Shown here in pieces: positions 1-64,000 of a stretch of DNA of 64,000 nucleotides. Each line of letters opens with the position of its first letter. The stretch's first letter is position 1. Origin of the DNA: an uncultured Ruegeria sp. Lineage in GTDB: Bacteria > Pseudomonadota > Alphaproteobacteria > Rhodobacterales > Rhodobacteraceae. A model generated the notes under the pieces. That model was not told where the DNA came from. It did not search any database and saw nothing but the letters and a program-made list of their open reading frames with translations. The position numbers were made by a program, and so were the translations under genes. The stretch lies in the NCBI RefSeq assembly GCF_947500045.1, contig NZ_CANMQQ010000002.1:248001-312000 (forward strand). Direction: 5' to 3'.

Positions 1-1491
1 CTCTATGGCACCGACAATATTCTCTTTCTCCACAGCCACGCCGAGAAACTGCATTGGCTTTGGATTTTCCTGACCCCCGTGATCGGGGGGCTGGTTGTCG
101 GGATAATCCTGCACAAATTCACGGATGATGGCCGCGTGCGTTCGGTTGCGGACGTGATCGAAGGATCGGCCATCACAGATGGACGGGTTGAAAAGAAAGC
201 CGGGATCGCCTCGTTCTTTGCCTCGCTGATTACGCTCAGCTCTGGCGGATCCACGGGGCGGGAAGGCCCGGTCGTGCACATGGCGGGGGTTATCTCAACC
301 TGGGTCAGCGATCGCATTCATGCCGATGGTATCACCGGGCGCGACCTGCTGGGCTGCGCCGTGGCCGCCGCCGTTTCGGCCAGTTTTAACGCCCCCATCG
401 CCGGGGCATTGTTCGCTCTTGAAGTGGTGCTGCGCCACTTCGCCGTCCACGCTTTTGCGCCTATCGTTATCGCTTCGGTCGCGGGCACGGTGATCAACCG
501 GCTCGCTTATGGCGACGTGACCGAGTTCACCTTGGATACGCCCGGTTCGCTGCAATTCTACGTGGAATTGCCCGCCTTCCTGATCCTCGGCCTGATCTGC
601 GGACTAGTGTCGCTGCTGCTGATGCGGTCGATTTTCTTTGCCGAAGATATCGGCACACATATCCAGAACCGCCTGTCCCTGCCACGCTGGCTACGGCCCG
701 GAGTTTCAGGCGCAATGCTAGGCCTGCTGGCGATCTGGTTCCCTCATATCATAGGCGTCGGGTACGAGACCACGATCCGCGCCTTAACCGGAGACCTCGT
801 GCTGACCACAGCCATTTTGTTTGCGGTCATGAAAACCGTCGCGGTGGCAATCACCATGGGCGGACGCATGGGGGGCGGCGTGTTTTCACCGTCATTGATG
901 ATCGGAGCACTGACCGGGCTGGCCTTTGGCCTGATTGCCACCGGTTTGCTGCCGGACGTGTCGGGCACCCACACGCTCTATGCCTTTGCCGGAATGGGGG
1001 CAGTGGCGGCGGCGGTGCTGGGTGCGCCGATCTCGACCACGCTGATCGTATTTGAGCTGACCGGAGACTGGCAGATCGGCCTCGCGGTGATGGTTTCGGT
1101 CTCGATGTCCACGGCGTTGGCCTCGCGCCTTGTGGACCGTTCGTTCTTCTTGACCCAGCTAGAGCGCCGCAACGTGCATCTGGCAGCAGGACCGCAGGCC
1201 TATCTGCTGGCCATGTTGCGTGCAGGTGCCGTTATGCGACCGATTGGCGATCCGCGCTCGATCACCAAGGACGAGGCGCTGGAGTTGGTCGAACAGGGTC
1301 TCTGCGTCAAGGCCAGTGCCACGCTTGAAGCCGCCATGCCCTATTTCGACCGCGATGACATCCCTTGTATTCCGGTGGTGATCGTCGACACGGACGGCTG
1401 TGAACAGCCGGTTGGTGCTCTGTATCACGTTGATGCGCTTAAGGCCTATAACCGCGCGCTGGCTGCGACTGCCGCCGAAGAACACTCGTGA
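1..1491 (+). CDS. ClC-type chloride channel/antiporter, 5' end missing
   Basis: Voltage-gated ClC family membrane protein moving chloride, probably in exchange for protons, across the inner membrane. The reading frame is open from base 1, so the true start lies upstream; the GTG at 79 is only an internal codon. The selectivity motif GSTGREGP (encoded near 250-275) and the second conserved motif GGGVFSPS (near 870-900) are intact, with many hydrophobic helices between. The last ~100 residues after the membrane domain look like a poorly conserved CBS-type cytoplasmic tail. It ends one base before the convergent DUF3179 gene. Family assignment is firm; channel versus antiporter is not decided from sequence. 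Confidence 0.9.
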   Translation, partial: LYGTDNILFLHSHAEKLHWLWIFLTPVIGGLVVGIILHKFTDDGRVRSVADVIEGSAITDGRVEKKAGIASFFASLITLSSGGSTGREGPVVHMAGVISTWVSDRIHADGITGRDLLGCAVAAAVSASFNAPIAGALFALEVVLRHFAVHAFAPIVIASVAGTVINRLAYGDVTEFTLDTPGSLQFYVELPAFLILGLICGLVSLLLMRSIFFAEDIGTHIQNRLSLPRWLRPGVSGAMLGLLAIWFPHIIGVGYETTIRALTGDLVLTTAILFAVMKTVAVAITMGGRMGGGVFSPSLMIGALTGLAFGLIATGLLPDVSGTHTLYAFAGMGAVAAAVLGAPISTTLIVFELTGDWQIGLAVMVSVSMSTALASRLVDRSFFLTQLERRNVHLAAGPQAYLLAMLRAGAVMRPIGDPRSITKDEALELVEQGLCVKASATLEAAMPYFDRDDIPCIPVVIVDTDGCEQPVGALYHVDALKAYNRALAATAAEEHS

Positions 1492-2862
1492 TCAGTCGCT
1501 ATAAACGCTGGCCGCGTCGCCCAGATAGTTGTCCCAGGCAAACCAGTACGAGATGTGCCCTGCCACACGGGGCAACTGCGTGCCGTCCGGGGCAACCAGC
1601 GCCTCTTCGGTGACCGTCCACCTGTTGCCTGCCTCGTCCAGCAGCCCGCCACCGGTGGTTGCGCGGAACTGATGCACGCCACGTTCATAAGCGCGCACGC
1701 TGCGCTTTTTGGGGTCACCCATCAGCATCAAAGCCCGCCCACCGATGGCATCATTGATCACGGGTCTGCCCGTGAAAGCATCCAAAGGCCAGGCTCGGGC
1801 CGCACCGAACTGGCGCACTGCAAACACATAATCCTTTTGTCGGTGCGCGGACTGATCTACCAGAGCCGGGAACATCAAATCGGGCGAGGCGAAATATTCT
1901 CGGTAAACGACGCCAGAGCCATAGTTTCGCCGATACCCGGTGGTCTCCGACAGCACGCGGGTGCCGGGGTGCGAGGCCTTCCAGCTATCCCACCGCGTAA
2001 TTACCACCGGGCGTTGCTTTAATTCGATCCCGCTGTCGACCAGAGGGCCAACGACCGGCTTGCCGGTGTACTGGTTCCACAGTGAATGTGTCTCGCGATC
2101 AAACATCAGTTTGTTTGACCGATAGAGAAACCCGGACGAGCCAAATACAAGTGGTTTCCGGCGCCCCGCCACCTGCGTTTCGAACAAAATCCCCGAGCCG
2201 CAGAGCGTGCAATAGGCCAGCGCAACCGAAACGCCTCCGATCACGTCATTGAACATCTCGTGCCAACCCATGATCCGCAGCGGATAGGCGCGCTCATCTC
2301 CGTTAATCGAGACGCCAAAGACAAGATCGTCATCTTTCAGATAGTCCGCCTGTGCCGCCGGAATTAGCTTGGGATTGTCCAGCGATGGGATGCCATCCTT
2401 GACCACGCCGCCCCAGGCGATCTCTTCCAGCCGGATCTTCATTTTGCTGCGCTTTAGATATTCAGGGCGCAGAAATACATCGAAGTTCTGATCTACGCCC
2501 AACAAAAGCTCGCGTTTGAACGGAACCAGCGACGGATGGGGAACAATCTGAGGGTTCCTTTCTTGCCATAGCATCCATTCGAACCAACTTGCGCCGAGGG
2601 ATTCTCCGGTCAGTGTTTCCATGACCTTCGTAATGTCTCCCACACGTCGCCCGCTGAACCGCATCGATGTCAGAAGTGCTGATACAACATCGGGATCGCC
2701 GCGCTTGATCAGAAACTCCATACTTGTTTTGAATTCTGCATTCCCTCCGAACACGGTTGAGCGTACGGCGCTATGAACAGGGTCGTCCTGCGCCCACAAT
2801 GTCGCGGGCACGAACATCCCTGCACCCAGCAATCCGGCCAAGCCTCGACGTGTGATCGACAT
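1492..2862 (-). CDS. Exported DUF3179 domain protein
   Basis: 456 aa. The N-terminus MSITRRGLAGLLGAG has a twin-arginine pair followed by a hydrophobic stretch and an A-x-A-type end (LWAQ), so it is probably a Tat substrate exported to the periplasm. The rest matches my memory of DUF3179, a family of unknown function: motifs such as GDERAYPLRIMGWHEMFND, YCTLCGSG and FGSSGFLYRSNKLMFDRET are typical. The two Cys in CTLCGSG could bind metal or haem, but that is a guess. The stop codon abuts the ClC gene's stop, leaving no room for a separate terminator between them. Confidence 0.85.
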   Translation of the reverse strand: MSITRRGLAGLLGAGMFVPATLWAQDDPVHSAVRSTVFGGNAEFKTSMEFLIKRGDPDVVSALLTSMRFSGRRVGDITKVMETLTGESLGASWFEWMLWQERNPQIVPHPSLVPFKRELLLGVDQNFDVFLRPEYLKRSKMKIRLEEIAWGGVVKDGIPSLDNPKLIPAAQADYLKDDDLVFGVSINGDERAYPLRIMGWHEMFNDVIGGVSVALAYCTLCGSGILFETQVAGRRKPLVFGSSGFLYRSNKLMFDRETHSLWNQYTGKPVVGPLVDSGIELKQRPVVITRWDSWKASHPGTRVLSETTGYRRNYGSGVVYREYFASPDLMFPALVDQSAHRQKDYVFAVRQFGAARAWPLDAFTGRPVINDAIGGRALMLMGDPKKRSVRAYERGVHQFRATTGGGLLDEAGNRWTVTEEALVAPDGTQLPRVAGHISYWFAWDNYLGDAASVYSD

Positions 2863-3196
2863 GGCATCCTCCGATTTCGTCCATCTCCAGTCTGCCTGTA
2901 AAGCGCATCACATTCACGCAACACCCGCGTGAACCGTTCGTAACATCCCGAAGCTTCGTGCATCCGGCATAAACACGAGCAAACCAGTGTGATCGGGACG
3001 TGATGCATGCCTTTGGCAACCTGACATTCGCGTAAGTGCTTGCTCTGATAAATGGCCAAACAGAATTAGTTCGCAGGCATATTCCGGTGCCTCGACAACG
3101 CGTGTATCAACCCACATGATAACCGGCGAGGCTACGGTTGATGACTCATTTGTCACGATGGCAAATGTAAAGGAATACGAAGAAGGGAAGCACTCT
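2863..3196. promoter_or_regulatory. Divergent intergenic region with one perfect inverted repeat
   Basis: This 334-bp gap separates the DUF3179 gene (left) from the ureohydrolase (right). It holds a perfect 7-bp inverted repeat TTCACGC-N7-GCGTGAA at 2913-2933, about 50 bp upstream of the DUF3179 start, which is operator-like. A run in frame with the ureohydrolase begins with an ATG at 3116, but that ATG has no good ribosome site. I see no RNA gene or convincing ORF. Confidence 0.4.
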
Positions 3197-4168
3197 ATGC
3201 AGGATCATGGTTATGAAGCGGGCAGGTTGAACCTGCCGTTTGTCGGTATCTCGACCTTCGCCAAATCTCCATACGTCGAGAATTGGAACGAAATCGATGC
3301 TGACGTCGCGATAGTGGGGGCACCGTTTGATTTCGGCACTCAATGGCGCCCGGGCGCACGATTTGGGCCGCGGGCTGTGCGCGAAGCTTCGACCTTGTTC
3401 AGTTTCGGCCACGCCGGGGCATATGACCATGAAGATGACGCGACCTATCTGGATGGTTCGGTGCGGATGGTCGATCTGGGGGATGCGGATATCATCCACA
3501 CCAAGACTGAAGAAAGCCACGCGAATATCGCGCATGCTGTGGGCAAGATCCTGCAGGCGGGTGCTTTGCCGGTGACCATTGGTGGCGATCATTCAATCAA
3601 CATCCCCTGCATCAATGCCTTTGCCGAAGAGTGCGCGCAGAACGGGCCAATCCATGTGGTCCAAATTGACGCGCATTTGGATTTTGTCGACGAACGACAT
3701 GGGGTGACCGTCGGACACGGCAACCCGATGCGGCGGGCAATCGAGAAAGACTATGTCTCGGGCATGACGCAATTGGGTATCAGAAATGTTTCATCCACTG
3801 CAAAGGAAGGCTACGAGGATGCCCGCGCGCGCGGGTCGGATATCTTGTCGGTGCGGCAGGTGCGCAAGTTGGGATCCGAGGCGGTGTTGGCACGCATCCC
3901 GGAAGGCGCGCGCTATTATGTGACGATCGATATCGATGCCTTTTGCCCCTCGATTGCTTCGGGCACCGGGACGCCCAGCCACGGGGGATTTCAGTATTAC
4001 GATGTGCTGGAGATTCTGCAGGGATTGGCCAAACGCGGCGATGTCGTCGGCATCGATCTGGTCGAAGTTGCCCCGGCGTATGATCCGACCGAAAGCACGC
4101 AAATCCTGGCGGCTCAGCTGCTGCTGAACTTTCTGGGCTTTATCTTTCACGAACGCGCCCAGCGGTAG
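3197..4168 (+). CDS. Ureohydrolase of the arginase/agmatinase family
   Basis: Mn-dependent enzyme hydrolysing a guanidino group to urea plus an amine; substrate is not fixed by sequence. Family motifs are present in order: GGDHS, IDAHLDF, and TIDIDAFCPS, followed by GTGTPSHGG and the C-terminal EVAPAYDPTE that closely resembles agmatinases. Metal ligands (His, Asp-x-His-x-x-x-Asp style, and D-x-D) appear intact, but the usual DxDxxDP motif reads DIDAFCP, with Cys for the last Asp. The ATG at 3197 is chosen because AGAAGGGAAG precedes it at good spacing and it gives 323 aa, normal for the family; an upstream ATG at 3116 would add 27 residues. It converges with the creatinase gene, which also releases urea. 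Confidence 0.85.
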   Translation: MQDHGYEAGRLNLPFVGISTFAKSPYVENWNEIDADVAIVGAPFDFGTQWRPGARFGPRAVREASTLFSFGHAGAYDHEDDATYLDGSVRMVDLGDADIIHTKTEESHANIAHAVGKILQAGALPVTIGGDHSINIPCINAFAEECAQNGPIHVVQIDAHLDFVDERHGVTVGHGNPMRRAIEKDYVSGMTQLGIRNVSSTAKEGYEDARARGSDILSVRQVRKLGSEAVLARIPEGARYYVTIDIDAFCPSIASGTGTPSHGGFQYYDVLEILQGLAKRGDVVGIDLVEVAPAYDPTESTQILAAQLLLNFLGFIFHERAQR

Positions 4169-4170
4169 TA

Positions 4171-4200
4171 GGTGGGGCGATCAGCCCCACCCGTTTTCTT
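4171..4200. terminator. Bidirectional terminator between convergent genes
   Basis: Perfect 8-bp stem GGTGGGGC/GCCCCACC (4171-4178 and 4184-4191), loop GATCA, followed on the plus strand by CGTTTTCTT. It sits right after the ureohydrolase stop and overlaps the end of the creatinase gene, so it probably ends transcription from the left and perhaps from both sides. Confidence 0.8.
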
Positions 4201-5419
4201 ATGCGTCGATAATGTTGTGTCCGGGACCGTAAGGGAAGCCGGTGATGTTCTCGGCGCCGTCTTCGCCCACCACGAGGATATCGTGCTCGCGATAACCTCC
4301 TGCGCCGGGCTGGCCTTCGGGAATCCACAGCATCGGCTCGATCGAGACAACCATGCCGGGTTCCAGCACCGTGTCGATATCCTCGCGCAATTCCAGACCA
4401 GCCTCGCGCCCGTAGTAGTGGCTGAGGATGCCAAAGGAATGGCCATAGCCGAATGAGCGGTATTGCAGCAGACCTTCATCAGCGAACAAGCGGTTGATCT
4501 CGGCGGTGATGCCCGAGCATGTTGCACCGGGTTTGATCAGGCTCAGACCCAGTTCGTGCGCAGCCACGTTTGCCTTCCACAGACGCAGGCTATCAGCATC
4601 AGGCTCGCCCAGAAACAGGGTGCGTTCCAGCGCTGTGTAATAGCCCGAGATCATCGGGAAAGTGTTCAGCGACAGGATATCGCCTTTTTGCAGTGCACGT
4701 TTGGTGACCGGGTTATGCGCGCCGTCTGTATTGAGACCCGACTGGAACCAAACCCACGTATCACGGTATTCAGCTTCTGGATAAGCGCGGGCAATCTCGG
4801 CTTCCATCGCGTCGCGACCGGCCATGGCGATCTCGATCTCGGTCGCGCCTTCGCGGATGGCCGCGTGGATGGCTGCTCCACCCACGTCTGCTGTACGGGC
4901 TCCGCCTTTGATCAGCTCGATCTCTTCTGCCGATTTCACCATGCGGGCGAACATTGTGTCAGGTGCAATGTCGATCAGTTCCGGCCCGCCCAACATCTCC
5001 AGCGCCGTATTGCGTGCAGCCAGAGTAATATGGTCGCCTTCGATACCAATTCGTTTGGCACCACCGGTCAGGTTGGACACGGCGCGCCAGTAATTGTCGC
5101 GCTTCCAGTCGGTGTAGATCACGTTGTCCTCGACCGAGCGGCGCCACGGCTGACCGGCATCAATGTTGGCAGATACGGTTGTACAGGCATCCTGTGTCAC
5201 CACGCAGCCGTAAGGGCGACCGAAGGAGCAATACAGAAAGCCTGAATAATAGGCGATGTTCTGCATTGACGTCAGCAGCACCGCCGGGATGTCATGCTTG
5301 GCCATAATCGCACGCAGCGCACCAAGGCGGCGGTTATATTCGCCCTTGCTGAACGGCAGGGGGGCTTTTTCACCATTGTGGCAGGTGAAATATTCGGGGC
5401 GTCTGGTTGTGTCTGTCAT
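4199..5419 (-). CDS. Creatinase (creatine amidinohydrolase)
   Basis: Hydrolyses creatine to sarcosine and urea (EC 3.5.3.3), cytosolic homodimer with the 'pita-bread' fold. I recognise strong similarity along the whole length to Pseudomonas creatinase: FLYCSFGRPYG, SANIDAGQPWRRS, YTDWKRDNYW, the catalytic-His segment NTDGAHNP, ALERTLFLG, and FGYGHSFGILSHYYGREAGL. It lacks the metal ligands of M24 peptidases, as true creatinases do. Start at 5419 (MTDTTRRPE) follows GAGAGAA; the ATG at 5434 lies before that site. About 406 aa, family size. It is the last gene of a leftward operon with an ABC importer, so a related guanidino substrate is possible. Confidence 0.9.
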   Translation of the reverse strand: MTDTTRRPEYFTCHNGEKAPLPFSKGEYNRRLGALRAIMAKHDIPAVLLTSMQNIAYYSGFLYCSFGRPYGCVVTQDACTTVSANIDAGQPWRRSVEDNVIYTDWKRDNYWRAVSNLTGGAKRIGIEGDHITLAARNTALEMLGGPELIDIAPDTMFARMVKSAEEIELIKGGARTADVGGAAIHAAIREGATEIEIAMAGRDAMEAEIARAYPEAEYRDTWVWFQSGLNTDGAHNPVTKRALQKGDILSLNTFPMISGYYTALERTLFLGEPDADSLRLWKANVAAHELGLSLIKPGATCSGITAEINRLFADEGLLQYRSFGYGHSFGILSHYYGREAGLELREDIDTVLEPGMVVSIEPMLWIPEGQPGAGGYREHDILVVGEDGAENITGFPYGPGHNIIDA

Positions 5420-5580
5420 CACTGGTTCTCTCATCTATGCCGGGCGGCAAACCCGGCCACTTGTCCCGGCGTTCAGGACAGGCGGTCTCGGGGTCCGAGA
5501 GCCGATCACCCCCGATGATACCGCGACGCCATCGCGGCTGAGGTGAACGGGTGAATCGTTAGATCAGGTGCGCGTCTGCG

Positions 5581-6792
5581 TCAAGCCGGAGAAAGCCCTC
5601 GCAGACGTTCAGACCGGCGGCGCAGCAATTCGACCGTGGTCAATAGTGCGATCGACAGGACAACGAGGATTGTCGCAACAGCCAGAATGGTCGGGCTGAT
5701 CTGTTCCCGCAGGCCGGTGAACATCTGCCATGGCAAGGTTTTCTGGCTGGCCGAGCCGACGAACAGCACCACGACGACTTCGTCGAACGAGGTGATGAAG
5801 GCAAATAGGCCACCCGAGATCACGCCCGGCAGGATCAGGGGCATCTGAATCTTGAAGAACGTCCGCACCGGTCCCGCGCCCATATTCGCCGCTGCCCGGG
5901 TCAATGAGCGATCAAAGCCCACAAGTGTTGCAGTGACGGTAATGATAACAAACGGGATACCCAAGACCGCATGGGCAAGGATCACTTTCACATAACCCAC
6001 GAAGTTCTTGTTCATGCCCAGCGTACCTTCCATGAAGCGACCGATATCGCTGTAGAAGAAGAACATGCCGGTGGCCGAGATAATCAGCGGTACGATCATC
6101 GGTGAGATCAGGATGCCCATGATCGCACGGCGGCCGGGAACGTGGCTTTGGCTGAGGCCGATGGCCGCCAGCGTGCCGAGAGAGACCGAGATGACTGTCG
6201 CAATCGGCGCAATGATCAGTGAGTTCTTAAAGCTGCGCTGCCATTCATTGTTGGTAAAGAAGTCGCGATAATGCTTCAGCGAATACCCTTCGGGGTCGAG
6301 ACTCAGCATCTCAGGCGTGAAGGTAAAGAAGTCTTGCGCGTTGAACGACAGCGGCAGAACCACAAGGATTGGGGTGATCAGGAACACGAAGATTGCGCCG
6401 CAGGTCACCCGGAACAGATAGTGATAGAACACCTGTTTTGGCGTCAGATAGCTGAGTAGTTTGCGGCGATAACGGCCTTCATAAAGCCAATAGATAAAGA
6501 AGATGAAGAACCAGCCGCCCAACAGGCCCAGAATGCCACCCATCGGACCTGACATCAGGAAACCGACGACGCCGAAACCCAAGATATTGATCCAGCGCGC
6601 CAGTTTTTCGTTCTTCAGAACGTTGATGTAGACCCAGGCTAGCGCCGCGATTAGCGCCGCACCGCCCAGGATGCCCAAAAGGATCGAGCCGTTGCCCGCG
6701 CCGACAAAGACGCCGGCGAAGGCGCCCGCCAAGGCGACACTGGGCAGAACCATGGAGAGAGGTTTGCGGGATATCGGTGTAAGTGCAGCCAT
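5581..6792 (-). CDS. ABC importer permease, PotC type
   Basis: 403 aa inner-membrane permease of the spermidine/putrescine-type (PotC/FbpB-like) family. The C-terminal two thirds carry the normal permease core, with the ATPase-contacting loop around AAANMGAGPVRTFFKIQMPLI (EAA-type motif). It is unusual in having an additional ~110-residue N-terminal region with about four hydrophobic segments before the canonical first helix; usual PotC proteins are ~270 aa. Five bases separate it from the partner permease upstream in the operon. Substrate inferred only from context. Confidence 0.85.
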   Translation of the reverse strand: MAALTPISRKPLSMVLPSVALAGAFAGVFVGAGNGSILLGILGGAALIAALAWVYINVLKNEKLARWINILGFGVVGFLMSGPMGGILGLLGGWFFIFFIYWLYEGRYRRKLLSYLTPKQVFYHYLFRVTCGAIFVFLITPILVVLPLSFNAQDFFTFTPEMLSLDPEGYSLKHYRDFFTNNEWQRSFKNSLIIAPIATVISVSLGTLAAIGLSQSHVPGRRAIMGILISPMIVPLIISATGMFFFYSDIGRFMEGTLGMNKNFVGYVKVILAHAVLGIPFVIITVTATLVGFDRSLTRAAANMGAGPVRTFFKIQMPLILPGVISGGLFAFITSFDEVVVVLFVGSASQKTLPWQMFTGLREQISPTILAVATILVVLSIALLTTVELLRRRSERLRGLSPA

Positions 6793-6797
6793 GTCGA

Positions 6798-8072
6798 TTA
6801 TCCCAACTTCACGTTATCAATGCCCACGATCTTGTCGTAGACCCAGTAGAGCAGCATGACGACACCCAGCAGGATCGTGCCCAGAGCCGCGGCCAGACCC
6901 CAATTCAGCGAGGACGAGATGTGATAGGCGATCCGGTTCGAGATGAAGACACCTTTGGTGCCGCCCACAATTTCAGGCGTGATGTAGTAACCGATCGACA
7001 GAATGAACACGAGGATCGAGCCCGCTCCGATACCTGGAATGGATTGCGGGAAGTAAATACGCCAGAAGGTCGTCCAGTTGGTCGCGCCCATGGATTTCGC
7101 CGCCCGGGTATAAGTCACCGGGATCGTCTGCATCACTGAATACATCGGCAAGATCATGAACGGCAGTAGGATATGCGTCATCGCAATGATCGTGCCTATC
7201 TGGTTGTTGATGATCACCAATCGCGCGTCGTCGGCCACAAGTCCAAGCCAGACCAATGTTTCATTAATTACGCCCTGTTGTTGCAACATCACTTTCCACG
7301 CCGAGGTACGCACCAGAAGTGAGGTCCAGAATGGCAGGAGGACAAGGATCATCAGCAGGTTCGACACCCGCATCGGCAATGTCGCCAGCAGGTAGCTAAC
7401 CGGATAGGCCAGCAAGATACAGGCCCCGGTGATTACCAGAGACATGAATAGTGTGCGGCCAAACAGCTTGATCAGAATTTGCTTATCTTCGGGCTGCGAC
7501 TGCGCGCCTTCGGGCGTGCGGCGCATGTCGACCGCATTCAGGAAATAACCATTGGTGATGGCGGGCGAGTGGGTCTTGATCACTGCCCAGGTATTTGGCT
7601 CTCCCCAGCCTTCGTGAATCTCGATGATCTGTTCCTTGAACGGCCCATCGGTTTCGGGGTCCATCTTGCCCATTTTCCGACCCGAGCGGCGGAACATCGA
7701 AGACATACCAGTCTCTTCGTAGTTCAGACGCGACCCCAGGCGGGTATGTGTCTTGCTGTCGACAGCGATGACCATATCGCGGACAAAGGCGTCATAGACG
7801 GCCTCACCGGGTAATTCGCCACTGTGCTCATCCCAGCTTTGCAACGCCTCGACGGTCAAGGGCAGTGTTTCCTGCACGATGTTGTTTTCGACCGACCGGA
7901 ACAGCATTGAAGCGATCGGTACGATGAATGAGAACAGGACGAACAGTAGCAGAGGGGCCACCAGCATCAACGCGCGCAGCTTCTGCCGCCGCAACGAACG
8001 TGCCAGCGATTGCTTGAGCGGCGTTCCATCCGCTGCCAGCATAGGTCCGGCGTTTTGGCTTGCGTCAGTCAT
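6798..8072 (-). CDS. ABC importer permease, PotB type
   Basis: 424 aa inner-membrane permease, partner of the PotC-type subunit downstream. TM1 lies near residues 35-55 (LMLVAPLLLFVLFSFIVPIA), followed by a long hydrophilic, presumably periplasmic insertion to about residue 200, then the standard helix bundle with the EAA-type loop AAKSMGATNWTTFWRIYFPQ. The large insertion between TM1 and TM2 is longer than in E. coli PotB. Start ATG at 8072, preceded by a hairpin region separating it from the binding-protein gene. Confidence 0.85.
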   Translation of the reverse strand: MTDASQNAGPMLAADGTPLKQSLARSLRRQKLRALMLVAPLLLFVLFSFIVPIASMLFRSVENNIVQETLPLTVEALQSWDEHSGELPGEAVYDAFVRDMVIAVDSKTHTRLGSRLNYEETGMSSMFRRSGRKMGKMDPETDGPFKEQIIEIHEGWGEPNTWAVIKTHSPAITNGYFLNAVDMRRTPEGAQSQPEDKQILIKLFGRTLFMSLVITGACILLAYPVSYLLATLPMRVSNLLMILVLLPFWTSLLVRTSAWKVMLQQQGVINETLVWLGLVADDARLVIINNQIGTIIAMTHILLPFMILPMYSVMQTIPVTYTRAAKSMGATNWTTFWRIYFPQSIPGIGAGSILVFILSIGYYITPEIVGGTKGVFISNRIAYHISSSLNWGLAAALGTILLGVVMLLYWVYDKIVGIDNVKLG

Positions 8073-8098
8073 TGGTGCCCCTTGGGTTTTCTTTGATC

Positions 8099-8120
8099 CG
8101 GGGGCGGCGCACCGCCCCCG
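8099..8120 (-). terminator. Intercistronic hairpin after the binding-protein gene
   Basis: Perfect 9-bp stem CGGGGGCGG/CCGCCCCCG with a 4-base loop, placed between the binding-protein stop and the permease start. There is no long U tract, so it probably acts as a partial terminator or 3' mRNA stabiliser that raises binding protein over permease, a common layout in ABC operons. Confidence 0.6.
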
Positions 8121-8142
8121 AAATTGTCAGGTAATCAGATAC

Positions 8143-9234
8143 TTACTGTGCCAGCCACGCCTGGAATTTGGCGTCGATGTCGTCGCGGTAGTCAGCCCAG
8201 AACTCGTAGTTATACAGGAACGTGTTCTCGGCGTTTGCCGGGTCGGTTGGCATATGCGGCGCCATGTCGATGCCCAGATCTGCGTGCTGACCTACCAGCG
8301 GTGCAGACGAGGCGCGGGCCGGACCGTACGAGATGTACTTGGCCTGATCCGCCAGACGCTGGGTGTCGGTTGCGAACATGATGTAGTCCAGCGCGCGCTG
8401 CTTGCGCTCATCGCTTAGGCCAGCCGGGATGATCCAACCGTCCAGATCGAATACCTGCGCGTCCCAAAGCATGGCGACGGGTTGCTTCTGTTCTTCAATC
8501 ACGCTGAACAGGCGGCCATTATAGGTCGAACCCATGACAACTTCGCCATCGGCCAGTAGCTGCGGCGTATCTGCACCGGCAGACCACCAGACAACGTTGT
8601 CTTTGATGGTGCCTAGCTTGGCCAACGCTTGTTCCTGACCTTCCGGAGTTGCCAAAACGTCATAGACGTCGTCCTTTGCAACACCGTCACAGAGCAGGGC
8701 CCATTCCATGTTGTTGATTGGGCGCTTTTCCAGCGAACGCTTGCCGGGATAGTTTTCCAGATCGAACACGGCGCAGATATCGCTGGGCGGAGTGTCACCC
8801 ACCAGATCGGTGCGATAGCCGAAAGTGGTCGAATACACGATTTGCGGGATAAAGCAGTCGCTGACCAGCAGGTCACCGAAATCATCCGCGGCCGAGGTGC
8901 CATCGGGCGCCGGAGCCAGCATGGTGTCAGGATCGATTTCCATCGCCAGACCCTCGTCGCACAGACGGATCGCATCCGCTGCAACAACGTCAACCACGTC
9001 CCAGGTGATGTTGCCGGCTTCGTTCATCGCGCGCAGCTTAGCCACAGCTTCAGCCGAGCTGTCATCATTCAGAATGGTGACGCCGGTCTTTTCCGAATAG
9101 GGCTCGTGATACGCCTTGAGCTGCGATTTGGAATAGGCGCCACCCCAAGAGACGATGGTCATCTCTTGCGCGGAAACGCCACCGGCCGCTGTCATCAGAG
9201 CCGCTGCGGTCAGCAGTGTCTTTGTTGGTTTCAT
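8143..9234 (-). CDS. Periplasmic binding protein of the ABC importer (PotD/PotF type)
   Basis: 363 aa extracellular solute-binding protein, family 1 polyamine-binding type. Sec signal peptide at residues 1-22 (KTLLTAAALMTAAGGVSA then Q). The mature start EMTIVSWGGAYSKSQ is typical of PotD-like proteins, and the lobes contain VWWSAGADTPQLLADGEV and GWIIPAGL. Determines importer specificity; linkage to creatinase suggests creatine or another cationic or zwitterionic guanidino compound rather than spermidine, but this is inference. Confidence 0.9.
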   Translation of the reverse strand: MKPTKTLLTAAALMTAAGGVSAQEMTIVSWGGAYSKSQLKAYHEPYSEKTGVTILNDDSSAEAVAKLRAMNEAGNITWDVVDVVAADAIRLCDEGLAMEIDPDTMLAPAPDGTSAADDFGDLLVSDCFIPQIVYSTTFGYRTDLVGDTPPSDICAVFDLENYPGKRSLEKRPINNMEWALLCDGVAKDDVYDVLATPEGQEQALAKLGTIKDNVVWWSAGADTPQLLADGEVVMGSTYNGRLFSVIEEQKQPVAMLWDAQVFDLDGWIIPAGLSDERKQRALDYIMFATDTQRLADQAKYISYGPARASSAPLVGQHADLGIDMAPHMPTDPANAENTFLYNYEFWADYRDDIDAKFQAWLAQ

Positions 9235-9307
9235 GTGTTACTCCCAGTACATCCCGTTGATTGTATGGTCAGCTAGCGCACGGGATTCGCCAGCCGGTCC
9301 CTCAGTG

Positions 9308-9333
9308 AAGCCGCGTTTGTCCCCACGCGGCTT
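9308..9333 (-). terminator. Hairpin downstream of the ABC ATPase gene
   Basis: Perfect 8-bp inverted repeat AAGCCGCG/CGCGGCTT (9308-9315, 9326-9333) just after the ATPase stop and before the binding-protein gene. No U tract; possibly an mRNA-processing or attenuation hairpin. Confidence 0.45.
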
Positions 9334-9336
9334 GGT

Positions 9337-10437
9337 CTATGCGTCGAGCGCACGACAATCCTTGGCTAGCCAGCCGATTTCGATCTCTTGACCGGGTTTC
9401 AGGCGGATGGCATCGGGGGCGTTCCGTGTCTTGACAATGAACTCGTCATTGCCTGCCACCGACATGCGGAAGCGGAACACGTCGCCCATATAGATGAATT
9501 CCTTGACCGTCGCCTTCAGCGTATGCGCATCGGCGTGCAGGCGGTCCTTGTTGAATTCCACGCGTTCGGGCCGGATAGAGACTTTGGTCCGTTCGCCCGC
9601 TTTGTGCACGTTGATCGGCACGGCGTCGATTTCCGATCCGTCATCCAACTGCACAAGGCAGGTGTCACCATCGATCGATTTCACCACACCTTCCATCGTG
9701 TTGTTTTCACCGATGAATTGCGCAACAAAGCTGTTTTCGGGCTCTTCATACAGCTGATCCGGCGGGGCCAGTTGCTGAATGCGGCCATCGTCGAACACCG
9801 CGACACGGTCGGACATGGTCAATGCCTCGGTCTGGTCATGGGTCACGTAGACGGTGGTGATGCCCAGCTCATGCGCGAGACGGGTAATCTCGAACTGCAT
9901 ATGTTCGCGCAGCTGCTTGTCCAGTGCGCCCAGCGGTTCATCCATCAGAACAAGTTCAGGCTCAAACACCAGAGCGCGCGCGAGGGCGATCCGCTGTTGC
10001 TGTCCACCTGACAGTTGCGCGGGGCGGCGATTGCCGAACTCACCCATCTGGACCATGTCCAACGCCCGTTTGACTTTGGCCTCACGCGTGGATTTGTCCA
10101 GCTTGCGGACTTCCAGCGGGAACGCAAGGTTCTCGGCCACGGTCATATGCGGAAACAAAGCGTAGTTCTGGAACACCATCCCGATACCGCGTTTATGCGG
10201 TGGGATGTTGTTGATGGGCTTCCCATCCAACAGAATCTCGCCATGAGTGGCTGTTTCGAATCCGGCAAGCATCATCAGACAGGTGGTTTTACCTGATCCG
10301 GACGGCCCGAGCATGGTCAGGAATTCGCCCTTTGGCATTGCCAGGTTAAGATCTTTGACGACGAGATTCTCGCCATCATAAGACTTTTGAACGCGTTGAA
10401 ATTCGACAAACGCGGCGTCGGTGTTTGTGTCGGTCAC
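9337..10437 (-). CDS. ABC importer ATPase (PotA type)
   Basis: 366 aa cytoplasmic ATPase that powers the importer. Walker A GPSGSGKTT near residue 43, signature LSGGQQQRIALARAL near 143, Walker B LVLMDEPLGALD, and a C-terminal TOBE-type domain (VSIRPERVEF onward). Starts with GTG at 10437 preceded by GGGGGTCTT. First of the transport genes in transcription order, after a 132-bp gap from the racemase-like gene; that gap could hold a secondary promoter. Confidence 0.92.
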   Translation of the reverse strand: MTDTNTDAAFVEFQRVQKSYDGENLVVKDLNLAMPKGEFLTMLGPSGSGKTTCLMMLAGFETATHGEILLDGKPINNIPPHKRGIGMVFQNYALFPHMTVAENLAFPLEVRKLDKSTREAKVKRALDMVQMGEFGNRRPAQLSGGQQQRIALARALVFEPELVLMDEPLGALDKQLREHMQFEITRLAHELGITTVYVTHDQTEALTMSDRVAVFDDGRIQQLAPPDQLYEEPENSFVAQFIGENNTMEGVVKSIDGDTCLVQLDDGSEIDAVPINVHKAGERTKVSIRPERVEFNKDRLHADAHTLKATVKEFIYMGDVFRFRMSVAGNDEFIVKTRNAPDAIRLKPGQEIEIGWLAKDCRALDA

Positions 10438-10569
10438 AAGACCCCCTGTTGCGTCAAATGATTACCCGGTTGGTCCGGATTTCATTGATCCTCTCGTGCA
10501 TTGAAGCCGAGGCTAACAAATGGTCGCAAGCCCGTAAAGCAATTGAGTTACCCATAGCGTCGCTTTTAC

Positions 10570-11283
10570 CTAGTTTTGCGACATGTTCATGTGTTTCATA
10601 TGCCATGCTAGGCTTTGGTTACTTGACAAAACCGGCTTACGGATTCGTGCTTCGATCTGGGGAATTGCTGCAAGGGTTCGCAGGTTTGTACAGCTGAGGA
10701 ACACTGCATCGACGGTCGAATCAGTGCCCAGACGGACTGCGGCTTCGACGACGGACTCGGTTGAAATACGTACAACTTTGGCCTCTTCCGCCTCACCGAA
10801 TGTGCCAAACACATCCATCGTGATCCCCTGGTCCGCAAAGGCGCGTCGCAGCGGGGTGTTCACCTCTTCGATATAGGGTGAGAGGAGGGCAAGTTTCGAT
10901 ACTCCTCGATCCTTGGCGCAGGCCGTCGCCGCGCGCAAAGGGTTGGTCACAATGTCGACATCGCAGGTTTGTTTTACCATTTTCTCAACCTGCTCGGATC
11001 CGATGACCGAACTGGCGGACGTACAACCATAGCCGACGACCCGATATGGCCGCGCCTTTGGCAGTAGATCAGCGGCTGCAGGCAGGTCGGTTTCCATCTG
11101 CGCCAGTGTGTCGGTATTGACCTCGGCCGCACTTGGGATGCGGCTCACATAGAGTGGGCTTTTATCATTGGCAAAGAGCGCGCTGAATTCTGGCTCGATT
11201 GTTTCATCTGTTTGCAGAACGATCAGACCCATCGGCACCGCGGAGCGGTCATCGGGATCGAGTGTATATGGCAAAGTGTTCAT
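10570..11283 (-). CDS. Asp/Glu racemase superfamily protein (maleate isomerase/EutA-like)
   Basis: 237 aa. The two catalytic-type Cys of the superfamily are visible: YGCTSASS (about residue 88) and FLSCTNLRT (about residue 197). This architecture is shared by maleate cis-trans isomerase, arylmalonate decarboxylase and the EutA protein of ectoine-utilisation clusters. Start codon overlaps the M24 gene's stop by four bases (ATGA), so they are translationally coupled. With the two upstream genes it forms an enzyme trio reminiscent of eutA, eutD/doeA and eutB, but no eutC, eutE or ectoine transporter is present. Reaction unknown. Confidence 0.7.
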   Translation of the reverse strand: MNTLPYTLDPDDRSAVPMGLIVLQTDETIEPEFSALFANDKSPLYVSRIPSAAEVNTDTLAQMETDLPAAADLLPKARPYRVVGYGCTSASSVIGSEQVEKMVKQTCDVDIVTNPLRAATACAKDRGVSKLALLSPYIEEVNTPLRRAFADQGITMDVFGTFGEAEEAKVVRISTESVVEAAVRLGTDSTVDAVFLSCTNLRTLAAIPQIEARIRKPVLSSNQSLAWHMKHMNMSQN

Positions 11284-12425
11284 AGCTCGGCAATCTCCGG
11301 TCCGATGCGGGGGCTGAGGAATTCGGGCGCACCCTCGGTTATCAGGATGTTTTCCTCATGCACGATAATCTTATCGTTCACGGCAATGCCCGGTTCCAGC
11401 GTCAAAACCATGCCGGGCTGTAACTCGGTATGATCATCAGGGATGAGAGAGGGCCATTCTGTCAGCGACATACCCAGCCCGTGGCCCAGACGACCGGCAT
11501 CGGTCCCTTCGCCGCCATCAGTCAGAATTGCATTCATGGTGTGAAACAACTGTGACGCGGTGGCACCGGGGCGGGCCTGGTCAAATGCAGCATCCGAGGC
11601 CTCAATCAACCGCGCATGGGCCGCGCGAACCGACGCGCTTGGCGGGCCGACCGACCAGTTGCGGTCGTAGTCGCAGAAATACCCATCGCGAACGAGACCG
11701 GTATCCAGCATCAAAACATCGCCCGGCTCCAACGGCGTTTGCGTGGCGGGTGAGATCACATCCGTATACCCGCCTTGCTCGGCCCCTCCGGCCAGATAGG
11801 GGACCCAGTCGGCCCCTTCCTCAAGGCAGAGCATCTGAAAGCGCCGGAACACCTGATCAAGGGGGGTACCGACCGAAGCAATTTCAGGCACCCGCGCAAA
11901 GGCCCGCGCACCGATTTGGCACGCGGCACGAATCTTAGCCACTTCGGCATCAGACTTTACCATCCTCAGCGTGCGCAGGATGCCTCGGTCGCCGGTAATC
12001 TGACGCGCTCCGATTGCCAATTGGAGGCGTCTCAGGTCGGCCAGCGGCATCCGCACATGGGTCTCATGCCCATCGGGGCAACCGATTTGGGCACCTTCCG
12101 GAGTCAACTCGGTCAGCGCATCAGCCAACAGGGACACACCGTCGTCGTTGAGGTCCGGCGCACTCCAGCTCCGAATATCATCAATCCATGTTTGCGCCAT
12201 GAGCGCCGCACCGATTGACGGAATGACAGCAACCGGTTTGCCCGAGGCGGGCACGATCAGAAACCATGGCCGGGTCGGGCTTTCCCAGAAACGCGTGAGA
12301 TAGCCCGTGAAATAGCGCAATTCGGGCTCGGTGGTCAGCAGTAGGGCAGATAGACCGGCTTGCTGCATCTGATCTTGCGCGCATGTTACCCGCACTTGGA
12401 ACTCTGACGGCGCGAAGCCGATCAT
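11280..12425 (-). CDS. M24 family metallohydrolase (Xaa-Pro peptidase/ectoine-hydrolase-like)
   Basis: About 381 aa pita-bread hydrolase. Unlike the creatinase of the same operon it keeps the full dinuclear metal set: Asp in MLDTG, Asp in FCDYDRNW, His in GHGLGMSLTEW, Glu in LTLEPGI and Glu in HEENILIT. It should therefore cleave an amide or amidine bond with two metals. The start at 12425 is preferred because it overlaps the upstream stop as ATGA; an in-frame start at 12449 exists. Could be a dipeptidase, or an ectoine-hydrolase-like (DoeA) enzyme. Confidence 0.75.
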   Translation of the reverse strand: MIGFAPSEFQVRVTCAQDQMQQAGLSALLLTTEPELRYFTGYLTRFWESPTRPWFLIVPASGKPVAVIPSIGAALMAQTWIDDIRSWSAPDLNDDGVSLLADALTELTPEGAQIGCPDGHETHVRMPLADLRRLQLAIGARQITGDRGILRTLRMVKSDAEVAKIRAACQIGARAFARVPEIASVGTPLDQVFRRFQMLCLEEGADWVPYLAGGAEQGGYTDVISPATQTPLEPGDVLMLDTGLVRDGYFCDYDRNWSVGPPSASVRAAHARLIEASDAAFDQARPGATASQLFHTMNAILTDGGEGTDAGRLGHGLGMSLTEWPSLIPDDHTELQPGMVLTLEPGIAVNDKIIVHEENILITEGAPEFLSPRIGPEIAEL

Positions 12426-13465
12426 GCGGGTTGTTCCGTCAGCATGCATAGAACCTTGGCATCTTCGCCGATTCCCAACCCGGTACGGGCAGCGTCGTTC
12501 AGTACAGCGGCAATTCCGGCCCCTCCCGACGCGCTGGTCTCCAAATCTGTCTCAGCCATGATCGGAAGCTGCTCCGCGACATCAGAGTCGTCTATTGTCA
12601 GAAACAAATCAGCATCACGGGCAAGCCCATTCAATGCGATCAGCGAAGGCTCCTTGCAGTCCAACCGTCCCATGATGCTGTCGGGGCCATCGGCAAATAC
12701 ACTGTGGCCGGCCTCAATACTGGCCTGAAGCGCGGGGGCCGATGACGGCTCCACAACAATGATCTGGGGCGCGTCACCCCAAGCTACGCGCGCGTAGGCT
12801 GCAACTGCCCCCGCCATGCCACCAACACCAGCTTGCAGAAGAATGTGGGTTGGCACCTCTGGGCATTGTTCTGCCGTTTCGACTGCCATCTGCAGATAGC
12901 CTTCCATCAAGAGGTGTGGGAGTTCGGTATACCCCTCCCATGAACTGTCCGAGAGCAGGGTCCACCCGTTTTCCTGCGCTGCCCTGCTCGCAGCATCCAT
13001 ACTGGCCGCGTAATCTACACCAGCCCGAACCACTTGAGCATCTTGCGCGCGCAGTCGTTCGGCAAAACTTTCTGGAACGGTTTCTGCAATATAAACCACT
13101 GCCTCCGCTCCGAAGGTCCGCGCACCTGCGGCCATGCTCAGCCCGTGATTGCCAGCGCTCGCCGTGATGTAGGTGCGCCCTTTTAGAGTGCTGGTATCCG
13201 GGTTGTCCGAGGCTTCATTCGCTTGGCAGGCGATTACATATGCGGCACCCAAGGCTTTGAACGACCCAAGGCCCATGCGGGGCCGTTCATCCTTGACCCA
13301 GAGATTTGCAACAGGTGCAATCGCCGACGCGTCAATCAACGGAGTCTGTTCGAAATCCGGGCAAAAAGAGCGATGCCGTCCCAGGCGAATGGTTTCTACG
13401 GATGGATAGGGTGCCTGATCCGCAAGCTTTGACCCATTTCGAAACGGGTTGCTGACTATCTTCAT
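12422..13465 (-). CDS. PLP-dependent lyase, diaminopropionate ammonia-lyase/threonine dehydratase-like
   Basis: 347 aa fold-type II PLP enzyme. PLP lysine in LGSFKALGAAYVI (about residue 70), substrate loop TASAGNHGLSMA, and a glycine loop QAGVGGMAGAV. The SFKALG form is closer to 2,3-diaminopropionate ammonia-lyase than to threonine dehydratase (SFKxRG), although it is shorter than the ~400 aa enzymes. Expected to eliminate ammonia from a 2,3-diamino or 3-substituted amino acid giving a keto acid. First gene of the leftward operon; ATG preceded by GGAGCAAAAG. Possible alternative: EutB-like role. Confidence 0.7.
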   Translation of the reverse strand: MKIVSNPFRNGSKLADQAPYPSVETIRLGRHRSFCPDFEQTPLIDASAIAPVANLWVKDERPRMGLGSFKALGAAYVIACQANEASDNPDTSTLKGRTYITASAGNHGLSMAAGARTFGAEAVVYIAETVPESFAERLRAQDAQVVRAGVDYAASMDAASRAAQENGWTLLSDSSWEGYTELPHLLMEGYLQMAVETAEQCPEVPTHILLQAGVGGMAGAVAAYARVAWGDAPQIIVVEPSSAPALQASIEAGHSVFADGPDSIMGRLDCKEPSLIALNGLARDADLFLTIDDSDVAEQLPIMAETDLETSASGGAGIAAVLNDAARTGLGIGEDAKVLCMLTEQPA

Positions 13466-13680
13466 CTTTTGCTCCGTGAACTGTGGTTGCGCTGACGTGA
13501 ACGAATTGGCCGAACGCTGTCAAGTTCAGGTTTAGATCGCAGGACCCGTGTCTGGGTTGTGATCAATGCTGCCCACGAAAGGTTCGATGAGATGAATGAG
13601 CATCTTTTCAATCGATTTGGTTGGTTGTAAGAGTTTGCGAACGTCACCTGCGAGGTTTGAAAATACCTCTGCTGTGATGT

Positions 13681-13721
13681 GCGGGCGTGATGGAATGGTA
13701 GACATATCGGACTTAAAATCC
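13681..13721 (+). pseudogene. 5' half of a split tRNA-Leu(UAA) gene
   Basis: Starts with acceptor strand GCGGGCG, D-arm ATGGAATGGTAGACAT and anticodon arm TCGGA-CTTAAAA-TCC, after which tRNA sequence stops abruptly. Its missing partner is at 29676-29731: joined there, the acceptor (GCGGGCG/CGCCCGC) and anticodon stems (TCGGA/TCCGA) are perfect. It is therefore the left remnant of a tRNA gene broken by the element between. Confidence 0.85.
13711..13721 (+). repeat. attL core of the tRNA-Leu element
   Basis: ACTTAAAATCC, covering the anticodon loop and part of the 3' anticodon stem, is repeated identically at 29676-29686. Sequence outside this core differs at both ends except where it belongs to the tRNA. 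Fits a tyrosine-integrase crossover site in the anticodon loop. Confidence 0.8.
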
Positions 13722-13806
13722 TGCGCTTCCGCCCGTAATGCGCATTGTATTCATAGCCTTGTGGTCGTATGGAGATTTCCAGGCCCGAAATAGGCCCGAC
13801 ACGCTC

Positions 13807-13892
13807 GCCCGCGTGGTGGAATGGTAGACACAAGAGACTTAAAATCTCTGGGCCGGAAGGCCGTGCCGGTTCGAGTCCGGCCGCGGGTACCA
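13807..13892 (+). tRNA. tRNA-Leu(UAA), intact, with encoded CCA
   Basis: Acceptor GCCCGCG/CGCGGGT (one G-U), D-arm GTGGAATGGTAGACAC, anticodon arm AGAGA-CTTAAAA-TCTCT with anticodon UAA, long class II variable arm GGGCCGGAAGGCC, T-arm GCCGG-TTCGAGT-CCGGC, then ACCA. It lies 85 bp inside the left end of the element that breaks another tRNA-Leu with the same anticodon, so it likely substitutes for the lost host tRNA. Stems differ from the broken copy, so it is not a duplicate of it. Confidence 0.93.
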
Positions 13893-13912
13893 CAATTTGA
13901 GTAGATATTTTT

Positions 13913-14656
13913 ATGAAGTACGACGATAGAAACATCTCTAACATCGGTGAGTTGCTAGATTGCTTAGCGGACCAAATCCCGGAAAATGAGCAAGTCTGGT
14001 TTCGAGGTCATGCAGATACGGAATGGGGCCTCACATGCACTCTTGCCAGAAATGGTGGAATGCAGAACGAGTTCCCATTGATTAGACGCTTTAAACAAAA
14101 CGCTCTTCCTTTGATCACCAATAGACCTGGTGACGAATGGGAATGGTTGTTCCTAATGCAGCACCACGGTCTCCCCACACGCTTATTGGACTGGTCGGAA
14201 AGCGTCTTAGTCGCATTGTATTTTGCGGTTAACGATGACGGCTCTGATCACGAGGATGAAGATGGTTGTATTTGGGCGTTGCTGCCACATGAGTTGAATG
14301 CAATTTCCTTGCGCGATGACAATGCTAAATCGGTACTTGGTCTCGGTGACGACAAGCATTTTGACGATTACCTGCCGAGCAAGATCGGGGCTCAGGTCCA
14401 GACGTTTCAACCTCTTGCGGCGACTGCCGTAAGGAACAATCCGCGCATCCAGATGCAGCAAGGCGTCTTCACGGTTTCGCACAAGGATTTGTCTGGTCTA
14501 GATGAGCTTCCGGATACGAGCCCGATCTGGAAGTTGATTATTCCTGCAGGGCAGAAGGCGGTGTTTCGGAGCCAGCTTAAAGCTCTAAACCTAAGCAAGC
14601 TGTCTCTTTTCCCGGAACTCAGTAACGCAGCCGAACATGCCAGGAGCTTGGTCTGA
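13913..14656 (+). CDS. FRG domain protein
   Basis: 247 aa. The name-giving F-R-G is at residues 30-32 (VWFRGHADTEWGL), and the second family motif HHGLPTRLLDWSES lies near residue 83, followed by ALYFAV. FRG domains are found in mobile-element and defence-associated proteins; biochemical activity is not established to my knowledge. No signal peptide or membrane segment. Its stop overlaps the start of the DUF262 gene by one base (TGATG), so the two are probably one functional unit. Starts 20 bp after the tRNA. Confidence 0.8.
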   Translation: MKYDDRNISNIGELLDCLADQIPENEQVWFRGHADTEWGLTCTLARNGGMQNEFPLIRRFKQNALPLITNRPGDEWEWLFLMQHHGLPTRLLDWSESVLVALYFAVNDDGSDHEDEDGCIWALLPHELNAISLRDDNAKSVLGLGDDKHFDDYLPSKIGAQVQTFQPLAATAVRNNPRIQMQQGVFTVSHKDLSGLDELPDTSPIWKLIIPAGQKAVFRSQLKALNLSKLSLFPELSNAAEHARSLV

Positions 14657-15711
14657 TGTCCAATTTTGAAATAAGTGCCATGTCCGACTCATCGGTTTTG
14701 GGTTTGGTCGATATGCGTGAGTCCATTCAGATTGACCCTGAATATCAACGGCCTGGCGGGGTGTGGTCTCTAGCCAAGAAACAGCTGTTCATAGACTCGC
14801 TGATCAACCGATACGATATCCCGAAGTTTTACTTTCATCATCTTATCGGCGCTCATGCTGAAGAAGGCATGCGCTATGCGATTATTGATGGTAAGCAGCG
14901 TCTTCAAGCGATTTGGGATTTCTTTGATGGTGAATTCGCACTGTCACGTGACTTTGTGTATTCCGATGATCCGTCCATTGACGCAAAAAACATGAAATAC
15001 AATCAGATCGCAGATAAGTTTCCAAGGTTGATTATGAAGCTGCATGCCAGGACGCTTTCCGTGCAAACTGTTTTGGCTGAAGATCTCGATTTCATTGAAG
15101 ATATGTTTTCTCGCTTGAACGAGGCTGTTCCGCTGGCTGCGGCCGAAAAGCGAAATGCTTTTGGTGGACCGCTGCCTACCATTTTTCGAGAAGTCTCTCA
15201 GCATCCCTTCTTTACAAACAAGATTAAGGTATCGCCCACAAGGTATCGACATCATGACCTGGTCGCGAAACTTATTTATCTTCAGTTTAGGTCGGACTTT
15301 GTTGACACTAAGAAGGCGTCGCTGGACCACTTTGTTAAGAGTGGGCGGGCTGATGATTTTGATCATAACCTACTGGCGAGTTCTGTTGACCAGGTATTGG
15401 CGGCTCTCGCCGAGTTGGAAGCAATGTTTGTCGACAATGACGACCTTGTACGCTCGACCGGTATGATTGTTGTGTACTTCCTGCTTGTCTCCAAGCTTCT
15501 CGAGGAAGGGCGAGCAATCAACTTCGGACGATCCGAGCTGATTGGTTTTGAAGAATTGAGGCGAAGAAATCGCGAGCTCTTTGCGTCTGATGAAAACGAA
15601 AACGAAGACGTCGACTTTAAGTTGATCGAATTCGATGAACTGGCTCAATCCTCAAACGACGGCTCTGCGATTCAACGGCGCTACGAGCTGTTAAGGGAGC
15701 ATCTTACGTAG
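14656..15711 (+). CDS. DUF262 domain protein (ParB/GmrSD-like nuclease fold)
   Basis: 351 aa. N-terminal DUF262: DPEYQRPGGVWSLAKKQLFI (residues ~27-46) with the YQR...W signature, then DSLINRYDIPKFYFH, and the conserved DGKQRLQAIWDFF near residue 76. This ParB/Srx-type fold occurs in the GmrS half of type IV restriction enzymes and other defence proteins. The C-terminal part is helical and lacks an obvious HNH nuclease (GmrD) motif. Translationally coupled to the FRG gene upstream. Confidence 0.8.
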   Translation: MSNFEISAMSDSSVLGLVDMRESIQIDPEYQRPGGVWSLAKKQLFIDSLINRYDIPKFYFHHLIGAHAEEGMRYAIIDGKQRLQAIWDFFDGEFALSRDFVYSDDPSIDAKNMKYNQIADKFPRLIMKLHARTLSVQTVLAEDLDFIEDMFSRLNEAVPLAAAEKRNAFGGPLPTIFREVSQHPFFTNKIKVSPTRYRHHDLVAKLIYLQFRSDFVDTKKASLDHFVKSGRADDFDHNLLASSVDQVLAALAELEAMFVDNDDLVRSTGMIVVYFLLVSKLLEEGRAINFGRSELIGFEELRRRNRELFASDENENEDVDFKLIEFDELAQSSNDGSAIQRRYELLREHLT

Positions 15712-15712
15712 T

Positions 15713-15787
15713 TGTGTACAATATTTATGTACACACTTGACGTCTTTGGCTGCGTCTCCCATCTTGTGTACAAACTTAATGTACACA
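15713..15787 (+). promoter_or_regulatory. Promoter flanked by two identical operators upstream of the restriction gene
   Basis: Two 23-bp inverted repeats, each TGTGTACA-N7-TGTACACA, at 15713-15735 and 15765-15787, start exactly 52 bp apart (about five helical turns). Between them lies a promoter: -35 TTGACG (15737-15742), 17-bp spacer, -10 CATCTT (15760-15765). The downstream operator ends 13 bp before the ATG at 15801. A dimer bound at both sites could loop out and shut the promoter; the HTH domain of the encoded nuclease is the natural candidate. Confidence 0.7.
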
Positions 15788-15800
15788 GGGGGCATTATCA

Positions 15801-16805
15801 ATGGGGAGCACACCGTTAGCATCACTCACTGAGCTTGCAGGTATTGCGAACGTCTCGCGACAGGCGGTCTGGAACTGGTCGAAGCGCAAGGCCGATTTTC
15901 CGGCAGCCGTGAGCGAAGGACCTAACGGCCCCGTCTACAGTGTCGCCGAGTTCACCGCATGGTTGGAACAGGACGGCAAGACCGTCGGCGGAGCGCTTAA
16001 AGGCAGCAACTCCGTCGCCACAGACCTGCTCACAGCAGATCCAAAGAGCACGCGGGCCGTGATCGAAGGGCTGAGTGCGGTCAAGAAGAAAAAACTGCGA
16101 CAGGAACTGATGGATCAAATCCGGGTGCTTCAAGAACTGGAAGCAGAGCTGGACGCGATAAAGCAACCAGAGCATATTTTTGACCCTTCAAACCCAAACT
16201 ACATGGGACGGTTCACAGCGGCGGCCCTATTGATCCAACCGCGGCATCCCTTGGAAGAAGTGGAGAAATTCTACGGCGCTGGGGTCTATGCGCTGTACTA
16301 TAAGGGTGAATTTGCAGCGTACGAGAAGATATCTGGAAAGGAAACTCCGCTCTACACCGGCAAAGCCGATCCAAAATTCGCCCACGCTGAAAATCCCACA
16401 GAACAGGGCGACTCCCTAAGCCGACGTATCAACGAGCACAGGAAGAGCATTGAGCTGGTTTCGGGCCAAGGCGGCATAAGTCTCGAAGATTTTGAAGTCC
16501 GATATCTGGTGACGGCAAGCGGGTTTCAGGTGACCGCTGAGAATTTCCTGATCAGCTACTTCAAGCCGATCTGGAACAAGGAGACCAAAATCTGCTTCGG
16601 CATCGGTAAGCACGGCGACGATGCGAACACCCGAAAGAACAAGAAGTCACCTTGGGATACGCTTCACCCGGGGCGGAAATGGGCGCTGGCAAGTGAGGAG
16701 CTTAAAACGCCGGAAGAAATTGCGGCGGACATATCTGACCACCTGGACGCATTCCCACCTATCGACGCGATCGACTTTAAGTCCCTTTTGCTCGGCGAGG
16801 CTTGA
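15801..16805 (+). CDS. Eco29kI-type GIY-YIG restriction endonuclease with N-terminal HTH
   Basis: 334 aa type II restriction enzyme. Residues 125-290 match the Eco29kI family: GAGVYALYYKG (160-170), PLYTGKA (183-189), then R209, H213, E247 and N259, whose spacing agrees with the R104/H108/E142/N154 active site I recall for Eco29kI. Eco29kI cuts CCGCGG; the same site is likely here but not proven. Residues 8-55 form an extra HTH (LTELAGIANVSRQAVWNWSK) of MerR/AlpA type followed by a coiled-coil linker (90-120). This fusion plus the operators upstream suggests self-repression. The 3' end overlaps the convergent methyltransferase by 29 bp. Confidence 0.88.
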   Translation: MGSTPLASLTELAGIANVSRQAVWNWSKRKADFPAAVSEGPNGPVYSVAEFTAWLEQDGKTVGGALKGSNSVATDLLTADPKSTRAVIEGLSAVKKKKLRQELMDQIRVLQELEAELDAIKQPEHIFDPSNPNYMGRFTAAALLIQPRHPLEEVEKFYGAGVYALYYKGEFAAYEKISGKETPLYTGKADPKFAHAENPTEQGDSLSRRINEHRKSIELVSGQGGISLEDFEVRYLVTASGFQVTAENFLISYFKPIWNKETKICFGIGKHGDDANTRKNKKSPWDTLHPGRKWALASEELKTPEEIAADISDHLDAFPPIDAIDFKSLLLGEA

Positions 16806-17961
16806 TGACGGCGAGCTTGTCGCGAACGCTCTCCGCGACCACTCGGCCGAGTTTTACCGGAACGGCATTGCCAAGCTGGCGCATCGTCTCTGACCAAGAT
16901 CCATGAAAGATCATGTCGTCGGGGAATGTTTGCAAGCGGGCTGACTCCCGAACAGTAAAGTACCTTACGCTTCCATCTGGCCGACGTAGCATGTTCTCGC
17001 CGCCTGGTACGCCGTGGACGCCAGCCTTCAAAGTCTTCGCAGGTTCGTCTAGCGGACTGCCGGTGTGTCCGGGGTATGTTCTGGCACCGGCTTGGAACTT
17101 ATGGTCGCGGATACCCGCACTTTTCCTCGGTTCCTTTTCAGGGTCGGGTAAATCTGAGATCGCTTCTCTGACAGTCTGCCAGGCCGCTTGCGAGGGGCGA
17201 GCCTCCAAGCGCGAAGCGCGTTGCATTTGCTTTTCGTCGACGGGCCGGTCTTTCTTCCGGACCCTCTGAACGTCCCAATACTCACCGGAACGCCATTTGT
17301 CCCAAAGCAGGGCCTCTTGCGAATGTGAGGCCTCGGGGAAATGCCATTCGATAGCGGTGTCCGACCTAAAGCCGACGATGAACACTCGCTCACGTTTTTG
17401 CGGAACACCATAGTTCGCTGAATTGAGCACCCTCAAAGCGACACGATACTCTAACCCACGGTATCGTCCTCTTGTCTCATAGTCTTCCAATCGGGCTAGA
17501 TGGTCCAGCCATGGCTCGTCTTTCTTTTCGACCATCTCAGGATGTCTTAGCTGCAGCCGAATGTACTCAAGGTAGTTAGCAAAAGTAGTGCGCGTGAGAC
17601 CCTTCACGTTTTCGAAGACAAATGCTCTCGGTTTCAAATTTCGGACGGCTCGAATTGCTTGTGGAAACATGTCGCGCGAGTCTAGGTGGGCCTTGTGTCT
17701 TCCGCCCAACGAGAACGGCTGACACGGAGGGCCGCCTGTAACAAGATCCACATCACCTGTGATGTCTTCAAAATTGAATTCGCGAACGTCAACCTCGTGT
17801 AGTGGCCAATCGGAAACTAGGTCAATTCCTAGCTTCTGGTTCTCTCGTATCGTGTCACACGCCCATTTGTCCCAGTCCATTACGGCTGCAGGTTGAAAAC
17901 CTGCTTGGCTAACCCCGAGTCCAAGTCCACCCGCGCCAACAAATAGTTCGACTGATCTCAT
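16777..17961 (-). CDS. DNA (cytosine-5) methyltransferase of the restriction-modification pair
   Basis: 394 aa. C5 methyltransferase motifs: I VELFVGAGGLGLG (3-16), IV GGPPCQPFS with catalytic Cys80, VI FENVKG (116-121), VIII region VPQKRERVFIVG, and a C-terminal IX/X region ending RQLGNAVPVKLG. It methylates the sequence cut by the convergent nuclease and protects the host; recognition of CCGCGG is inferred from the nuclease family. Convergent overlap with the nuclease gene may allow antisense effects between the two transcripts. Confidence 0.92.
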   Translation of the reverse strand: MRSVELFVGAGGLGLGVSQAGFQPAAVMDWDKWACDTIRENQKLGIDLVSDWPLHEVDVREFNFEDITGDVDLVTGGPPCQPFSLGGRHKAHLDSRDMFPQAIRAVRNLKPRAFVFENVKGLTRTTFANYLEYIRLQLRHPEMVEKKDEPWLDHLARLEDYETRGRYRGLEYRVALRVLNSANYGVPQKRERVFIVGFRSDTAIEWHFPEASHSQEALLWDKWRSGEYWDVQRVRKKDRPVDEKQMQRASRLEARPSQAAWQTVREAISDLPDPEKEPRKSAGIRDHKFQAGARTYPGHTGSPLDEPAKTLKAGVHGVPGGENMLRRPDGSVRYFTVRESARLQTFPDDMIFHGSWSETMRQLGNAVPVKLGRVVAESVRDKLAVIKPRRAKGT

Positions 17962-18231
17962 GCCGTACCTTTGCTTGTTTGTTCTTAGGTATTCGGGCTA
18001 GTCAAGGTCGTCCTCACGCCGAATACTCTTTCGTTTTCCAAATCATTCACGTCAATATGTAGGGAATTTCCTTCGACCCGTACATAGAAATTGTGCGATT
18101 CAGTCTATTGGTAAAAATTCCTATCCGGCCCGGAGACACAGGCCTAGCTCGATGGAAATTCCACTCAACATGGGTTTAAGGCCGGTTTCGCCCGCGAGGA
18201 GTTAAGAGGTTATGGTACTCGTTGAATGTCC

Positions 18232-18474
18232 TTAGTCGTCAATATAGGCGTTCAAGTAGAGCCCGGCGTCGACGCCGAGTGCTTCGCACCAGTGCTTAAA
18301 CTCAATGACGTCAAGACGCCGTTCACAACCCTCGACCTTAGCAACGAAGGACTGCGGCTTACCCAAGGCGTCGGCGAGGGCCTGCTGGGTCATGCCGACC
18401 GAAACGCGCTGATCGCGCAGTCGCCTGATGAGCGACCTGTACTCGTCGTCGTAGATGCTCTTGGCCACCCGCAC
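18232..18474 (-). CDS. XRE-family HTH regulator
   Basis: 80 aa, essentially one HTH_3 domain: RLRDQRVSVGMTQQALADAL, KPQSFVAKVEGCERRLDVIE. Transcribed away from the nuclease-fold gene at 18543, with shared promoter and palindromes between, so it probably represses both. Could instead be a controller of the restriction-modification pair 270 bp away. Confidence 0.8.
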   Translation of the reverse strand: MRVAKSIYDDEYRSLIRRLRDQRVSVGMTQQALADALGKPQSFVAKVEGCERRLDVIEFKHWCEALGVDAGLYLNAYIDD

Positions 18475-18481
18475 GTTCCAT

Positions 18482-18539
18482 TTGACTGCCTGTACAGGTC
18501 GCGGTAATCCCGAAACAGAATTATCCCAAAATAGGATAA
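18482..18539. promoter_or_regulatory. Promoter and palindromes between XRE gene and nuclease-fold gene
   Basis: Rightward promoter: -35 TTGACT (18482-18487), 17-bp spacer, -10 TAATCC (18505-18510). The spacer contains the perfect palindrome CCTGTACAGG (18489-18498). A second inverted repeat TTATCC-N7-GGATAA (18521-18539) overlaps the ribosome site of the downstream gene. Both are candidate operators for the XRE regulator. Confidence 0.5.
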
Positions 18540-18542
18540 ATT

Positions 18543-19034
18543 ATGGGACGGAACGGCGGGCTGACCTCGACCCAGAGGGGCAAGATCGCGGAACTGCACG
18601 TGGCGACGGCGCTGATGTCACAATCCTCAGGGCGCCTATCACCGTTCGAGCCGCTCTCGGACGACCACGGCATCGATCTTGTCGTCCTCGACAAGGAGAG
18701 CGGCCGCGCGCTTCCCATTCAGGTTAAGGCATGGCTCCTAGATCCCGAGAAGCCGGTCAGGACCGTCCAATTCGATGTACAGAAAACCACTTTCGGCAAG
18801 GGCAAGCCGGGCGTGCTGATCTGCGTCGTGGTGAAGAAGGAAACGTTGGAGATAGCCATGTCCTGGCTCATACGTATGGCGGAGATACCGTCCATTGCGA
18901 CCGACAAGCCCAATAAGTTTGCCCTGGCTCCGAGCATCGCCGAAGGTTCGAGAGACAAGTACGTACCCTACAGGCACTTGACCATCGCATCTTTGACTGA
19001 GGCGGTAGAAGCCGAACTCCAGAACGACTGCTGA
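18543..19034 (+). CDS. DUF4365-like protein with PD-(D/E)XK nuclease-type fold
   Basis: 163 aa. Pattern GKIAELHVATAL, then DDHGIDLVV and LPIQVKAWL gives the E...ID...QVK arrangement of restriction-endonuclease-like folds, as in DUF4365 proteins. Probably a DNA- or RNA-cleaving defence or toxin-like component, paired with the divergent XRE regulator. Start ATG preceded by AGGATAAATT. No membrane segment. Confidence 0.6.
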   Translation: MGRNGGLTSTQRGKIAELHVATALMSQSSGRLSPFEPLSDDHGIDLVVLDKESGRALPIQVKAWLLDPEKPVRTVQFDVQKTTFGKGKPGVLICVVVKKETLEIAMSWLIRMAEIPSIATDKPNKFALAPSIAEGSRDKYVPYRHLTIASLTEAVEAELQNDC

Positions 19035-19056
19035 TATCATCCCATTGGAGGGAATA

Positions 19057-19085
19057 GCCCCGGCGCACGGTTAAAACGCCGGGGC
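19057..19085. terminator. GC-rich hairpin after the nuclease-fold gene
   Basis: Perfect 9-bp stem GCCCCGGCG/CGCCGGGGC with an 11-base loop, 22 bp after the stop. No U tract follows, so termination strength is uncertain. Confidence 0.5.
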
Positions 19086-19159
19086 CACGTCGTCGCGGGT
19101 CGGTTAAGATGCGGGAGGAGGCCGCAGCAGAGGGTGCCCTGCATCCCGCGATAACGTCT

Positions 19160-19594
19160 CTAGGTTCGTCTACCTCGAACGACTTCGATCGCATCCGGAA
19201 GGCTCAGCAGCCTCCCGCTCCGCGCGCTGCGAACTTGCTCCTCCTGTGCCCGTCGCATCGTCTCACGGTCCGCTGTCTTAGTGTCGAGCCCCACCTTTAG
19301 GGCTCTCGTCTCATCGCTGTTCCTGACGGCCAGATCGAACTCAATATCCTCGTGGCTCAGTGGCAGCTTTTCGGGCTGGAAGCCAGCGGTGCCGCCTAGC
19401 GCATGTTCCGTGAGCTCCGGATGCGCCTCGCAGACGGCCTCGTAAGCTTTCAGATAGGGCTCTCCTGTCTTATCCGAGCGGGCCGCTGCGAGGCGATCCA
19501 GTTCGCGATTAGCATCGACGGCGACCGTCTGCGCCGCTTTGTTCAGGCACTCGATGACCTGTCCTCTGGTCTGTAGGTGGATGTCCTTAGTCAC
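19160..19594 (-). CDS. Hypothetical element protein
   Basis: 144 aa, hydrophilic and mostly helical. I do not recognise a domain. It is the last of a leftward run of small genes starting with the terminase-like gene at 21415, which suggests a role in satellite packaging or helper interaction. ATG start is followed by TKDIHLQTRGQVIE. Confidence 0.5.
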   Translation of the reverse strand: MTKDIHLQTRGQVIECLNKAAQTVAVDANRELDRLAAARSDKTGEPYLKAYEAVCEAHPELTEHALGGTAGFQPEKLPLSHEDIEFDLAVRNSDETRALKVGLDTKTADRETMRRAQEEQVRSARSGRLLSLPDAIEVVRGRRT

Positions 19595-19703
19595 GTTCTC
19601 TCCTCCATTTCGTATGGTTTCGGGGTTTTTTGGAGTGCATAGCCAAAAAAGTGGCCATCGGCGCCCAAACGCAAACGCGCCGCCGCGCTTTTCGAACCGG
19701 CGC

Positions 19704-20207
19704 TCAACGCCTAACCGCGGGGTAAATCGATGCGAGGGGTTTTATGCTTTTGTTCGTACCCGCCACCGGACGAAGGCCGATCCGTTTCGCGAGTGGGCGC
19801 GCGCGATCCCAGAAAGCCGCGACCAACGCTCCGGTTCTCGCGTGACCGACGATCACCGGTCTCTTGCCGCTGCCGTCGCCGGTGAGCTTCTCGAGCCTTG
19901 CGACCTCCACCGAAAGTTCCTCGAGCGCCTCAAATGCTTTGCAGGCATCCGACAGCGCCTGGTCGAATGAATCGGCCCACTTGTGCTGGCTAAGTCTGGC
20001 GTCCGTGAGTTTTTTCCGGGCGTCCGTGAGTGCCTCTGCCTCTCGCGCCCGCGCTTTTTCGCGCTCGACCCGGTCGGCCTCCTCACGTTCTATGACGTCG
20101 AGCTCTGCCTCGACTGAGCGGCGCTCGTCCTCTGCCATCTCCTTAAGCAGCGCTTCTCGCGCCGCGTTCCTATCACGCAGAATTAAGCCTCTGGTCCGTT
20201 CGAACAT
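19704..20207 (-). CDS. Hypothetical coiled-coil protein
   Basis: 167 aa. Residues ~15-110 are strongly charged heptad-like helix (EMAEDERRSVEAELDVIERE onward), predicted coiled coil; C-terminus is basic and glycine containing. Could be a scaffold-like or structural modifier protein in a satellite, but that is only suggested by position next to the terminase-like gene. Confidence 0.5.
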   Translation of the reverse strand: MFERTRGLILRDRNAAREALLKEMAEDERRSVEAELDVIEREEADRVEREKARAREAEALTDARKKLTDARLSQHKWADSFDQALSDACKAFEALEELSVEVARLEKLTGDGSGKRPVIVGHARTGALVAAFWDRARPLAKRIGLRPVAGTNKSIKPLASIYPAVRR

Positions 20208-20295
20208 CCCGATTGCCTCCTCTTAGCATGCACTCACTGTGCTGGGTGTCGTCGCGGGATGTAGACCAGCAGTTCGACCCGAGCAGCCAATTGCT

Positions 20296-20865
20296 TCAGG
20301 AAGCGACAACAGGTGTCCTGGCAATACGCTCGCAGATGGCGCGCCGCTGGCTAGACGAGAGGCGATGATCGCTGGCTATGCTTCGAACGGCCTGTTCACG
20401 CTGGGTGTCATCTGCGAACCGAACGGCACAGCATCCAACGGCAGCGCCGTCGTCGGTCCGAGTCGTCGTGGTGGTCAGTAGCGGAGAGGGCGCGCTGTCA
20501 AGCCAGGCGTCGTCGGCCAGTGCCTCGACGACCTGCCAATCCGGTGGCTCGACAAACTCGACGGAGATGACCTGGTAGACCTCGGGGGACGTGAGCACTG
20601 GCGTGTCCGTCACGTGTTCCAGCAGGCGGCGGCGATCAGCTACGGTAAGCGAGCCATCGGCGGCAAGGCGACGGGCCTGACACAGTCGCGCCGCCGCATC
20701 ACGGTAGGGCAACCTGGGTTCGGATCCGTCGATCTCTTCGAACAGGTGCTGAGCGTCCGCAGCAGCCCTGCAGGCAAGACCTTCGTCGGTAAGCAGCACC
20801 GTGCCGTCGTCGAACAGCACCTCGACCGATACCGCAGGTCCCTGTTCTGCGACTCTATTCGTCAT
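20296..20865 (-). CDS. Hypothetical element protein
   Basis: 189 aa from the ATG at 20865, which overlaps the end of the terminase-like gene by 11 bp; an in-frame ATG at 20901 is possible but overlaps more. Acidic helical protein without recognised motifs. Same leftward unit as the neighbours. Confidence 0.5.
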   Translation of the reverse strand: MTNRVAEQGPAVSVEVLFDDGTVLLTDEGLACRAAADAQHLFEEIDGSEPRLPYRDAAARLCQARRLAADGSLTVADRRRLLEHVTDTPVLTSPEVYQVISVEFVEPPDWQVVEALADDAWLDSAPSPLLTTTTTRTDDGAAVGCCAVRFADDTQREQAVRSIASDHRLSSSQRRAICERIARTPVVAS

Positions 20866-21415
20866 CGGTGCCCAGGTCCTCGTATTCGGCGAGTATCGCA
20901 TCCACGTCTATCGGGGCACCCGAGACCAGCTTGGGCGCGGACGGGGCCACGACGTTGTTCTGGATGGCGACTGTCGCTGCCTCGTTCACGCCGCTGATCC
21001 TCAGGCCGATGAGGCGCACCGCAATCCTAGGGTCCACGTTCGAACAGTCGAAGCGCATCACCGGCTCGAAGTCCTCGTCAAGTTCCGCTTCGCCCGTGTC
21101 GGAGTCTATGGCGGGGACCCAACGGCCTGTGCCCATGTGAAGCGCCGTGGCGATCACCCTCTGCGTCAGCGTCTCCTCGAAGGTGTCGATCGCCTCGTCC
21201 CATTTGGCTGCAAATTCGGGGTCACGTCGCCGCCGCTCATATAGGGAGCGCCGCGCCATGCCGGAGACGTTCGCAGCATAGGTGACCTGGCCGAACTCGG
21301 ACAGCGCCGACAGGAACCGCTCGTCCACGTCCGAAGGTATCTCGGACCGCGTCCGGTACCGGCTCGGCGCATCGGCCTTTGCCGCGGGCCTGATCTGTAT
21401 TGCAGCATTACCCAT
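20855..21415 (-). CDS. Terminase-small-subunit-like protein
   Basis: 186 aa. The N-terminal half has a terminase small subunit style HTH: QVTYAANVSGMARRSLYERR then DPEFAAKWDEAIDTFEETL, a pattern common in phage TerS proteins. No large-terminase gene accompanies it on the element. In satellites such as Gram-positive PICIs a private TerS redirects helper packaging to the satellite genome, and the same role is plausible here. It is unrelated in sequence to the prophage's own TerS candidate at 45551. Confidence 0.6.
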   Translation of the reverse strand: MGNAAIQIRPAAKADAPSRYRTRSEIPSDVDERFLSALSEFGQVTYAANVSGMARRSLYERRRRDPEFAAKWDEAIDTFEETLTQRVIATALHMGTGRWVPAIDSDTGEAELDEDFEPVMRFDCSNVDPRIAVRLIGLRISGVNEAATVAIQNNVVAPSAPKLVSGAPIDVDAILAEYEDLGTDDE

Positions 21416-21971
21416 AGTTCACCTGTTTCGGGCCCATGGCAGGGCCTGGAAATTGACCACATGCAGGGCCTTGTTTCGGTTGGGCTTTTCGGAGCCCCAG
21501 ACGGGACGGGGGATCCGGTGTCCTTAGGTCCTCGGCAAAAAATATAACCGGTCTGTCTCAACCGCCTAAAACAGATATGCCAAGTGTTTCGGGCCGATGA
21601 TGCCAACATTGCACAAGGGATGAGAGGTGCTTGTCAATTCGCGACGTGGGGAATGTTTCAGCGACGGCACCCAATCCACGAAGGGCACCTAATTATGACG
21701 CTTTTTCAGATCAAAACGTACTGGCCTAAACGATTGTTATCCATGCAAAAAGTTCAGAAGAACGCTTAGGACGCTTTTTGAGAGCGTTTTGTTTTTTGTA
21801 CGTATGGTATCGAAACAATGCGGTGCGATACGCTCTTCGGGTACCAGATGGAAGATAATCTATTAATGTTAAAGATTATGTCCTTTCTGTCCTTTACGTC
21901 CTAGTTGCAACAAAAACAAAGGCTTAGACTAAGGCGCATTGCTGCCGAGTAGGACGCTTCGCATACAACGC
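21416..21971. other. Long non-coding stretch between TerS-like and primase genes
   Basis: 556 bp without a supportable gene. The left part must carry the promoter of the leftward TerS-like operon. The right half is AT-rich and contains a hairpin with a T-rich tail at 21771-21796 and several AGGACG/GTCCT words. As the region between packaging and replication genes it is a candidate for the element's packaging (cos/pac) site, or for a small RNA ending at the hairpin. Confidence 0.4.
21761..21798 (+). terminator. Rho-independent terminator-like hairpin
   Basis: ACGCT (21771-21775) pairs with AGCGT (21783-21787), followed by TTTTGTTTTTTG on the plus strand. Alternative pairing AACGCT (21761-21766)/AGCGTT can serve the minus strand, where the primase transcript arrives. 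No plus-strand gene is visible upstream. Confidence 0.45.
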
Positions 21972-24347
21972 TCAGTCTGCGAAGGGATCGCCGCCTAGGA
22001 GCTTGATCCAAGCACGCCGCACCTCAGGCAGCGAGGGGATTTTCCAGGCACGTTGCTGGTTGTGCTTGATACCATTGATCACGCCGAACTGGCGAAGCTC
22101 TACGAGGACCGCGCGGCGGGAAGGCATCTGCGACCGACGAAACTTTTCGGAGCCGCGCTTCCAGAGTTCGATTGCATTCAAGACCGCAGTGGGTGTCGTG
22201 AACTGATCGATGGCCTCCCAGCCATCGACGTCGTCCATGTCGGCGAAGTCTTCTGTCCAGTCGTCCGGTGTCGGCAGCTTGCCTTCCTCACAGGCATCAA
22301 AAAACCACCGCTGCACGAGGCTCAGGCCATGAATCTTCTGTTCGACTAGAGCGGCGTTTTGGGGAATCGATTCTCTCGGGTGCCGATCAATCTTGCGCGC
22401 AAGGAGCTCGGCGAGGAACGCTTCCCGCCCTCCGTTCCTTATCTGCTCGTGGACCTTGCCGTGGAGCCTCTGTGCCTCATTGCGGTTCGGTGCAGCACTG
22501 CCTGTGCCCCAGGTGTTCGGAACTTTGATGACGGCGTAGCGTCTTTCGTCCGCCGTAGCTGGGACACTGTGGTCCGAATTGCCTGAGATGAGAACGTTAG
22601 ACCGGTTATTCATCGCCCTGGCATCAATGCCCTTCTTTTCCATCATCCCCTTGCGGTCAGTCACGATCTTCTTGAGCCTGCTATCCTCTTTGCCGCTAGA
22701 GAAGTGAAAGTCGATCTCGTCGCAGAAGGCCAGGCAACACGTGCCCATGTGGCCGTTGAACTGGCCTGTCAATTGCTCTCTCGATGATAGAGCCAGCCCG
22801 TGCATCCCATAGATCGAGACCATCAGCTCGCCAAGTGTCGTCTTGCCAGTACCTTTCGCCCCATAGAACGCGAGCGCCACGCCGATTAGCTCCTCCGGAT
22901 TTTGGACACCGTAGGCTAGCCAATCGAGTACGTAGTTGTAGGCTTCTGGGTCGCCACCGCAAAGGCTGTCGCGAATGATCCAATGGATCATGTCTGTTGC
23001 CCCTTCTCGCGGTTCACAACCGAAGCCGGTCCAGAGGTTTAGCATACCATCGACATCGCGGTTCGGTGAAAACACGATGCCCTTTGCAGTGTTACGTTGG
23101 CCCCACTTCAGCCACTCGCGAGCAACCGGAGCAGTTGCCAACACGCCTTTGGCGTTGGTAACCTCCATCCGCTTGTTTTCGTGATAGTCAAAGAAGCTTA
23201 CTTTAGTGGCGAAAATCCACCGCGTCGCAGACGTCCCGTCGTAGGGATCTTCCTCCGTTAACTTGTACGCCACGCGAGTCTTTCCCTCAACATCGACTAC
23301 GGTGTATCGTTGGTTCATCCGCTCCAGTGGCCCTGGCGGTGTATCCACCAGAGAGAGGTTCTCTATCTCATCGTCGAAATCATCTTCCGCCGAGACATAT
23401 GGAGCGGTCTTTTTCCATGCCAAAACCAAATGACGTTGCAATTCGGTACCATCAAACTTACCGTCGCGCTCCCCGTTTTCGTCAGGCCACAGAGGGACAT
23501 GGTTTGAAAACAGGTCTAGAGTGGCATTGAAGGAGGCGCCAGAGCGCTTAATGTCACCGACGAGACCGAGGAGATGCGTATAGCGCGACGTCCCATCGGG
23601 TCCGTCAAGCCTGTTACCTAGAGCGGCTATTGTCTCTTTTGTCACCTCGTCGTAGCCGTCTTCTCGATCGAAGTCAGGGTCGATCTCAGAGACTTCGGAA
23701 GTACGCATCTTGCTGAAGTCCGAAAACGCTGCTTCGTTTTCAAAACCGTCGATTATGTCGAGCATCCTGGTTAGGATCCTCATTGCTGCGTCGGTCAATC
23801 GAACGTTTCCACCCGATGATCGCAAATCCCCCCGCACTTCATAGATAGGATCATCAATTCTGAAGGGCCAATTGCCTACGGATTCTGGATCGTCGCAACG
23901 CATCCAGACATGGCCGCGGTCCGTACGACGACTCGACGATGGGGTCACGCATGCGACGACATCACCATTCTGTTCTTCCATTATCTCGGCGGCAATCGCG
24001 GGGCCGTCGCCTTCGTCGCAGTCGAGTACGACGCACCCTAGCGACGCTGGTTGCACACCAATCGCATTCTGCTTTGGGTCCTTGAGAATATGTTCTCGTG
24101 CTTCAGAAACAGTTGGTCGCAAATTGGGCCAGTTAGCCTGAAAGGCCTTCTTGTTGTGAAGCAGCACTAAGGCTGGGTAGTAGCCTTGGCGCATCGCTGC
24201 CGCGACAAGGCACCCCAAGAGATCGACCGTTGATTCAGTCACTTCGCACGTTGAAGAGACTGCGTTTGTGAGGCGCCCTTCGAATACTGGCTCACTTACT
24301 TGGCTTTTCTTGTTAAGCTTCTCAGCATTCATGGGTCTGTAACTCAA
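21972..24347 (-). CDS. Primase-polymerase/superfamily 3-type helicase of the element
   Basis: 791 aa replication protein. N-terminal archaeo-eukaryotic primase (PrimPol) domain: GCVVLDCDEGDGP (103-115) gives the DxD metal motif and RGHVWMRCDD the following His motif. C-terminal VapE/DUF5906-type helicase: Walker A FYGAKGTGKTTLGE near residue 495, Walker B CLAFCDEIDF, then RSNVLISGNSDHSVPATADERR. Would start element replication after excision. A second but different enzyme of this class occurs in the prophage at 41120. An in-frame ATG six codons in (MNAEKL) is an alternative start. Confidence 0.88.
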   Translation of the reverse strand: MSYRPMNAEKLNKKSQVSEPVFEGRLTNAVSSTCEVTESTVDLLGCLVAAAMRQGYYPALVLLHNKKAFQANWPNLRPTVSEAREHILKDPKQNAIGVQPASLGCVVLDCDEGDGPAIAAEIMEEQNGDVVACVTPSSSRRTDRGHVWMRCDDPESVGNWPFRIDDPIYEVRGDLRSSGGNVRLTDAAMRILTRMLDIIDGFENEAAFSDFSKMRTSEVSEIDPDFDREDGYDEVTKETIAALGNRLDGPDGTSRYTHLLGLVGDIKRSGASFNATLDLFSNHVPLWPDENGERDGKFDGTELQRHLVLAWKKTAPYVSAEDDFDDEIENLSLVDTPPGPLERMNQRYTVVDVEGKTRVAYKLTEEDPYDGTSATRWIFATKVSFFDYHENKRMEVTNAKGVLATAPVAREWLKWGQRNTAKGIVFSPNRDVDGMLNLWTGFGCEPREGATDMIHWIIRDSLCGGDPEAYNYVLDWLAYGVQNPEELIGVALAFYGAKGTGKTTLGELMVSIYGMHGLALSSREQLTGQFNGHMGTCCLAFCDEIDFHFSSGKEDSRLKKIVTDRKGMMEKKGIDARAMNNRSNVLISGNSDHSVPATADERRYAVIKVPNTWGTGSAAPNRNEAQRLHGKVHEQIRNGGREAFLAELLARKIDRHPRESIPQNAALVEQKIHGLSLVQRWFFDACEEGKLPTPDDWTEDFADMDDVDGWEAIDQFTTPTAVLNAIELWKRGSEKFRRSQMPSRRAVLVELRQFGVINGIKHNQQRAWKIPSLPEVRRAWIKLLGGDPFAD

Positions 24348-24385
24348 GCATCGACTTTTCCCTTGATGTAGATCTAGGCAAGTGT

Positions 24386-24422
24386 CTGACCCGCATCGTT
24401 CGCGAAAGTCTTTGCGGGTCAG
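24386..24422. repeat. 10-bp perfect inverted repeat upstream of the primase gene
   Basis: CTGACCCGCA (24386-24395) and TGCGGGTCAG (24413-24422) with a 17-base loop that itself contains the palindrome TTCGCGAA. It lies 39 bp upstream of the primase start; candidate replication origin, operator or leader hairpin. Confidence 0.55.
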
Positions 24423-24583
24423 CTATGTCCGAAACGGTTCCGGTTTGAGGAATGATCAACCGTGTCAACCCCCCAGTAAACTATTAGTTGGAGGGCAACT
24501 GGCATGGAATTAATGCTGAGAACTAAGGCTCCGGGCAAACGTTCTCCGGTCGATTTCCGATCGCTTCGATTGCTCACAGGCCG

Positions 24584-24844
24584 TTAATCCAGAGGTTTTT
24601 GGCGGTGTGTATCCATGAAGGAGCGGAGATCGGCGATTGAGTAAAGCACTCGGCGACCGACGCGGTGGACTGCAGGCCCTTTGGCTTCCATCCGCCACCT
24701 GTCCACAGTCTGCCGACTGACCCCGATGAATTCCGCGGCCTCGTCAACGTTGAGGTATTCGCGCCGTGGCGCGATCACGTCGCTGGTCGATATGAGTTCT
24801 TCAATGCGCCCGAGGCGCTCGACTATCTGTTCCATTCTGCTCAC
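24584..24844 (-). CDS. AlpA/excisionase-like MerR-type HTH protein
   Basis: 86 aa. HTH_17 domain: LNVDEAAEFIGVSRQTVDRWR then HRVGRRVLYSIADLRSFMDT. Such proteins act as recombination directionality factors or activators of integrase and excision in satellites and islands. Preceded by a short N-terminal helix (residues 1-25). Positioned upstream of the primase gene on the same strand. Confidence 0.75.
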   Translation of the reverse strand: MSRMEQIVERLGRIEELISTSDVIAPRREYLNVDEAAEFIGVSRQTVDRWRMEAKGPAVHRVGRRVLYSIADLRSFMDTHRQKPLD

Positions 24845-25170
24845 TCCGTACCAGCTGTAAACGGGATCAATATGGAACTTTCGTCATTAGTTGTTGACCA
24901 TCAGTTCGACCCAATAAAGCATATCGAACACCAATAAGTACCAAGTATGAGGGTAGTTGATACAGATTAGTGATCCTAGACATATTGATGCGGAACCCAC
25001 TTCTGTTTCTTGCTCGTGATCAGATTCCAGTGTGGGCGCGATGAGCTTGACATTTGCCTAACACAAGAGAAGGCGGCCGGCCGGCCCAGAACATGCTGAC
25101 CTAAACGGTTGGAGCCAGCGTGTAAACGAAGGTCTGTAGCTTGGAAATCATGACCCCACGAGAAAGCAAT
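24845..25170. other. 326-bp gap without a supportable gene
   Basis: Contains promoter territory for the AlpA-like gene and the 3' region of the 25171 gene. A GC-rich patch GGCGGCCGGCCGGCCC near 25071 is self-complementary. Otherwise I see nothing specific. Confidence 0.3.
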
Positions 25171-25584
25171 CTAACAACTGTCCCGCAGCTCAATGCAACA
25201 CGCCTCGGTAGACTCCTTATCCTCTTCACATGTTTTTTCGATAATGCGGTCCGAACAGTGTATGTAACACCGCCAGGACCTTTCGACGCGCAGGGTTAGC
25301 GTTGAAAATACACTTTTTTTGAATGCGACAAGCACTTCTCTCGCTAATTCTGCATTTTGAGCAAAAATGAGGAGCGCTATTCCCTTTGGCGCGATAGTGA
25401 ACGCAGGAGATGGGCCGCTTTCTAAACCAAGACGCCTGGCGTCAACTTCAAAATCAATCCTTTCAGTTATCTGAACACCGAGCTCAGCTTTTGTGAGTAT
25501 TTCGTTATACTCCTCTGGGATCGCATCGGTTTCACCCATTATAAAGTCATGGATGATCGACTCTTCGAAATCGTTCAACTTCAT
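25171..25584 (-). CDS. Hypothetical AT-rich cargo protein
   Basis: 137 aa, not recognised. No signal peptide; soluble alpha/beta look with four Cys in the last 45 residues (SWRCYIHCSD, CCIELRDSC). Ten bp downstream of the 25594 gene and probably co-transcribed with it. Base composition is clearly more AT-rich than the surrounding chromosome, a sign of transfer. Confidence 0.55.
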   Translation of the reverse strand: MKLNDFEESIIHDFIMGETDAIPEEYNEILTKAELGVQITERIDFEVDARRLGLESGPSPAFTIAPKGIALLIFAQNAELAREVLVAFKKSVFSTLTLRVERSWRCYIHCSDRIIEKTCEEDKESTEACCIELRDSC

Positions 25585-25593
25585 TGTAATTTC

Positions 25594-26220
25594 CTAAATG
25601 GCAGCCAGTTTCTCTGCAAATTTTCCGAGGTTATTGACCTCTACACCCTCATACGGAAATATTGCATCCGCATCAATTTTTGGATCAAGTATTACTGCAA
25701 AAATTCGATCTGAGACAATCTCATCGGGCAAGCAAGGCTTTAAGGCTTTTGCAAGGACTTTGGCGGCTCTAATGTCGTCTGCCATGAAGCCAGGGCCTCG
25801 AGATATATTTGAATCGTGAAACCCATTCGCAATCTCTCTCAGTACGCCTACCAATTGCGCTTTCTTATTTCTTCTCTCGTTTTCTTCCAGCCTCTTCTTC
25901 GCTCGCTGTTCGTAGAAGAAGTAAATAATATGAAGAAAAACACCGGTCGCACAAATGATTAGTCCCGAATTGCGAACCGTCAACCAATCGGTTCCCTCCT
26001 CGCCTTTTGAATCTGAGCTATTAATCACTTGATCAGAGGCGTCGGTCACTGCTTGGATTATTAGTGGCCAGAGATAATCGCCACCAATCAATGAGACTCC
26101 ACCAAGAAATACCACAGTAAAAAACCGCCTCAATGGATTTCCAATGAGTATATATTTAACCAAATCCAGAATTTCGGAAGGCAGATCTTTCCTGCCGCCA
26201 CTTTCTTCATTTTGGGTCAT
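25594..26220 (-). CDS. Two-pass membrane protein of unknown function
   Basis: 208 aa. Transmembrane segments near residues 32-55 (FFTVVFLGGVSLIGGDYLWP) and 88-106 (GLIICATGVFLHIIYFFY), then a charged coiled stretch (EQRAKKRLEENERRNKKAQ) and a ~90 aa cytoplasmic domain. A membrane anchor plus cytosolic domain in a defence-rich element suggests an effector, but no known family is recognised. Confidence 0.6.
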   Translation of the reverse strand: MTQNEESGGRKDLPSEILDLVKYILIGNPLRRFFTVVFLGGVSLIGGDYLWPLIIQAVTDASDQVINSSDSKGEEGTDWLTVRNSGLIICATGVFLHIIYFFYEQRAKKRLEENERRNKKAQLVGVLREIANGFHDSNISRGPGFMADDIRAAKVLAKALKPCLPDEIVSDRIFAVILDPKIDADAIFPYEGVEVNNLGKFAEKLAAI

Positions 26221-26299
26221 TCAAAAGCCTTACTAGGATTTTTTGCTAATTTTGTTAGCTGCGAATTAACTAGATCGAAATTCAACATATTATGTAGAA

Positions 26300-26671
26300 C
26301 TAAATGTATATCACCAACCGATCATAAGCTGATTTTCTGGCCTCCTTTTCGCGATCAGGATTTTCGCTAGTCTTACTCTCACTCTCGCGTCTACTTTGTG
26401 CATCTACCAGTAACTTTTCCAAAGTTTTCGCAAATTTTTCATTCACTTCGTTTGGATGGTTCGCAAAAAGTTTATCATATCCTTGGGAAACCCAAAACTT
26501 TGAGTAGTAAAGTGACTGCGAGCGGCTACTGGGTACCATTATTAGAGACGAACTGCCGGGGTCGCCTGCATTGAGCAACCCTATCAAAAGCCGCACCTTA
26601 TCTTTCGCGGAGAGGTTTTGCATAATTTCTTCAATGAAACTAAATGCAATGGTCAATCTGGGGTCGCTCAT
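26300..26671 (-). CDS. Hypothetical cargo protein
   Basis: 123 aa from the ATG at 26671 (MSDPRLTIAF); an in-frame start at 26713 adds 14 residues. Soluble, helical, with a very charged C-terminus (ESESKTSENPDREKEARKS). No recognised domain. Same AT-rich block. Confidence 0.5.
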   Translation of the reverse strand: MSDPRLTIAFSFIEEIMQNLSAKDKVRLLIGLLNAGDPGSSSLIMVPSSRSQSLYYSKFWVSQGYDKLFANHPNEVNEKFAKTLEKLLVDAQSRRESESKTSENPDREKEARKSAYDRLVIYI

Positions 26672-26850
26672 GACAACCTCGCAAACATTAAGCAGTCTAG
26701 GAACACGTAGCACAAATCCAGCGGTCGGGGTATACTTTCGTTGCGATCAAAGCATCTTGTACGCGAACTACCACTACTTCGAAGCCGCTCATTAGCGTGG
26801 GTGCTTTTTTGAAATAGCCTAAGTGTTGGGCAAATCATGTGCCGTGAGGC

Positions 26851-28308
26851 TCAACGTTTTCGTTTTTTGGAGCCACTGAACATTTTTAAGACCTCAGAGA
26901 TCATGCCTGAAAAAAGGCTGCGTAGCTTCAGAAGGCCACCGGAAAATGAACACCGGATTTTTGGTAAATCAAACGCAGCACGCGCTAGAAGGATCGTGGC
27001 CGCAAGCGAGGAAAACAGTGTCAGTGCCCAAAGTAAGAGTGTCACATTAAAGAAAACTAACGGTAGGTTATGAAAAAGTATTGATCGCCCTGCTTCGACT
27101 CTGGGAGTTGTTTCCAAAGTCATACCGTCTAAAGGGTTGACGAAGACATTAGAATTCAAGGGTAGCCGAAAAATATCTTGAAAAATCAATCCGACCAAAA
27201 CGGTTGCGAATAGAGGAGAGAATATCATTGCAACTTTGAGGGTCATGTGTGGGATGTTCCAAATTGCAACTGGACCCAGTAGCAGACCCTTAGAGGCAAC
27301 ATACGCAGGTTCCGAAAATTTGACTTGATACGCGCGCACTGTAATGCTGTTAACGAGGTATAGCACCACCAAAATGGCTATGAATGGAATAGCTAGTGTT
27401 CGAACATCCTGTTCCAGAAACTTGGAACTACTTCTGGAATTAAAGTATGTGAGTTTTGCTTGTTCTCGATCCCAAGCGTCAGCGAATTCTTGTTGTGAAA
27501 GAGGTTCGGCGTTATTATGGGCATCGATAACTTCTTTACCTACTCTTGCTTTGAATACTGGCGTAAGAAGTGAAACAATATCAATCTTGAATTCGTCATG
27601 CATCCGTTCATCTGAATAGTAGGCTAAGTTTGAGTCTGCGGGAGTTAATTCGAAAGAGTCATTTCGACAGTATTCGGTTAGATCACAGTAATTGAATGGT
27701 TTACCGAATAAATCAGGAAAAGACGGGACGAAGTTATCCAGTTCAGTGAACCAAATTTTGTTAAAATACACCTCTTTGACCGTAAGCCTATCAGTATTGT
27801 TTTCTGGCGCATAAACCAATGTAGAGGGAAAAACGCGATAAACTGGATTGCCCAAGCAGTCTGAATTGGGCTCGACTATCCACTCGATTTTATCGTGCAT
27901 TCTACTTTCAATTCCAGTACGCGGATGCATCAGTAGATTGCAAATGTTTCCAGTTGGAAAATCGGCTACACTTATAATGAAGAAATATCCATGTTGGGGA
28001 GCAAGATCGGATATGTCGCGATCAAAGTACTCATCAAATAGCTCTAATTTCATTGTACTGCCAAAGTACCACTCTCTGAAATCAGCTTCAGTCGCCACGT
28101 CTTCTTCTTTTAAACGATTAAATGCGCGAATGATGCTCATAGTATTAAATGACGCTTGTATAGCGACCCGCTCTTTGAATGCGTCTTTGACTTCCAAATA
28201 AACTGTAAAAATCGCAAGGCATGCAATCCATAGGATTACAATATCTCGGCCTATTGTTCGAATAAGCTCTCTAAGATCGGATGATGGCTCGGTGCTCGGC
28301 ACTGACAA
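26851..28308 (-). CDS. Large membrane protein of unknown function
   Basis: 485 aa with about four transmembrane segments: near residues 24-42, 306-326, 360-385 and 418-445. Between TM1 and TM2 lies a ~260-residue hydrophilic domain, presumably periplasmic, with paired Cys (CNLLMHP, CLGNP, CDLTEYC) that could form disulfides. The C-terminus is strongly basic (SGSKKRKR), fitting a cytosolic tail. AT-rich, unlike its surroundings. I recognise no family; it is the largest unexplained gene of the element and a candidate sensor or effector of a defence function. Confidence 0.6.
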   Translation of the reverse strand: MSVPSTEPSSDLRELIRTIGRDIVILWIACLAIFTVYLEVKDAFKERVAIQASFNTMSIIRAFNRLKEEDVATEADFREWYFGSTMKLELFDEYFDRDISDLAPQHGYFFIISVADFPTGNICNLLMHPRTGIESRMHDKIEWIVEPNSDCLGNPVYRVFPSTLVYAPENNTDRLTVKEVYFNKIWFTELDNFVPSFPDLFGKPFNYCDLTEYCRNDSFELTPADSNLAYYSDERMHDEFKIDIVSLLTPVFKARVGKEVIDAHNNAEPLSQQEFADAWDREQAKLTYFNSRSSSKFLEQDVRTLAIPFIAILVVLYLVNSITVRAYQVKFSEPAYVASKGLLLGPVAIWNIPHMTLKVAMIFSPLFATVLVGLIFQDIFRLPLNSNVFVNPLDGMTLETTPRVEAGRSILFHNLPLVFFNVTLLLWALTLFSSLAATILLARAAFDLPKIRCSFSGGLLKLRSLFSGMISEVLKMFSGSKKRKR

Positions 28309-28358
28309 TTCCTTTTGAATGCGTCTAGCTTAAGACAGAGAGCGGAGTGGTCAACCGT

Positions 28359-29522
28359 TCAAAGCTCCGAGTTTAGAGGAGGATTTTGATTGGTTCCTCG
28401 ATAAGTTAGAAAACGCGCGCAGATTCGCTCCTGACACTCGCGCAAATGACTACTCAAATGGGCTCGTGTCACGTAGTTGAAGGAGATATGGGTGTTGGCA
28501 TGGTCCATCAGCATCGTTACTGACTGAAAGTCCACGCCAGCCTCCAGCGCATGTGTTCGATAAGTATGGCGCATCTGGTGCGGCGCATAGGGAAATGACT
28601 TTAACCGAACCATCTGCTCGATGTGACCCGACTTAGAGGTTGCTGAGGGAAAAATGAATTGGCTCTCAAGCGGCTTCGTCAGTTCGCGCACCTCACCGAG
28701 CTCTTGGATCATGAATCTCGGCAAGGGTAGGTGAAATCTACGTCCTGACTTGGCTCGGGGAATGAACAACACCCCTTCGTCCTCTAGGTGTTCCCACCTC
28801 ACCGAGCGTGCGTTCGTAGAGCGAAGACCCGTGGTCAACATCAGTAGCCAGCAGGCGCGACGAACACGGTCTTCCATCGCATCCAATCCGCGCCAGAGCT
28901 GAGGCAACTCATCAGGGCCAACTGCCCAGTCACGCGCTTGCTCCTTGTTCATTCGCACGCCGCGCGTGACTGGGTTCGGTGGAAGATCATGGGTCCGGGC
29001 GACGTCGTTCAACAGCAGCTTGAGCACTCGCATGGCACCGTTCGCGCAGTAGGGGCCGGAATTCTTGGTCAACCGCTCGTGAAGAGACCTAACGGCTTCA
29101 CGGTCGATTCGATCTGCTGGCAGCTTGCGGAGACCGCCGAGTGGACCGTCGACCTTCTGACGGTACCATGCGGCCGTTCGTTCACTCAGGTCGGGCCGTC
29201 CTTCTAAGTACCGCTCAAGGGCCTCCTGAATGGTCGGCACAGCCACCTTCTTGGTCCTCGGGTCAGTGCCGCGTCGCAGCGCCAGCCGTAGCTCAGCAGA
29301 GCGCTCTCTGGCGCTGCGCAGCGATAACTCGTCCGTCCTGCCAATCATAACGGACACGTAGCGGTCGGTACCGTCGTTGATGCGCCCGACGTGCTTGTAG
29401 GAGATGCCGTGCTTGCCCACGACTAGGCGCAGACCCTTCGCCTCGCTGTCATAGATCTGTGTGCCGGCTGGATGTTCTTCCGATAGCCGCGACACTGTCG
29501 TCTGCGTGAGTTTCGTGGTCAT
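28359..29522 (-). CDS. int: Tyrosine recombinase (integrase) of the element
   Basis: 387 aa phage-type integrase. N-terminal DUF4102-like arm-binding domain (residues 1-90), core-binding domain (95-185), catalytic domain with R234 (GLRSTNARS), K258-259 region, H315-x-x-R318 (HQMRHTYRTHAL), H341 (MDHANTH) and the nucleophile Y350. All catalytic residues are present. It sits at the right end of the element with its start 154 bp from the attR core, the usual placement. Target is the anticodon loop of tRNA-Leu(UAA). Confidence 0.93.
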   Translation of the reverse strand: MTTKLTQTTVSRLSEEHPAGTQIYDSEAKGLRLVVGKHGISYKHVGRINDGTDRYVSVMIGRTDELSLRSARERSAELRLALRRGTDPRTKKVAVPTIQEALERYLEGRPDLSERTAAWYRQKVDGPLGGLRKLPADRIDREAVRSLHERLTKNSGPYCANGAMRVLKLLLNDVARTHDLPPNPVTRGVRMNKEQARDWAVGPDELPQLWRGLDAMEDRVRRACWLLMLTTGLRSTNARSVRWEHLEDEGVLFIPRAKSGRRFHLPLPRFMIQELGEVRELTKPLESQFIFPSATSKSGHIEQMVRLKSFPYAPHQMRHTYRTHALEAGVDFQSVTMLMDHANTHISFNYVTRAHLSSHLRECQERICARFLTYRGTNQNPPLNSEL

Positions 29523-29675
29523 CTTTGATCGCCTCCGTAGGCCATGTTTCAGGCCATGTTTCGGTTAGGTCCCGAGAGGTCTCAGGACGTGCTACGAGAC
29601 GATGATGTCTTGTTTTCTTGGCTTCGCGGACCCTCAATAGGTGCTATTGGGCCATAAAATATCTCGGACTCAGTA

Positions 29676-29686
29676 ACTTAAAATCC
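29676..29686 (+). repeat. attR core of the tRNA-Leu element
   Basis: ACTTAAAATCC, identical to 13711-13721. Marks the right crossover region. Confidence 0.8.
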
Positions 29687-29731
29687 GAAGGCCTTAGTGC
29701 CGTGTGGGTTCGAGTCCCACCGCCCGCACCA
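29676..29731 (+). pseudogene. 3' half of the split tRNA-Leu(UAA) gene
   Basis: From ACTTAAAATCCGA through variable arm AGGCCTTAGTGCC, T-arm GTGGG-TTCGAGT-CCCAC and acceptor strand CGCCCGC to ACCA. It lacks a 5' half; that half is at 13681. The upstream sequence (CTCGGACTCAGTA) belongs to the element. Could be the native 3' half or one supplied by the adjoining prophage. Confidence 0.85.
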
Positions 29732-29783
29732 GTTTCAGCATTTAATAAACTGATAAATAACAATAAAACCTGAAGGACTTGTT

Positions 29784-29972
29784 TCAGTCCCCCAGATGGT
29801 CCCCCAGGGGGTCAATGATTTTACGGATCTCAGACATGCGCACAAACGACATGCTTCCGTGTTTCAGGATGGTGATTTTGCCCTCCTTGGCCCAATTATA
29901 GATCGTGGCCCGAGACACACCGACAACGGATTTTGCCTCAGACGGGCGGAAGTACTCTGTGTTCGTGGTCAT
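29784..29972 (-). CDS. AlpA/excisionase-like HTH protein
   Basis: 62 aa HTH_17: PSEAKSVVGVSRATIYNWA then KHGSMSFVRMSEIRKIID. Last gene of the leftward early operon and nearest to the tRNA junction, where an excisionase is expected. No integrase gene adjoins it on the prophage side. Confidence 0.7.
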   Translation of the reverse strand: MTTNTEYFRPSEAKSVVGVSRATIYNWAKEGKITILKHGSMSFVRMSEIRKIIDPLGDHLGD

Positions 29973-30012
29973 TGGCTTTCCTCCCCCCTTACCGGGTCAT
30001 AGTTGGAGTGGG

Positions 30013-30213
30013 TCATGAGTTGCGCTCACAGACCCAAAGGCCAAAGAACGATGCCGCTAACCAACCAAAAGAGATACTGAAAAACAAAATGAGGCCGTTG
30101 TCCGGGCTCACATCCGCAATTCGGCACATAAGATGGAAAAAGCCTACAAAGACGGAGGGAAAAACGGTCCCGCCAACTATGCCTGCAAGCCATCCTTTTT
30201 CTTCCGGTTCCAT
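30013..30213 (-). CDS. Small membrane protein
   Basis: 66 aa with two hydrophobic segments (IVGGTVFPSVFVGFFHLM and LILFFSISFGWLAASFFGLWV). Ends 40 bp before the AlpA-like gene; directly follows the 30214 gene. Unknown early phage function. Confidence 0.55.
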   Translation of the reverse strand: MEPEEKGWLAGIVGGTVFPSVFVGFFHLMCRIADVSPDNGLILFFSISFGWLAASFFGLWVCERNS

Positions 30214-30657
30214 CTACCCATCTCCTTGTTGTGTGAGGGATGACATGGCGGTGTATCGGCGCTGATAGTCGGCCTGCGCTGCGGCTTTGGCTTCGGCGAG
30301 AGAGGATGCCTTAAAGTCCTGTCCGTACGGCGTATAAACGGAGAAGCTATCCGCTCCATTCCAAACTATTTCGTAGGGAAGGCCGTCGTCGTGGATATGT
30401 GGCATAGCTTGCCATTCGCAATCGTTTTCCCCTTTTACGCCATCGCCTGCGCTCCAATCTGTGCATTCCCACCTCAGAGGCTTCACCTCCCGCGCCTTTG
30501 CAAGCTGGGATTGGAGCGCTTCGATCATGTCGGCGCAATCTTTCAAAATGGATTGCCCTGTGGGGAAGTCGCCCCCTTTTTCAAGTGCTGCTGCCGCTAA
30601 TCTTGCATCGCTGGCGACATGTGAGCATCGCTCCATCAGTTCCTGCTCTTGTGTCAT
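30214..30657 (-). CDS. Hypothetical early phage protein
   Basis: 147 aa, soluble. Helical N-terminus (SHVASDARLAAAALEKGGDF) then a W-rich segment (PLRWECTDWSAGDGVKG) and a compact beta domain ending with SLAEAKAAAQADYQRRY, a pattern I have seen in small phage proteins with no assigned role. Its start overlaps the preceding stop (ATGA). Confidence 0.65.
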   Translation of the reverse strand: MTQEQELMERCSHVASDARLAAAALEKGGDFPTGQSILKDCADMIEALQSQLAKAREVKPLRWECTDWSAGDGVKGENDCEWQAMPHIHDDGLPYEIVWNGADSFSVYTPYGQDFKASSLAEAKAAAQADYQRRYTAMSSLTQQGDG

Positions 30658-30875
30658 GGCTGCCTCCCAAATCTAGCGGCCATCCTTGACAAAACGCCCC
30701 ATATTTTGTAGCGTTTTAATACACCACATTCGAGGCGCGATCCTCTGGGCGGTCCTTCGGGATCGCCTTTCGCTTTTCTGGGCCAGCGCCCTATAATCAA
30801 TCCAAACACATACGGCTGCGCGAATGACGGCATCGGCACGTTGTCAAATATCCAAGCGGCTATTCTTCCTCTCAT
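30654..30875 (-). CDS. Small hypothetical phage protein
   Basis: 73 aa from the ATG at 30875 (MRGRIAAWIFDNVPMP). Basic, proline and glycine rich. ATGA overlap with the next gene and a 2-bp gap from the previous one support it as an operon member; no function recognised. Confidence 0.5.
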   Translation of the reverse strand: MRGRIAAWIFDNVPMPSFAQPYVFGLIIGRWPRKAKGDPEGPPRGSRLECGVLKRYKIWGVLSRMAARFGRQP

Positions 30876-30877
30876 CC

Positions 30878-31228
30878 TCACTCCCCCTCTGCTTGAGATA
30901 GCAGGGCGCGGATAATGGCTAAGAGCCACGCTCGGGCTAGATTTGCATTGAAGGCTTCGGCGTAATTGCTGGTGTCGCTGACGGAACCGACGATCACGTG
31001 AAACTCACCGTTGTTTTCAGTTCCAATGCTTATTACCCACCCCGGCAGTACTGCATCCATAAGCGCCTTAGCGGCGTCGAGTGAGCCGCTGTCTGCAGAT
31101 TTCGCGATGGTGCCCCAGTGAACGTGTTCTGTGTCTGTCAGAACAGGCTTGAAGTAATTGCTAAAATCGCTGTAGGAGGCCGTTCGCGCCTCAACCTTGT
31201 CGTGCAATGTCTTTAGTGCTTGGGTCAT
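30878..31228 (-). CDS. Hypothetical early phage protein
   Basis: 116 aa from the ATG at 31228, chosen for its ATGA overlap with the preceding gene. Mixed alpha/beta, with GWVISIGTENNGEFHVIVGS and a helical C-terminus. Not recognised. Confidence 0.6.
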   Translation of the reverse strand: MTQALKTLHDKVEARTASYSDFSNYFKPVLTDTEHVHWGTIAKSADSGSLDAAKALMDAVLPGWVISIGTENNGEFHVIVGSVSDTSNYAEAFNANLARAWLLAIIRALLSQAEGE

Positions 31229-31437
31229 GGGGACTTGAGCCATTGAGGAACCTCCTGCCAAATTGTCCTTTCACCGTCGCGCGCTATCACGCGGCGAAAT
31301 GGACCGGGGTCACCATTCGAAAAGCGATCCCGGTCGTCTCGGGTTTGGAAGCCTTGCAATCCATCTTCCAACTCACCGCGATACCACCACCGCCAGCCTT
31401 TTCCGTTTCCGCCCTTTGGGGTTTCGTCGAACGGCAT
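31225..31437 (-). CDS. Small hypothetical phage protein
   Basis: 70 aa, W- and G-rich (GGNGKGWRWWYRGELEDGLQ), resembling a small SH3- or zinc-free beta domain. Coupled by ATGA to the next gene. Function unknown. Confidence 0.5.
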   Translation of the reverse strand: MPFDETPKGGNGKGWRWWYRGELEDGLQGFQTRDDRDRFSNGDPGPFRRVIARDGERTIWQEVPQWLKSP

Positions 31438-31440
31438 CGC

Positions 31441-32100
31441 TCACCCCTCCCCAGCCAATGCGCGGAGGGCGGCGTCAAGCACACCGTCCGAACTGTTGTG
31501 TTCGTTGATTTCCACGTCCATTGCTTCAAATGCGGGTTCAAGAACTGCGAAACCTTGAGAACGCAGTAGCCGCGCCGCATCCCTTACCGGGTCCGCCTGT
31601 TGAGGGGCGGGCTGGTCGGTGGGGGATAGCCAGCTCTCAAGAGCGGCGACTACTCGCGGCGTCGGTTGAGCGCATTCTCCGCGCTCAATTCTCGCAATCA
31701 CCGAAAAACTAACGCCGATTTCCTCACCAACTTCGCGCACGGTCTTGCCTGCGGATAGTCTTTCATTGCGCAGACGTTCACCGAATTCCTGCCAGATAGG
31801 GGCAGGGCTGGTAGGGAGGGGCTCTCCCTGCTCTTTGTATTCCGCATGAAACAGTGGGCGGGAAAGGTTCCGTTCTTCTTCCACATTGATCAAATGCTGT
31901 GCTGCTAATACGCCCTGCACGAACCCTAGCCAGCGTCCAATTTTATCCTTTGGCCATGAGTGTTGTCGATCAATGATCTGCTGACACATCCAGATGAGGT
32001 GAGGATGAGACATGCGCGGATTATAGTCATACGGGTCAGGGCCTGCGTTTTCGATCAGAGAAATATAACGCTGAGACAAAATAGAGCTTGCATCAGTCAT
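31441..32100 (-). CDS. Phage protein with C-terminal XRE-type HTH
   Basis: 219 aa from the ATG at 32100. The N-terminal half includes a segment shared with small phage proteins of unknown role (MSHPHLIWMCQQIIDRQHSW, then DKIGRWLGFVQGVL). Residues ~110-180 hold an HTH_3: RLRNERLSAGKTVREVGEEI and FSVIARIERGECAQPTPRVV. Possibly a regulator of early genes or an unusual fusion of two small phage genes. Confidence 0.65.
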   Translation of the reverse strand: MTDASSILSQRYISLIENAGPDPYDYNPRMSHPHLIWMCQQIIDRQHSWPKDKIGRWLGFVQGVLAAQHLINVEEERNLSRPLFHAEYKEQGEPLPTSPAPIWQEFGERLRNERLSAGKTVREVGEEIGVSFSVIARIERGECAQPTPRVVAALESWLSPTDQPAPQQADPVRDAARLLRSQGFAVLEPAFEAMDVEINEHNSSDGVLDAALRALAGEG

Positions 32101-32473
32101 CAGATTTTTCCCTGAGTTGCAAAATCTCCCTTGAATGCCCAACGGATAGGTGTCGGACGTACTCAGCGGCGCGTTCAATTCCGAGATTAAAACCCTCTGC
32201 GTACCCTAGATTGTACTGATTATCCTTCGGCGCGCTCTCCATATCCCGCCACACACCCGCAGCCTTCCGCAGATCATCGTCGTACTTGGCGATTGTCATT
32301 GGGTCGGTGTTGGCGGGGCGGATGTTCCAACTCACTCCATCCTGAAGACTAAAGTAGTTGCTTGGTCCATGTGCCCCACAGCTTCTGCACCACGCAACTT
32401 TAAACTTTCCGTCGGACGCCTGCCCTATTTTAGTTGATCCACAAAACGGGCATGGCATTAGTGTGTCAGTCAT
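32093..32473 (-). CDS. Lar-like zinc-ribbon protein
   Basis: 126 aa from the ATG at 32473. The start MTDTLMPCPFCGS with a second pair WCRSCGAHGP is the four-Cys zinc ribbon of Lar-type restriction-alleviation proteins common in phages. The C-terminal 60 residues are helical. A possible counter to host restriction, relevant because the neighbouring element carries a restriction system; that link is inference. Confidence 0.65.
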   Translation of the reverse strand: MTDTLMPCPFCGSTKIGQASDGKFKVAWCRSCGAHGPSNYFSLQDGVSWNIRPANTDPMTIAKYDDDLRKAAGVWRDMESAPKDNQYNLGYAEGFNLGIERAAEYVRHLSVGHSREILQLREKSDD

Positions 32474-32486
32474 TGTTCTTCCCCCT

Positions 32487-32621
32487 TTAGGGCTTCGATT
32501 TGGCCCTGAGCTTTTCCTTGGCTTTCTTTTTGGCCACCAAGGCATCAACGCGCTCGTTAACGCGCTTATTGCGCTCGGCTTGCTCTTTCGGGCTGCGGTT
32601 TTTTCTCTTGATGTCAGTCAT
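32487..32621 (-). CDS. Small basic phage protein
   Basis: 44 aa, too short for common gene finders: begins MTDIKRKNRSPKEQAER and ends KLRAKSKP. Very Lys/Arg rich, one helix. Start overlaps the previous stop by 8 bp and GGTGAG precedes the ATG; size and position fit the operon. Confidence 0.55.
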   Translation of the reverse strand: MTDIKRKNRSPKEQAERNKRVNERVDALVAKKKAKEKLRAKSKP

Positions 32622-32922
32622 GCTTCTCACCCCGCATTACTTGCGTCGTTACAGGCCGCGCTTTGGGCCGCAGAGAGACTGTCGGCGCTAAACATGCCCG
32701 CCACTTGTTCAACTCGTCATGGGGACACTCGCGGTCGTCCTCGTTGCGCTCGGCCCGCCGTGGTTCTGCTTTCGGTTCCGGACGTGGTTCCGGCTTAGGC
32801 GGCTCCGGTGTCTCTACAGGTGGTTCTTCTTTCGGCGGTTCCGGCTTGGTGTTGATTGCCAGGGCAGGAAGAGCAAAGACGATGGCGGCGATGATTGCTG
32901 CTATGCGTGGGGTGTGTTTCAT
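32614..32922 (-). CDS. Exported proline-rich protein
   Basis: 102 aa. Signal peptide residues 1-22 (RIAAIIAAIVFALPALA), then a Pro/Glu/Lys repeat region (PEPPKEEPPVETPEPPKPE) like a TonB spacer, and a C-terminus with two Cys. Possibly spans the periplasm; a role in lysis or superinfection is only a guess given the early-operon location. Confidence 0.6.
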   Translation of the reverse strand: MKHTPRIAAIIAAIVFALPALAINTKPEPPKEEPPVETPEPPKPEPRPEPKAEPRRAERNEDDRECPHDELNKWRACLAPTVSLRPKARPVTTQVMRGEKHD

Positions 32923-32936
32923 GGGGTGTTTCCTTG

Positions 32937-33359
32937 CTATGACGCCAGACGCACGCGCGCCGTGGACAGGAATTCTTGGAACGTGAGATCAGGCAGCGCA
33001 TCGTTGATATCTACCCACTTGCTGTAGCGAGCTTTGCTGGGCGTCTCGGCAATGACAGGCATTTCGTAGCCGTCCCAGATCACGATGAATTGGCGATGTT
33101 TGTCCCCAATGACCTGTAAATGATCTGAGAGGGCTATGCGTCCGTGCTTGGTGACATGAAAAAAGACCATTCCGCCTTCGATCTTGCGCCCCATATGCCA
33201 GTACGGTGACCGCGCCATATCGTAAGCCTCGGGAGCATCGATATCCGTAGCAAAGTGGTCTCTAAAGGTATCGCCCAAAGGATTAACTGGACGCCCAAGC
33301 GCATGATCAATACGACCCATCGACTTATCTTTCAGGCATCTGTTCACCGACTGCCGCAT
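32937..33359 (-). CDS. Hypothetical early phage protein
   Basis: 140 aa, soluble beta-rich middle (MVFFHVTKHGRIALSDHLQV). In-frame ATG at 33320 (MGRIDHALG) is an alternative start. No family recognised. Confidence 0.55.
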   Translation of the reverse strand: MRQSVNRCLKDKSMGRIDHALGRPVNPLGDTFRDHFATDIDAPEAYDMARSPYWHMGRKIEGGMVFFHVTKHGRIALSDHLQVIGDKHRQFIVIWDGYEMPVIAETPSKARYSKWVDINDALPDLTFQEFLSTARVRLAS

Positions 33360-33418
33360 CTATCCGTTCCTCTCGTTTCCATTCGCGTGCTGGTGGTGGG
33401 TGGTCATGTGTGGCTGCC

Positions 33419-33493
33419 TCATACCCACACCAACAGCGCATAAGCCGCGCCCGTTGAGCCAAGAGACAGCAGGGGGAATGCGAGGTCGGTCAT
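33419..33493 (-). CDS. Possible tiny membrane peptide
   Basis: 24 aa, MTDLAFPLLSLGSTGAAY then ALLVWV. Its start overlaps the preceding stop as ATGA, the pattern of the rest of this operon, but it is too short to be certain. Confidence 0.3.
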   Translation of the reverse strand: MTDLAFPLLSLGSTGAAYALLVWV

Positions 33494-33714
33494 GGGTTGG
33501 CCCCGGCTGAGAGGCCGGACAGGCTGTGACACTCGCCGGGGCCGTTCTCGCAACCGACAGGCGTTGCGGGCGCGAAACTGAAATCGAAGGTGAGGGCCGC
33601 GACTAACAGCGCAACGCAGGCTAGACCTTCCCAGATCACAGGTGATCCGATGGTCCAGAAATCCACTGCCGTGTCGTCAAATTGGTCGAAGCCGGGGAAG
33701 TGGAAATCGTTCAT
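33490..33714 (-). CDS. Small membrane protein
   Basis: 74 aa from the ATG at 33714 (MNDFHFPGFDQFDD). One hydrophobic segment (GLACVALLVAALTFDFSF). ATGA overlap with the upstream gene. Unknown function. Confidence 0.55.
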   Translation of the reverse strand: MNDFHFPGFDQFDDTAVDFWTIGSPVIWEGLACVALLVAALTFDFSFAPATPVGCENGPGECHSLSGLSAGANP

Positions 33715-34028
33715 CTCGTCACCATCCAATCGAAGAAAGCAGAGTTGATCGCGTTCACTGCCAGAAGGGCGAACAGGATCGCGCCACCAGCGACAAACAG
33801 GAACCAAACGGGCGGCAGAGCGTTTGCCCAATCACTGCGTTGGTCTTTGCGCATCTGCGGGCGGTTCAGGCGTTCGAATGAGCGATACGACTGACCACGA
33901 AAATCGCCCCGGCAGGAACTTTTGGCCTTAGTTCCGTGAGGCAGATCGGCTTTGGTAGGTCCTGCCGGGGTTTCCGCATGCCGAGGGGGAGTCGGCGCGG
34001 GGGATGGAGTGAAGGCGATGCGGGTCAT
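33711..34028 (-). CDS. Single-pass membrane protein
   Basis: 105 aa. Hydrophilic, basic N-terminal 70 residues and a C-terminal transmembrane helix (WFLFVAGGAILFALLAVNAI). Coupled by ATGA on both sides. Unknown role. Confidence 0.55.
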   Translation of the reverse strand: MTRIAFTPSPAPTPPRHAETPAGPTKADLPHGTKAKSSCRGDFRGQSYRSFERLNRPQMRKDQRSDWANALPPVWFLFVAGGAILFALLAVNAINSAFFDWMVTR

Positions 34029-34771
34029 GCAACAATCCCCGTGATTTCTTCGAGATACTTGCGGCTCATCGACAAAGTGAAGCCAAGACGCTTTTCAAGT
34101 GCGACATACCGGCGATAGAGGGCAGGCATAAGCTTGGCGGCAGTTGTCAGATCGGCAGCGCTGGCCATGATGCAGAACACGCAGCTGAGGCGCGACATAC
34201 CAGCGACATAGGCCCAGTGAGGCTCTTGCCCGGCATCTTCGATCATCTGGAATACTTCGGTTTCACTCAGGTGATGAATGGGAAGCCAATCATACCATTC
34301 GCGACCAGCCTTGGAGTTGCGCTTGTTGAAGTTAAAAACTGTTTTCTTTGCGCGGCTTGCACTTTCTTGAGCGCGCATCCCCATACAGTTTACGACCAGT
34401 CCGCCGAAGTGCTGGTTCGACTTCAAATAGCGCCTTACTTCCCGCTCAATGGGCCCGCGCTTGAGGTCGGACGTGCATTGACGCTGCGACGGGCTGGGGA
34501 ACATTCCGCGCCGCATAACCATGTCCCAGAAGCTAGTCTTTGCAATGGCCGTGATGATGGGCAGGTTGCCAACGGTGGCACGGATGTGGTCCATATTGCC
34601 GGGCCATTCAACGTCGCCCAGATCAGCGTGAACAACGAGCATCTGCTCTTCCGGTATGCCAAAATCCTTCATGGCAATCAGCATTGCTTGGCTGTCTTTG
34701 CCTGCGCTGTGGTTCACGACAAACAATGCGCCGCGTGTGATTAGGTCTGAGATTTGGCCGAGCTCGATCAT
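34025..34771 (-). CDS. Phosphoadenosine phosphosulfate reductase family protein
   Basis: 248 aa from the ATG at 34771. ATP-pyrophosphatase-type P-loop NHSAGKDSQAML (residues 20-31), then LVVHADLGDVEWPG, RQCTSDLKRGP and the C-terminal LSCVFCIMAS. Phage copies of this family resemble DndC and may act in sulfur-containing nucleic-acid modification rather than sulfate assimilation. Cys positions CT..., CVFC could hold an Fe-S cluster. Coupled by ATGA to both neighbours. Confidence 0.8.
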   Translation of the reverse strand: MIELGQISDLITRGALFVVNHSAGKDSQAMLIAMKDFGIPEEQMLVVHADLGDVEWPGNMDHIRATVGNLPIITAIAKTSFWDMVMRRGMFPSPSQRQCTSDLKRGPIEREVRRYLKSNQHFGGLVVNCMGMRAQESASRAKKTVFNFNKRNSKAGREWYDWLPIHHLSETEVFQMIEDAGQEPHWAYVAGMSRLSCVFCIMASAADLTTAAKLMPALYRRYVALEKRLGFTLSMSRKYLEEITGIVA

Positions 34772-34923
34772 TGTTCCACCTCGCCATAACGATAGGTCGG
34801 GATCAGAACGCCCCTCAGGAGCGCGCCCGAGCATCGAATGGTGGCCTCGTTGGTGTGCGGGTGACGCGCGATCAAACGACCCTGCGCGAAGATATACGGG
34901 GATATCTGGATGCAGCGGATCAT
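34768..34923 (-). CDS. Small hypothetical phage protein
   Basis: 51 aa from the ATG at 34923 (MIRCIQISPYIFAQ). ATGA overlaps at both ends mark it as a genuine operon member. Not recognised. Confidence 0.5.
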   Translation of the reverse strand: MIRCIQISPYIFAQGRLIARHPHTNEATIRCSGALLRGVLIPTYRYGEVEQ

Positions 34924-35135
34924 GAGGTGGCCTCCGCTGGCTTTAGCGCCCAGGGTTCGTTGGGCTGCCCGCCGGGTTGTTTCGGAACCTCGGTCCAGCG
35001 TATGAAGTCTTGGCATTTGTGCGCTGCCAGATCTCCAAACGCAGAGAGATAGACAGTGTTACTCGTGTCTCGAACCCGGCATTGCTGCGAATTCACACGC
35101 TCAAAGCGCCAATGATTTTTGGTTGCCTCGGTCAT
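34920..35135 (-). CDS. Small hypothetical phage protein
   Basis: 71 aa from the ATG at 35135 (MTEATKNHWRFERVNSQQ). Compact beta-type domain. ATGA overlap with the next gene. Unknown role. Confidence 0.5.
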   Translation of the reverse strand: MTEATKNHWRFERVNSQQCRVRDTSNTVYLSAFGDLAAHKCQDFIRWTEVPKQPGGQPNEPWALKPAEATS

Positions 35136-35140
35136 CGCAA

Positions 35141-35440
35141 TCACTCCGCCGCTGTCGCGTAGGGGCTGCGGTAAATCGCAACCTCTGCGTCGGTGAAGGT
35201 CAGATGGTTGTGTTTGATGTTGGACGCCTCGGCGTAGCTCATCGCGCAAACAAACACGTCGCGTTCGTTCTCAGCGTTGGCCCAATCGATTGCGCCTTCC
35301 TCATCGTTCGTCAGGGCAGTCACAGACCAAAACGGTGTTTGATCCATCATGCCGGGGATAGGAATGATCCGCTCGAAAACGAGATACGCGGGACGCTCCG
35401 AAACCGGGCATCTGCTGGTAATGTCGTTGGCTGTAATCAT
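35141..35440 (-). CDS. First gene of the leftward early operon, hypothetical
   Basis: 99 aa from the ATG at 35440, preceded by GGAAGGAAG; an in-frame ATG lies seven codons upstream. Soluble, acidic (ERDVFVCAMSYAEASN). About 25 bp downstream of the predicted left promoter start site, so strongly expressed on induction. Function unknown. Confidence 0.6.
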   Translation of the reverse strand: MITANDITSRCPVSERPAYLVFERIIPIPGMMDQTPFWSVTALTNDEEGAIDWANAENERDVFVCAMSYAEASNIKHNHLTFTDAEVAIYRSPYATAAE

Positions 35441-35468
35441 GTCCGCTTCCTTCCGTGTCACAAGAAGG

Positions 35469-35497
35469 AAGATACATAATGTGTATCAATAGATCAA
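35469..35497 (-). promoter_or_regulatory. Left early promoter (PL-like)
   Basis: On the minus strand: -35 TTGATC (35492-35497), 17-bp spacer, -10 TATCTT (35469-35474). The -10 hexamer and spacing are the same as in the right promoter at 38335-38363, and an operator overlaps the spacer and -10. Confidence 0.7.
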
Positions 35498-35520
35498 GTA
35501 CTAAATTCACATTATGTATC
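35471..35520. promoter_or_regulatory. Left operator pair (OL-like)
   Basis: Two 17-bp sites: GATACATAATGTGTATC (35471-35487) and AATTCACATTATGTATC (35504-35520), centres 33 bp apart. The first differs by one base from the right operator at 38345. The second is a chimera: its left half equals the left half of the site at 38311, its right half equals the right half of the site at 38345. Likely bound by the repressor at 37941. Confidence 0.75.
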
Positions 35521-35573
35521 AGGCAAGAATTACAATTGGCCTGCTTTTGAGAATCGCTATTCTTGCAGATAAA

Positions 35574-35597
35574 GAAAAACCCCGCATGTGCGGGGCC
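35574..35597 (-). terminator. Rho-independent terminator after the antirepressor operon
   Basis: Stem CCCCGCA/TGCGGGG (35580-35595), followed on the minus strand by TTTTTCTTTATC. Ends the leftward 36654-35624 transcript just before it would enter the left promoter region. Confidence 0.85.
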
Positions 35598-35623
35598 TGT
35601 TATTCTTGATTAATCGAGGATGA

Positions 35624-35920
35624 TTATCCGAAGTTGATTTCTGCCTTGCCAGCTTGATCGTAGAACTTGTACTGCTTGCCGTCTTTACTTGCCCAGGCGC
35701 CGATCATCCCAGCTGACAATGGCCCACCCCAAACAATCCCCTCCAGACTGGCGCCATCAGGTGCTGCCTGTTGAAGTATGTCCCGAATTTCGGCCATGGC
35801 CGCACGCAATCGTTCGATCGGCGGGTTGTCGTCCAGATCTGCAGGCACTGCCTCGGCAGCACCAGCCATCAGCGGAACAGGGGCAACCGCGGCCCCTGCA
35901 ATAAAGGCGCGGCGCTTCAT
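35624..35920 (-). CDS. Small exported protein
   Basis: 98 aa with a Tat-like leader MKRRAFIAGAAVAPVPLMAG and AEA cleavage region; the mature part is ~70 residues, helix then beta. Coupled by ATGA to the antirepressor-like gene. As a secreted product of a lysogeny-region gene it could be a lysogenic-conversion factor. Confidence 0.6.
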   Translation of the reverse strand: MKRRAFIAGAAVAPVPLMAGAAEAVPADLDDNPPIERLRAAMAEIRDILQQAAPDGASLEGIVWGGPLSAGMIGAWASKDGKQYKFYDQAGKAEINFG

Positions 35921-36654
35921 GCAGCACCGCCGATCAACAAGTTGGCCGGTACCTTGTCGCGGAAGAAGTCCAACCCTTTGGGCGTGACGAACGTCCGCGG
36001 TCTGGCTTTATCCTCAACGATGGTGGTCTTCACTTCGAACAGGCCGCGCTGGGTATATTGGACGCGAGGGACCAGTGCGCCGCCTTGATAGAACAGATAG
36101 ACTTGCTTTAGCCAGCGTGTGAACAGGTTTGGCCGCGCCCCCAGCGCCCGTGCGGCGTTCTGAAGGCCATACAGGCCATCGGCGTTCATCAGGTGATCAA
36201 AGCCTTCCGCCTTGGGCGCCAGCTCGATCACTTTGGCCTTGGCAGTGTCGGCCTCTTCTTTGAGGTGGGAGATGACACCAAGGACCACTTGCGGATCGCT
36301 GTAGTCTGGCAATGCCGGGGCAGGGCTGTGGCCGCGGGTGACGGCAACGAAGGTCTTAACCACCTCGATAGACACCTCTGTGGCCTTAGGCGTGTCCGAC
36401 TTTGTGCAGATGTAAACGGCCTGCTCTTCGTTGAGATAGTAATATTCCTGCGGCCTGCCGCCAGAACTACCCTTCGGGGGTTTTGTGCCACGGTGGCGCG
36501 AAACCTCTCCGAACTCTGAAAGCGCTGCCTTGTGGCGATCGATCAACTTCCGAATGTCGCGGCGCTGTGCAAAGCCCAGTGCCTCCGCCAGTTGCAGATC
36601 ACGAACGCGATGTTCGCCATTGAATTCTTCTACTTTAATCGGTAGATTCTCCAT
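35917..36654 (-). CDS. Phage antirepressor-like protein
   Basis: 245 aa. N-terminal domain of Rha/P22AR style (LAEALGFAQRRDIRKLIDRH, then QEYYYLNEEQAVYICTKSDT), middle coiled segment and a C-terminal KilAC-like domain (NLFTRWLKQVYLFYQGG, then TPKGLDFFRDKV). Such proteins inactivate the CI-type repressor or modulate lysogeny. Its expression is probably controlled by the Arc-type repressors encoded alongside, as in the P22 immI region. Confidence 0.75.
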   Translation of the reverse strand: MENLPIKVEEFNGEHRVRDLQLAEALGFAQRRDIRKLIDRHKAALSEFGEVSRHRGTKPPKGSSGGRPQEYYYLNEEQAVYICTKSDTPKATEVSIEVVKTFVAVTRGHSPAPALPDYSDPQVVLGVISHLKEEADTAKAKVIELAPKAEGFDHLMNADGLYGLQNAARALGARPNLFTRWLKQVYLFYQGGALVPRVQYTQRGLFEVKTTIVEDKARPRTFVTPKGLDFFRDKVPANLLIGGAA

Positions 36655-36686
36655 AAGAGAACTCCTTTCTGGGATTTATCTGTTTC

Positions 36687-36724
36687 GAAAACCGCTGTTT
36701 GTCTGGCCGGACGCAGCGGTTTTC
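36687..36724. terminator. Bidirectional hairpin between Arc-type and antirepressor genes
   Basis: GAAAACCGCTG (36687-36697) pairs with CAGCGGTTTTC (36714-36724), loop of 16. A/T tracts are part of the stem, so it may terminate in either direction; it would separate the Arc-type gene from the antirepressor. Confidence 0.6.
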
Positions 36725-36905
36725 ACTTTTGCAGGCATTGGTCTGCCTCCAATGATTTCATCAGTCGCAGGTTGATCTCGCTGGTCATTGACCGGCAATT
36801 TTGCTCTGCGATCTTCTTCAATGTATCCCTCAGGCCATCGTTTAATCGAAGCATGAAGGCATCCTTGCGTGTGCGATTTTCTCTCATCTTTGACTCCTTA
36901 TCCAT
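36723..36905 (-). CDS. Arc-family ribbon-helix-helix repressor
   Basis: 60 aa (or 54 from the ATG at 36887). Arc motif: KDAFMLRLNDGLRDTLKKI and AEQNCRSMTSEINLRLMKS. Divergent from the longer Arc-type gene at 36974; the 68 bp between hold three palindromic operators, so it likely regulates itself, its neighbour and perhaps the antirepressor downstream. Confidence 0.8.
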   Translation of the reverse strand: MDKESKMRENRTRKDAFMLRLNDGLRDTLKKIAEQNCRSMTSEINLRLMKSLEADQCLQK

Positions 36906-36969
36906 CGGATAGTATATTTTTTATCCAACGGATAGTATTGTGTCAAGCTCCTATCTAATCCATTGGATA
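36899..36969. promoter_or_regulatory. Three Arc-type operators
   Basis: TATCCATCGGATA (36899-36911), TATCCAACGGATA (36922-36934) and AATCCATTGGATA (36957-36969): ATCC-N3-GGAT palindromes with centres 23 and 35 bp apart, filling the divergent intergenic region between two Arc-type genes. The first overlaps the start codon region of the leftward gene. Confidence 0.8.
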
Positions 36970-36973
36970 GCAC

Positions 36974-37639
36974 ATGGCGAATGAAGAAAACCGCAAGCTG
37001 ACAGACCAATATTTGTTGCGCCTCCCTGATGGGCTCAGGAGTAGGATCAAAGAACACGCCAATAGGACTGGGCGTTCGATGAACTCCGAGATTTTGGCGC
37101 TACTTATTCATAACTACGGAATGGGCCCTAGCCGACAATTTAGCTGGCGATCGCTATTCACAATAATGAAATCAAAACCAGATGATCGTGTCTGGGCTGT
37201 CGCATCACACCTTATTGAATGGAAAAAGGATCCAGATCTTCATGGTGGTGAAAGCTACATCGACGATTTGACGATTGGCCTAGAGGCTGTTCATGATATT
37301 GAGGAACACTTTGGTCGCCAAATGACGCTCGAGGAATCTGCCGCTTTCCTTGCTGCGGCGTTCCCTGAGCATAAAACAGATATTGAACGAGCACTACTCG
37401 ACATCAGAAAGTGGGATGAACCAGGGTCAGACAGTAAACTATACTCTAAAATGAATTCCAGAATTAGACGTGAGCCTATAAAACCTAGCAGTATTCTCTC
37501 AGGTCAAAAAAACTCAGAAAATGATAGCAATAGCCGACCCGGTCATCTGACTACCGGCAAGCGCCTCGTTGATCTCGAACCAGATCCTGAAGAGGAAATG
37601 GACCAGCTCCCTGAGAACGACGGCCCCCGCATGGGCTAA
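36974..37639 (+). CDS. Arc-type DNA-binding protein with long C-terminal domain
   Basis: 221 aa. Residues 8-50 are an Arc ribbon-helix-helix (DQYLLRLPDGLRSRIKEHAN, then RSMNSEILALLIHNYG) similar to the divergent 60-aa protein. The remaining ~170 residues are unrelated: a helical middle and a charged, disordered tail (PEEEMDQLPENDG). The extra domain may bind a partner or sense a signal. ATG at 36974 lies 4 bp after the third operator. Confidence 0.75.
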   Translation: MANEENRKLTDQYLLRLPDGLRSRIKEHANRTGRSMNSEILALLIHNYGMGPSRQFSWRSLFTIMKSKPDDRVWAVASHLIEWKKDPDLHGGESYIDDLTIGLEAVHDIEEHFGRQMTLEESAAFLAAAFPEHKTDIERALLDIRKWDEPGSDSKLYSKMNSRIRREPIKPSSILSGQKNSENDSNSRPGHLTTGKRLVDLEPDPEEEMDQLPENDGPRMG

Positions 37640-37903
37640 GCCCCCTCCAGAAACACTCAATCTACATCTAGGAAACATCCCCCAAAAACGCCAAGAATCA
37701 CCACATCTAGTATGGCGGGTGGCGCTTTAGTCGTGCCCGAACACCCCAGTCACAAGATGTCGCGGCTGGATGTTCTCCAAATGTTCTGCTATTGATAAGC
37801 TGCAATGTGAGAGTTGATCAGCTCGGACTTTTCCTGGAGCGCCCCTCACGATCCCCTTCCCGTATTAGCGGGTTTTGCTGCCAAAATTTAGAGAGGGGAT
37901 TTT
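37640..37903. other. Gap after the long Arc-type gene
   Basis: 264 bp. A weak hairpin CCCG-N6-CGGG followed by TTTT (37859-37876) could end the rightward transcript. No gene recognised. Confidence 0.3.
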
Positions 37904-38101
37904 ATGAATGACACCCAATTCAAAACAATTGCAGAAAGCATCAGGTCTCTTGAGGATCATCAGTTTGATTGGCTTCTTCGGCGCCTTCGGGAGGAATGCT
38001 CTTTGCCAACTCAATCAGACCCATCACCTGGTCAAGCTTCTGGTCGGGAACCTCACGAAGCATCTGAAGGAACCTGTCTTCAACCTCGGTTCGATCGCTG
38101 A
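37904..38101 (+). CDS. Doubtful small ORF overlapping the repressor gene
   Basis: 65 aa starting MNDTQFKTIAESIRSLEDH after a good site GAGAGGGGA. From 37941 it lies antisense over the repressor gene, and its second half looks random. Only the first ~20 codons have protein-like character, so it may be a truncated remnant or a short peptide. Confidence 0.3.
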   Translation: MNDTQFKTIAESIRSLEDHQFDWLLRRLREECSLPTQSDPSPGQASGREPHEASEGTCLQPRFDR

Positions 38102-38276
38102 AGATGTCTGACAGGGTAATCCCAAAGTAGTTTGCGCAAAGCTTATAAGTTTCAAGTTTTGCAGATGGGGCTTCAGATTCAGCTCGCTGGATCGTGGGCT
38201 GACTAACCTTCAAGACCTCTGCCAAGTCACGTTGGCTGAGGCCTTTAAGCTCTCGATATCTAGCAAGATTATTCAT
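37941..38276 (-). CDS. CI-like prophage repressor (XRE family)
   Basis: 111 aa from the ATG at 38276. HTH_3 at residues 4-55: RYRELKGLSQRDLAEVLKVS, QPTIQRAESEAPSAKLETYK. C-terminal ~45 residues (EVEDRFLQMLREVPDQKLDQ) are helical and probably for dimerisation; no LexA-type autocleavage domain, so induction likely needs the antirepressor. Divergent from the Cro-like gene, with matching operators here and at 35471-35520. Confidence 0.82.
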   Translation of the reverse strand: MNNLARYRELKGLSQRDLAEVLKVSQPTIQRAESEAPSAKLETYKLCANYFGITLSDIFSDRTEVEDRFLQMLREVPDQKLDQVMGLIELAKSIPPEGAEEANQTDDPQET

Positions 38277-38310
38277 GACACGATTTTTGCAAGAATAGGC
38301 AGGAAACGAA

Positions 38311-38363
38311 AATTCACATTGTGAATTATCTGTGTTGACGCTCTGATACATAATATGTATCTT
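38311..38363 (+). promoter_or_regulatory. Right early promoter with operator pair (PR/OR-like)
   Basis: Perfect palindromes AATTCACATTGTGAATT (38311-38327) and GATACATAATATGTATC (38345-38361), centres 34 bp apart. Promoter: -35 TTGACG (38335-38340), 17-bp spacer, -10 TATCTT (38358-38363). The second operator fills the spacer and -10. The expected start of transcription (about 38370) coincides with the ATG at 38371, implying a leaderless mRNA for the Cro-like gene. Confidence 0.75.
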
Positions 38364-38370
38364 ATTGCGC

Positions 38371-38604
38371 ATGATACCTGAACCAACCTCACCCAATGTA
38401 CTGGCCAACCACCTCGCGGCTGAGAATATCAGCCAGCGGGATTTTGCGGTGTTGGTCGAAAGCCACCAGAGCATCATCTCCCGTATTATCAACGGAAGGC
38501 TGCGGCCAAGCCTCGAAATGGCGTTCGCGATTGAGCGCGCCACGAATGGCGCTGTGCCCGCAAGCCATTGGGTTGAAGTGAAGGCCGCGGAGGCCGCCGA
38601 ATGA
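38371..38604 (+). CDS. Cro-like HTH protein
   Basis: 77 aa. HTH: LANHLAAENISQRDFAVLVE, SHQSIISRIINGRLRPSLEM, then a YdaS/Cro-like tail. First gene of the rightward operon; an in-frame TTG at 38365 would give two more residues. No ribosome site precedes the ATG, consistent with leaderless translation. Probably opposes the CI-like repressor at the same operators. Confidence 0.75.
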   Translation: MIPEPTSPNVLANHLAAENISQRDFAVLVESHQSIISRIINGRLRPSLEMAFAIERATNGAVPASHWVEVKAAEAAE

Positions 38605-38709
38605 CCCGGTCAGCCTCCGCTCAAATGCATTCGTACTCAAATCACTCATCAACATGCGCTGAACATGGCGCGCCCAATTCTTCATGGCAAAACAATGAGG
38701 TTGTCGAAC

Positions 38710-39153
38710 ATGGCTGACCCTCGGGCTCAGATCCATGCGCTTATGCGTGGACTGATCAACAGGCATTTCCCCACACAGCAGAGCGCGGCGAAAGAGATTG
38801 CCGATTTCTGGCATCCAACGGGGGATTGCGGTGACTCCTATGACACCGCCGATTTATCGCGAAAGATGAACGGTTCCCGGCAGTGGACCGCCTGCGATGT
38901 AATGGCCGTCCAAGCGATCGCGGGAAGTCGCCGGGTCACTGATGTGATGGAAGCCGCGCGGCAGGCAGATGCTCCGGTCGACACGATTTCAAACCTGCAA
39001 CTCTGCAAATCGCTGCTTAAAGAAAGCAGTGAGGGCGCGTCTGCCATGATGGAATTGGAGGAGGGCGGATGCAAAGAAAAAGCCGTCTCCGAGCTACTGG
39101 ACATGAAAGAGGTTGTTGACGCGGCTCTCAAGAGTTTGGGGGCGCCGCAATGA
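38710..39153 (+). CDS. Phage regulatory protein (CII/toxin-antitoxin-like helical)
   Basis: 147 aa from the ATG at 38710 (MADPRAQIHALMRG), with GAGG 11 bp upstream; in-frame ATGs at 38665 and 38695 exist. Residues 1-90 look like a phage regulator that reads DNA (TADLSRKMNGSRQWTACDVM). The rest is helical. Position after Cro suggests a CII-like role, but similarity is not clear. Confidence 0.5.
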   Translation: MADPRAQIHALMRGLINRHFPTQQSAAKEIADFWHPTGDCGDSYDTADLSRKMNGSRQWTACDVMAVQAIAGSRRVTDVMEAARQADAPVDTISNLQLCKSLLKESSEGASAMMELEEGGCKEKAVSELLDMKEVVDAALKSLGAPQ

Positions 39154-39311
39154 CCAAGTCAGACCTAATCCGATCAATCAAAAGCCTGGCTGAGCTGGAT
39201 GGGTATGAGGCCCAAGCCAAACAGCGCGGCATTACTGGCGACGAACTGCGCGCAATCCATGAGATGCGCCAGAAGCTCACGCCCAAACGCAAGCGAAGGG
39301 GCAGGGGATGA
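39150..39311 (+). CDS. Small hypothetical phage protein
   Basis: 53 aa, MTKSDLIRSIKSLAELDGYE onward, ending in a basic tail KRKRRGRG. ATGA overlap with both neighbours shows it is a real member of the rightward operon despite its size. Unknown role; the basic tail suggests nucleic-acid contact. Confidence 0.6.
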   Translation: MTKSDLIRSIKSLAELDGYEAQAKQRGITGDELRAIHEMRQKLTPKRKRRGRG

Positions 39312-39520
39312 GAGTCATGAATGTATTGAAGCGTATCAAGCGCGGCGAAAAGGTCATGGTTACCCTCCCAAGTGGTCGCGGCAAGCACAATCAGTACACA
39401 CTCACGGACGGAACCGAGGTTGGTCACGATCAGTTTGCGGCGATCCGAGCGTTCCTCACCCCCGAGGACACAGGTCTGCTGTCTGACGCTGAGCCGCAGA
39501 GCTATGTGTGGGCGGGCTGA
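39308..39520 (+). CDS. Small hypothetical phage protein
   Basis: 70 aa (MRVMNVLKRIKRGEKVMVTL), beta-rich with DGTEVGHDQFAAIRAF. ATGA overlap at its start and TGATG at its end. Unknown role. Confidence 0.6.
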   Translation: MRVMNVLKRIKRGEKVMVTLPSGRGKHNQYTLTDGTEVGHDQFAAIRAFLTPEDTGLLSDAEPQSYVWAG

Positions 39521-39969
39521 TGACCAATTCCCGACGCAAAGGCGCAGCCTTCGAACGGCAGGTGGCGGGTGAGCTTCTGACCTACACCGGCATTCGCTTC
39601 AAACGAAACTTGGATCAGTATCAGGAGAAAGATCACGGCGACCTCACACCAGAAGATCCGGGATTCCCATTTGAGATGGAATGCAAGGCGTATGCCAGCG
39701 GTGCCGATTGTAAGTCTGGTTGGGAAGCACAAGCTTTCACGGCTGCCGAGAAAACCGGGAAGTTTCCCGCTGTTATCTACAAGTTTAACTCGCGCCCGAT
39801 CCGTGTTCGCATCTGGGAAGATGCTCTCGCAGAAGCTTTCGACACAACACCGCTGAATTGCGGCCTAAAGGTCGATGTTTCACTGCAGGACTTCGCACTT
39901 ATTGCTCGAGAAATTATGGCACGGCGGGCACTGGCGAAGCCGCGCGCTGTGACGGAGGCGATGGGATGA
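39520..39969 (+). CDS. PD-(D/E)XK nuclease, probable Holliday-junction resolvase
   Basis: 149 aa from the ATG at 39520. Pattern RRKGAAFERQVAGELL (E), then KDHGDLTPED (D) and FEMECKAY (ExK) matches small phage resolvase or VRR-type nucleases. Would resolve branched replication or recombination intermediates before packaging. Translationally coupled on both sides. Confidence 0.75.
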   Translation: MTNSRRKGAAFERQVAGELLTYTGIRFKRNLDQYQEKDHGDLTPEDPGFPFEMECKAYASGADCKSGWEAQAFTAAEKTGKFPAVIYKFNSRPIRVRIWEDALAEAFDTTPLNCGLKVDVSLQDFALIAREIMARRALAKPRAVTEAMG

Positions 39970-41003
39970 AAATCGCAACAGGTGATACCTCACAGGCCTA
40001 TGGCGCTGGTTTCCAGCAGCTGGACGGTGTGGTGTGCTTCTCTGGCCGCGGCGAAAACGCCGAGCGCAAGCATCGCCAGATCATTGAGGCCTTGTGGGCC
40101 TGCGATAAACAACAAGACATTGATGACGTTCTGAGGGTCCACAGTCTCGAAATCGACGCCCTCTATCTGGATTATCCCGAATACCACGCCGCCGTTGAAG
40201 AAACGGTGAGCGAGGTCACGGCATTGATCCGCGCAAGCGGTCAATCGGGTGCGCCCGACACAGCGCAATCTTCAACCACAGCGAAACAGGAGAAAATCGT
40301 TATGTTCGCAACAAATCAAACCGAAGGGTCGCAAGGCCCGTGGATGACATGGTCCAGTAATGGCAGCGCCGCTAAAGGCTTTGCGCCGAAGTCATGGGTC
40401 ATGCGCGGCAAAGACGCCAATGACAACAAATTCGAGCAGGTGTTCGAAGGCTTCGCCAATCCTTGCGTATTCGACCTCGACAGCCTGAAACTAGGCTGGG
40501 AAAAAGACGGGGCGCAGGGGCAGGCACCGGAGCGCCGCTATTCCAGCCATTACTCGCAGGCTATGCCGCGTCCGGATGAAAGCAAGAAACCCAATGGTGC
40601 TTTCACCTGGTCCTGCTGCCTGCAGGTCCGCGTTGCCACATCCCAGACGCAAGCCGTTACATGGGAGCAGGGCAGCTTCGGGGCCTATCAGGCGTTTGTT
40701 AAACTTTCCAAGTTGATCGAGGCCCAGTGGTCAGAGCATAGCCAGAATGGCGCGTTGCTGCCGGTGGTTCAGATGACTGGTGTCGAAGAGCGCAGCCTGA
40801 CAAGTGGCACTACCAACATTCCGATCCTTGAGATTGTGAAGTGGGTGCCACGTCCGGACATTCTGAAGGACGACGCGCCTCAGATCGCTGCACAGCCCGC
40901 GCAAGCTGCTGCATCAACAACACCAGCGCCTGCAGCAGCTCAGACCCCACCTCCGACCACGCAGCCGGATAACAGCGCTGTCAGCGCGGCTGGCGGCTTC
41001 TAG
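39966..41003 (+). CDS. Phage protein with possible ssDNA-binding C-terminal domain
   Basis: 345 aa from the ATG at 39966 (ATGA overlap). Residues 1-110 are a helical domain; a second ATG at codon 113 (40302, MFATNQTEGSQGPWMTW) is preceded by a strong ribosome site AGGAG, so a shorter 233-aa product may also be made. That part is followed by a beta-rich domain and a Pro/Ala/Gln-rich tail ending AAGGF, like SSB proteins with an interaction tip. Function inferred only. Confidence 0.55.
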   Translation: MKIATGDTSQAYGAGFQQLDGVVCFSGRGENAERKHRQIIEALWACDKQQDIDDVLRVHSLEIDALYLDYPEYHAAVEETVSEVTALIRASGQSGAPDTAQSSTTAKQEKIVMFATNQTEGSQGPWMTWSSNGSAAKGFAPKSWVMRGKDANDNKFEQVFEGFANPCVFDLDSLKLGWEKDGAQGQAPERRYSSHYSQAMPRPDESKKPNGAFTWSCCLQVRVATSQTQAVTWEQGSFGAYQAFVKLSKLIEAQWSEHSQNGALLPVVQMTGVEERSLTSGTTNIPILEIVKWVPRPDILKDDAPQIAAQPAQAAASTTPAPAAAQTPPPTTQPDNSAVSAAGGF

Positions 41004-41007
41004 ACGC

Positions 41008-41093
41008 CTCGGGCGGTTTGGTTTGCACACTCGCTCCGCCCGAGACTGAGCAAAGACGCAAGTCCAAGCCGTATCCCTTTTTTGGGGTACGGC
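41008..41093. repeat. Two hairpins upstream of the primase-helicase gene
   Basis: CTCGGGCGG/CCGCCCGAG (41008-41016, 41036-41044) and GCCGTATCCC-TTTTTT-GGGGTACGGC (41068-41093, one G-T pair). They fill the 116-bp gap before the primase start and could be an attenuator, an operon-internal terminator needing antitermination, or origin structure. Confidence 0.55.
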
Positions 41094-41119
41094 ACTACCC
41101 GAGCGCAAGAGGTTAGACC

Positions 41120-43588
41120 GTGGTGCCTGAAGTAGCAGACAACCAAACTCCGGCTTTTGCGACCGGGAATGGCCAGAACGACACCCACGCGGTTGAGATC
41201 GACGACCGCCAGAATGGTGGCACACGATTAAATCCACATTCACGCGCCGGGCAGCCCTACGGGCAAATCACCGGGCCCGGGATCGCCTCATTGGCTCAGA
41301 ACCCGGCGGCGCAGCCAAAAAGTGATGCGCCGTGGTTTATTCCTTCGACCTACTGCGAACACGACGCACGCAGTCATAGCGCGCAGAAGGAAAACGGAAA
41401 ATTCCGGGTTTTGCCCGGTGATATCGACAAGGGCAACAAAAGCCTGGACGAGGTTGGGGCAGCATTAGATGCGGTCATCGGCCCCGATGTATCCCGCATT
41501 ATCTACAGCACCAGCAGCGCCACATCCGACAATCAGAAATGGCGCTACCTGCTGTTTCTGTCCGATGCTCTGGATGGTGTTGACTACAAGGACACGCAGG
41601 ACGCGCTTTTCGCGCTTTTGCGATACCAGGGCATTCAATGCGATCAGGCGCTTAATCGGCCCGGCCAATTGATTTACCTGCCGAACGTGCCACCCGAAAA
41701 ACGCAACGAAAACGGGACGCCGGCATTCTACAAGCACGAGCTACACCGTGGTGTGCTGCTGAACCTTGATGCGGCAAGCCCAATTATCCAACGCCGCGAA
41801 GCAATCCGTGCTGATGTGGTCAAGGCGGCAGAGGAAGCTGCCGAAAAACGCGAAAAGACGTTGGCCATAGCAACCGATTCAGACGGATTGCAGCCCATAT
41901 CCGAGTTCAACAAAAACCACTCAATCGAGGAAATGCTTGAACGCTACGGTTACGACCGAGATGGGCGCAGCAGCCATTGGCGTAGCCCCAACCAGACCAG
42001 CGGCAGCTACGCCACTAAGGTCTTTGAAGGAAAAATCTGGGTTTCCCTGTCCGAATCCGACATGGCCGCAGGTCTCGGAATGCAGCGCGAAATCAGTTGC
42101 TGTGGTGATGCCTTTGACCTCTTTAAGCACTACGAGCACGATGGCGATGAAAGAGCCGCTGTACGCGCCTATGGCAAAGTCATAAACCCGACGCAAAACG
42201 TGGTTCCCTTCAGCGGCACGCTAAACTTACCTACGGCCGCACCTGAGGCTCCGAATGAACAACCGCCAAGTCTTCCTGCTATCAAGGATGAGGCTTTAAC
42301 GGATTGGACCTTTCTGTCTGGCGACAATGAATTCTACAACCCAACCACTGGCGAGATACTGGGTGTGTCGGCCTTCAACCTGGCCAAGCTTCCGATCACA
42401 CCAGAGGTGCAGGTCGGGAACAATAAGGACGGTGATCCGGTCTACAAAAAATTCCAGCCGTCCAAAACGCTAATCGAATATGAAAGCGGGGAAGTTGTTT
42501 ACGGCACCATGTATCGACCCGATCAGGAGCCGGGCTCGTTCTTTGTAGATGGTATAAAATACATCAACTCGTACATGCCAGCATCAGTGCCGAAGCCTGA
42601 GCAGGAATGGCGCGAAAACCCCTCCTGGCAGGTCTGTAAAGCACACATTGAAAACATCCTTGGTAACGATGCCAACATCATCTGCCAGTGGATGGCGCAC
42701 AACGTTCAAAAGCCCGGAAAGAAGATACTCTGGGCGCCAGTGATTGTCGGAGTGCAGGGCGACGGCAAGACCACCATCGCCAAGATGCTTACAGCCGCTA
42801 TGGGCGTCCGCAATGTTAGCCCCGTCAGCCCTGAGGCCATGTTCTCGGACTTCACGTCATGGGCAGAAGGTGCCTGCGTGAAAGTACTCGAAGAAATCCG
42901 GGTTCTTGGCAACAATCGCCATGATGCGATGAATAAGCTAAAACCTCTGATCACCAATGACACCGTCGAAGTGGTGCGTAAAGGCAAAGATGGCAAACAG
43001 GTCATCAACGTCACAAACTACCTTGCTCTGACCAATCACATGGACGCTCTTGCGCTGGATGAAGGCGATCGTCGTTGGGGTGTTTTCAAGACCCGTTTTG
43101 AGCACCGCCAGCATATGCTCAGTGAGTTGGATGACGCCTACTGGCAGGCACTGCATGATGCTATCGATCACAACCCAGGCGTCATCCGCTCGTGGCTGCT
43201 GGACTACGATATCAGCAGCTTCAATCGTGTCGCAGGACCCCAGACCAACAGCCACAAGAAGGTGATGATTGACCTCACTAAGCCCGCTGATGTCCAGGAC
43301 GTCGAGCAAGCCATCGAGTTGGGATGGATGGGTGTGCATCCGGATGTTCTGGCAACTGACTGTCTGAATGCCGCCATGATCGACGCGTGTGGTGTCAAGA
43401 TGAACACCCGCCGATTGGCGACGGCACTTGATCTGGCTGGTTGGGTGAAGATCCCCGGAGTTCTCTATTGGCGCTCAAAAAACCGCAAACTCTGGCGCCG
43501 AAAAGGGGCAGGGATCGCCAGCAAATCCAACGCTGAAATCAGAGACATTCTAGACCAAACCGCAACTGAATTGAGCATCGAAACATGA
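41120..43588 (+). CDS. Phage primase-helicase (DUF5906/VapE type)
   Basis: 822 aa, starting with GTG GTG at 41120/41123. N-terminal ~330 residues: a primase-polymerase-like domain (region KFRVLPGDIDKGNKSLDEVG and DQALNRPGQLIYLPN). C-terminal helicase: Walker A VGVQGDGKTTIAKM near residue 545, Walker B VKVLEEIRVL, arginine-containing ALDEGDRRWGVF. Would drive theta-type replication. It shares its class but not close sequence with the element's enzyme at 21972. Confidence 0.85.
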   Translation: MVPEVADNQTPAFATGNGQNDTHAVEIDDRQNGGTRLNPHSRAGQPYGQITGPGIASLAQNPAAQPKSDAPWFIPSTYCEHDARSHSAQKENGKFRVLPGDIDKGNKSLDEVGAALDAVIGPDVSRIIYSTSSATSDNQKWRYLLFLSDALDGVDYKDTQDALFALLRYQGIQCDQALNRPGQLIYLPNVPPEKRNENGTPAFYKHELHRGVLLNLDAASPIIQRREAIRADVVKAAEEAAEKREKTLAIATDSDGLQPISEFNKNHSIEEMLERYGYDRDGRSSHWRSPNQTSGSYATKVFEGKIWVSLSESDMAAGLGMQREISCCGDAFDLFKHYEHDGDERAAVRAYGKVINPTQNVVPFSGTLNLPTAAPEAPNEQPPSLPAIKDEALTDWTFLSGDNEFYNPTTGEILGVSAFNLAKLPITPEVQVGNNKDGDPVYKKFQPSKTLIEYESGEVVYGTMYRPDQEPGSFFVDGIKYINSYMPASVPKPEQEWRENPSWQVCKAHIENILGNDANIICQWMAHNVQKPGKKILWAPVIVGVQGDGKTTIAKMLTAAMGVRNVSPVSPEAMFSDFTSWAEGACVKVLEEIRVLGNNRHDAMNKLKPLITNDTVEVVRKGKDGKQVINVTNYLALTNHMDALALDEGDRRWGVFKTRFEHRQHMLSELDDAYWQALHDAIDHNPGVIRSWLLDYDISSFNRVAGPQTNSHKKVMIDLTKPADVQDVEQAIELGWMGVHPDVLATDCLNAAMIDACGVKMNTRRLATALDLAGWVKIPGVLYWRSKNRKLWRRKGAGIASKSNAEIRDILDQTATELSIET

Positions 43589-43589
43589 C

Positions 43590-43844
43590 TGAACCAATAG
43601 CATTTCAACATCGGTTCAGTCGGGGCACCAATGAACCAATGCAAAACCTATTGGTTCACACATTGGTTCAGTCGCAAGTTACTGATTCTACTATTCTTTC
43701 TTCTAAAACTGAACCATTGAACCAATAGAAAGGGGGGTATCACCACAAAATAGTGAAAAAGGCTAAGTGATTGAAAATAAAGGATGTGTAAAAATGGAAA
43801 ACAAGAAAACAGAAATATCTGGGGAAATAGAAAAGATTGGTTCA
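43590..43844. repeat. Cluster of TGAACCAAT iteron-like repeats
   Basis: TGAACCAAT or its complement ATTGGTTCA occurs at 43590-43598, 43632-43640, 43650-43658 (inverted), 43662-43670 (inverted), 43718-43726 and 43836-43844 (inverted), with near-matches at 43612-43620 and 43710-43718. The cluster begins at the primase stop codon and extends into the next gene. Fits origin iterons or multiple operators. Confidence 0.65.
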
Positions 43845-44129
43845 GTGGTTCAGTCGACCTCAACTGACCCTCTCGTTGGCAGATGCTTTGTGATCTTTGG
43901 TAATGAAGGCATCTGGAATTATCAGGGTCATATTGTCGGTGCACTTGATGGTGGACACTACCTGATTCAGTTTTTTGAGGCTGCATTCGGAATGCCCTCA
44001 ACATTGGCCATTTTCCATATCACCGAAATGAAGTGGCAGATGGGCCGTCCAAAGGGCTCTTGGGAATTCTTCGAGGATGATCAACACCTGCGTGACTGGA
44101 TTGATCGGAGACACGGGCATGCCTCCTAA
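43794..44129 (+). CDS. Hypothetical phage protein
   Basis: 111 aa from the ATG at 43794 (MENKKTEISGEIEK); an in-frame ATG at 43767 exists. Beta-rich centre (GIWNYQGHIVGALDGGHYLI). Its first ~20 codons contain an iteron-like repeat, so DNA sequence there may have a second role. Not recognised. Confidence 0.55.
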   Translation: MENKKTEISGEIEKIGSVVQSTSTDPLVGRCFVIFGNEGIWNYQGHIVGALDGGHYLIQFFEAAFGMPSTLAIFHITEMKWQMGRPKGSWEFFEDDQHLRDWIDRRHGHAS

Positions 44130-44724
44130 ACGACCACGCCGCCAACGCAAAGGCGATCGCCTGCTGAGCCCCGACGCCCGCAAGGAAGAAATCGCCTGCG
44201 ACCATTCTCTGGCACCGTTCGATAGGCTGGCGATCGAAATGGAGCGCAAGTGGGGCATCGACCAGCTACCCGCCCTGGTCAGCCCAGAGACGTCCACCAG
44301 ATACGGTCACGCGATCGCGGACCTGAATGCGGCCATTGCCAAGAGCGAACCGGCGGCTGTTACAGCCTGCGTGCAGAACTGCATCAAAGGTCTTGGCGTC
44401 ATGGATGCCGAAGCAACTGCAGCCGGGCACCAACCGGCCACAGGAGAGTTCTGGGAATATGAGTTCATGCCGCACGACGCCATGGAAGCCTTCCGGTTTG
44501 CCGTGATGCGCGATGACGCCGAATGGCAGACGTCAAAAGCCTGTCGTCCCGATCTGCGGTTCTTCAGCATGCGGGAGGTTGCGCTTGCGCTGCATCACTA
44601 CTGCAGTCGCCATCCCGTTGGTGAGGTCAAGGATCTCTTCCCTGGCGCCCAAATCACAAAAATCAATGAACCGTCAAAACCACCCGTTGACTGGGATGCG
44701 GGCGGCGACCCAATTCCGATCTAA
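44119..44724 (+). CDS. Hypothetical phage protein with basic N-terminus
   Basis: 201 aa from the ATG at 44119, overlapping the previous gene by 11 bp. Begins MPPKRPRRQRKGDRLLS, very basic; the rest is helical with FWEYEFMPHDAMEAF. Conserved-looking but not recognised. Just upstream of the NusG-like gene. Confidence 0.55.
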   Translation: MPPKRPRRQRKGDRLLSPDARKEEIACDHSLAPFDRLAIEMERKWGIDQLPALVSPETSTRYGHAIADLNAAIAKSEPAAVTACVQNCIKGLGVMDAEATAAGHQPATGEFWEYEFMPHDAMEAFRFAVMRDDAEWQTSKACRPDLRFFSMREVALALHHYCSRHPVGEVKDLFPGAQITKINEPSKPPVDWDAGGDPIPI

Positions 44725-44739
44725 CCCCGGAGGCAGACA

Positions 44740-45351
44740 GTGACTAAGCGATATAATCCACTCCAAGTCGGTGACCCGTGGCCTTTCGAATCCGCAAGGG
44801 GGATCGTTGGGACACCTTGCGACCCCGTATGGTATGCGCTCATCACTCGACCGCAGAAAGAGCGGGAAACGCGACACAAGCTGCAGAACGCGGGTTGTGT
44901 TGTGAGATATCCAACGATCGACAAAACCCGACACATTCGCGGCAAGAAGCATGTTCACACGGTTCCGATCATTCCCAGGATCATCTATGCCAAGTTCAAA
45001 TACACGCCTCAGTGGGACGTAATGAAAGATCGTAAGGTTGTTGTCGGTGTGTTCAGTGTCGGTGATTTGCCGCTGGAGATATCAGAGGACAAGGTCAACG
45101 CCATTATGGGTTTGCCGTCTGCGGTCGAGCAGGAGCGCCAGGCAGCACACGAGGCAGCAGAGAAAGAGCGGCTATTGCGCCTCAACTTCAAGGTCGGTGA
45201 CAGGGCCATGCTGACAGAGGGGCCGTTTGCCGGTTTTTTTGTCGATGTGACAAAGGTCGAATTGGGCAAGGTATTCTATCACTTCGTCAGTAGCGACTTC
45301 CCGATGAAGGGTGAGGATACATCTGGAATTCTGCGAAGGGTTGCAGAGTGA
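44740..45351 (+). CDS. Phage NusG/RfaH-like protein, probable late antiterminator
   Basis: 203 aa, GTG start after CCGGAGG. N-terminal NGN-like domain (WYALITRPQKERETRHKL, residues ~31-48, continuing to ~110) and C-terminal KOW domain (FKVGDRAMLTEGPFAGFFVD, ~150-170). NusG paralogues bind RNA polymerase and reduce pausing or termination. Position directly before the packaging and structural genes is where lambda-like phages place the late antiterminator, so it likely switches on the late operon. Confidence 0.78.
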   Translation: MTKRYNPLQVGDPWPFESARGIVGTPCDPVWYALITRPQKERETRHKLQNAGCVVRYPTIDKTRHIRGKKHVHTVPIIPRIIYAKFKYTPQWDVMKDRKVVVGVFSVGDLPLEISEDKVNAIMGLPSAVEQERQAAHEAAEKERLLRLNFKVGDRAMLTEGPFAGFFVDVTKVELGKVFYHFVSSDFPMKGEDTSGILRRVAE

Positions 45352-45695
45352 ATCAAGGTTTGGTAGCTTGCAGGCGTCCGAACACTAATTGGACTACCGG
45401 GCCGTATCCTGTGCAGGACACTGGGAAACGTAAGACCTGCGAGGCGAGGGTTGAGTTATACGCTCGATCCACAAGCCCGAAGTATGTTCGGAATTTCCTC
45501 ATTCATCACGACTGGGTCGCGCTGATAGAACAATCAAAGGAAATCAATGTATGGCAAACGGACGTGGCGGGGCCAGGTCCGGTGCAGGCCGCCCGAAAGG
45601 GTCAAAGAATAAGCTCAGCAAGGCCAAGAAAGCGACCATATCGGAGCTTGCAGGCCAGCACACTGAAGCCGCACTGGCAACCTTGGTCGACATAA
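45348..45695 (+). CDS. Doubtful ORF between NusG-like and terminase genes
   Basis: 115 aa from a GTG overlapping the previous stop (GTGA). Its last third overlaps the terminase small subunit in another frame and looks non-coding; the first ~70 residues (NQGLVACRRPNTNWTTG) are not recognised. May instead be an untranslated leader of the late operon. Confidence 0.25.
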   Translation: MNQGLVACRRPNTNWTTGPYPVQDTGKRKTCEARVELYARSTSPKYVRNFLIHHDWVALIEQSKEINVWQTDVAGPGPVQAARKGQRISSARPRKRPYRSLQASTLKPHWQPWST

Positions 45696-45877
45696 TGAAA
45701 AGCGCGATAGCTCCGGCTGCTGCGCGGGTGAGCGCGGCGAATAGCATTTTGGATCGTGCCTACGGGAAGGTCGGATTAGCTGATGCCCCAGATGACGATG
45801 AAGCCCCCGCGCTCAGCATCAGCATCACAAGCAAAGCCCCTGTAGGGGATATTCGTGTCACACGATCTGGAGGTTAG
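45551..45877 (+). CDS. Small terminase-type protein (probable TerS)
   Basis: 108 aa, ATG after AAGGAAATCAATGT. N-terminus MANGRGGARSGAGRPKGSKN is the typical start of phage DNA-packaging small subunits, followed by helices (EAALATLVDIMKSAIAPAAA). Overlaps the large subunit gene by 23 bp. Recognises the packaging site and loads the large terminase. Confidence 0.75.
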   Translation: MANGRGGARSGAGRPKGSKNKLSKAKKATISELAGQHTEAALATLVDIMKSAIAPAAARVSAANSILDRAYGKVGLADAPDDDEAPALSISITSKAPVGDIRVTRSGG

Positions 45878-47108
45878 CGCGCCGCAGGGTGTTTTCCTGA
45901 ATGATCTGGATACAAAGTTTCGCGCCTATGTCGGCGGTTTTGGATCGGGCAAGACCTACGTTGGATGCTTGGATCAGGGATTGTTCGCGGGCGCCAATCC
46001 AAGGACAGTTCAGGGCTATTTCGCGCCGACATACCGGGATATCAGAGATACGTTTTGGCCAACAATGGATGAGGCAGCCTATTCGCTTGGCTTCCGAACT
46101 AAGGTCAAAAGCAGCGACAAGGAAATCGAATTCTACCGCGGCAAAATCTATTATGGGACCACAGTTTGCCGGTCGATGGACGATCCGACGAACATTGTCG
46201 GCTTCAAGATTGCACGCGCTCTTGTCGATGAAATCGACATTCTTTCCAAAGACAAGGCTCAGCAGGCGTGGCGTAAGATCATCGCTCGGATGCGACTGGT
46301 CATTCCCGGTGTCGTCAACGGCATAGGGGTAACCACAACACCGGAGGGCTTTCGGTTCGTCTATGACACGTTCAAGCGAGAGCCCAAGTCTAACTACTCC
46401 ATGGTGCAGGCCAGCACATACGAAAACGCTGAATTCCTGCCAGAAGACTACATTCCATCACTGCTTGAGGACTATCCAGAGGAATTGATCAAAGCCTATT
46501 TGATGGGCGAGTTTGTCAACCTCACGAGCGGCACAGTGTATCGGTCTTATGACCGGCCCGGAAATAGATCGGCTGAGGCGATTCACGACGGCGAGCCGCT
46601 TTTCATTGGGCAGGACTTCAACGTCAATAACATGGCATCAGTTGTCTACGTGAAGCGCTCGACGGGCTGGCATGCAGTGGATGAGCTGACGGGCGGGGTT
46701 GATACTCCCAGAGTGATTGAAACCATCAAAGGCCGTTGGCCAGAGCGGCGCATAACGGTTTATCCGGATGCCAGCGGGACCAGCCGCAAGACAATCAACG
46801 CCTCAACTTCCGATATTGCGCTGCTGAAGCAGGCTGGATTCATAGTTAAGGCGAAGAACACGAACCCAAGGGTCAAGGATCGCATCTTGGCGACCAACGG
46901 CGCGTTTGAGCGTCGTGACCTATGGGTGAATGATAAGGCCTGTCCGACCTTTGCAGAGGCATTGGAGCAGCAGGCTTATGACAAAAACGGCGAACCAGAT
47001 AAAACCACCGGGCATGATCACATCAACGATGCAGGCACATACATGCCAGCCTTCGAGATGCCGATCAAAAAGCCTGTGCTGGTGTCTGGGCTGAGAACGG
47101 CGGTTTAA
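45855..47108 (+). CDS. Terminase large subunit
   Basis: 417 aa, GTG start after GTAGGGGAT. ATPase: Walker A YVGGFGSGKTYVG (residues ~25-37), Walker B ARALVDEIDIL. Nuclease domain: FIGQDFNVNN, ITVYPDASG and GHDHINDAGTY supply acidic residues of the RNase H-like active site. Packages DNA into the capsid. The late module begins here. Confidence 0.92.
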   Translation: MSHDLEVSAPQGVFLNDLDTKFRAYVGGFGSGKTYVGCLDQGLFAGANPRTVQGYFAPTYRDIRDTFWPTMDEAAYSLGFRTKVKSSDKEIEFYRGKIYYGTTVCRSMDDPTNIVGFKIARALVDEIDILSKDKAQQAWRKIIARMRLVIPGVVNGIGVTTTPEGFRFVYDTFKREPKSNYSMVQASTYENAEFLPEDYIPSLLEDYPEELIKAYLMGEFVNLTSGTVYRSYDRPGNRSAEAIHDGEPLFIGQDFNVNNMASVVYVKRSTGWHAVDELTGGVDTPRVIETIKGRWPERRITVYPDASGTSRKTINASTSDIALLKQAGFIVKAKNTNPRVKDRILATNGAFERRDLWVNDKACPTFAEALEQQAYDKNGEPDKTTGHDHINDAGTYMPAFEMPIKKPVLVSGLRTAV

Positions 47109-47110
47109 GC

Positions 47111-48508
47111 ATGGCGATTGACTATCACCGCGACGAATACACCGTTGCTCTGCCGAAATGGCAGTTGGTCAATGACATGGCCGCAGAGGACAACCTTGCC
47201 GCCTATCTGGTTGAGCTGAACCCGACCGACAAATCACCAGAGAACAAGGCGCGAAATGAAGCATATGCGGAGCGAGCAAGCTTTCTCGGCGCAACCGAGT
47301 TCACACTTAAGGGCCTGAATGGAGTTGCATTTGAGGATGACCCCTCTGTGTCGCTGCCAGGCGCCCTGGATTACTTGCTGACGAACGCAAACGGGCAGGG
47401 GCTGGATCTTTATCAGCAGATGCAGAACACCACGGCCAATGTGCTTAAGAACGCCAGATCAGGGCTGTTTGTGACGTATCCAGCAACCGAGGGTGATACG
47501 TCACGAGCCGATCAGGAAAGTAATCGGTCTGTCGCAACAATCCATGTTGTCGACGCTAGCCGCATCATCAATTGGGGCTATACCGCATTCGGCGCCGAGG
47601 TGAAGCTTTCACTTCTGGTGTTCACCGATACCATCGAGACGTTCGATGATTACGAGGTCAAGACTGAGGACATTATTCGCGAATTGGCGCTTGAAGACGG
47701 CCTGTTCGTGGACCGCAAATGGCATAAGCCCCAGGGAAAGGGTTGGGAGGTGTTTGAAGCCTCTGAGCCCTTGCAGGGCAACGGTGAGCGCTGGGACACT
47801 ATCCCGTTTTCATTTGTGGGTGCCGAGGACAATTCAGAGCGCATCACGACGCCACCGTTGTATTCGCTGGCAAAGTTGAATCGCGATCATTGGCGTACAA
47901 GTGCAGATCACCGGGAAAGCTTGTGGTTTGCTGGACAGGTTCAGCCATGGGCCTCTGGCGTTGATGAATCGACGTTGGAGACTTGGCAAAAGGCGGGGAT
48001 CTATGTCGGTTCTCGCAATATGCTGTGTTTGCCAGAGGGCGGGCAATTCGGCTTTGGCCAATCGGATCCAAACACCGCAAACCGGGATGAGCTGGACCGC
48101 CTGAAAGACGATATGGCCACCATCGGTGCGCGGTTCATTGAACCAGGCAGCGCCAACAAGACGGCTCAGCAGGATGCGGGTGAGCGCAAGGTGCAACACT
48201 CAATCCTGTCTTTGATCTCGGTGAACGTCGAAGATGCCTATCAGCAGGCTTGCGAGTGGGCGGCAAACTACATGAACGCGGATGGCGATGTTGAGGTTTC
48301 CTTATCTCGTGAGTTCATGCAGCCAGAGCTTAACGACGCGGCGCGAAACTACATTCTGGGCCTCTATGACCGTGGTCTGATTGGCGATGAGGACATGCTG
48401 CCAATCCTGAAGCGTGACAAGCTGGTTGATGCTGAGAAAACCGGTGAAGAGTTCAGCGAAGAGGTTGGTGCGCGCAGCGGCGGTGTGACTGATGCCGTCG
48501 ACGCCTAA
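47111..48508 (+). CDS. Portal protein, DUF4055 type
   Basis: 465 aa, 2 bp after terminase. Resembles DUF4055 phage portal-like proteins: LNPTDKSPENKARNEAYAER, RSGLFVTYP, and PEGGQFGFGQSDPN. Forms the dodecameric ring at the packaging vertex. Ends within the MuF gene by a 17-bp overlap. Confidence 0.82.
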   Translation: MAIDYHRDEYTVALPKWQLVNDMAAEDNLAAYLVELNPTDKSPENKARNEAYAERASFLGATEFTLKGLNGVAFEDDPSVSLPGALDYLLTNANGQGLDLYQQMQNTTANVLKNARSGLFVTYPATEGDTSRADQESNRSVATIHVVDASRIINWGYTAFGAEVKLSLLVFTDTIETFDDYEVKTEDIIRELALEDGLFVDRKWHKPQGKGWEVFEASEPLQGNGERWDTIPFSFVGAEDNSERITTPPLYSLAKLNRDHWRTSADHRESLWFAGQVQPWASGVDESTLETWQKAGIYVGSRNMLCLPEGGQFGFGQSDPNTANRDELDRLKDDMATIGARFIEPGSANKTAQQDAGERKVQHSILSLISVNVEDAYQQACEWAANYMNADGDVEVSLSREFMQPELNDAARNYILGLYDRGLIGDEDMLPILKRDKLVDAEKTGEEFSEEVGARSGGVTDAVDA

Positions 48509-49574
48509 CATCCTGATCGAGATAGCAACCCGGCATCAGGTCCACTTGGAGCGGCTAAAATCGGGTGCACAAGGCGAATTCGATAGCTTCCTGCGAGAAA
48601 TGCAGCGCGACATCGTAGCCCAGATCGCAGAAGTCGAAGATATGGACAGCCTGAAAGGGCGTCGTCTGAATCGACTGCTCAAGGCGGTGCGCAATACACT
48701 GAAAACGGGGTTCGGTAACTATGAGGCTGTTTGGCGCCAACAGTTGGCGGATCTGGCGGAATACGAGGGCGGGTTTGAAGCCCGTACATTACAGCGGGTC
48801 TTTGGTGTGGATTTCACCCTGCCATCGCCTTCCCAGATGGTCACAGCGGCATTCGCCAAGCCCCTATCAGTGCAAGGGATAGATCAGGGGCAGTTACTGC
48901 AATCGTTCTTCGATGGATGGTCGGACAAGACGTTTCGCCGCGTTGAAGGGTCCATCAGGCTTTCAGCAGCTCAAGGGGAGAGCCTGACGCAGGCCATACG
49001 GCGCCTAAGAGGTACGAGGGCGCGCAACTACCGAGACGGCCTGTTTCACGCCACACGGCGCGATATGGCGATGCTGGTACGCACTTCCATGCAGCACGTC
49101 GCGGTTCAGGCCAAAGAGGCGGTATGGGATCGCAATCGGGACATCATCAAGGGCGTTGAGTGGGCGGCCGTTCTGGATGGTCGCACAAGCACAATCTGCC
49201 GGTCTCTGGATGGTCAGGTTTTCCCTGTTGATGAGGGCCCGAGGCCACCGGCGCACATTGCATGCCGATCGGTGACGGTGCCGCAGGTTCGCGACGGGCT
49301 GTCGATCCTTGGTAAGAAAGGCCAACAGACGGCACGCGGAGCTGATGGCATCAAGCAAGTGGCCGCAAATCAGGACTACTACCAATGGCTGAAAACGCAG
49401 CCAGCAGAGTTTCAGGACAGTGTGATCGGATCAGAGCGGGGCAAACTTCTTCGCAGTGGTGGGCTTTCACCTGAGCGGTTCCGCGCGCTGCAACTGGATA
49501 AGAATTTTCGACCGCTAACGCTTGAGGCGATGCGGGAACTTGAGCCAGCGGCATTTGAGGCTGCGGGCATCTAA
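48492..49574 (+). CDS. Minor head protein, SPP1 gp7/Mu F type
   Basis: 360 aa. The C-terminal half has the MuF-like core: RTSMQHVAVQAKEAVWDRN, then EWAAVLDGRTSTICRSLDGQ and RPPAHIACRSVTV with conserved Cys/His. Attached to the portal inside the head. Typical partner of DUF4055 portals. Confidence 0.85.
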   Translation: MPSTPNILIEIATRHQVHLERLKSGAQGEFDSFLREMQRDIVAQIAEVEDMDSLKGRRLNRLLKAVRNTLKTGFGNYEAVWRQQLADLAEYEGGFEARTLQRVFGVDFTLPSPSQMVTAAFAKPLSVQGIDQGQLLQSFFDGWSDKTFRRVEGSIRLSAAQGESLTQAIRRLRGTRARNYRDGLFHATRRDMAMLVRTSMQHVAVQAKEAVWDRNRDIIKGVEWAAVLDGRTSTICRSLDGQVFPVDEGPRPPAHIACRSVTVPQVRDGLSILGKKGQQTARGADGIKQVAANQDYYQWLKTQPAEFQDSVIGSERGKLLRSGGLSPERFRALQLDKNFRPLTLEAMRELEPAAFEAAGI

Positions 49575-49616
49575 CGGACTGGCAGAGCCGGTCACCATCA
49601 AACCAGAGGTTCAAAG

Positions 49617-50309
49617 ATGGCTATCAAGGCAATTCTCGACACGCTTGACGGCGTGGACGAGGCGACAAAGGCGTTTTACGCGGAAGATGACGGCAAATTT
49701 GTTTTGGATGTAGCGAAATACAGTGCTGCCCAGGTCGATGAGGCAACCAAGGGCTTGAAGGGCAAGGTTGATGAGCTGCTGGGCGAAAGCAAGGCAGCGA
49801 AGGCCAAGGCCAAAGAGGAAGCCGAGGCAAAAGCCAAGGCAGAAGAAGAGGCCGCGAAGAAATCCGGTGATGTCGAAGCACTCGAAAAGTCATGGGGTGA
49901 AAAGCTGACCAAGGCCGTTGAAGGTAAGGACGCGGAAAACGCGGAATTGCGTAAGACGGTGGACAATCTGACGGTCGGAGCGGCGGCAAAGGACGTTGCT
50001 GCTGAGTTGGCAGTTCAGGGTTCGGCATCGGTGCTTGAGCGCATTGTTCGCGATCGCCTGAGTGTTGAAATGACGGATAACGGCCCTCTTATTCGGGTCA
50101 ACGATTCACAGGGGCAGCCATCGGCGGCGAACCTTGAGGATCTGAAAACGGAATTATCCAATGACGAGGCCCTAAAGCCTCTCATTGCGGCAAGTAAGGC
50201 ATCTGGGGGCGGAGCGCCCAATGCGAACGGCGGGGCCGGTAAATCGAATGGATTGGCAGGGGATATCGCGGCCAAAGTGCCGGGTTTCTCAAGCCTCCCG
50301 AAATCGTAA
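49617..50309 (+). CDS. Probable capsid scaffolding protein
   Basis: 230 aa, very acidic and Lys/Ala/Glu rich, with a long helix (LGESKAAKAKAKEEAEAKAK) and a Gly/Asn-rich C-terminus. Composition and location immediately before the capsid gene are those of phage scaffolds. Confidence 0.7.
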   Translation: MAIKAILDTLDGVDEATKAFYAEDDGKFVLDVAKYSAAQVDEATKGLKGKVDELLGESKAAKAKAKEEAEAKAKAEEEAAKKSGDVEALEKSWGEKLTKAVEGKDAENAELRKTVDNLTVGAAAKDVAAELAVQGSASVLERIVRDRLSVEMTDNGPLIRVNDSQGQPSAANLEDLKTELSNDEALKPLIAASKASGGGAPNANGGAGKSNGLAGDIAAKVPGFSSLPKS

Positions 50310-50345
50310 CGCAGGCAGATGCCTGAGACATAAAGGAGCGCAATT

Positions 50346-51314
50346 ATGTCGCTTTCTCAAATGCAGGTTTTCAATGATTATATCATGCCTGCAACCATCG
50401 TTTCGCTGGCCCAGATGATTGACAAGTTCAATGCTGGTTCGGCGGGCGCCATCACACTTTCCTCGGAAGGTATGACCGGCGATTTCATGCGTGAATCGTT
50501 TTTCGCGTCTCTGGCTGCGGCGCAACGTCGTGTTGACCGTTATGCAGCTCAGGCATCCGCATCGGCGACTGATTTGACCGAACTGACGCGCTCTAGCGTC
50601 AAGATCGCGGGCGGCTTTGGCCCGGTTCGCTATGAGCCCTCGCAGATGACATGGCTACAGCGCCCGACACAACAGGGTGTGGCTGCTGCATCGACAGCGT
50701 TTGCTGAGCTGCTTCTGCAGGATCAGTTGAATGTCACGATTGCCGCTCTGGTGGCTGCCATCGAAAACCAGGCATCGCTGACCAACGATGTTTCGGCCTC
50801 GGCTGGCATGACCTATGGCGCCATCAACAGCGGACATGCGCTGTTCGGCGATATGTCGGGTGGAATCGTGGCGGATGTCATGACCGGTACTGTTGCGCAC
50901 AAGTTGATCGGGGATAATCTGACCAACGGCACGCGGCTGTTCCAGGCCGGCAATGTCAACATCATCGACATTCTGAACAAGGCCGTGATCGTGACGGATG
51001 CGCCAGCGCTTTATGAGGCCGGTTCGCCGAACAAGTCGAAGGTTCTGGGCCTTGTGTCTGGCGCCGCGGCTGTTTCGAACGCCTCCGACGTCATCACCAA
51101 TGTTGAGACCACCAACGGTCAAACCCGTATCGAGACCACGTTTCAGGCTGACTACAGCTTTGGTTTGGGGATCAAGGGTTACACCTGGGATGAGACCAAC
51201 GGCGGCGCATCGCCTTCTGACGCTGAATTAGCAACTGGCTCGAACTGGGACAAAGTTGCTCAGTTCGACAAGCTGACCGCTGGCGTCATCGCTGTGGCCG
51301 ACGCTGATCAGTGA
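50346..51314 (+). CDS. Major capsid protein
   Basis: 322 aa. Start follows AAAGGAG. Mostly beta and small residues, with MQVFNDYIMPATIVSLAQMI and YEPSQMTWLQRPTQQG; resembles major capsid proteins found downstream of DUF4055/MuF modules. Strong ribosome site fits high expression. Confidence 0.8.
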   Translation: MSLSQMQVFNDYIMPATIVSLAQMIDKFNAGSAGAITLSSEGMTGDFMRESFFASLAAAQRRVDRYAAQASASATDLTELTRSSVKIAGGFGPVRYEPSQMTWLQRPTQQGVAAASTAFAELLLQDQLNVTIAALVAAIENQASLTNDVSASAGMTYGAINSGHALFGDMSGGIVADVMTGTVAHKLIGDNLTNGTRLFQAGNVNIIDILNKAVIVTDAPALYEAGSPNKSKVLGLVSGAAAVSNASDVITNVETTNGQTRIETTFQADYSFGLGIKGYTWDETNGGASPSDAELATGSNWDKVAQFDKLTAGVIAVADADQ

Positions 51315-51375
51315 TCTTTCTGAGGGGCTGCTTCGGTGGCCCCTTTATCAAGATCACTCAGCAATGGAGAAAATC

Positions 51376-51663
51376 ATGCCTAAGTTAGCTTACGTGAAGC
51401 ACCCGATCACCACCGAGCAGAAGAAGGCACTGCGCGGTGATGGTTTCAAGATCATCGATGCCCGGTTCGCGCCTGAGGGCGCTGAAATCATTGATCTATC
51501 TGAGGGAGAGGAAATCAAGATTCCTGAGTCTCCCGAGGATATCGACGGGTTGAAAAAGGCCGAGCTTGAAGAATTGCTCAAGCGTCACGGCGTCGAAAAC
51601 CTGAAGGGTAAGGTTGATGAACTCAAGGCCGCGCTCAAGCAGGTCATGTTTGTAGACGATTGA
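51376..51663 (+). CDS. Small structural protein with HeH/SAP-like motif
   Basis: 95 aa from the ATG at 51376, preceded by GGAG. C-terminal LKKAELEELLKRHGVENLKG is a HeH/SAP-like helix-extension-helix, often seen in small head-region proteins of phages. Possibly a head decoration or DNA-contacting protein. Confidence 0.65.
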   Translation: MPKLAYVKHPITTEQKKALRGDGFKIIDARFAPEGAEIIDLSEGEEIKIPESPEDIDGLKKAELEELLKRHGVENLKGKVDELKAALKQVMFVDD

Positions 51664-51664
51664 T

Positions 51665-52174
51665 ATGGCGCTCGACACCACTATAGGCGGCACAGCATCT
51701 GACAGCTATGCAACGCTGGCGGAATACCAGACCTATGCGGCGAACATGGGCTGGGAATTACCGGCCTTGCATGCCACGCAAGAAGCTCATTTGCGTCGGG
51801 CAGCGATGATCAACGATGCTGCTTATGTGTGGCTGGGGCGTCGTGTGACATCTACTCAGGCGCTACAGTGGCCACGCTATATCGCGCAGGATGTTGACGG
51901 CTTCCCGGTTGCAAGTGATGCAATACCTGCGCCGATCAAAACCGCGCAGATGGAAATGGCCTATCTTCTGCAACAGGGCGATGATCCTGTATCGAAGGTT
52001 GATGGGCGCACAATCACATCTGAACGTAAGAAAGTCGACGTGATCGAGACGGAAACGCAGTATTCCGAGGGCTTTGCGCAAGCAAGCTACCCTTCGGTTG
52101 ATCGCTTGGTTTCGACCTATAGCACTGGAAAACTTGGACAACGCGCCGGTTCTGTGCCTATTATGCGGGCGTGA
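51665..52174 (+). CDS. Head-tail connector, DnaT-like/gp6 type
   Basis: 169 aa. SYATLAEYQTYAANMGWELP and RYIAQDVDGFPVASDAIP then IKTAQMEMAYLLQQG match the DnaT-like connector family that adapts the portal to the neck. Confidence 0.75.
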   Translation: MALDTTIGGTASDSYATLAEYQTYAANMGWELPALHATQEAHLRRAAMINDAAYVWLGRRVTSTQALQWPRYIAQDVDGFPVASDAIPAPIKTAQMEMAYLLQQGDDPVSKVDGRTITSERKKVDVIETETQYSEGFAQASYPSVDRLVSTYSTGKLGQRAGSVPIMRA

Positions 52175-52419
52175 GTGACCGTCCCGTCATAGAACTAGCG
52201 CGAGACCGCGCTGAACGCCCCGATCAGGAGAGAATCGGGGATATCTGTGATGAATTGCTCGGGCAACGATACGGCGGTGAGATCTCGGCCGTGGCGGTGG
52301 TTTCACTGCTCAATGGCGGTCAGGTCCACTCAGACGCCTATGCAGGGCTTACACGTCAGCAGAAGATGGCCCTTGTTGGTGCCCTCGAAGAGCTGAAAGC
52401 GCGCATCCTGGCTGAATAG
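52171..52419 (+). CDS. Small hypothetical neck-region protein
   Basis: 82 aa, GTG start overlapping the previous stop. Helical (SDRPVIELARDRAERPDQER), no family recognised; coupled expression with connector genes. Confidence 0.55.
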   Translation: MSDRPVIELARDRAERPDQERIGDICDELLGQRYGGEISAVAVVSLLNGGQVHSDAYAGLTRQQKMALVGALEELKARILAE

Positions 52420-52429
52420 CGGGGCCCCC

Positions 52430-52774
52430 ATGACATTTTATTCCGAAATGGCGGCTGTGGCCGATGAGATGCTACTGGAATTCGGCTATGACGCCACAAT
52501 CAGGGCCGCTGACACCGCGTCAGACCCCGTGACAGGGGCAGGGGCCGCAGATGGCGCGACACGCACTGTCAGGGCGCTGCAGACGGGTATCGATTACAAG
52601 GTCTTTCCTGAAAGTCTGGTTCAGACCGGTGATCGCATGTTTCTGTTTGGCGCAGTGGTGCATGTGGGCGAGAAACTAATCGACGGAACTGAAGAATGGG
52701 CAGTCAAGCGCGTGCAGCACATTCAGCCTGACAATTCCACGCACATCATGACAAAGGCTTTGGTTCGTGGCTAG
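52430..52774 (+). CDS. Probable head closure/stopper protein
   Basis: 114 aa. Beta-rich with IDYKVFPESLVQTGDRMFLF, as in gp7/gp16-type head-closure proteins that follow the connector. Overlaps the next gene by 8 bp. Confidence 0.6.
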   Translation: MTFYSEMAAVADEMLLEFGYDATIRAADTASDPVTGAGAADGATRTVRALQTGIDYKVFPESLVQTGDRMFLFGAVVHVGEKLIDGTEEWAVKRVQHIQPDNSTHIMTKALVRG

Positions 52775-53180
52775 CTTTGGTGCCCAGCTGCAGGCGTTTG
52801 CCGAAAAGACAGACAACAAGCTTCAGGATGTCGATCGAGCCTTCAAGTTAGAGCTTTTTGGCATGATTGTGGGACGCACAAGGGTTGCTGACCCGTCGAC
52901 TTGGAAGAGACCAGACCCAGACTATCTGGGCGGCACAATGCGCGGCAACTGGCAGGTTACGACCGATGTGCCAGCTCAGACGTTCATCGAAGGCCAGCGT
53001 AATACCAGTTTTGCGCTGCCAGCCGATGAGGCGGGAAAGATAGAGCCGTTTAGTAGCACATGGCTGAGCAACAACACCCCCTATGTGCTGGTATGGGAAG
53101 AGACCGACGCAATGGTTGGCGCATCGCTCGCTGATGCAAGGCGATTACTGGCGGAGGCGGTCGCAGATGCTGGAGATTGA
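52767..53180 (+). CDS. HK97 gp10-like tail completion protein
   Basis: 137 aa, GTG start. LQAFAEKTDNKLQDVDRAFK then RPDPDYLGGTMRGNWQVTTD is the gp10-type pattern of proteins joining neck and tail. Order in the operon agrees. Confidence 0.7.
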   Translation: MASFGAQLQAFAEKTDNKLQDVDRAFKLELFGMIVGRTRVADPSTWKRPDPDYLGGTMRGNWQVTTDVPAQTFIEGQRNTSFALPADEAGKIEPFSSTWLSNNTPYVLVWEETDAMVGASLADARRLLAEAVADAGD

Positions 53181-53562
53181 ACAGGCATTTATCAGCGATT
53201 TCATTACTCAAGACTTTGGGCTGCCGATTGCGCATGAAAACGTGGGCTATGATCCGGAACCGGGAACGCCTTATGTGAAGCTTGAGATCTTCCCGAATGC
53301 AGAGCGGCCGGCGGACTTGAACAGCACCAACAACACAACAGGCCTGATGCAGTTCACGCTGTATTACGCCGAGGGCAACGGGGCTATTCCGGCGAAGGTC
53401 AAGCGTCAGGAGATATTCGACGCCTTTCCGATCGGTCGGGTGCTGACATATTCCGGGCGGCGCGTGACAATAACAGGCCGCAATCCGTTCCGGGCGTATC
53501 CAGATGACGGTTGGTATAAGGTTATTGGCCGGGTCTCATACGAAGCGGATGTGCCGCGTTAA
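53167..53562 (+). CDS. Tail terminator, DUF4128 type
   Basis: 131 aa from the ATG at 53167. FPNAERPADLNSTNNTTGLM and GRVLTYSGRRVTITGRNPFR resemble DUF4128/lambda U-like terminators that cap the tail tube. Its stop overlaps the stop of the minus-strand gene next to it. Confidence 0.7.
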   Translation: MLEIEQAFISDFITQDFGLPIAHENVGYDPEPGTPYVKLEIFPNAERPADLNSTNNTTGLMQFTLYYAEGNGAIPAKVKRQEIFDAFPIGRVLTYSGRRVTITGRNPFRAYPDDGWYKVIGRVSYEADVPR

Positions 53563-53831
53563 CGGCGCAGACCTTCGCAGTAGTCAGCGACGGCGCCAAC
53601 TAGCTTCTGATAACTGTTTCGGAACTCGTTTAGAGCGCTAGAAACCTCTTCCTTACCTTCGGCGTCTCCCTTCTTGGAGCGCGTTATATCAACGGCGAGA
53701 GTAACAAATTCAACAGCTTGCCCTTCAGTTGGTTCCAAGCCGGGGCCTAACCGAAGCGTACACTCTTCCCAACCCAGTGCTGAAGCGGGGGCGGCGGAAA
53801 TAACTAGCAATAATGTCAAAACTCTAATCAT
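53559..53831 (-). CDS. Antisense-strand secreted protein (moron)
   Basis: 90 aa from the ATG at 53831, with AGGAG upstream. Sec signal peptide (MIRVLTLLLVISAAPASALG), mature helical domain with two Cys (EECTLRL, DYCEGLRR) likely disulfide-bonded. It is the only minus-strand gene in the late module and is inserted between two tail genes with its own leader, as lysogenic-conversion (moron) genes are. Possible function in the periplasm of the lysogen, e.g. superinfection exclusion. Confidence 0.65.
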   Translation of the reverse strand: MIRVLTLLLVISAAPASALGWEECTLRLGPGLEPTEGQAVEFVTLAVDITRSKKGDAEGKEEVSSALNEFRNSYQKLVGAVADYCEGLRR

Positions 53832-53933
53832 GAAAACTCCTGTTTTCTTTAGATGAGCATGAATCAACTTAAAATCAACAGCCCATATTCCGGCCCTTGG
53901 GCAAGGCCATGACCTTCAGAAGGAGCCTAAATC

Positions 53934-54395
53934 ATGGCTGTAGGTGATACATACGTCGAATTGGGCACCGGCCTTAAGATTGCAACCGGACGTCCCGCAA
54001 CCGAAGACCAAGCAGGCTACGGCGCGCTTGTCTGGACAGACATCGAGGGTGTGATCAGCCTCCCTGAACGGGGCGACACAATCACCGATGTATCCGAGCC
54101 GACATTAAAAGATGGTCGGGTCGAGCATTTCAACGGCGCCAAAGATGGTGGCGTGCTGTCTGTGCCAATCAAATTCATCGAAGGTGATGCTGGGCAGGTT
54201 GCGCTTGTCGCAGCTGCCGGGACGAACACGGTTTACTCATTTCAAGAAGTCGACAGCGACGGTGTTGAGGCGCATTTTTACTATGGCCGCGTTCAATCCG
54301 TAATGCGCCGCGAAGCCACACCAAACAGCTTTAAGGGCTATAGCGCCAGTCTAGCCGTCAACTCCGATCGATTTACCGGAACAGAGGAATCCTGA
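53934..54395 (+). CDS. Major tail tube protein
   Basis: 153 aa, start after AGAAGGAG. GDTYVELGTGLKIATGRPAT and the PERGDTITDVSEPTLKDGR segment resemble tail tube proteins of siphoviruses. Strong ribosome site. One-base overlap with the next gene. Confidence 0.75.
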   Translation: MAVGDTYVELGTGLKIATGRPATEDQAGYGALVWTDIEGVISLPERGDTITDVSEPTLKDGRVEHFNGAKDGGVLSVPIKFIEGDAGQVALVAAAGTNTVYSFQEVDSDGVEAHFYYGRVQSVMRREATPNSFKGYSASLAVNSDRFTGTEES

Positions 54396-54793
54396 TGGAT
54401 CTTAGTCGGTTCAATGTGTCTGCTGCTGCGGGTGTCGGCGCGGATCTTCACCTAAAGCACCCCTCTACGGGTGAGGATTTGTTCTGCAAGGATGGGGTAA
54501 CGCCATTTGTGATCCGTGTTCTTGGAGCGGATGCAAAGAGTGTTCGTGAGGGCAGTCGAGCGCTGCAAGAGCGCGTTGCAAAGGGTGATTTGACCAAAGA
54601 GGAGGCTGCGCAGAACAGCGTTGTTCTCGCCATTTGCGGATGGTCTGACGAGATGGAATACAATGGGAAGCCGTTGCCATACTCGCCAGAAAACGCCCTT
54701 AAGCTGATGACAGATGAAAGCTCCAGTTGGATTGCGGAGCAAATTGCCCCTTTTTCGCTACGCCGCCGGAACTTCGCCCAGAACATGACCTAA
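54395..54793 (+). CDS. Tail assembly chaperone, short form (gpG-like)
   Basis: 132 aa, MDLSRFNVSAAAGVGADLHL, resembling phage tail assembly chaperones. Near its 3' end it contains an in-frame slippery heptamer; most ribosomes stop at 54793, while a fraction should shift -1 into the frame ending at 55143. Confidence 0.75.
   Translation: MDLSRFNVSAAAGVGADLHLKHPSTGEDLFCKDGVTPFVIRVLGADAKSVREGSRALQERVAKGDLTKEEAAQNSVVLAICGWSDEMEYNGKPLPYSPENALKLMTDESSSWIAEQIAPFSLRRRNFAQNMT
54748..54754 (+). other. Programmed -1 frameshift slippery site
   Basis: C CCT TTT in the zero frame of the chaperone gene: both P-site CCT and A-site TTT can re-pair one base back as CCC and TTT. The -1 frame is then open to 55143. 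This is the standard gpG/gpGT arrangement of long-tailed phages. Confidence 0.8.
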
Positions 54794-55143
54794 GGCTTTG
54801 GGCGAAAACGCTTGGATTTTGGCACGCCGCACTGCCAGGAAAAGAGCAGACCCGGTGGCAAATCTATGAAGCCGTAAATAAGACGTCGCCCGAGTTACCC
54901 AAGATTGAGGCCAGCCAATACTTGGTAGAGGCCTTCATTGAATGTGGGATGGTTCAGAGTTCTTCCGCTGGTCTTTTGCAACTCTCGTGGAACGAAATAA
55001 GCGCATATTCACAGCTTACAGGTGCCATAGAAAGCCGCTGGGAGTGTGCAACTATCCGTCAGATGTCAGCCGCGTATTTGGAAGGCCGAAAGATCGGCAC
55101 AGACGAATTCGGCATTAACCCAATGGAGAATAATGATGGTTGA
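54754..55143 (+). CDS. Tail assembly chaperone frameshift extension (gpT-like)
   Basis: About 129 residues in the -1 frame, read after 54754: FATPPELRPEHDLRLWAKTL onward, ending NPMENNDG. It lacks a good start of its own; the in-frame ORF extending upstream to 54727 is in the overlap. Expected product is a fusion of chaperone residues 1-120 with this domain, which binds the tape measure during tail assembly. Confidence 0.75.
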   Translation, partial: FATPPELRPEHDLRLWAKTLGFWHAALPGKEQTRWQIYEAVNKTSPELPKIEASQYLVEAFIECGMVQSSSAGLLQLSWNEISAYSQLTGAIESRWECATIRQMSAAYLEGRKIGTDEFGINPMENNDG

Positions 55144-56887
55144 TGTCGCAACGCTCGCGATTCAGGTTGATACAACCGATTTGCAAGACGGCAAGGCCGA
55201 ATTGGACAGTTTTGCATCGGCGGGTCGGCGCACAGAACAGCAGACCGGCAAGCTGACCAAATCCACCAAAATAGCGGGGGATGCGGCGCGGCGCGGTCGT
55301 ACAGATTGGCGACAGATAGGCTTACAGCTCAACCAAGTCGGACAGCAAACACAGGCGACCGGCAATTTTATGCAGGCCCTTGCAATTCAGCTACCCGATA
55401 TTCTGATGTTCTTGGGGCCTCTGGGGCTTGCCGCAGGTATTGCGACACCTGCTCTGTTTGGTCTCGCTTCCTCATTCCTGAAAGCTGGTGGCGATGCTGA
55501 CGATCTAGCTGAATCGCTTGACGAACTGACAGACGGTCTTGAGGCGTATAAAGCCGCAGCAGTTGAGGGCGCGGATCTCGCAAAACATCTGGCGGAGCAG
55601 TTCGGCGTTGTAAGCGCAGAAAGCATTCAACTGGCCGAAAAGATGCAGCAACTAAGACTTGCTGAAATCCTTATCTCAGCCCGAGAGGCGACGGACAATC
55701 TAGCTAATTCGTTTGGGGGGTACTTCCAGGCTGAGCTTGCAGATTTGATCAAGTTCTTTGATGAGTTCGAATATACCGGCGAGCAAAGCGCAGTAACGGC
55801 ACAAAGATTTGCTGCCGCACTAGACGAATTGCGCACCGCAACCGGGCCGAAAGAGCAACTTGACGCTGTGCGGGAGCTTTCAGAGCAATTACTGGACGCA
55901 GCCGGTAACACCATCAACATGACAGATGAGCAGCGGGACTACTATTCGCTGTTGCTGCAGACTGAACAGCGGTTGAGTCTCGTCGTTTCCCTGACAGGAA
56001 ATGTAGCGGATAATACCGGCGTAGCGGCGGACGAGGCCGAGCGTCTGAGCGGTAATCTACTTGACGCGATTAGCGCCCAAAACCGGCTGGATTCCCTCGC
56101 GCGGGGTGATGGCTCGATCACCGGGGGTCGTGGCAATGTCGTTCCGGGGTCTGTTGATGCCTTAATGGCAGGAATGGGCGGCGAACACATCGAGATGAAT
56201 CGCCCGAAGGCCCGCAAACGTGGCGGAGGTCGATCTGGTATTTCAGCAGGGCTTCGAGAGGCTGAGCGCCTTTTCGACAGCACTCGAACAAAAGCTGAAG
56301 AATACGCAATTTCAGTAGAGCGCATCAACGAACTGCATCGGTTGTTTCCTGAGATTGTCACTACTGAAGTACGGGATCGGGCCATCGGTGCACTGGAAGA
56401 GGGTGTGAATGTCCTGAGTAGCGCTACGGACACGCTCAACGACAGTTTTTCGGATATGTTCCTGAGCATAGGAGAAGGTTCGGACTCTGCCAAAAGCGCT
56501 CTTGCCGGATTGCTCGATCAGATGTCCCAACTACTTTTTCAGTCGGCCAATGCGGGCTTTGGTAACGGCGGTATTGCCGGAGCGCTATTAGGCGCAATTG
56601 GAATCCCAAGTGCTGACGGTGGCGGCTTCACCGGAAGTGGACCGCGCTCAGGCGGCCTCGATGGCAAGGGTGGTCAACTTTGGATGCTGCACCCCAATGA
56701 AACGATCGTGGACCACACCAAAGGTCAAAGCATGGGTGGTGGCGTGACGATCTCGATCGACGCACGCGGCGCACAAGAGGGTGTCGCAGAGCAGGTTGAG
56801 AGAAAGGTTCGCTCTATGCTTCCTGAGATACAGCGAGCGAGTGTTTCTGCTGTTGGGCAAGCGCGTCAAGATGGGTTCCCAGTCTGA
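55136..56887 (+). CDS. Tail tape measure protein
   Basis: 583 aa from the ATG at 55136, preceded by GGAG. Helical, with TLAIQVDTTDLQDGKAELDS at the start, hydrophobic segments near 90-125 (LPDILMFLGPLGLAAGIATP) and a C-terminal Gly-rich segment DGGGFTGSGPRSGG typical of this class. By the usual ~1.5 angstrom per residue rule the tail would be about 85-90 nm, rather short for a siphovirus. Confidence 0.85.
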   Translation: MVDVATLAIQVDTTDLQDGKAELDSFASAGRRTEQQTGKLTKSTKIAGDAARRGRTDWRQIGLQLNQVGQQTQATGNFMQALAIQLPDILMFLGPLGLAAGIATPALFGLASSFLKAGGDADDLAESLDELTDGLEAYKAAAVEGADLAKHLAEQFGVVSAESIQLAEKMQQLRLAEILISAREATDNLANSFGGYFQAELADLIKFFDEFEYTGEQSAVTAQRFAAALDELRTATGPKEQLDAVRELSEQLLDAAGNTINMTDEQRDYYSLLLQTEQRLSLVVSLTGNVADNTGVAADEAERLSGNLLDAISAQNRLDSLARGDGSITGGRGNVVPGSVDALMAGMGGEHIEMNRPKARKRGGGRSGISAGLREAERLFDSTRTKAEEYAISVERINELHRLFPEIVTTEVRDRAIGALEEGVNVLSSATDTLNDSFSDMFLSIGEGSDSAKSALAGLLDQMSQLLFQSANAGFGNGGIAGALLGAIGIPSADGGGFTGSGPRSGGLDGKGGQLWMLHPNETIVDHTKGQSMGGGVTISIDARGAQEGVAEQVERKVRSMLPEIQRASVSAVGQARQDGFPV

Positions 56888-57474
56888 TGGCTGACACACT
56901 TCCAACCGACATCGTGCGAAGCATCGAAAGCCGAACCCTTGCAGCGGCGGCTGTGCCGGTCACTTCACCGTTTACCGGATCTCAGCAGATTCAAGACTGG
57001 GGTGGCTCCTGGTGGGAATACAGCATCGCAATCAAGGTTCAGCATGACGAGGCGGGCCGGTCACTATCCGCGTTCCTTGCCAAGCTGCGTGGCCCGGTCA
57101 ATCCATTCCTGTTCAATGACCCATCTTTGCGCCAAACCGAAAGCTACGGCACGCCTTTGGTCGATGGTGCGGGGCAGTCGGGCAACACGCTTGTCACGGA
57201 TGGATGGAGCGCAACCGGACTGAAGGCGGGCGACTTCTTTTCGCTTGGTTCCGATGAAGAGACCAGATTTTATCAACTTACTGCAGACGTTGTTCCGATT
57301 GCTGGCGCGGCCACGTTGGAATTTGTGCCGGCACTTCGGTCATCACCTGGTGATGATGCGGCGCTTGAGGTGAGCAATCCAAGGGTTCTGCTTCGCGCGA
57401 CTTCCCCGCTGCCTGCCAATATACAGGCTGGTGACATGTATCGCTTCAGCTTCACCGCGCGAGAGGCGATATGA
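56887..57474 (+). CDS. Distal tail protein
   Basis: 195 aa. Pattern QIQDWGGSWWEYSIAIKVQ and GPVNPFLFNDPS resembles minor tail proteins that follow the tape measure. TGATG overlap with the tape measure gene. Confidence 0.65.
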   Translation: MADTLPTDIVRSIESRTLAAAAVPVTSPFTGSQQIQDWGGSWWEYSIAIKVQHDEAGRSLSAFLAKLRGPVNPFLFNDPSLRQTESYGTPLVDGAGQSGNTLVTDGWSATGLKAGDFFSLGSDEETRFYQLTADVVPIAGAATLEFVPALRSSPGDDAALEVSNPRVLLRATSPLPANIQAGDMYRFSFTAREAI

Positions 57475-58028
57475 CCCGCAATCTGACAGCAGCCATAGAG
57501 GCTGAACTGCAGGAGCAGGTTCTGCGGCCGCACTTGTTCTTTGAGGCCGAATTCCCGAGCGGCAGCATTTACCTGTGGACTGGTGCAGGCACCATCGAAT
57601 GGAACAGCCAGACATGGACGGGTGCAGGCAACTTGATCGGTATCAGTGACATCGTCGAAACCTCGGAGATCGTATCGAGAGGCATGACCGTCAGCCTTTC
57701 GGGAGTTCCAGTGGATTTGATCTCACTCGTGATTGGCGATGTACAGCAGGGACTACCAGGCAAGGTCTATGTCGGTCTGCTGGATGAAGTTGGAGAAGTG
57801 ATCGCAGATCCGGTCGAATCCTTTGCCGGTCGGTTGGATGTGCCGGAAATCGTAGACGGCGCCGAAACCTGCGTTATTAGCATCAGCTATAAAAACCGAA
57901 TGATCGACCTGCAGACTCCGCGCGAGTTTCGCTACACGCATGAAAGCCAGAAGGTGTTTTTTCCAACGGATAAAGGCTTTGAGTTCGTCACCTCCCTGCA
58001 GGACAAAGAAGTAAGTTGGGGGCAGTGA
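57471..58028 (+). CDS. Tail baseplate hub-type protein
   Basis: 185 aa. HLFFEAEFPSGSIYLWTGAG and ISYKNRMIDLQTPREFRYTH look like the DUF2163-related minor tail proteins of roseophages and gene transfer agents. Coupled to its neighbours by overlapping start and stop codons. Confidence 0.65.
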   Translation: MTRNLTAAIEAELQEQVLRPHLFFEAEFPSGSIYLWTGAGTIEWNSQTWTGAGNLIGISDIVETSEIVSRGMTVSLSGVPVDLISLVIGDVQQGLPGKVYVGLLDEVGEVIADPVESFAGRLDVPEIVDGAETCVISISYKNRMIDLQTPREFRYTHESQKVFFPTDKGFEFVTSLQDKEVSWGQ

Positions 58029-58420
58029 GGCTGGAGGATTGGCCGCTGCGGCTTGATCGGCTGATCAGCGAGGCCAGAGACAAGCCGTTTGAGTGGGGAA
58101 CGCATGACTGTGGGACGTTTGCGGCCGACGTAGTCGAGACGCTGACCGGGGTCAGGCTTCCGCTACCCAAGGGCTACACCACCGCCCGAGGATCAATGCT
58201 GGCAATGCGGCGCAAGACCGGATCGAGCCAGATGGACGGGGCGGTCAGTTATTTTCTCGGCGAACCACTTGAATCGCCCTTACTCGCACAGCGTGGAGAT
58301 ATCGTTTTGCATGAAACGCAAGCGCTCGGCGTGTGTGTCGGTCAATCGGCCATGTGCCTTTCTGAAGCCGGTTTGGCGTCTGTATCAGTGAATGAATGCG
58401 TGAAGGTGTGGAGGGTTTAA
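58025..58420 (+). CDS. DUF6950/NlpC-P60-like tail protein
   Basis: 131 aa; GTG at 58025 overlaps the previous stop, while an in-frame TTG at 58016 is possible. FEWGTHDCGTFAADVVETLT holds the Cys-containing motif of NlpC/P60-type peptidases and AQRGDIVLHE the conserved GD region; the His dyad partner is less clear. Likely tail-tip peptidase or its inactive derivative, used for crossing the cell wall. Confidence 0.7.
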   Translation: MRLEDWPLRLDRLISEARDKPFEWGTHDCGTFAADVVETLTGVRLPLPKGYTTARGSMLAMRRKTGSSQMDGAVSYFLGEPLESPLLAQRGDIVLHETQALGVCVGQSAMCLSEAGLASVSVNECVKVWRV

Positions 58421-58421
58421 G

Positions 58422-61007
58422 ATGCCACAAGTAGGGTTGGCCATCGGCGCGATCGGAACCACTATTGCCGCGGGCGGAGTAGGTGCTGCAGCTATTCAAC
58501 TTGGCGGCTCTCTGCTTCTGTCTGCTGCGTCACGCGCTCTTATGCCCAAGCCGGACTATTCATCCAACCAGGTGCGCGGTCGTCAGGTCTCATCGCGTCA
58601 ACCCGTGGCGGCACGAGAGTTGGTTTATGGTTTGTCGCGCAAAGGCGGCACGATCGTGTTTTTGCATTCGACTGATGCGACTTATGGCGGCGGTCAAGAG
58701 AACGCCATCTTGCATGTGATCATTGTGCTTGCCTCGCATGAGGTCTCGGGGATTGGCGCTGTTTACTTTGACGGGGTTCGCGCTTTTGACTCTGGCAGCA
58801 CTACGGCGCGCGGACGTTGGGAGGGCAGGGCGTTTTGTTATCGCCGTCTCGGAACCGAAAACCAATCTGTTGCGCCTCAGGTTGGCAATTTCACAAATGG
58901 ACTTTGGAGCGATGATCACCGGCTATACGGGTGCGCCTACATCGCGCTCCGCTTGCTGTATAGCCCTGAAGCTTTCCCATCTGGCCTGCCGAACATCACC
59001 GCCAATGTGGGCGGTAAGAACGACATTCTTGATCCCAGAACAGGGCTGCGGGGGTACACCGACAACGCGGCGCTCTGCCTGGCTGACTACATGTCGCTTT
59101 CCCCCTACGGCCTGGGTGCGGAGATCGGCGCGGTGGATGGTATCAATTCGGATGCTTTGATTGCCGCAGCCAATGTCTGTGATGAAAATGTTATTGAGGC
59201 GGACGGAAGCACGGATGCGCGGTATCGCTGCAACGGCGTCGTTACTCTCGATCAGGCGCCAAAGACAGCCATTGAGGCAATGCTAACCTCGATGGCAGGG
59301 CAGGCGGCGTGGCAGGCCGGTCAGTGGCATATCTACGCCGGTGCATACAGAACACCAACGCTATCCTTCACGAGTGACGATTTTGCTGGTGATCTGAGGT
59401 TGCAAACTCGACGTTCACAGCAAGACAATTTCAACGGTGTGCGCGGTCAATTCATTTCGACAGCCAGCAACTGGCAACCGGATGACTTCCCGGCTTATCA
59501 ATCGTCTGTTTATCTCGCGGAAGATGGAGGTGAGGAAAAGTGGGACGACATCTCACTGCCCTTCACCAACTCAGGAAATGCAGCACAGCGTCTGGCCAAG
59601 ATCCACCTTGAGCGTAAGCGGCGCCAGCAACGGGTTACGGTCCCCGGCAAACTGAACATGTGGCAGGCAACAGTCGGCAGCAATGTGAACCTGACATATG
59701 ATCGGTTTGGGTTTGCGTTAAAGCCGTTCGAGGTGCAGGGCGTTACACTGTCGATTCAGGACGGCGCGCTTGTTCCCGAGCTGGTGCTGCAGGAAACCTC
59801 ACCTCTCGTTTATGACCATACGGCAAGTGAGTTTGAGATTTACGAGGCAGCGCCAGAGACGAGCCTGCCCAGCGTAGCCGATATTCCGCCCCCAACAGGC
59901 GTCACGATCGATGAAAGCCTATACCAGACCCGAAATAGCGGCGGCCTGAAGACGCAAGTCACGGTTGCTTGGGAAGCGGCGTCATCAGTTTTTGTGGCGC
60001 AGTATCAAGTCGAGGCCAGCAGCGACAACGGTGTGAATTGGCAGGTTCTCGGCCGCACGTCGCAGACGTTCTTTGATGCGCGTGACTGGCAGGCCGGAGA
60101 TTGGCAGTGGCGGGTCAAGGCGATCTCAAACCTTGGTGTTTCTTCTGACTACACGACGGCAATTCAAGCAATTTATGGATTGTCGGAACTGCCATCGGCG
60201 ATTTCTGGATTGCGAATTCAACGCGCGAGCGGAACCGCTATCTTGTCATGGGGTTTGCATCCGGACTTGGACGTTCAAATCGGAGGCCAAATCCTCATCA
60301 GGCACTCCACTGCAGCGTCACCTTCGTGGCTAACAAGCCGTTCGTACAGCGAGACGAGCGGCGGTCAAACCAGCGATGCAGTGCCTTTGCTTGCGGGAAC
60401 GTATCTGGTTCGTGCTCAAGATTCCTCAGGTAATTTGGGGCCGGTTTCAAGCGTGCTCACTGCTGATGCAGAGACGGTCGAATTTGCTGCCCTGACAACA
60501 CTGATTGAAGATAGCAGTTTTACCGGAACCAAGACAGATTGCGGCGTTGTTGGCAGCGCGCTCCAATTGGCAGGGAGCGGAATTGTCAGCGAGTGGGATT
60601 TAGTATCCGACATCGAGCGGGTTTCTTCGGCAGGTGGTTATAAAACGAGCGGAACTTACGAATTCGCGGCTGGCATGGATTTTGGGTCGGTTCGTTCGGT
60701 TCGGCTCAGCGCAGACATCGATACGCTTACCGGATCTCTGACGGACTTAATTTCTGAAAGACAGGGTTTCGTTTCAACCTGGCAGCAGATTTCCAGTGGC
60801 AGCGGTGGGGAAACCGACGTTTTCATCGAGGCGCGAACCACTGAGGATGATCCAGCGGGAAGTCCGACATGGAGTGAGTGGAGTCGCGTAGATCGCTCTG
60901 ACGTAATCGCTCGTGGCGTTGAGGCCATCGCCATTCTTTCTTCGATAGATTCAACTTTCACGCCTGTAGTTTCGAGACTCAGGCTCACTGCAGATGAGGT
61001 TGCTTGA
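58422..61007 (+). CDS. Tail tip/host specificity protein (gpJ-like) with FN3 domains
   Basis: 861 aa. N-terminal hydrophobic Gly-rich stretch (residues 5-40), central tail-tip domain (RELVYGLSRKGGTIVFLHST and GIGAVYFDGVRAF), then two fibronectin type III-like domains (about 490-670: TVAWEAASSVFVAQYQVEAS, RVKAISNLGVSSDY) and a C-terminal beta region. Recognises or contacts the host surface. Confidence 0.85.
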   Translation: MPQVGLAIGAIGTTIAAGGVGAAAIQLGGSLLLSAASRALMPKPDYSSNQVRGRQVSSRQPVAARELVYGLSRKGGTIVFLHSTDATYGGGQENAILHVIIVLASHEVSGIGAVYFDGVRAFDSGSTTARGRWEGRAFCYRRLGTENQSVAPQVGNFTNGLWSDDHRLYGCAYIALRLLYSPEAFPSGLPNITANVGGKNDILDPRTGLRGYTDNAALCLADYMSLSPYGLGAEIGAVDGINSDALIAAANVCDENVIEADGSTDARYRCNGVVTLDQAPKTAIEAMLTSMAGQAAWQAGQWHIYAGAYRTPTLSFTSDDFAGDLRLQTRRSQQDNFNGVRGQFISTASNWQPDDFPAYQSSVYLAEDGGEEKWDDISLPFTNSGNAAQRLAKIHLERKRRQQRVTVPGKLNMWQATVGSNVNLTYDRFGFALKPFEVQGVTLSIQDGALVPELVLQETSPLVYDHTASEFEIYEAAPETSLPSVADIPPPTGVTIDESLYQTRNSGGLKTQVTVAWEAASSVFVAQYQVEASSDNGVNWQVLGRTSQTFFDARDWQAGDWQWRVKAISNLGVSSDYTTAIQAIYGLSELPSAISGLRIQRASGTAILSWGLHPDLDVQIGGQILIRHSTAASPSWLTSRSYSETSGGQTSDAVPLLAGTYLVRAQDSSGNLGPVSSVLTADAETVEFAALTTLIEDSSFTGTKTDCGVVGSALQLAGSGIVSEWDLVSDIERVSSAGGYKTSGTYEFAAGMDFGSVRSVRLSADIDTLTGSLTDLISERQGFVSTWQQISSGSGGETDVFIEARTTEDDPAGSPTWSEWSRVDRSDVIARGVEAIAILSSIDSTFTPVVSRLRLTADEVA

Positions 61008-61954
61008 TGGCACAATCCCCTGATTTCGTTGTCGATGATGGAACCGGTGTTCTTCTTTTATCGCAATTAAATACGATGTTTGCTGCCTTGGCATCGAGCA
61101 ATTCTGGGAACACTGAACCGCCTTTGCCGTATGCTGGGATGTTTTGGTTTGACACCAATTCAACGCCAGCAGTCATGAAGCGCCGGAACTCTGCGAATAA
61201 TGCCTGGAACAAGGTTAACCCGGGAACGACGATTACCACGCGCACAAGCGGCTACACGGTCACGGAGGCTGATCGGTTTACCGCAAGCCGCTGTACAGCA
61301 TCCCTAACACTTGCCTTTCAATCGGCGGCAACTCTTGGCTCTGATTGGTCGACCATCGTGTATGCAGATGGTGGGACGGTCACTTTAGACCCTGATGGTT
61401 CGGAGACCATCAACGGTGTTGCAACACAAACGCTGAGAGACGGTGAATGGGGTATCGTCTTTAGTGACGGATCAAATCTATTCCTGACATTGGTCCCGCG
61501 AGCGACGAGCCGTAAACCCGACTTCATCCTCGAAAACCGCCAGGCCAGCGGCGTTGGTGGCGGCTCCTTGAGCGTCGGCACGAACACTCTGGTCCTCAAT
61601 ACAGAGGTCAGAGATTCTTCCGGCATAGTCTCCCTGTTATCCAGTGAATTCACTGTCACCGAGGATTGCTATATCGAGTGGGCATTCCCGATTTATGACT
61701 CAAACCAAGCCAGAACGTCGCTGTACAGCGTGACGGATGCTGCAACCGTCGCCGAGGCAGACGCGATGGGCATGAATATTTGGGCGCGCTCAGCGAGTAT
61801 CAACGTCGAGAATGTTTCACATGGTTGGGGTCTTCTGGAGTCAGGAAAAACCTACCGTATTGAATGCTACGCCGCTTCCAGTGGCCTGCAGGGGCTCGGG
61901 GCGACAACAGGCGACCCTGAGCGTTTTGGCTTTGTAAAAGGGTGGATTGACTGA
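61007..61954 (+). CDS. Tail fibre/receptor-binding protein
   Basis: 315 aa from the ATG overlapping the previous stop. Starts with a short adaptor (MAQSPDFVVDDGTGVLLLSQ) then a beta-rich region with TVTLDPDGSETINGVATQ typical of fibre tips. Host range determinant by position. Confidence 0.65.
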   Translation: MAQSPDFVVDDGTGVLLLSQLNTMFAALASSNSGNTEPPLPYAGMFWFDTNSTPAVMKRRNSANNAWNKVNPGTTITTRTSGYTVTEADRFTASRCTASLTLAFQSAATLGSDWSTIVYADGGTVTLDPDGSETINGVATQTLRDGEWGIVFSDGSNLFLTLVPRATSRKPDFILENRQASGVGGGSLSVGTNTLVLNTEVRDSSGIVSLLSSEFTVTEDCYIEWAFPIYDSNQARTSLYSVTDAATVAEADAMGMNIWARSASINVENVSHGWGLLESGKTYRIECYAASSGLQGLGATTGDPERFGFVKGWID

Positions 61955-62412
61955 TGGGTTCAGCATTGATTGTCGATAGCGTCGTATTGCAGCTTGACCT
62001 TACCGGGGTGGCTCTGACTGACGCGCAAAAGGCGGCAGGATGGAAAGCGGTAGACGACGGCGTTGCACCGGGGATGATTGAGCAAGGTGATGGAAGCTTT
62101 GTTGCGCCTGTTCCAGATCTGGAGGCTGCTCGATCAATTGCATCCCTCTCCCGTTATGACTTTGCGTCTGCTGCGGCAAAGGCTGGTTATGTGACTTGGC
62201 CTGAGGCTGCACAGTGGGCAGCTGGTAACTCACTTCCGGCACAGGTGCAGAGCATCATTGATGCGCTCCCAGCAGAGGGGCAAGGTCCAGCCATGATGGA
62301 CGCTCTTGCCCGACCAGAGATCCGGCGCAACGGCGATCTGATGCCCGCACTGGCGACGGCATTTGCAACCAACGATGCCGGGCTCGACGCTATTTTTGGT
62401 ATCACCGCCTAA
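61954..62412 (+). CDS. Hypothetical tail-fibre-associated protein
   Basis: 152 aa, MGSALIVDSVVLQLDLTGVA then a helical C-terminus (LPAEGQGPAMMDALARPEIR). Position after the fibre gene suggests a fibre chaperone or fibre subunit. Family not recognised. Confidence 0.5.
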   Translation: MGSALIVDSVVLQLDLTGVALTDAQKAAGWKAVDDGVAPGMIEQGDGSFVAPVPDLEAARSIASLSRYDFASAAAKAGYVTWPEAAQWAAGNSLPAQVQSIIDALPAEGQGPAMMDALARPEIRRNGDLMPALATAFATNDAGLDAIFGITA

Positions 62413-62416
62413 GTCT

Positions 62417-62758
62417 ATGGGCGCTTCAAACCACTTCGAGCATCTGACAGGCATTCGCTACTGCACAGCGCAACCGGTCCATCTACGCGTCGAGCAAGGC
62501 ACGGCCTTATTCAAGATGGATGTGCCCGAGGGGTTTGTTTTCGACGTGTCGGTGCCGCGCCCGCTGCGCTGGTTGTTTGATCCGCACGATGAGAGGTTTC
62601 TGCCAGCCTCGGCACTGCATGACTACGCACTGCACGAATTGAAGTTGTCCCGCTTATGGGCGGCTGCACCGTTCGGCTATGCGTTGCGTCAACAGGGTGT
62701 GAGCCGGATCAAGCGCCTTGCAATGGTTCTGGCCGTCATCGTCTGGCGGTGGAAATAG
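62417..62758 (+). CDS. DUF1353 family phage protein
   Basis: 113 aa from the ATG at 62417. VPRPLRWLFDPHDERFLPAS and ALHDYALHELKLSRLWAAA match DUF1353, small phage proteins near lysis genes; role unknown. The C-terminus is hydrophobic (RLAMVLAVIVWRWK). Confidence 0.75.
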   Translation: MGASNHFEHLTGIRYCTAQPVHLRVEQGTALFKMDVPEGFVFDVSVPRPLRWLFDPHDERFLPASALHDYALHELKLSRLWAAAPFGYALRQQGVSRIKRLAMVLAVIVWRWK

Positions 62759-62766
62759 GAGACATC

Positions 62767-63120
62767 ATGAAAGTCCCGTACATCTACCGCGCGCATGTGA
62801 CAGACGTCTATGACGCGGACACAATCACTGTGACCGTTGATCAGGGCTTTCATAGCTCAATGGAGAAACTGAAGGTCAGGCTGTTTGGCATCAACGCCCC
62901 AGAGGTGCGCGGCCCTGAGCGGCCGGAAGGCCTCGTATCTCGCGATTGGCTGCAAGAACAGATCCTCGGCAAAGACATCATCATGCAGACGTTCAAGGCG
63001 GGTCGGGGCAAAGGCAAATACGGGCGTTGGCTGGCCAACATTTACCGTTCGGAAGGCGATGAAATCAGCCTCAACGATGAAATGATCAACCTCGGGCTGG
63101 CGAAAGCAGCGGATTACTAA
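62767..63120 (+). CDS. Thermonuclease-like (SNase) protein
   Basis: 117 aa from the ATG at 62767. Staphylococcal nuclease fold motifs: VYDADTITVTVD, KVRLFGINAPEVRG (the GxxxPE region) and KGKYGRWLANIY. No signal peptide, so it acts in the cytoplasm or in the virion. Perhaps host DNA breakdown or exclusion of other DNA; unusual between fibre and lysis genes. Confidence 0.8.
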   Translation: MKVPYIYRAHVTDVYDADTITVTVDQGFHSSMEKLKVRLFGINAPEVRGPERPEGLVSRDWLQEQILGKDIIMQTFKAGRGKGKYGRWLANIYRSEGDEISLNDEMINLGLAKAADY

Positions 63121-63130
63121 AGGGCAGGGC

Positions 63131-63343
63131 ATGACCGACGAAGAACACAAGATGATTGCGAAGGTCCATGACTGGCTCTTTGAGCCACCGATGGAAGGCA
63201 GAGACAACCGCGCAAAGCAATTGGATGATGTCATGGCAGCTATTCGAGCGGGCAAACTTGGCGGCCGGGCAACACTCTGGATTGCTGGTGCGATAGCCGC
63301 GGTACTTGCAGCCTACGCGCAAATCAAGGGGCTGTGGAAATGA
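63131..63343 (+). CDS. Probable holin-like membrane protein
   Basis: 70 aa with an acidic N-terminal 40 residues and one C-terminal transmembrane helix (ATLWIAGAIAAVLAAYAQI). Location just before the endolysin gene fits a holin or pinholin. Confidence 0.6.
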   Translation: MTDEEHKMIAKVHDWLFEPPMEGRDNRAKQLDDVMAAIRAGKLGGRATLWIAGAIAAVLAAYAQIKGLWK

Positions 63344-63891
63344 GAAAACGCCGGTTCGTTTGGTCTGTAGATATCCTGAGCCTGATTTTCATCGCATGGG
63401 TCGGGGTGACGCTTATCCCGCTTGGCTGGTTCTGGTACGATCCGGGGCAGGTTGTAATATCCAACAGTTCGATCGAGAACCCACCTCGCGTGGACTTCAG
63501 TCGCAAGATCAGCCGCCCAGTCATCATGAAGTATCAGGTAGTCATCCGGGACATCGAGCGGAATGCTGTTGTCTGTGATCCATCCAGTGAGCCATTTACT
63601 TACAGCCCGGATTCACGCTTTCCTGATGATGCTGATTTGGTCTGGTGGACTGGTGGCGATGATCGATGCTGGCCGCGCGAACCGGGGACATACATCGCCG
63701 AAACCTGCTGGACGGCGACGCATCTGTTCTGGGGTCTGATTCCAGACAAGACAGTCTGCCGCACCAGCAATCCATTTACGATTAATCTGATCAGCCCGGA
63801 AGAAGCCGAACAGGTCATTCAGAAGCAGCAAGATCTCGAAAGCCAGGTCGAGGGCCTGTCACGTGGTCTTGAGATGCTGCAGCACAACTAG
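63340..63891 (+). CDS. Membrane-anchored phage protein, possible spanin-like
   Basis: 183 aa from the ATG at 63340 (ATGA overlap). N-terminal anchor LSLIFIAWVGVTLIPLGWF (residues ~12-30), periplasmic domain with four Cys (VVCDPSS, DRCWPRE, ETCWTAT, TVCRTSN), C-terminal coiled coil (VIQKQQDLESQVEGLSRGLE). May act in lysis as an inner-membrane spanin or in exclusion. Confidence 0.55.
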   Translation: MRKRRFVWSVDILSLIFIAWVGVTLIPLGWFWYDPGQVVISNSSIENPPRVDFSRKISRPVIMKYQVVIRDIERNAVVCDPSSEPFTYSPDSRFPDDADLVWWTGGDDRCWPREPGTYIAETCWTATHLFWGLIPDKTVCRTSNPFTINLISPEEAEQVIQKQQDLESQVEGLSRGLEMLQHN

Positions 63892-63898
63892 GTGATCC

Positions 63899-64000
63899 AT
63901 GAGAATTAATGACGCGGGCTTGGACCTCATCAAGCGATTTGAGGGATTCGAGCCAAAAGCCTATCGCGACCCCGTTGGGGTCTGGACCATCGGCTACGGC
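63899..64000 (+). CDS. Endolysin, GH24 lysozyme type, 3' end outside window
   Basis: First 34 codons: MRINDAGLDLIKRFEGFEP then YRDPVGVWTIGYG. The catalytic Glu in FEGF and the D..G..TIGYG motif identify a T4-type lysozyme that cleaves peptidoglycan for lysis. No N-terminal signal or SAR helix is visible, so export should depend on the holin upstream. Confidence 0.88.
   Translation, partial: MRINDAGLDLIKRFEGFEPKAYRDPVGVWTIGYG

What the first reader, a model, noticed from the sequence alone, without database searches (positions are those of the whole stretch)
13681..29731. Element splits tRNA-Leu(UAA) in the anticodon loop and carries a replacement tRNA
Seen directly: the two tRNA halves at 13681-13721 and 29676-29731 rebuild perfect acceptor (GCGGGCG/CGCCCGC) and anticodon (TCGGA/TCCGA) stems and share the core ACTTAAAATCC. 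The usual outcome of tRNA integration is a restored tRNA at one junction, but neither junction here restores it. Instead the element carries a complete tRNA-Leu(UAA) with different stems 85 bp inside its left end. The inference is a substitute or 'guardian' tRNA that lets the element destroy an essential gene and makes its own loss costly unless excision is precise.
Basis: partly seen in the sequence, partly recalled or inferred. Interest (0 to 1): 0.85.

Follow-up and report, generated by a model that had tools for sequence, protein, structure and literature searches.

The report
Mobile element swapping an essential tRNA
A 16-kb mobile element in a marine bacterium has cut the cell's only leucine-tRNA(UAA) gene in two and supplies a foreign copy in its place; related genomes suggest that such borrowed tRNA genes often stay behind after the element is gone.

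Summary
A 15,965-bp element splits tRNA-Leu(UAA) at an 11-bp anticodon-loop core. Joining the flanks gives a perfect 86-nt tRNA, identical to the uninterrupted gene of 6 of 52 typed same-genus (Ruegeria) genomes. The only intact Leu(UAA) gene found in the genome is the element's own, 85 bp inside its left end. The mechanism is known from phages as "tRNA-dependent lysogeny" (mBio 2024). Here the carrier is a defence-loaded, satellite-like island; no capsid or tail family was hit in 17 ORFs. The plan recurs in Litoreibacter, a Mesorhizobium, a Rhizobiales genome and other genera; two related integrases (about 79% identity) sit beside a rebuilt tRNA instead.

What looks new is the aftermath. In 28 of 52 typed genomes the Leu(UAA) gene sits behind an element-type left end, while 3 of 54 keep a full close integrase. 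Double left ends show one replacement tRNA split by a later element. In G053 precise excision would leave no Leu(UAA) tRNA. On a neighbour-gene tree of 31 genomes the allele class needs 9 changes. For the commonest allele an element origin is likely, not proven. New variant of a known kind.

The parts
13681..13721 (+). 5' half of the host tRNA-Leu(UAA), ending in the attL core ACTTAAAATCC (13711-13721)
13722..13806 (+). left-end segment (85 bp) between core and replacement tRNA, conserved among related elements
   Evidence: alignment and HMM
13781..13797 (+). direct repeat AGGCCCGAAATAGGCCC, 70 bp from the core; probable integrase arm-type site (inference)
13807..13892 (+). intact replacement tRNA-Leu(UAA), the only one found in the genome
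13913..14656 (+). FRG-domain protein (PADLOC candidate PDC-S15)
14656..15711 (+). GmrSD_N (DUF262-type) protein, defence-like
15801..16805 (+). Eco29kI-type restriction endonuclease
16777..17961 (-). C5-cytosine DNA methyltransferase
18232..18474 (-). HTH regulator, R-M control-protein-like
20855..21415 (-). terminase-small-subunit-like protein
   Evidence: phrog_4044, E 1.6e-10
21972..24347 (-). primase-like replication protein (DUF5906; phrog_1156)
24584..24844 (-). HTH_17 protein, excisionase-like (phrog_66); 'AlpA-like' is my recalled label
28359..29522 (-). tyrosine integrase with arm-binding domain
   Evidence: PF00589, PF13356
29523..29675 (+). right end between integrase and attR core
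29676..29731 (+). attR core (29676-29686) and 3' half of the host tRNA-Leu(UAA)

Best explanation
A tyrosine integrase recombines a short attP core with the anticodon loop of the host's only tRNA-Leu(UAA) gene. Because the shared core is only 11 bp, the host gene is cut and neither junction restores it. The element carries a complete tRNA-Leu(UAA) just behind its left arm-type site, which takes over decoding of UUA. Shown: split gene, single intact copy inside the element, uninterrupted gene in relatives, same plan in other genera. Inferred: that the integrase acts at this core, that the tRNA is expressed, and that losing it kills the cell. Using only the shared anticodon-loop core frees the element from having to match each host's tRNA stems. 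After integration the cell depends on the element's tRNA, so deletions that keep the left end survive. The element decays, its tRNA stays, and that tRNA is the target of the next element. Over time this has replaced the tRNA-Leu(UAA) gene repeatedly within the genus.
For: Joined flanks give a perfect tRNA; sole intact copy found. Same core, left end and intact tRNA in G446 and G450 (Litoreibacter), G318, G449 (Mesorhizobium), G451 (Rhizobiales), G050, G053, and, with only the left junction seen, in G394, G203, G116, G241, G127. Of 10 named loci with a related integrase, 9 have a Leu(UAA) 3' half just upstream of it; in the tenth (G023) it is decayed. Host-cargo chimaeras would pair poorly: 5 of 7 acceptor and 3 or 2 of 5 anticodon pairs. 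Double left ends in G050, G021 and G116. Element lost but tRNA kept: G023 has a 37-aa integrase remnant and a decayed 3' half, G022 an 89-aa remnant and a decayed attR. Left-end signal of at least 10 bits in 28 of 52 typed genomes, 0 of 1040 shuffles. attL-core remnant at the predicted spacing in 21 loci: mean 5.05 of 11 matches, background 2.41, SD 0.30, maximum 3.10; in 11 hand-picked representatives, best of three offsets, 6.36 against 3.36, SD 0.35, maximum 4.18. Nine parsimony changes of allele class on the neighbour-gene tree; the window's class needs 4. The identical 86-nt tRNA occurs in 7 genomes of 2 genera.
Against: No expression or excision data. The promoter scan found nothing at the left end, nor upstream of the native gene, so it says little and what drives the tRNA is unknown. 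In the commonest allele class (CATATCAG) an older 5' half is not clearly detectable: of 20 loci tested only G012 (p 0.02) and G034 (p 0.047) are nominally above shuffles, without correction for 20 tests; G023 (0.68) and G042 (0.06) also fail. Shared promoter ancestry remains possible there. G032 carries the cargo-type tRNA with no left end; G042 scores 6.8 bits; 3 of 20 CATATCAG loci score 0. TTA is rare in host genes, 1 of 1707 codons in five genes, so essentiality is inferred. G008's Leu(UAA) gene was not found. The neighbour gene is linked to the locus and was found in 31 of 54 genomes.
Confidence: 0.9

Rival explanations
1. The left-end-like sequence upstream of the commonest tRNA alleles is simply the native tRNA promoter and leader, which the element once captured with its tRNA; those genomes were never invaded.
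For: No clear 5' half remains in those loci: 18 of 20 are not above shuffles. By eye, part of the conserved block resembles sequence upstream of native genes.
Against: None of 10 GCGGATG-type and 1 of 9 CATATCGG-type loci score at least 10 bits. A remnant of the anticodon-loop core sits at the predicted 32-bp spacing, which a promoter would not need. In G050 and G116 a CATATCAG-type tRNA stands behind a left end that itself follows an older, decayed 5' half.
Confidence: 0.2
2. The tRNA is carried mainly to help translate the element's own UUA-rich genes; splitting the host gene is incidental.
For: TTA is 26 of 4121 codons in 14 element ORFs against 1 of 1707 in 5 host genes. tRNA-Leu-like matches occur in 122 phage records (the rows shown are annotated tRNA-Leu where annotated).
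Against: In the 10 left ends aligned the tRNA is the isotype of the split gene and lies directly behind the left end. Two restoring relatives show no separate cargo tRNA in the stretches read.
Confidence: 0.06
3. Ordinary restoring island beside an unrelated native tandem tRNA-Leu(UAA).
For: Island databases describe tRNA restoration as usual (PMC4383910, abstract start); Erythrobacter and Cognatishimia relatives do it.
Against: The 13807 tRNA lies between attL and attR; the six genomes with the identical uninterrupted gene show a single Leu(UAA) match; the left end with its tRNA recurs in other genera.
Confidence: 0.03

Closest known systems
tRNA-dependent lysogeny of actinobacteriophages (Guerrero-Bustamante and Hatfull, mBio 2024, PMC10865867; abstract and sections 10 and 11 read)
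   Same: Tyrosine integrase; core of 8-17 bp in the phages listed; host tRNA not rebuilt; element encodes the same isotype; close relatives may rebuild it.
   Different: Those are temperate phages of Actinobacteria with Lys, Ile2 or Leu-CAA targets. Here: a satellite-like island in Alphaproteobacteria, target Leu(UAA), with replacement tRNAs that outlast the element and stack. The sections read do not discuss persistence after loss.
vTRX32-1-like Rhizobium phages (PMC8631192; passages read)
   Same: Integrate by a 12-bp motif inside a tRNA-Leu; phage carries a whole tRNA-Leu, suggested as replacement.
   Different: 42-45 kb phages; the passages say the phage tRNA lacks the motif. Here the window's cargo keeps 10 of the 11 core bases, and in G053 attR carries a cargo-type 3' half.
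Phage-related sequences in Sinorhizobium meliloti (PMC11476347; passages read)
   Same: Authors state that the inactivated tRNA is replaced by an isoacceptor from the inserted sequence, similar to unrelated Alphaproteobacteria.
   Different: Resident insertions; no record of the tRNA after element loss in the passages read.
PICI and similar phage satellites (features recalled; one abstract start seen in a listing)
   Same: About 15 kb, integrase, excisionase-like HTH, primase, terminase-small-subunit-like gene, defence cargo.
   Different: No helper dependence shown; tRNA replacement is not a feature I recall for PICIs.
tRNA-restoring genomic islands (Islander database, PMC4383910; start of abstract seen)
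   Same: Tyrosine integrase, tRNA target.
   Different: Those rebuild the tRNA from island sequence; this one does not.

Membership tests
tRNA-dependent lysogeny / tRNA-dependent integration | tyrosine integrase | tested here: met
   PF00589 E 1.9e-14, PF13356
tRNA-dependent lysogeny / tRNA-dependent integration | attB inside a tRNA gene, short core, tRNA not rebuilt at attL or attR | tested here: met
   11-bp core; ARAGORN finds no tRNA at either junction
[quoted passage not shown]
tRNA-dependent lysogeny / tRNA-dependent integration | disrupted tRNA is otherwise missing | tested here: met
tRNA-dependent lysogeny / tRNA-dependent integration | element tRNA required for survival of integrants | not testable with these tools
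   needs deletion in culture
tRNA-dependent lysogeny / tRNA-dependent integration | carrier is a temperate phage | tested here: not met
   No capsid or tail family at E 0.001 among the 17 element ORFs scanned against PHROGs; one terminase-small-subunit-like match
PICI-like phage satellite | about 15 kb, integrase, AlpA-like protein, primase, no virion genes (criteria recalled) | tested here: met
PICI-like phage satellite | induction and packaging by a helper phage | not testable with these tools
   a prophage with terminase, portal and head genes lies next door; no functional data
tRNA-restoring genomic island | element-borne 3' end rebuilds the tRNA | tested here: not met
   seen in relatives G447 and G448

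The most novel reading that the evidence does not exclude
A mobile-element family has acted as a one-way replacement engine for an essential tRNA gene. In over half of the sampled Ruegeria-group species, including most with the commonest allele, the only tRNA-Leu(UAA) is a former element gene. Each replacement becomes the next target, so the gene has turned over many times at one locus, and in some lineages (G053) precise excision can no longer restore a working tRNA.
Probability: 0.72. Interest if true: 0.78.

Novelty: new variant of a known kind. Interest (0 to 1): 0.68.

Why it matters
tRNA genes are usually treated as conserved host genes and mere landing sites. Here the landing site itself is replaced by the invader, and often for good. 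That gives a natural record for two questions that the 2024 paper leaves open: how common tRNA-dependent integration is outside Actinobacteria phages, and how it relates to tRNA-restoring integration (the two restoring members sit among substituting ones on the integrase tree). It also gives a simple reason why a broken element cannot be lost cleanly, and it warns that tRNA phylogenies, and island finders that look for a rebuilt tRNA, can miss such elements.

Tried and rejected
Viral contigs: no relative of the integrase. Phage and plasmid records: weak integrase matches only, all under 60% identity, the best plasmid match 59.8% over 55% of the query. The left end plus tRNA matched 122 phage and 118 plasmid records, none over 80% of the query; in the rows shown only the tRNA part matched. 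Class-wide integrase search at E 1e-85: own genome only, 1 of 385. Family-wide at E 1e-70: 6 of 394 including own; G413, G434 and G384 show no tRNA-Leu(UAA) half near the integrase and were left aside; G110 is a tRNA-Asn restoring case. Arm-site pattern in the family: 69 matches in 61 of 394 genomes, most of them chance (the backward control hits too). All 69 were accounted for: 30 loci, 36 stretches, a second match inside L168, and the known G318 and G000 sites. Seven genomes have a Leu(UAA) tRNA just behind the site: G394, G203, G116, G241, G127, G318, G000. Looking for older 5' halves at CATATCAG loci failed in 18 of 20. Promoter and terminator scan: nothing. Group I intron of G037: below Rfam's cut-off. 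The idea that a restoring attP arises by aberrant excision at the cargo tRNA was dropped, since the arm site would be lost.
Full report
OBSERVATION. The core ACTTAAAATCC is identical at 13711-13721 and 29676-29686; the flanking halves join into a perfect tRNA-Leu(UAA), and neither junction by itself is read as a tRNA. Six of 52 typed same-genus genomes hold exactly that 86-nt gene, and in G031 and G044 it stands between the same host genes as here. The element is 15,965 bp (29676 minus 13711). The only intact Leu(UAA) gene found in the genome is 13807-13892, inside the element. The genus is read as Ruegeria from named contigs: G023, G050 and G053 share contig lengths with R. lacuscaerulensis HKCCA6521, Ruegeria sp. 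EL01 and an uncultured Ruegeria.

WHAT THE ELEMENT IS. Integrase, excisionase-like HTH protein, DUF5906 primase, a terminase-small-subunit-like protein and a defence block (FRG, GmrSD_N, Eco29kI nuclease, C5 methyltransferase) next to the tRNA. No capsid or tail family was hit among the 17 element ORFs scanned against PHROGs. In the relatives I scanned 10 of 15 (G446), 10 of 11 (G450) and 10 of 22 (G318) ORFs against Pfam: all three have a DUF5906/D5 protein, both Litoreibacter elements a methyltransferase. I read it as a satellite-like island; helper dependence is untested.

SAME PLAN ELSEWHERE. Both ends in one contig: G000, G446 (14,790 bp), G450 (13,055 bp), G318 (14,759 bp) and G053 (about 15.6 kb, my arithmetic from coordinates). 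Ends on separate contigs: G050, G449, G451. Left junction only: G394, G203, G116, G241, G127, all of other genera of the family. Joined halves make a tRNA-Leu(UAA) in 8 of 9 cases tested; G053 fails because its 5' half is decayed and its 3' half belongs to the cargo type. The arm-type repeat starts 70 bp from the core in the six substituting elements measured (after subtracting the bases of each search string that precede the core), and 117 and 157 bp in Erythrobacter and Cognatishimia. From core to cargo tRNA it is 85-88 bp in eight of the ten left ends aligned, but 132-133 bp in the two Rhizobiales (G449, G451). Of 24 genomes checked with one exact pattern, the element carriers show the split and the replacement gene and no third match; G053 shows one. 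Variant genes would escape that pattern.

TWO MODES. In Erythrobacter NAP1 and Cognatishimia maritima the same integrase family (about 79% identity) has one complete tRNA at the left junction, followed by the arm-type repeat, and a 3' half at the right junction; in Cognatishimia the two junctions lie on different contigs. On the integrase tree these two sit among substituting members; support is moderate (94/94 for the Cognatishimia-Litoreibacter pair), and five of the 18 rows are partial because the best open piece was used. A cousin at about 54% identity restores tRNA-Asn. Switching between modes is also reported for actinobacteriophages (PMC10865867, section 10).

AFTERMATH IN THE GENUS. 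Of 54 genomes, 42 matched a strict Leu(UAA) pattern. Of the other 12, ten have a GCGGATG type, G037 a split gene, and G008's was not found; hence 52 typed. Close full-length integrase (86% identity or more): 3 of 54; fragments in G022 (89 aa) and G023 (37 aa). The call's own tally is 29 of 54 at E 1e-10; the rest are other integrases of 24-34% identity. A left-end HMM trained on 8 sequences (5 from this genus) gives at least 10 bits upstream of the Leu(UAA) gene in 28 of 52 typed genomes, 23 of them not used in training; the best of 1040 shuffles is 6.7 bits. By class: GCCCGCG/ACAAGAG 6 of 8, ACAGGAG 2 of 2, ACAAGCG 2 of 2, CATATCAG 16 of 20, CATACCAG 1 of 1, CATATCGG 1 of 9, GCGGATG 0 of 10. 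At 21 such loci (19 CATATCAG, without G048, plus G018 and G029) a remnant of the attL core sits at the expected spacing on average, also in 11 representatives; single loci range from 2 to 9 of 11 matches. Related genomes are not independent, so this is support, not proof; the older 5' half is not recognisable in 18 of 20.

SERIAL EVENTS. G050 and G021 carry two left ends in a row, as does G116 in another genus: the first replacement tRNA was split by a second element. G013 has a decayed GCGGATG-type 5' half before the left end (p 0.003); G030, G028 (p 0.003) and G010 (p 0.013) keep traces of one. G023 and G022 keep integrase stubs and decayed 3' halves. The adjacent LuxR-type gene was found in the fetched stretch of 31 of 54 genomes; on its tree the allele class needs 9 changes, and the window's class needs 4 for its 4 genomes (G042 is a long branch). 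This gene is linked to the locus, so a housekeeping tree is still needed. The identical 86-nt tRNA is in G000, G023, G030, G042, G050, G053 and G394. As a contrast, the matching stretch of tRNA-Leu(CAA) is the same in 12 of 12 genomes and in G000; other genomes were not checked for it, save that G446 and G447 show the same stretch and G450 a different one.

MECHANISM. Shown: split, sole copy found, conserved architecture, retained tRNAs. Inferred: integrase action at the core, expression of the cargo tRNA, dependence of the host. Host-cargo chimaeras would lose stem pairs, which explains why a whole tRNA travels: only the anticodon-loop core must match the new host. TTA is rare in five host genes and about ten times commoner in the element's, which may make this tRNA a tolerable target and its supply useful to the element.

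KNOWN OR NEW. The principle is published (PMC10865867, PMC8631192, PMC11476347; parts read). Searches showed me, in listings and abstract starts, no paper on element-borne tRNAs persisting after element loss, on serial stacking, or on satellites doing this. The library holds open-licence papers only; besides these three I read passages of one more paper (PMC12429752), which says its prophages rebuild their tRNAs.

On recount I corrected the number of CATATCAG loci (20, not 18) and the Cognatishimia spacing (157, not 156), and examined the 36 arm-site matches I had not looked at, which added G241 and G127.

Noticed in passing
window 29732 to beyond 64000 (contig C2 to about 320,508): A tailed-phage prophage (terminase, portal, head, tail genes) follows the tRNA 3' half; about 20 bp of the tRNA 3' end recur just before the host gene at its far end, so two elements share one tRNA gene. 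It could be a helper for the island.
   Followed up: partly
L111/L180 (G037:C60 about 184,650-185,250): A native-type 5' half is cut at ACTTAAAA and followed about 180 bp later by a tRNA-Leu(UAA) with a probable group I intron in its anticodon loop (RF00028 E 2.6e-11, 49.8 bits, just under the cut-off of 50). The left end differs, so this may be another element using the same trick with an intron that hides the target site.
   Followed up: partly
L137 (G110): A 3.4-kb tRNA-Asn(GUU) anticodon-loop insertion by a cousin integrase (about 54% identity) that does rebuild its tRNA.
   Followed up: partly
L194 (G203:C51): An intact tRNA-Asn(GUU) followed by the same arm-type repeat AGGCCCGATATAGGCCC, so a second, restoring element may sit in a genome that also has the tRNA-Leu left junction.
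   Followed up: no
L178, L177, L179 (G031, G007, G046): Weak group I intron matches elsewhere in three further genomes.
   Followed up: no
L126:14888-16051 (G446): The Litoreibacter integrase is read as two ORFs, so this copy may be inactive.
   Followed up: no
L056 (G032): Cargo-type tRNA with the usual downstream host gene but no left-end remnant: complete erosion or replacement by homologous recombination.
   Followed up: partly
upstream of Leu(UAA) in CATATCAG genomes: A short GC hairpin about 15 nt before the tRNA seems kept with paired changes (seen by eye); a possible leader structure.
   Followed up: no
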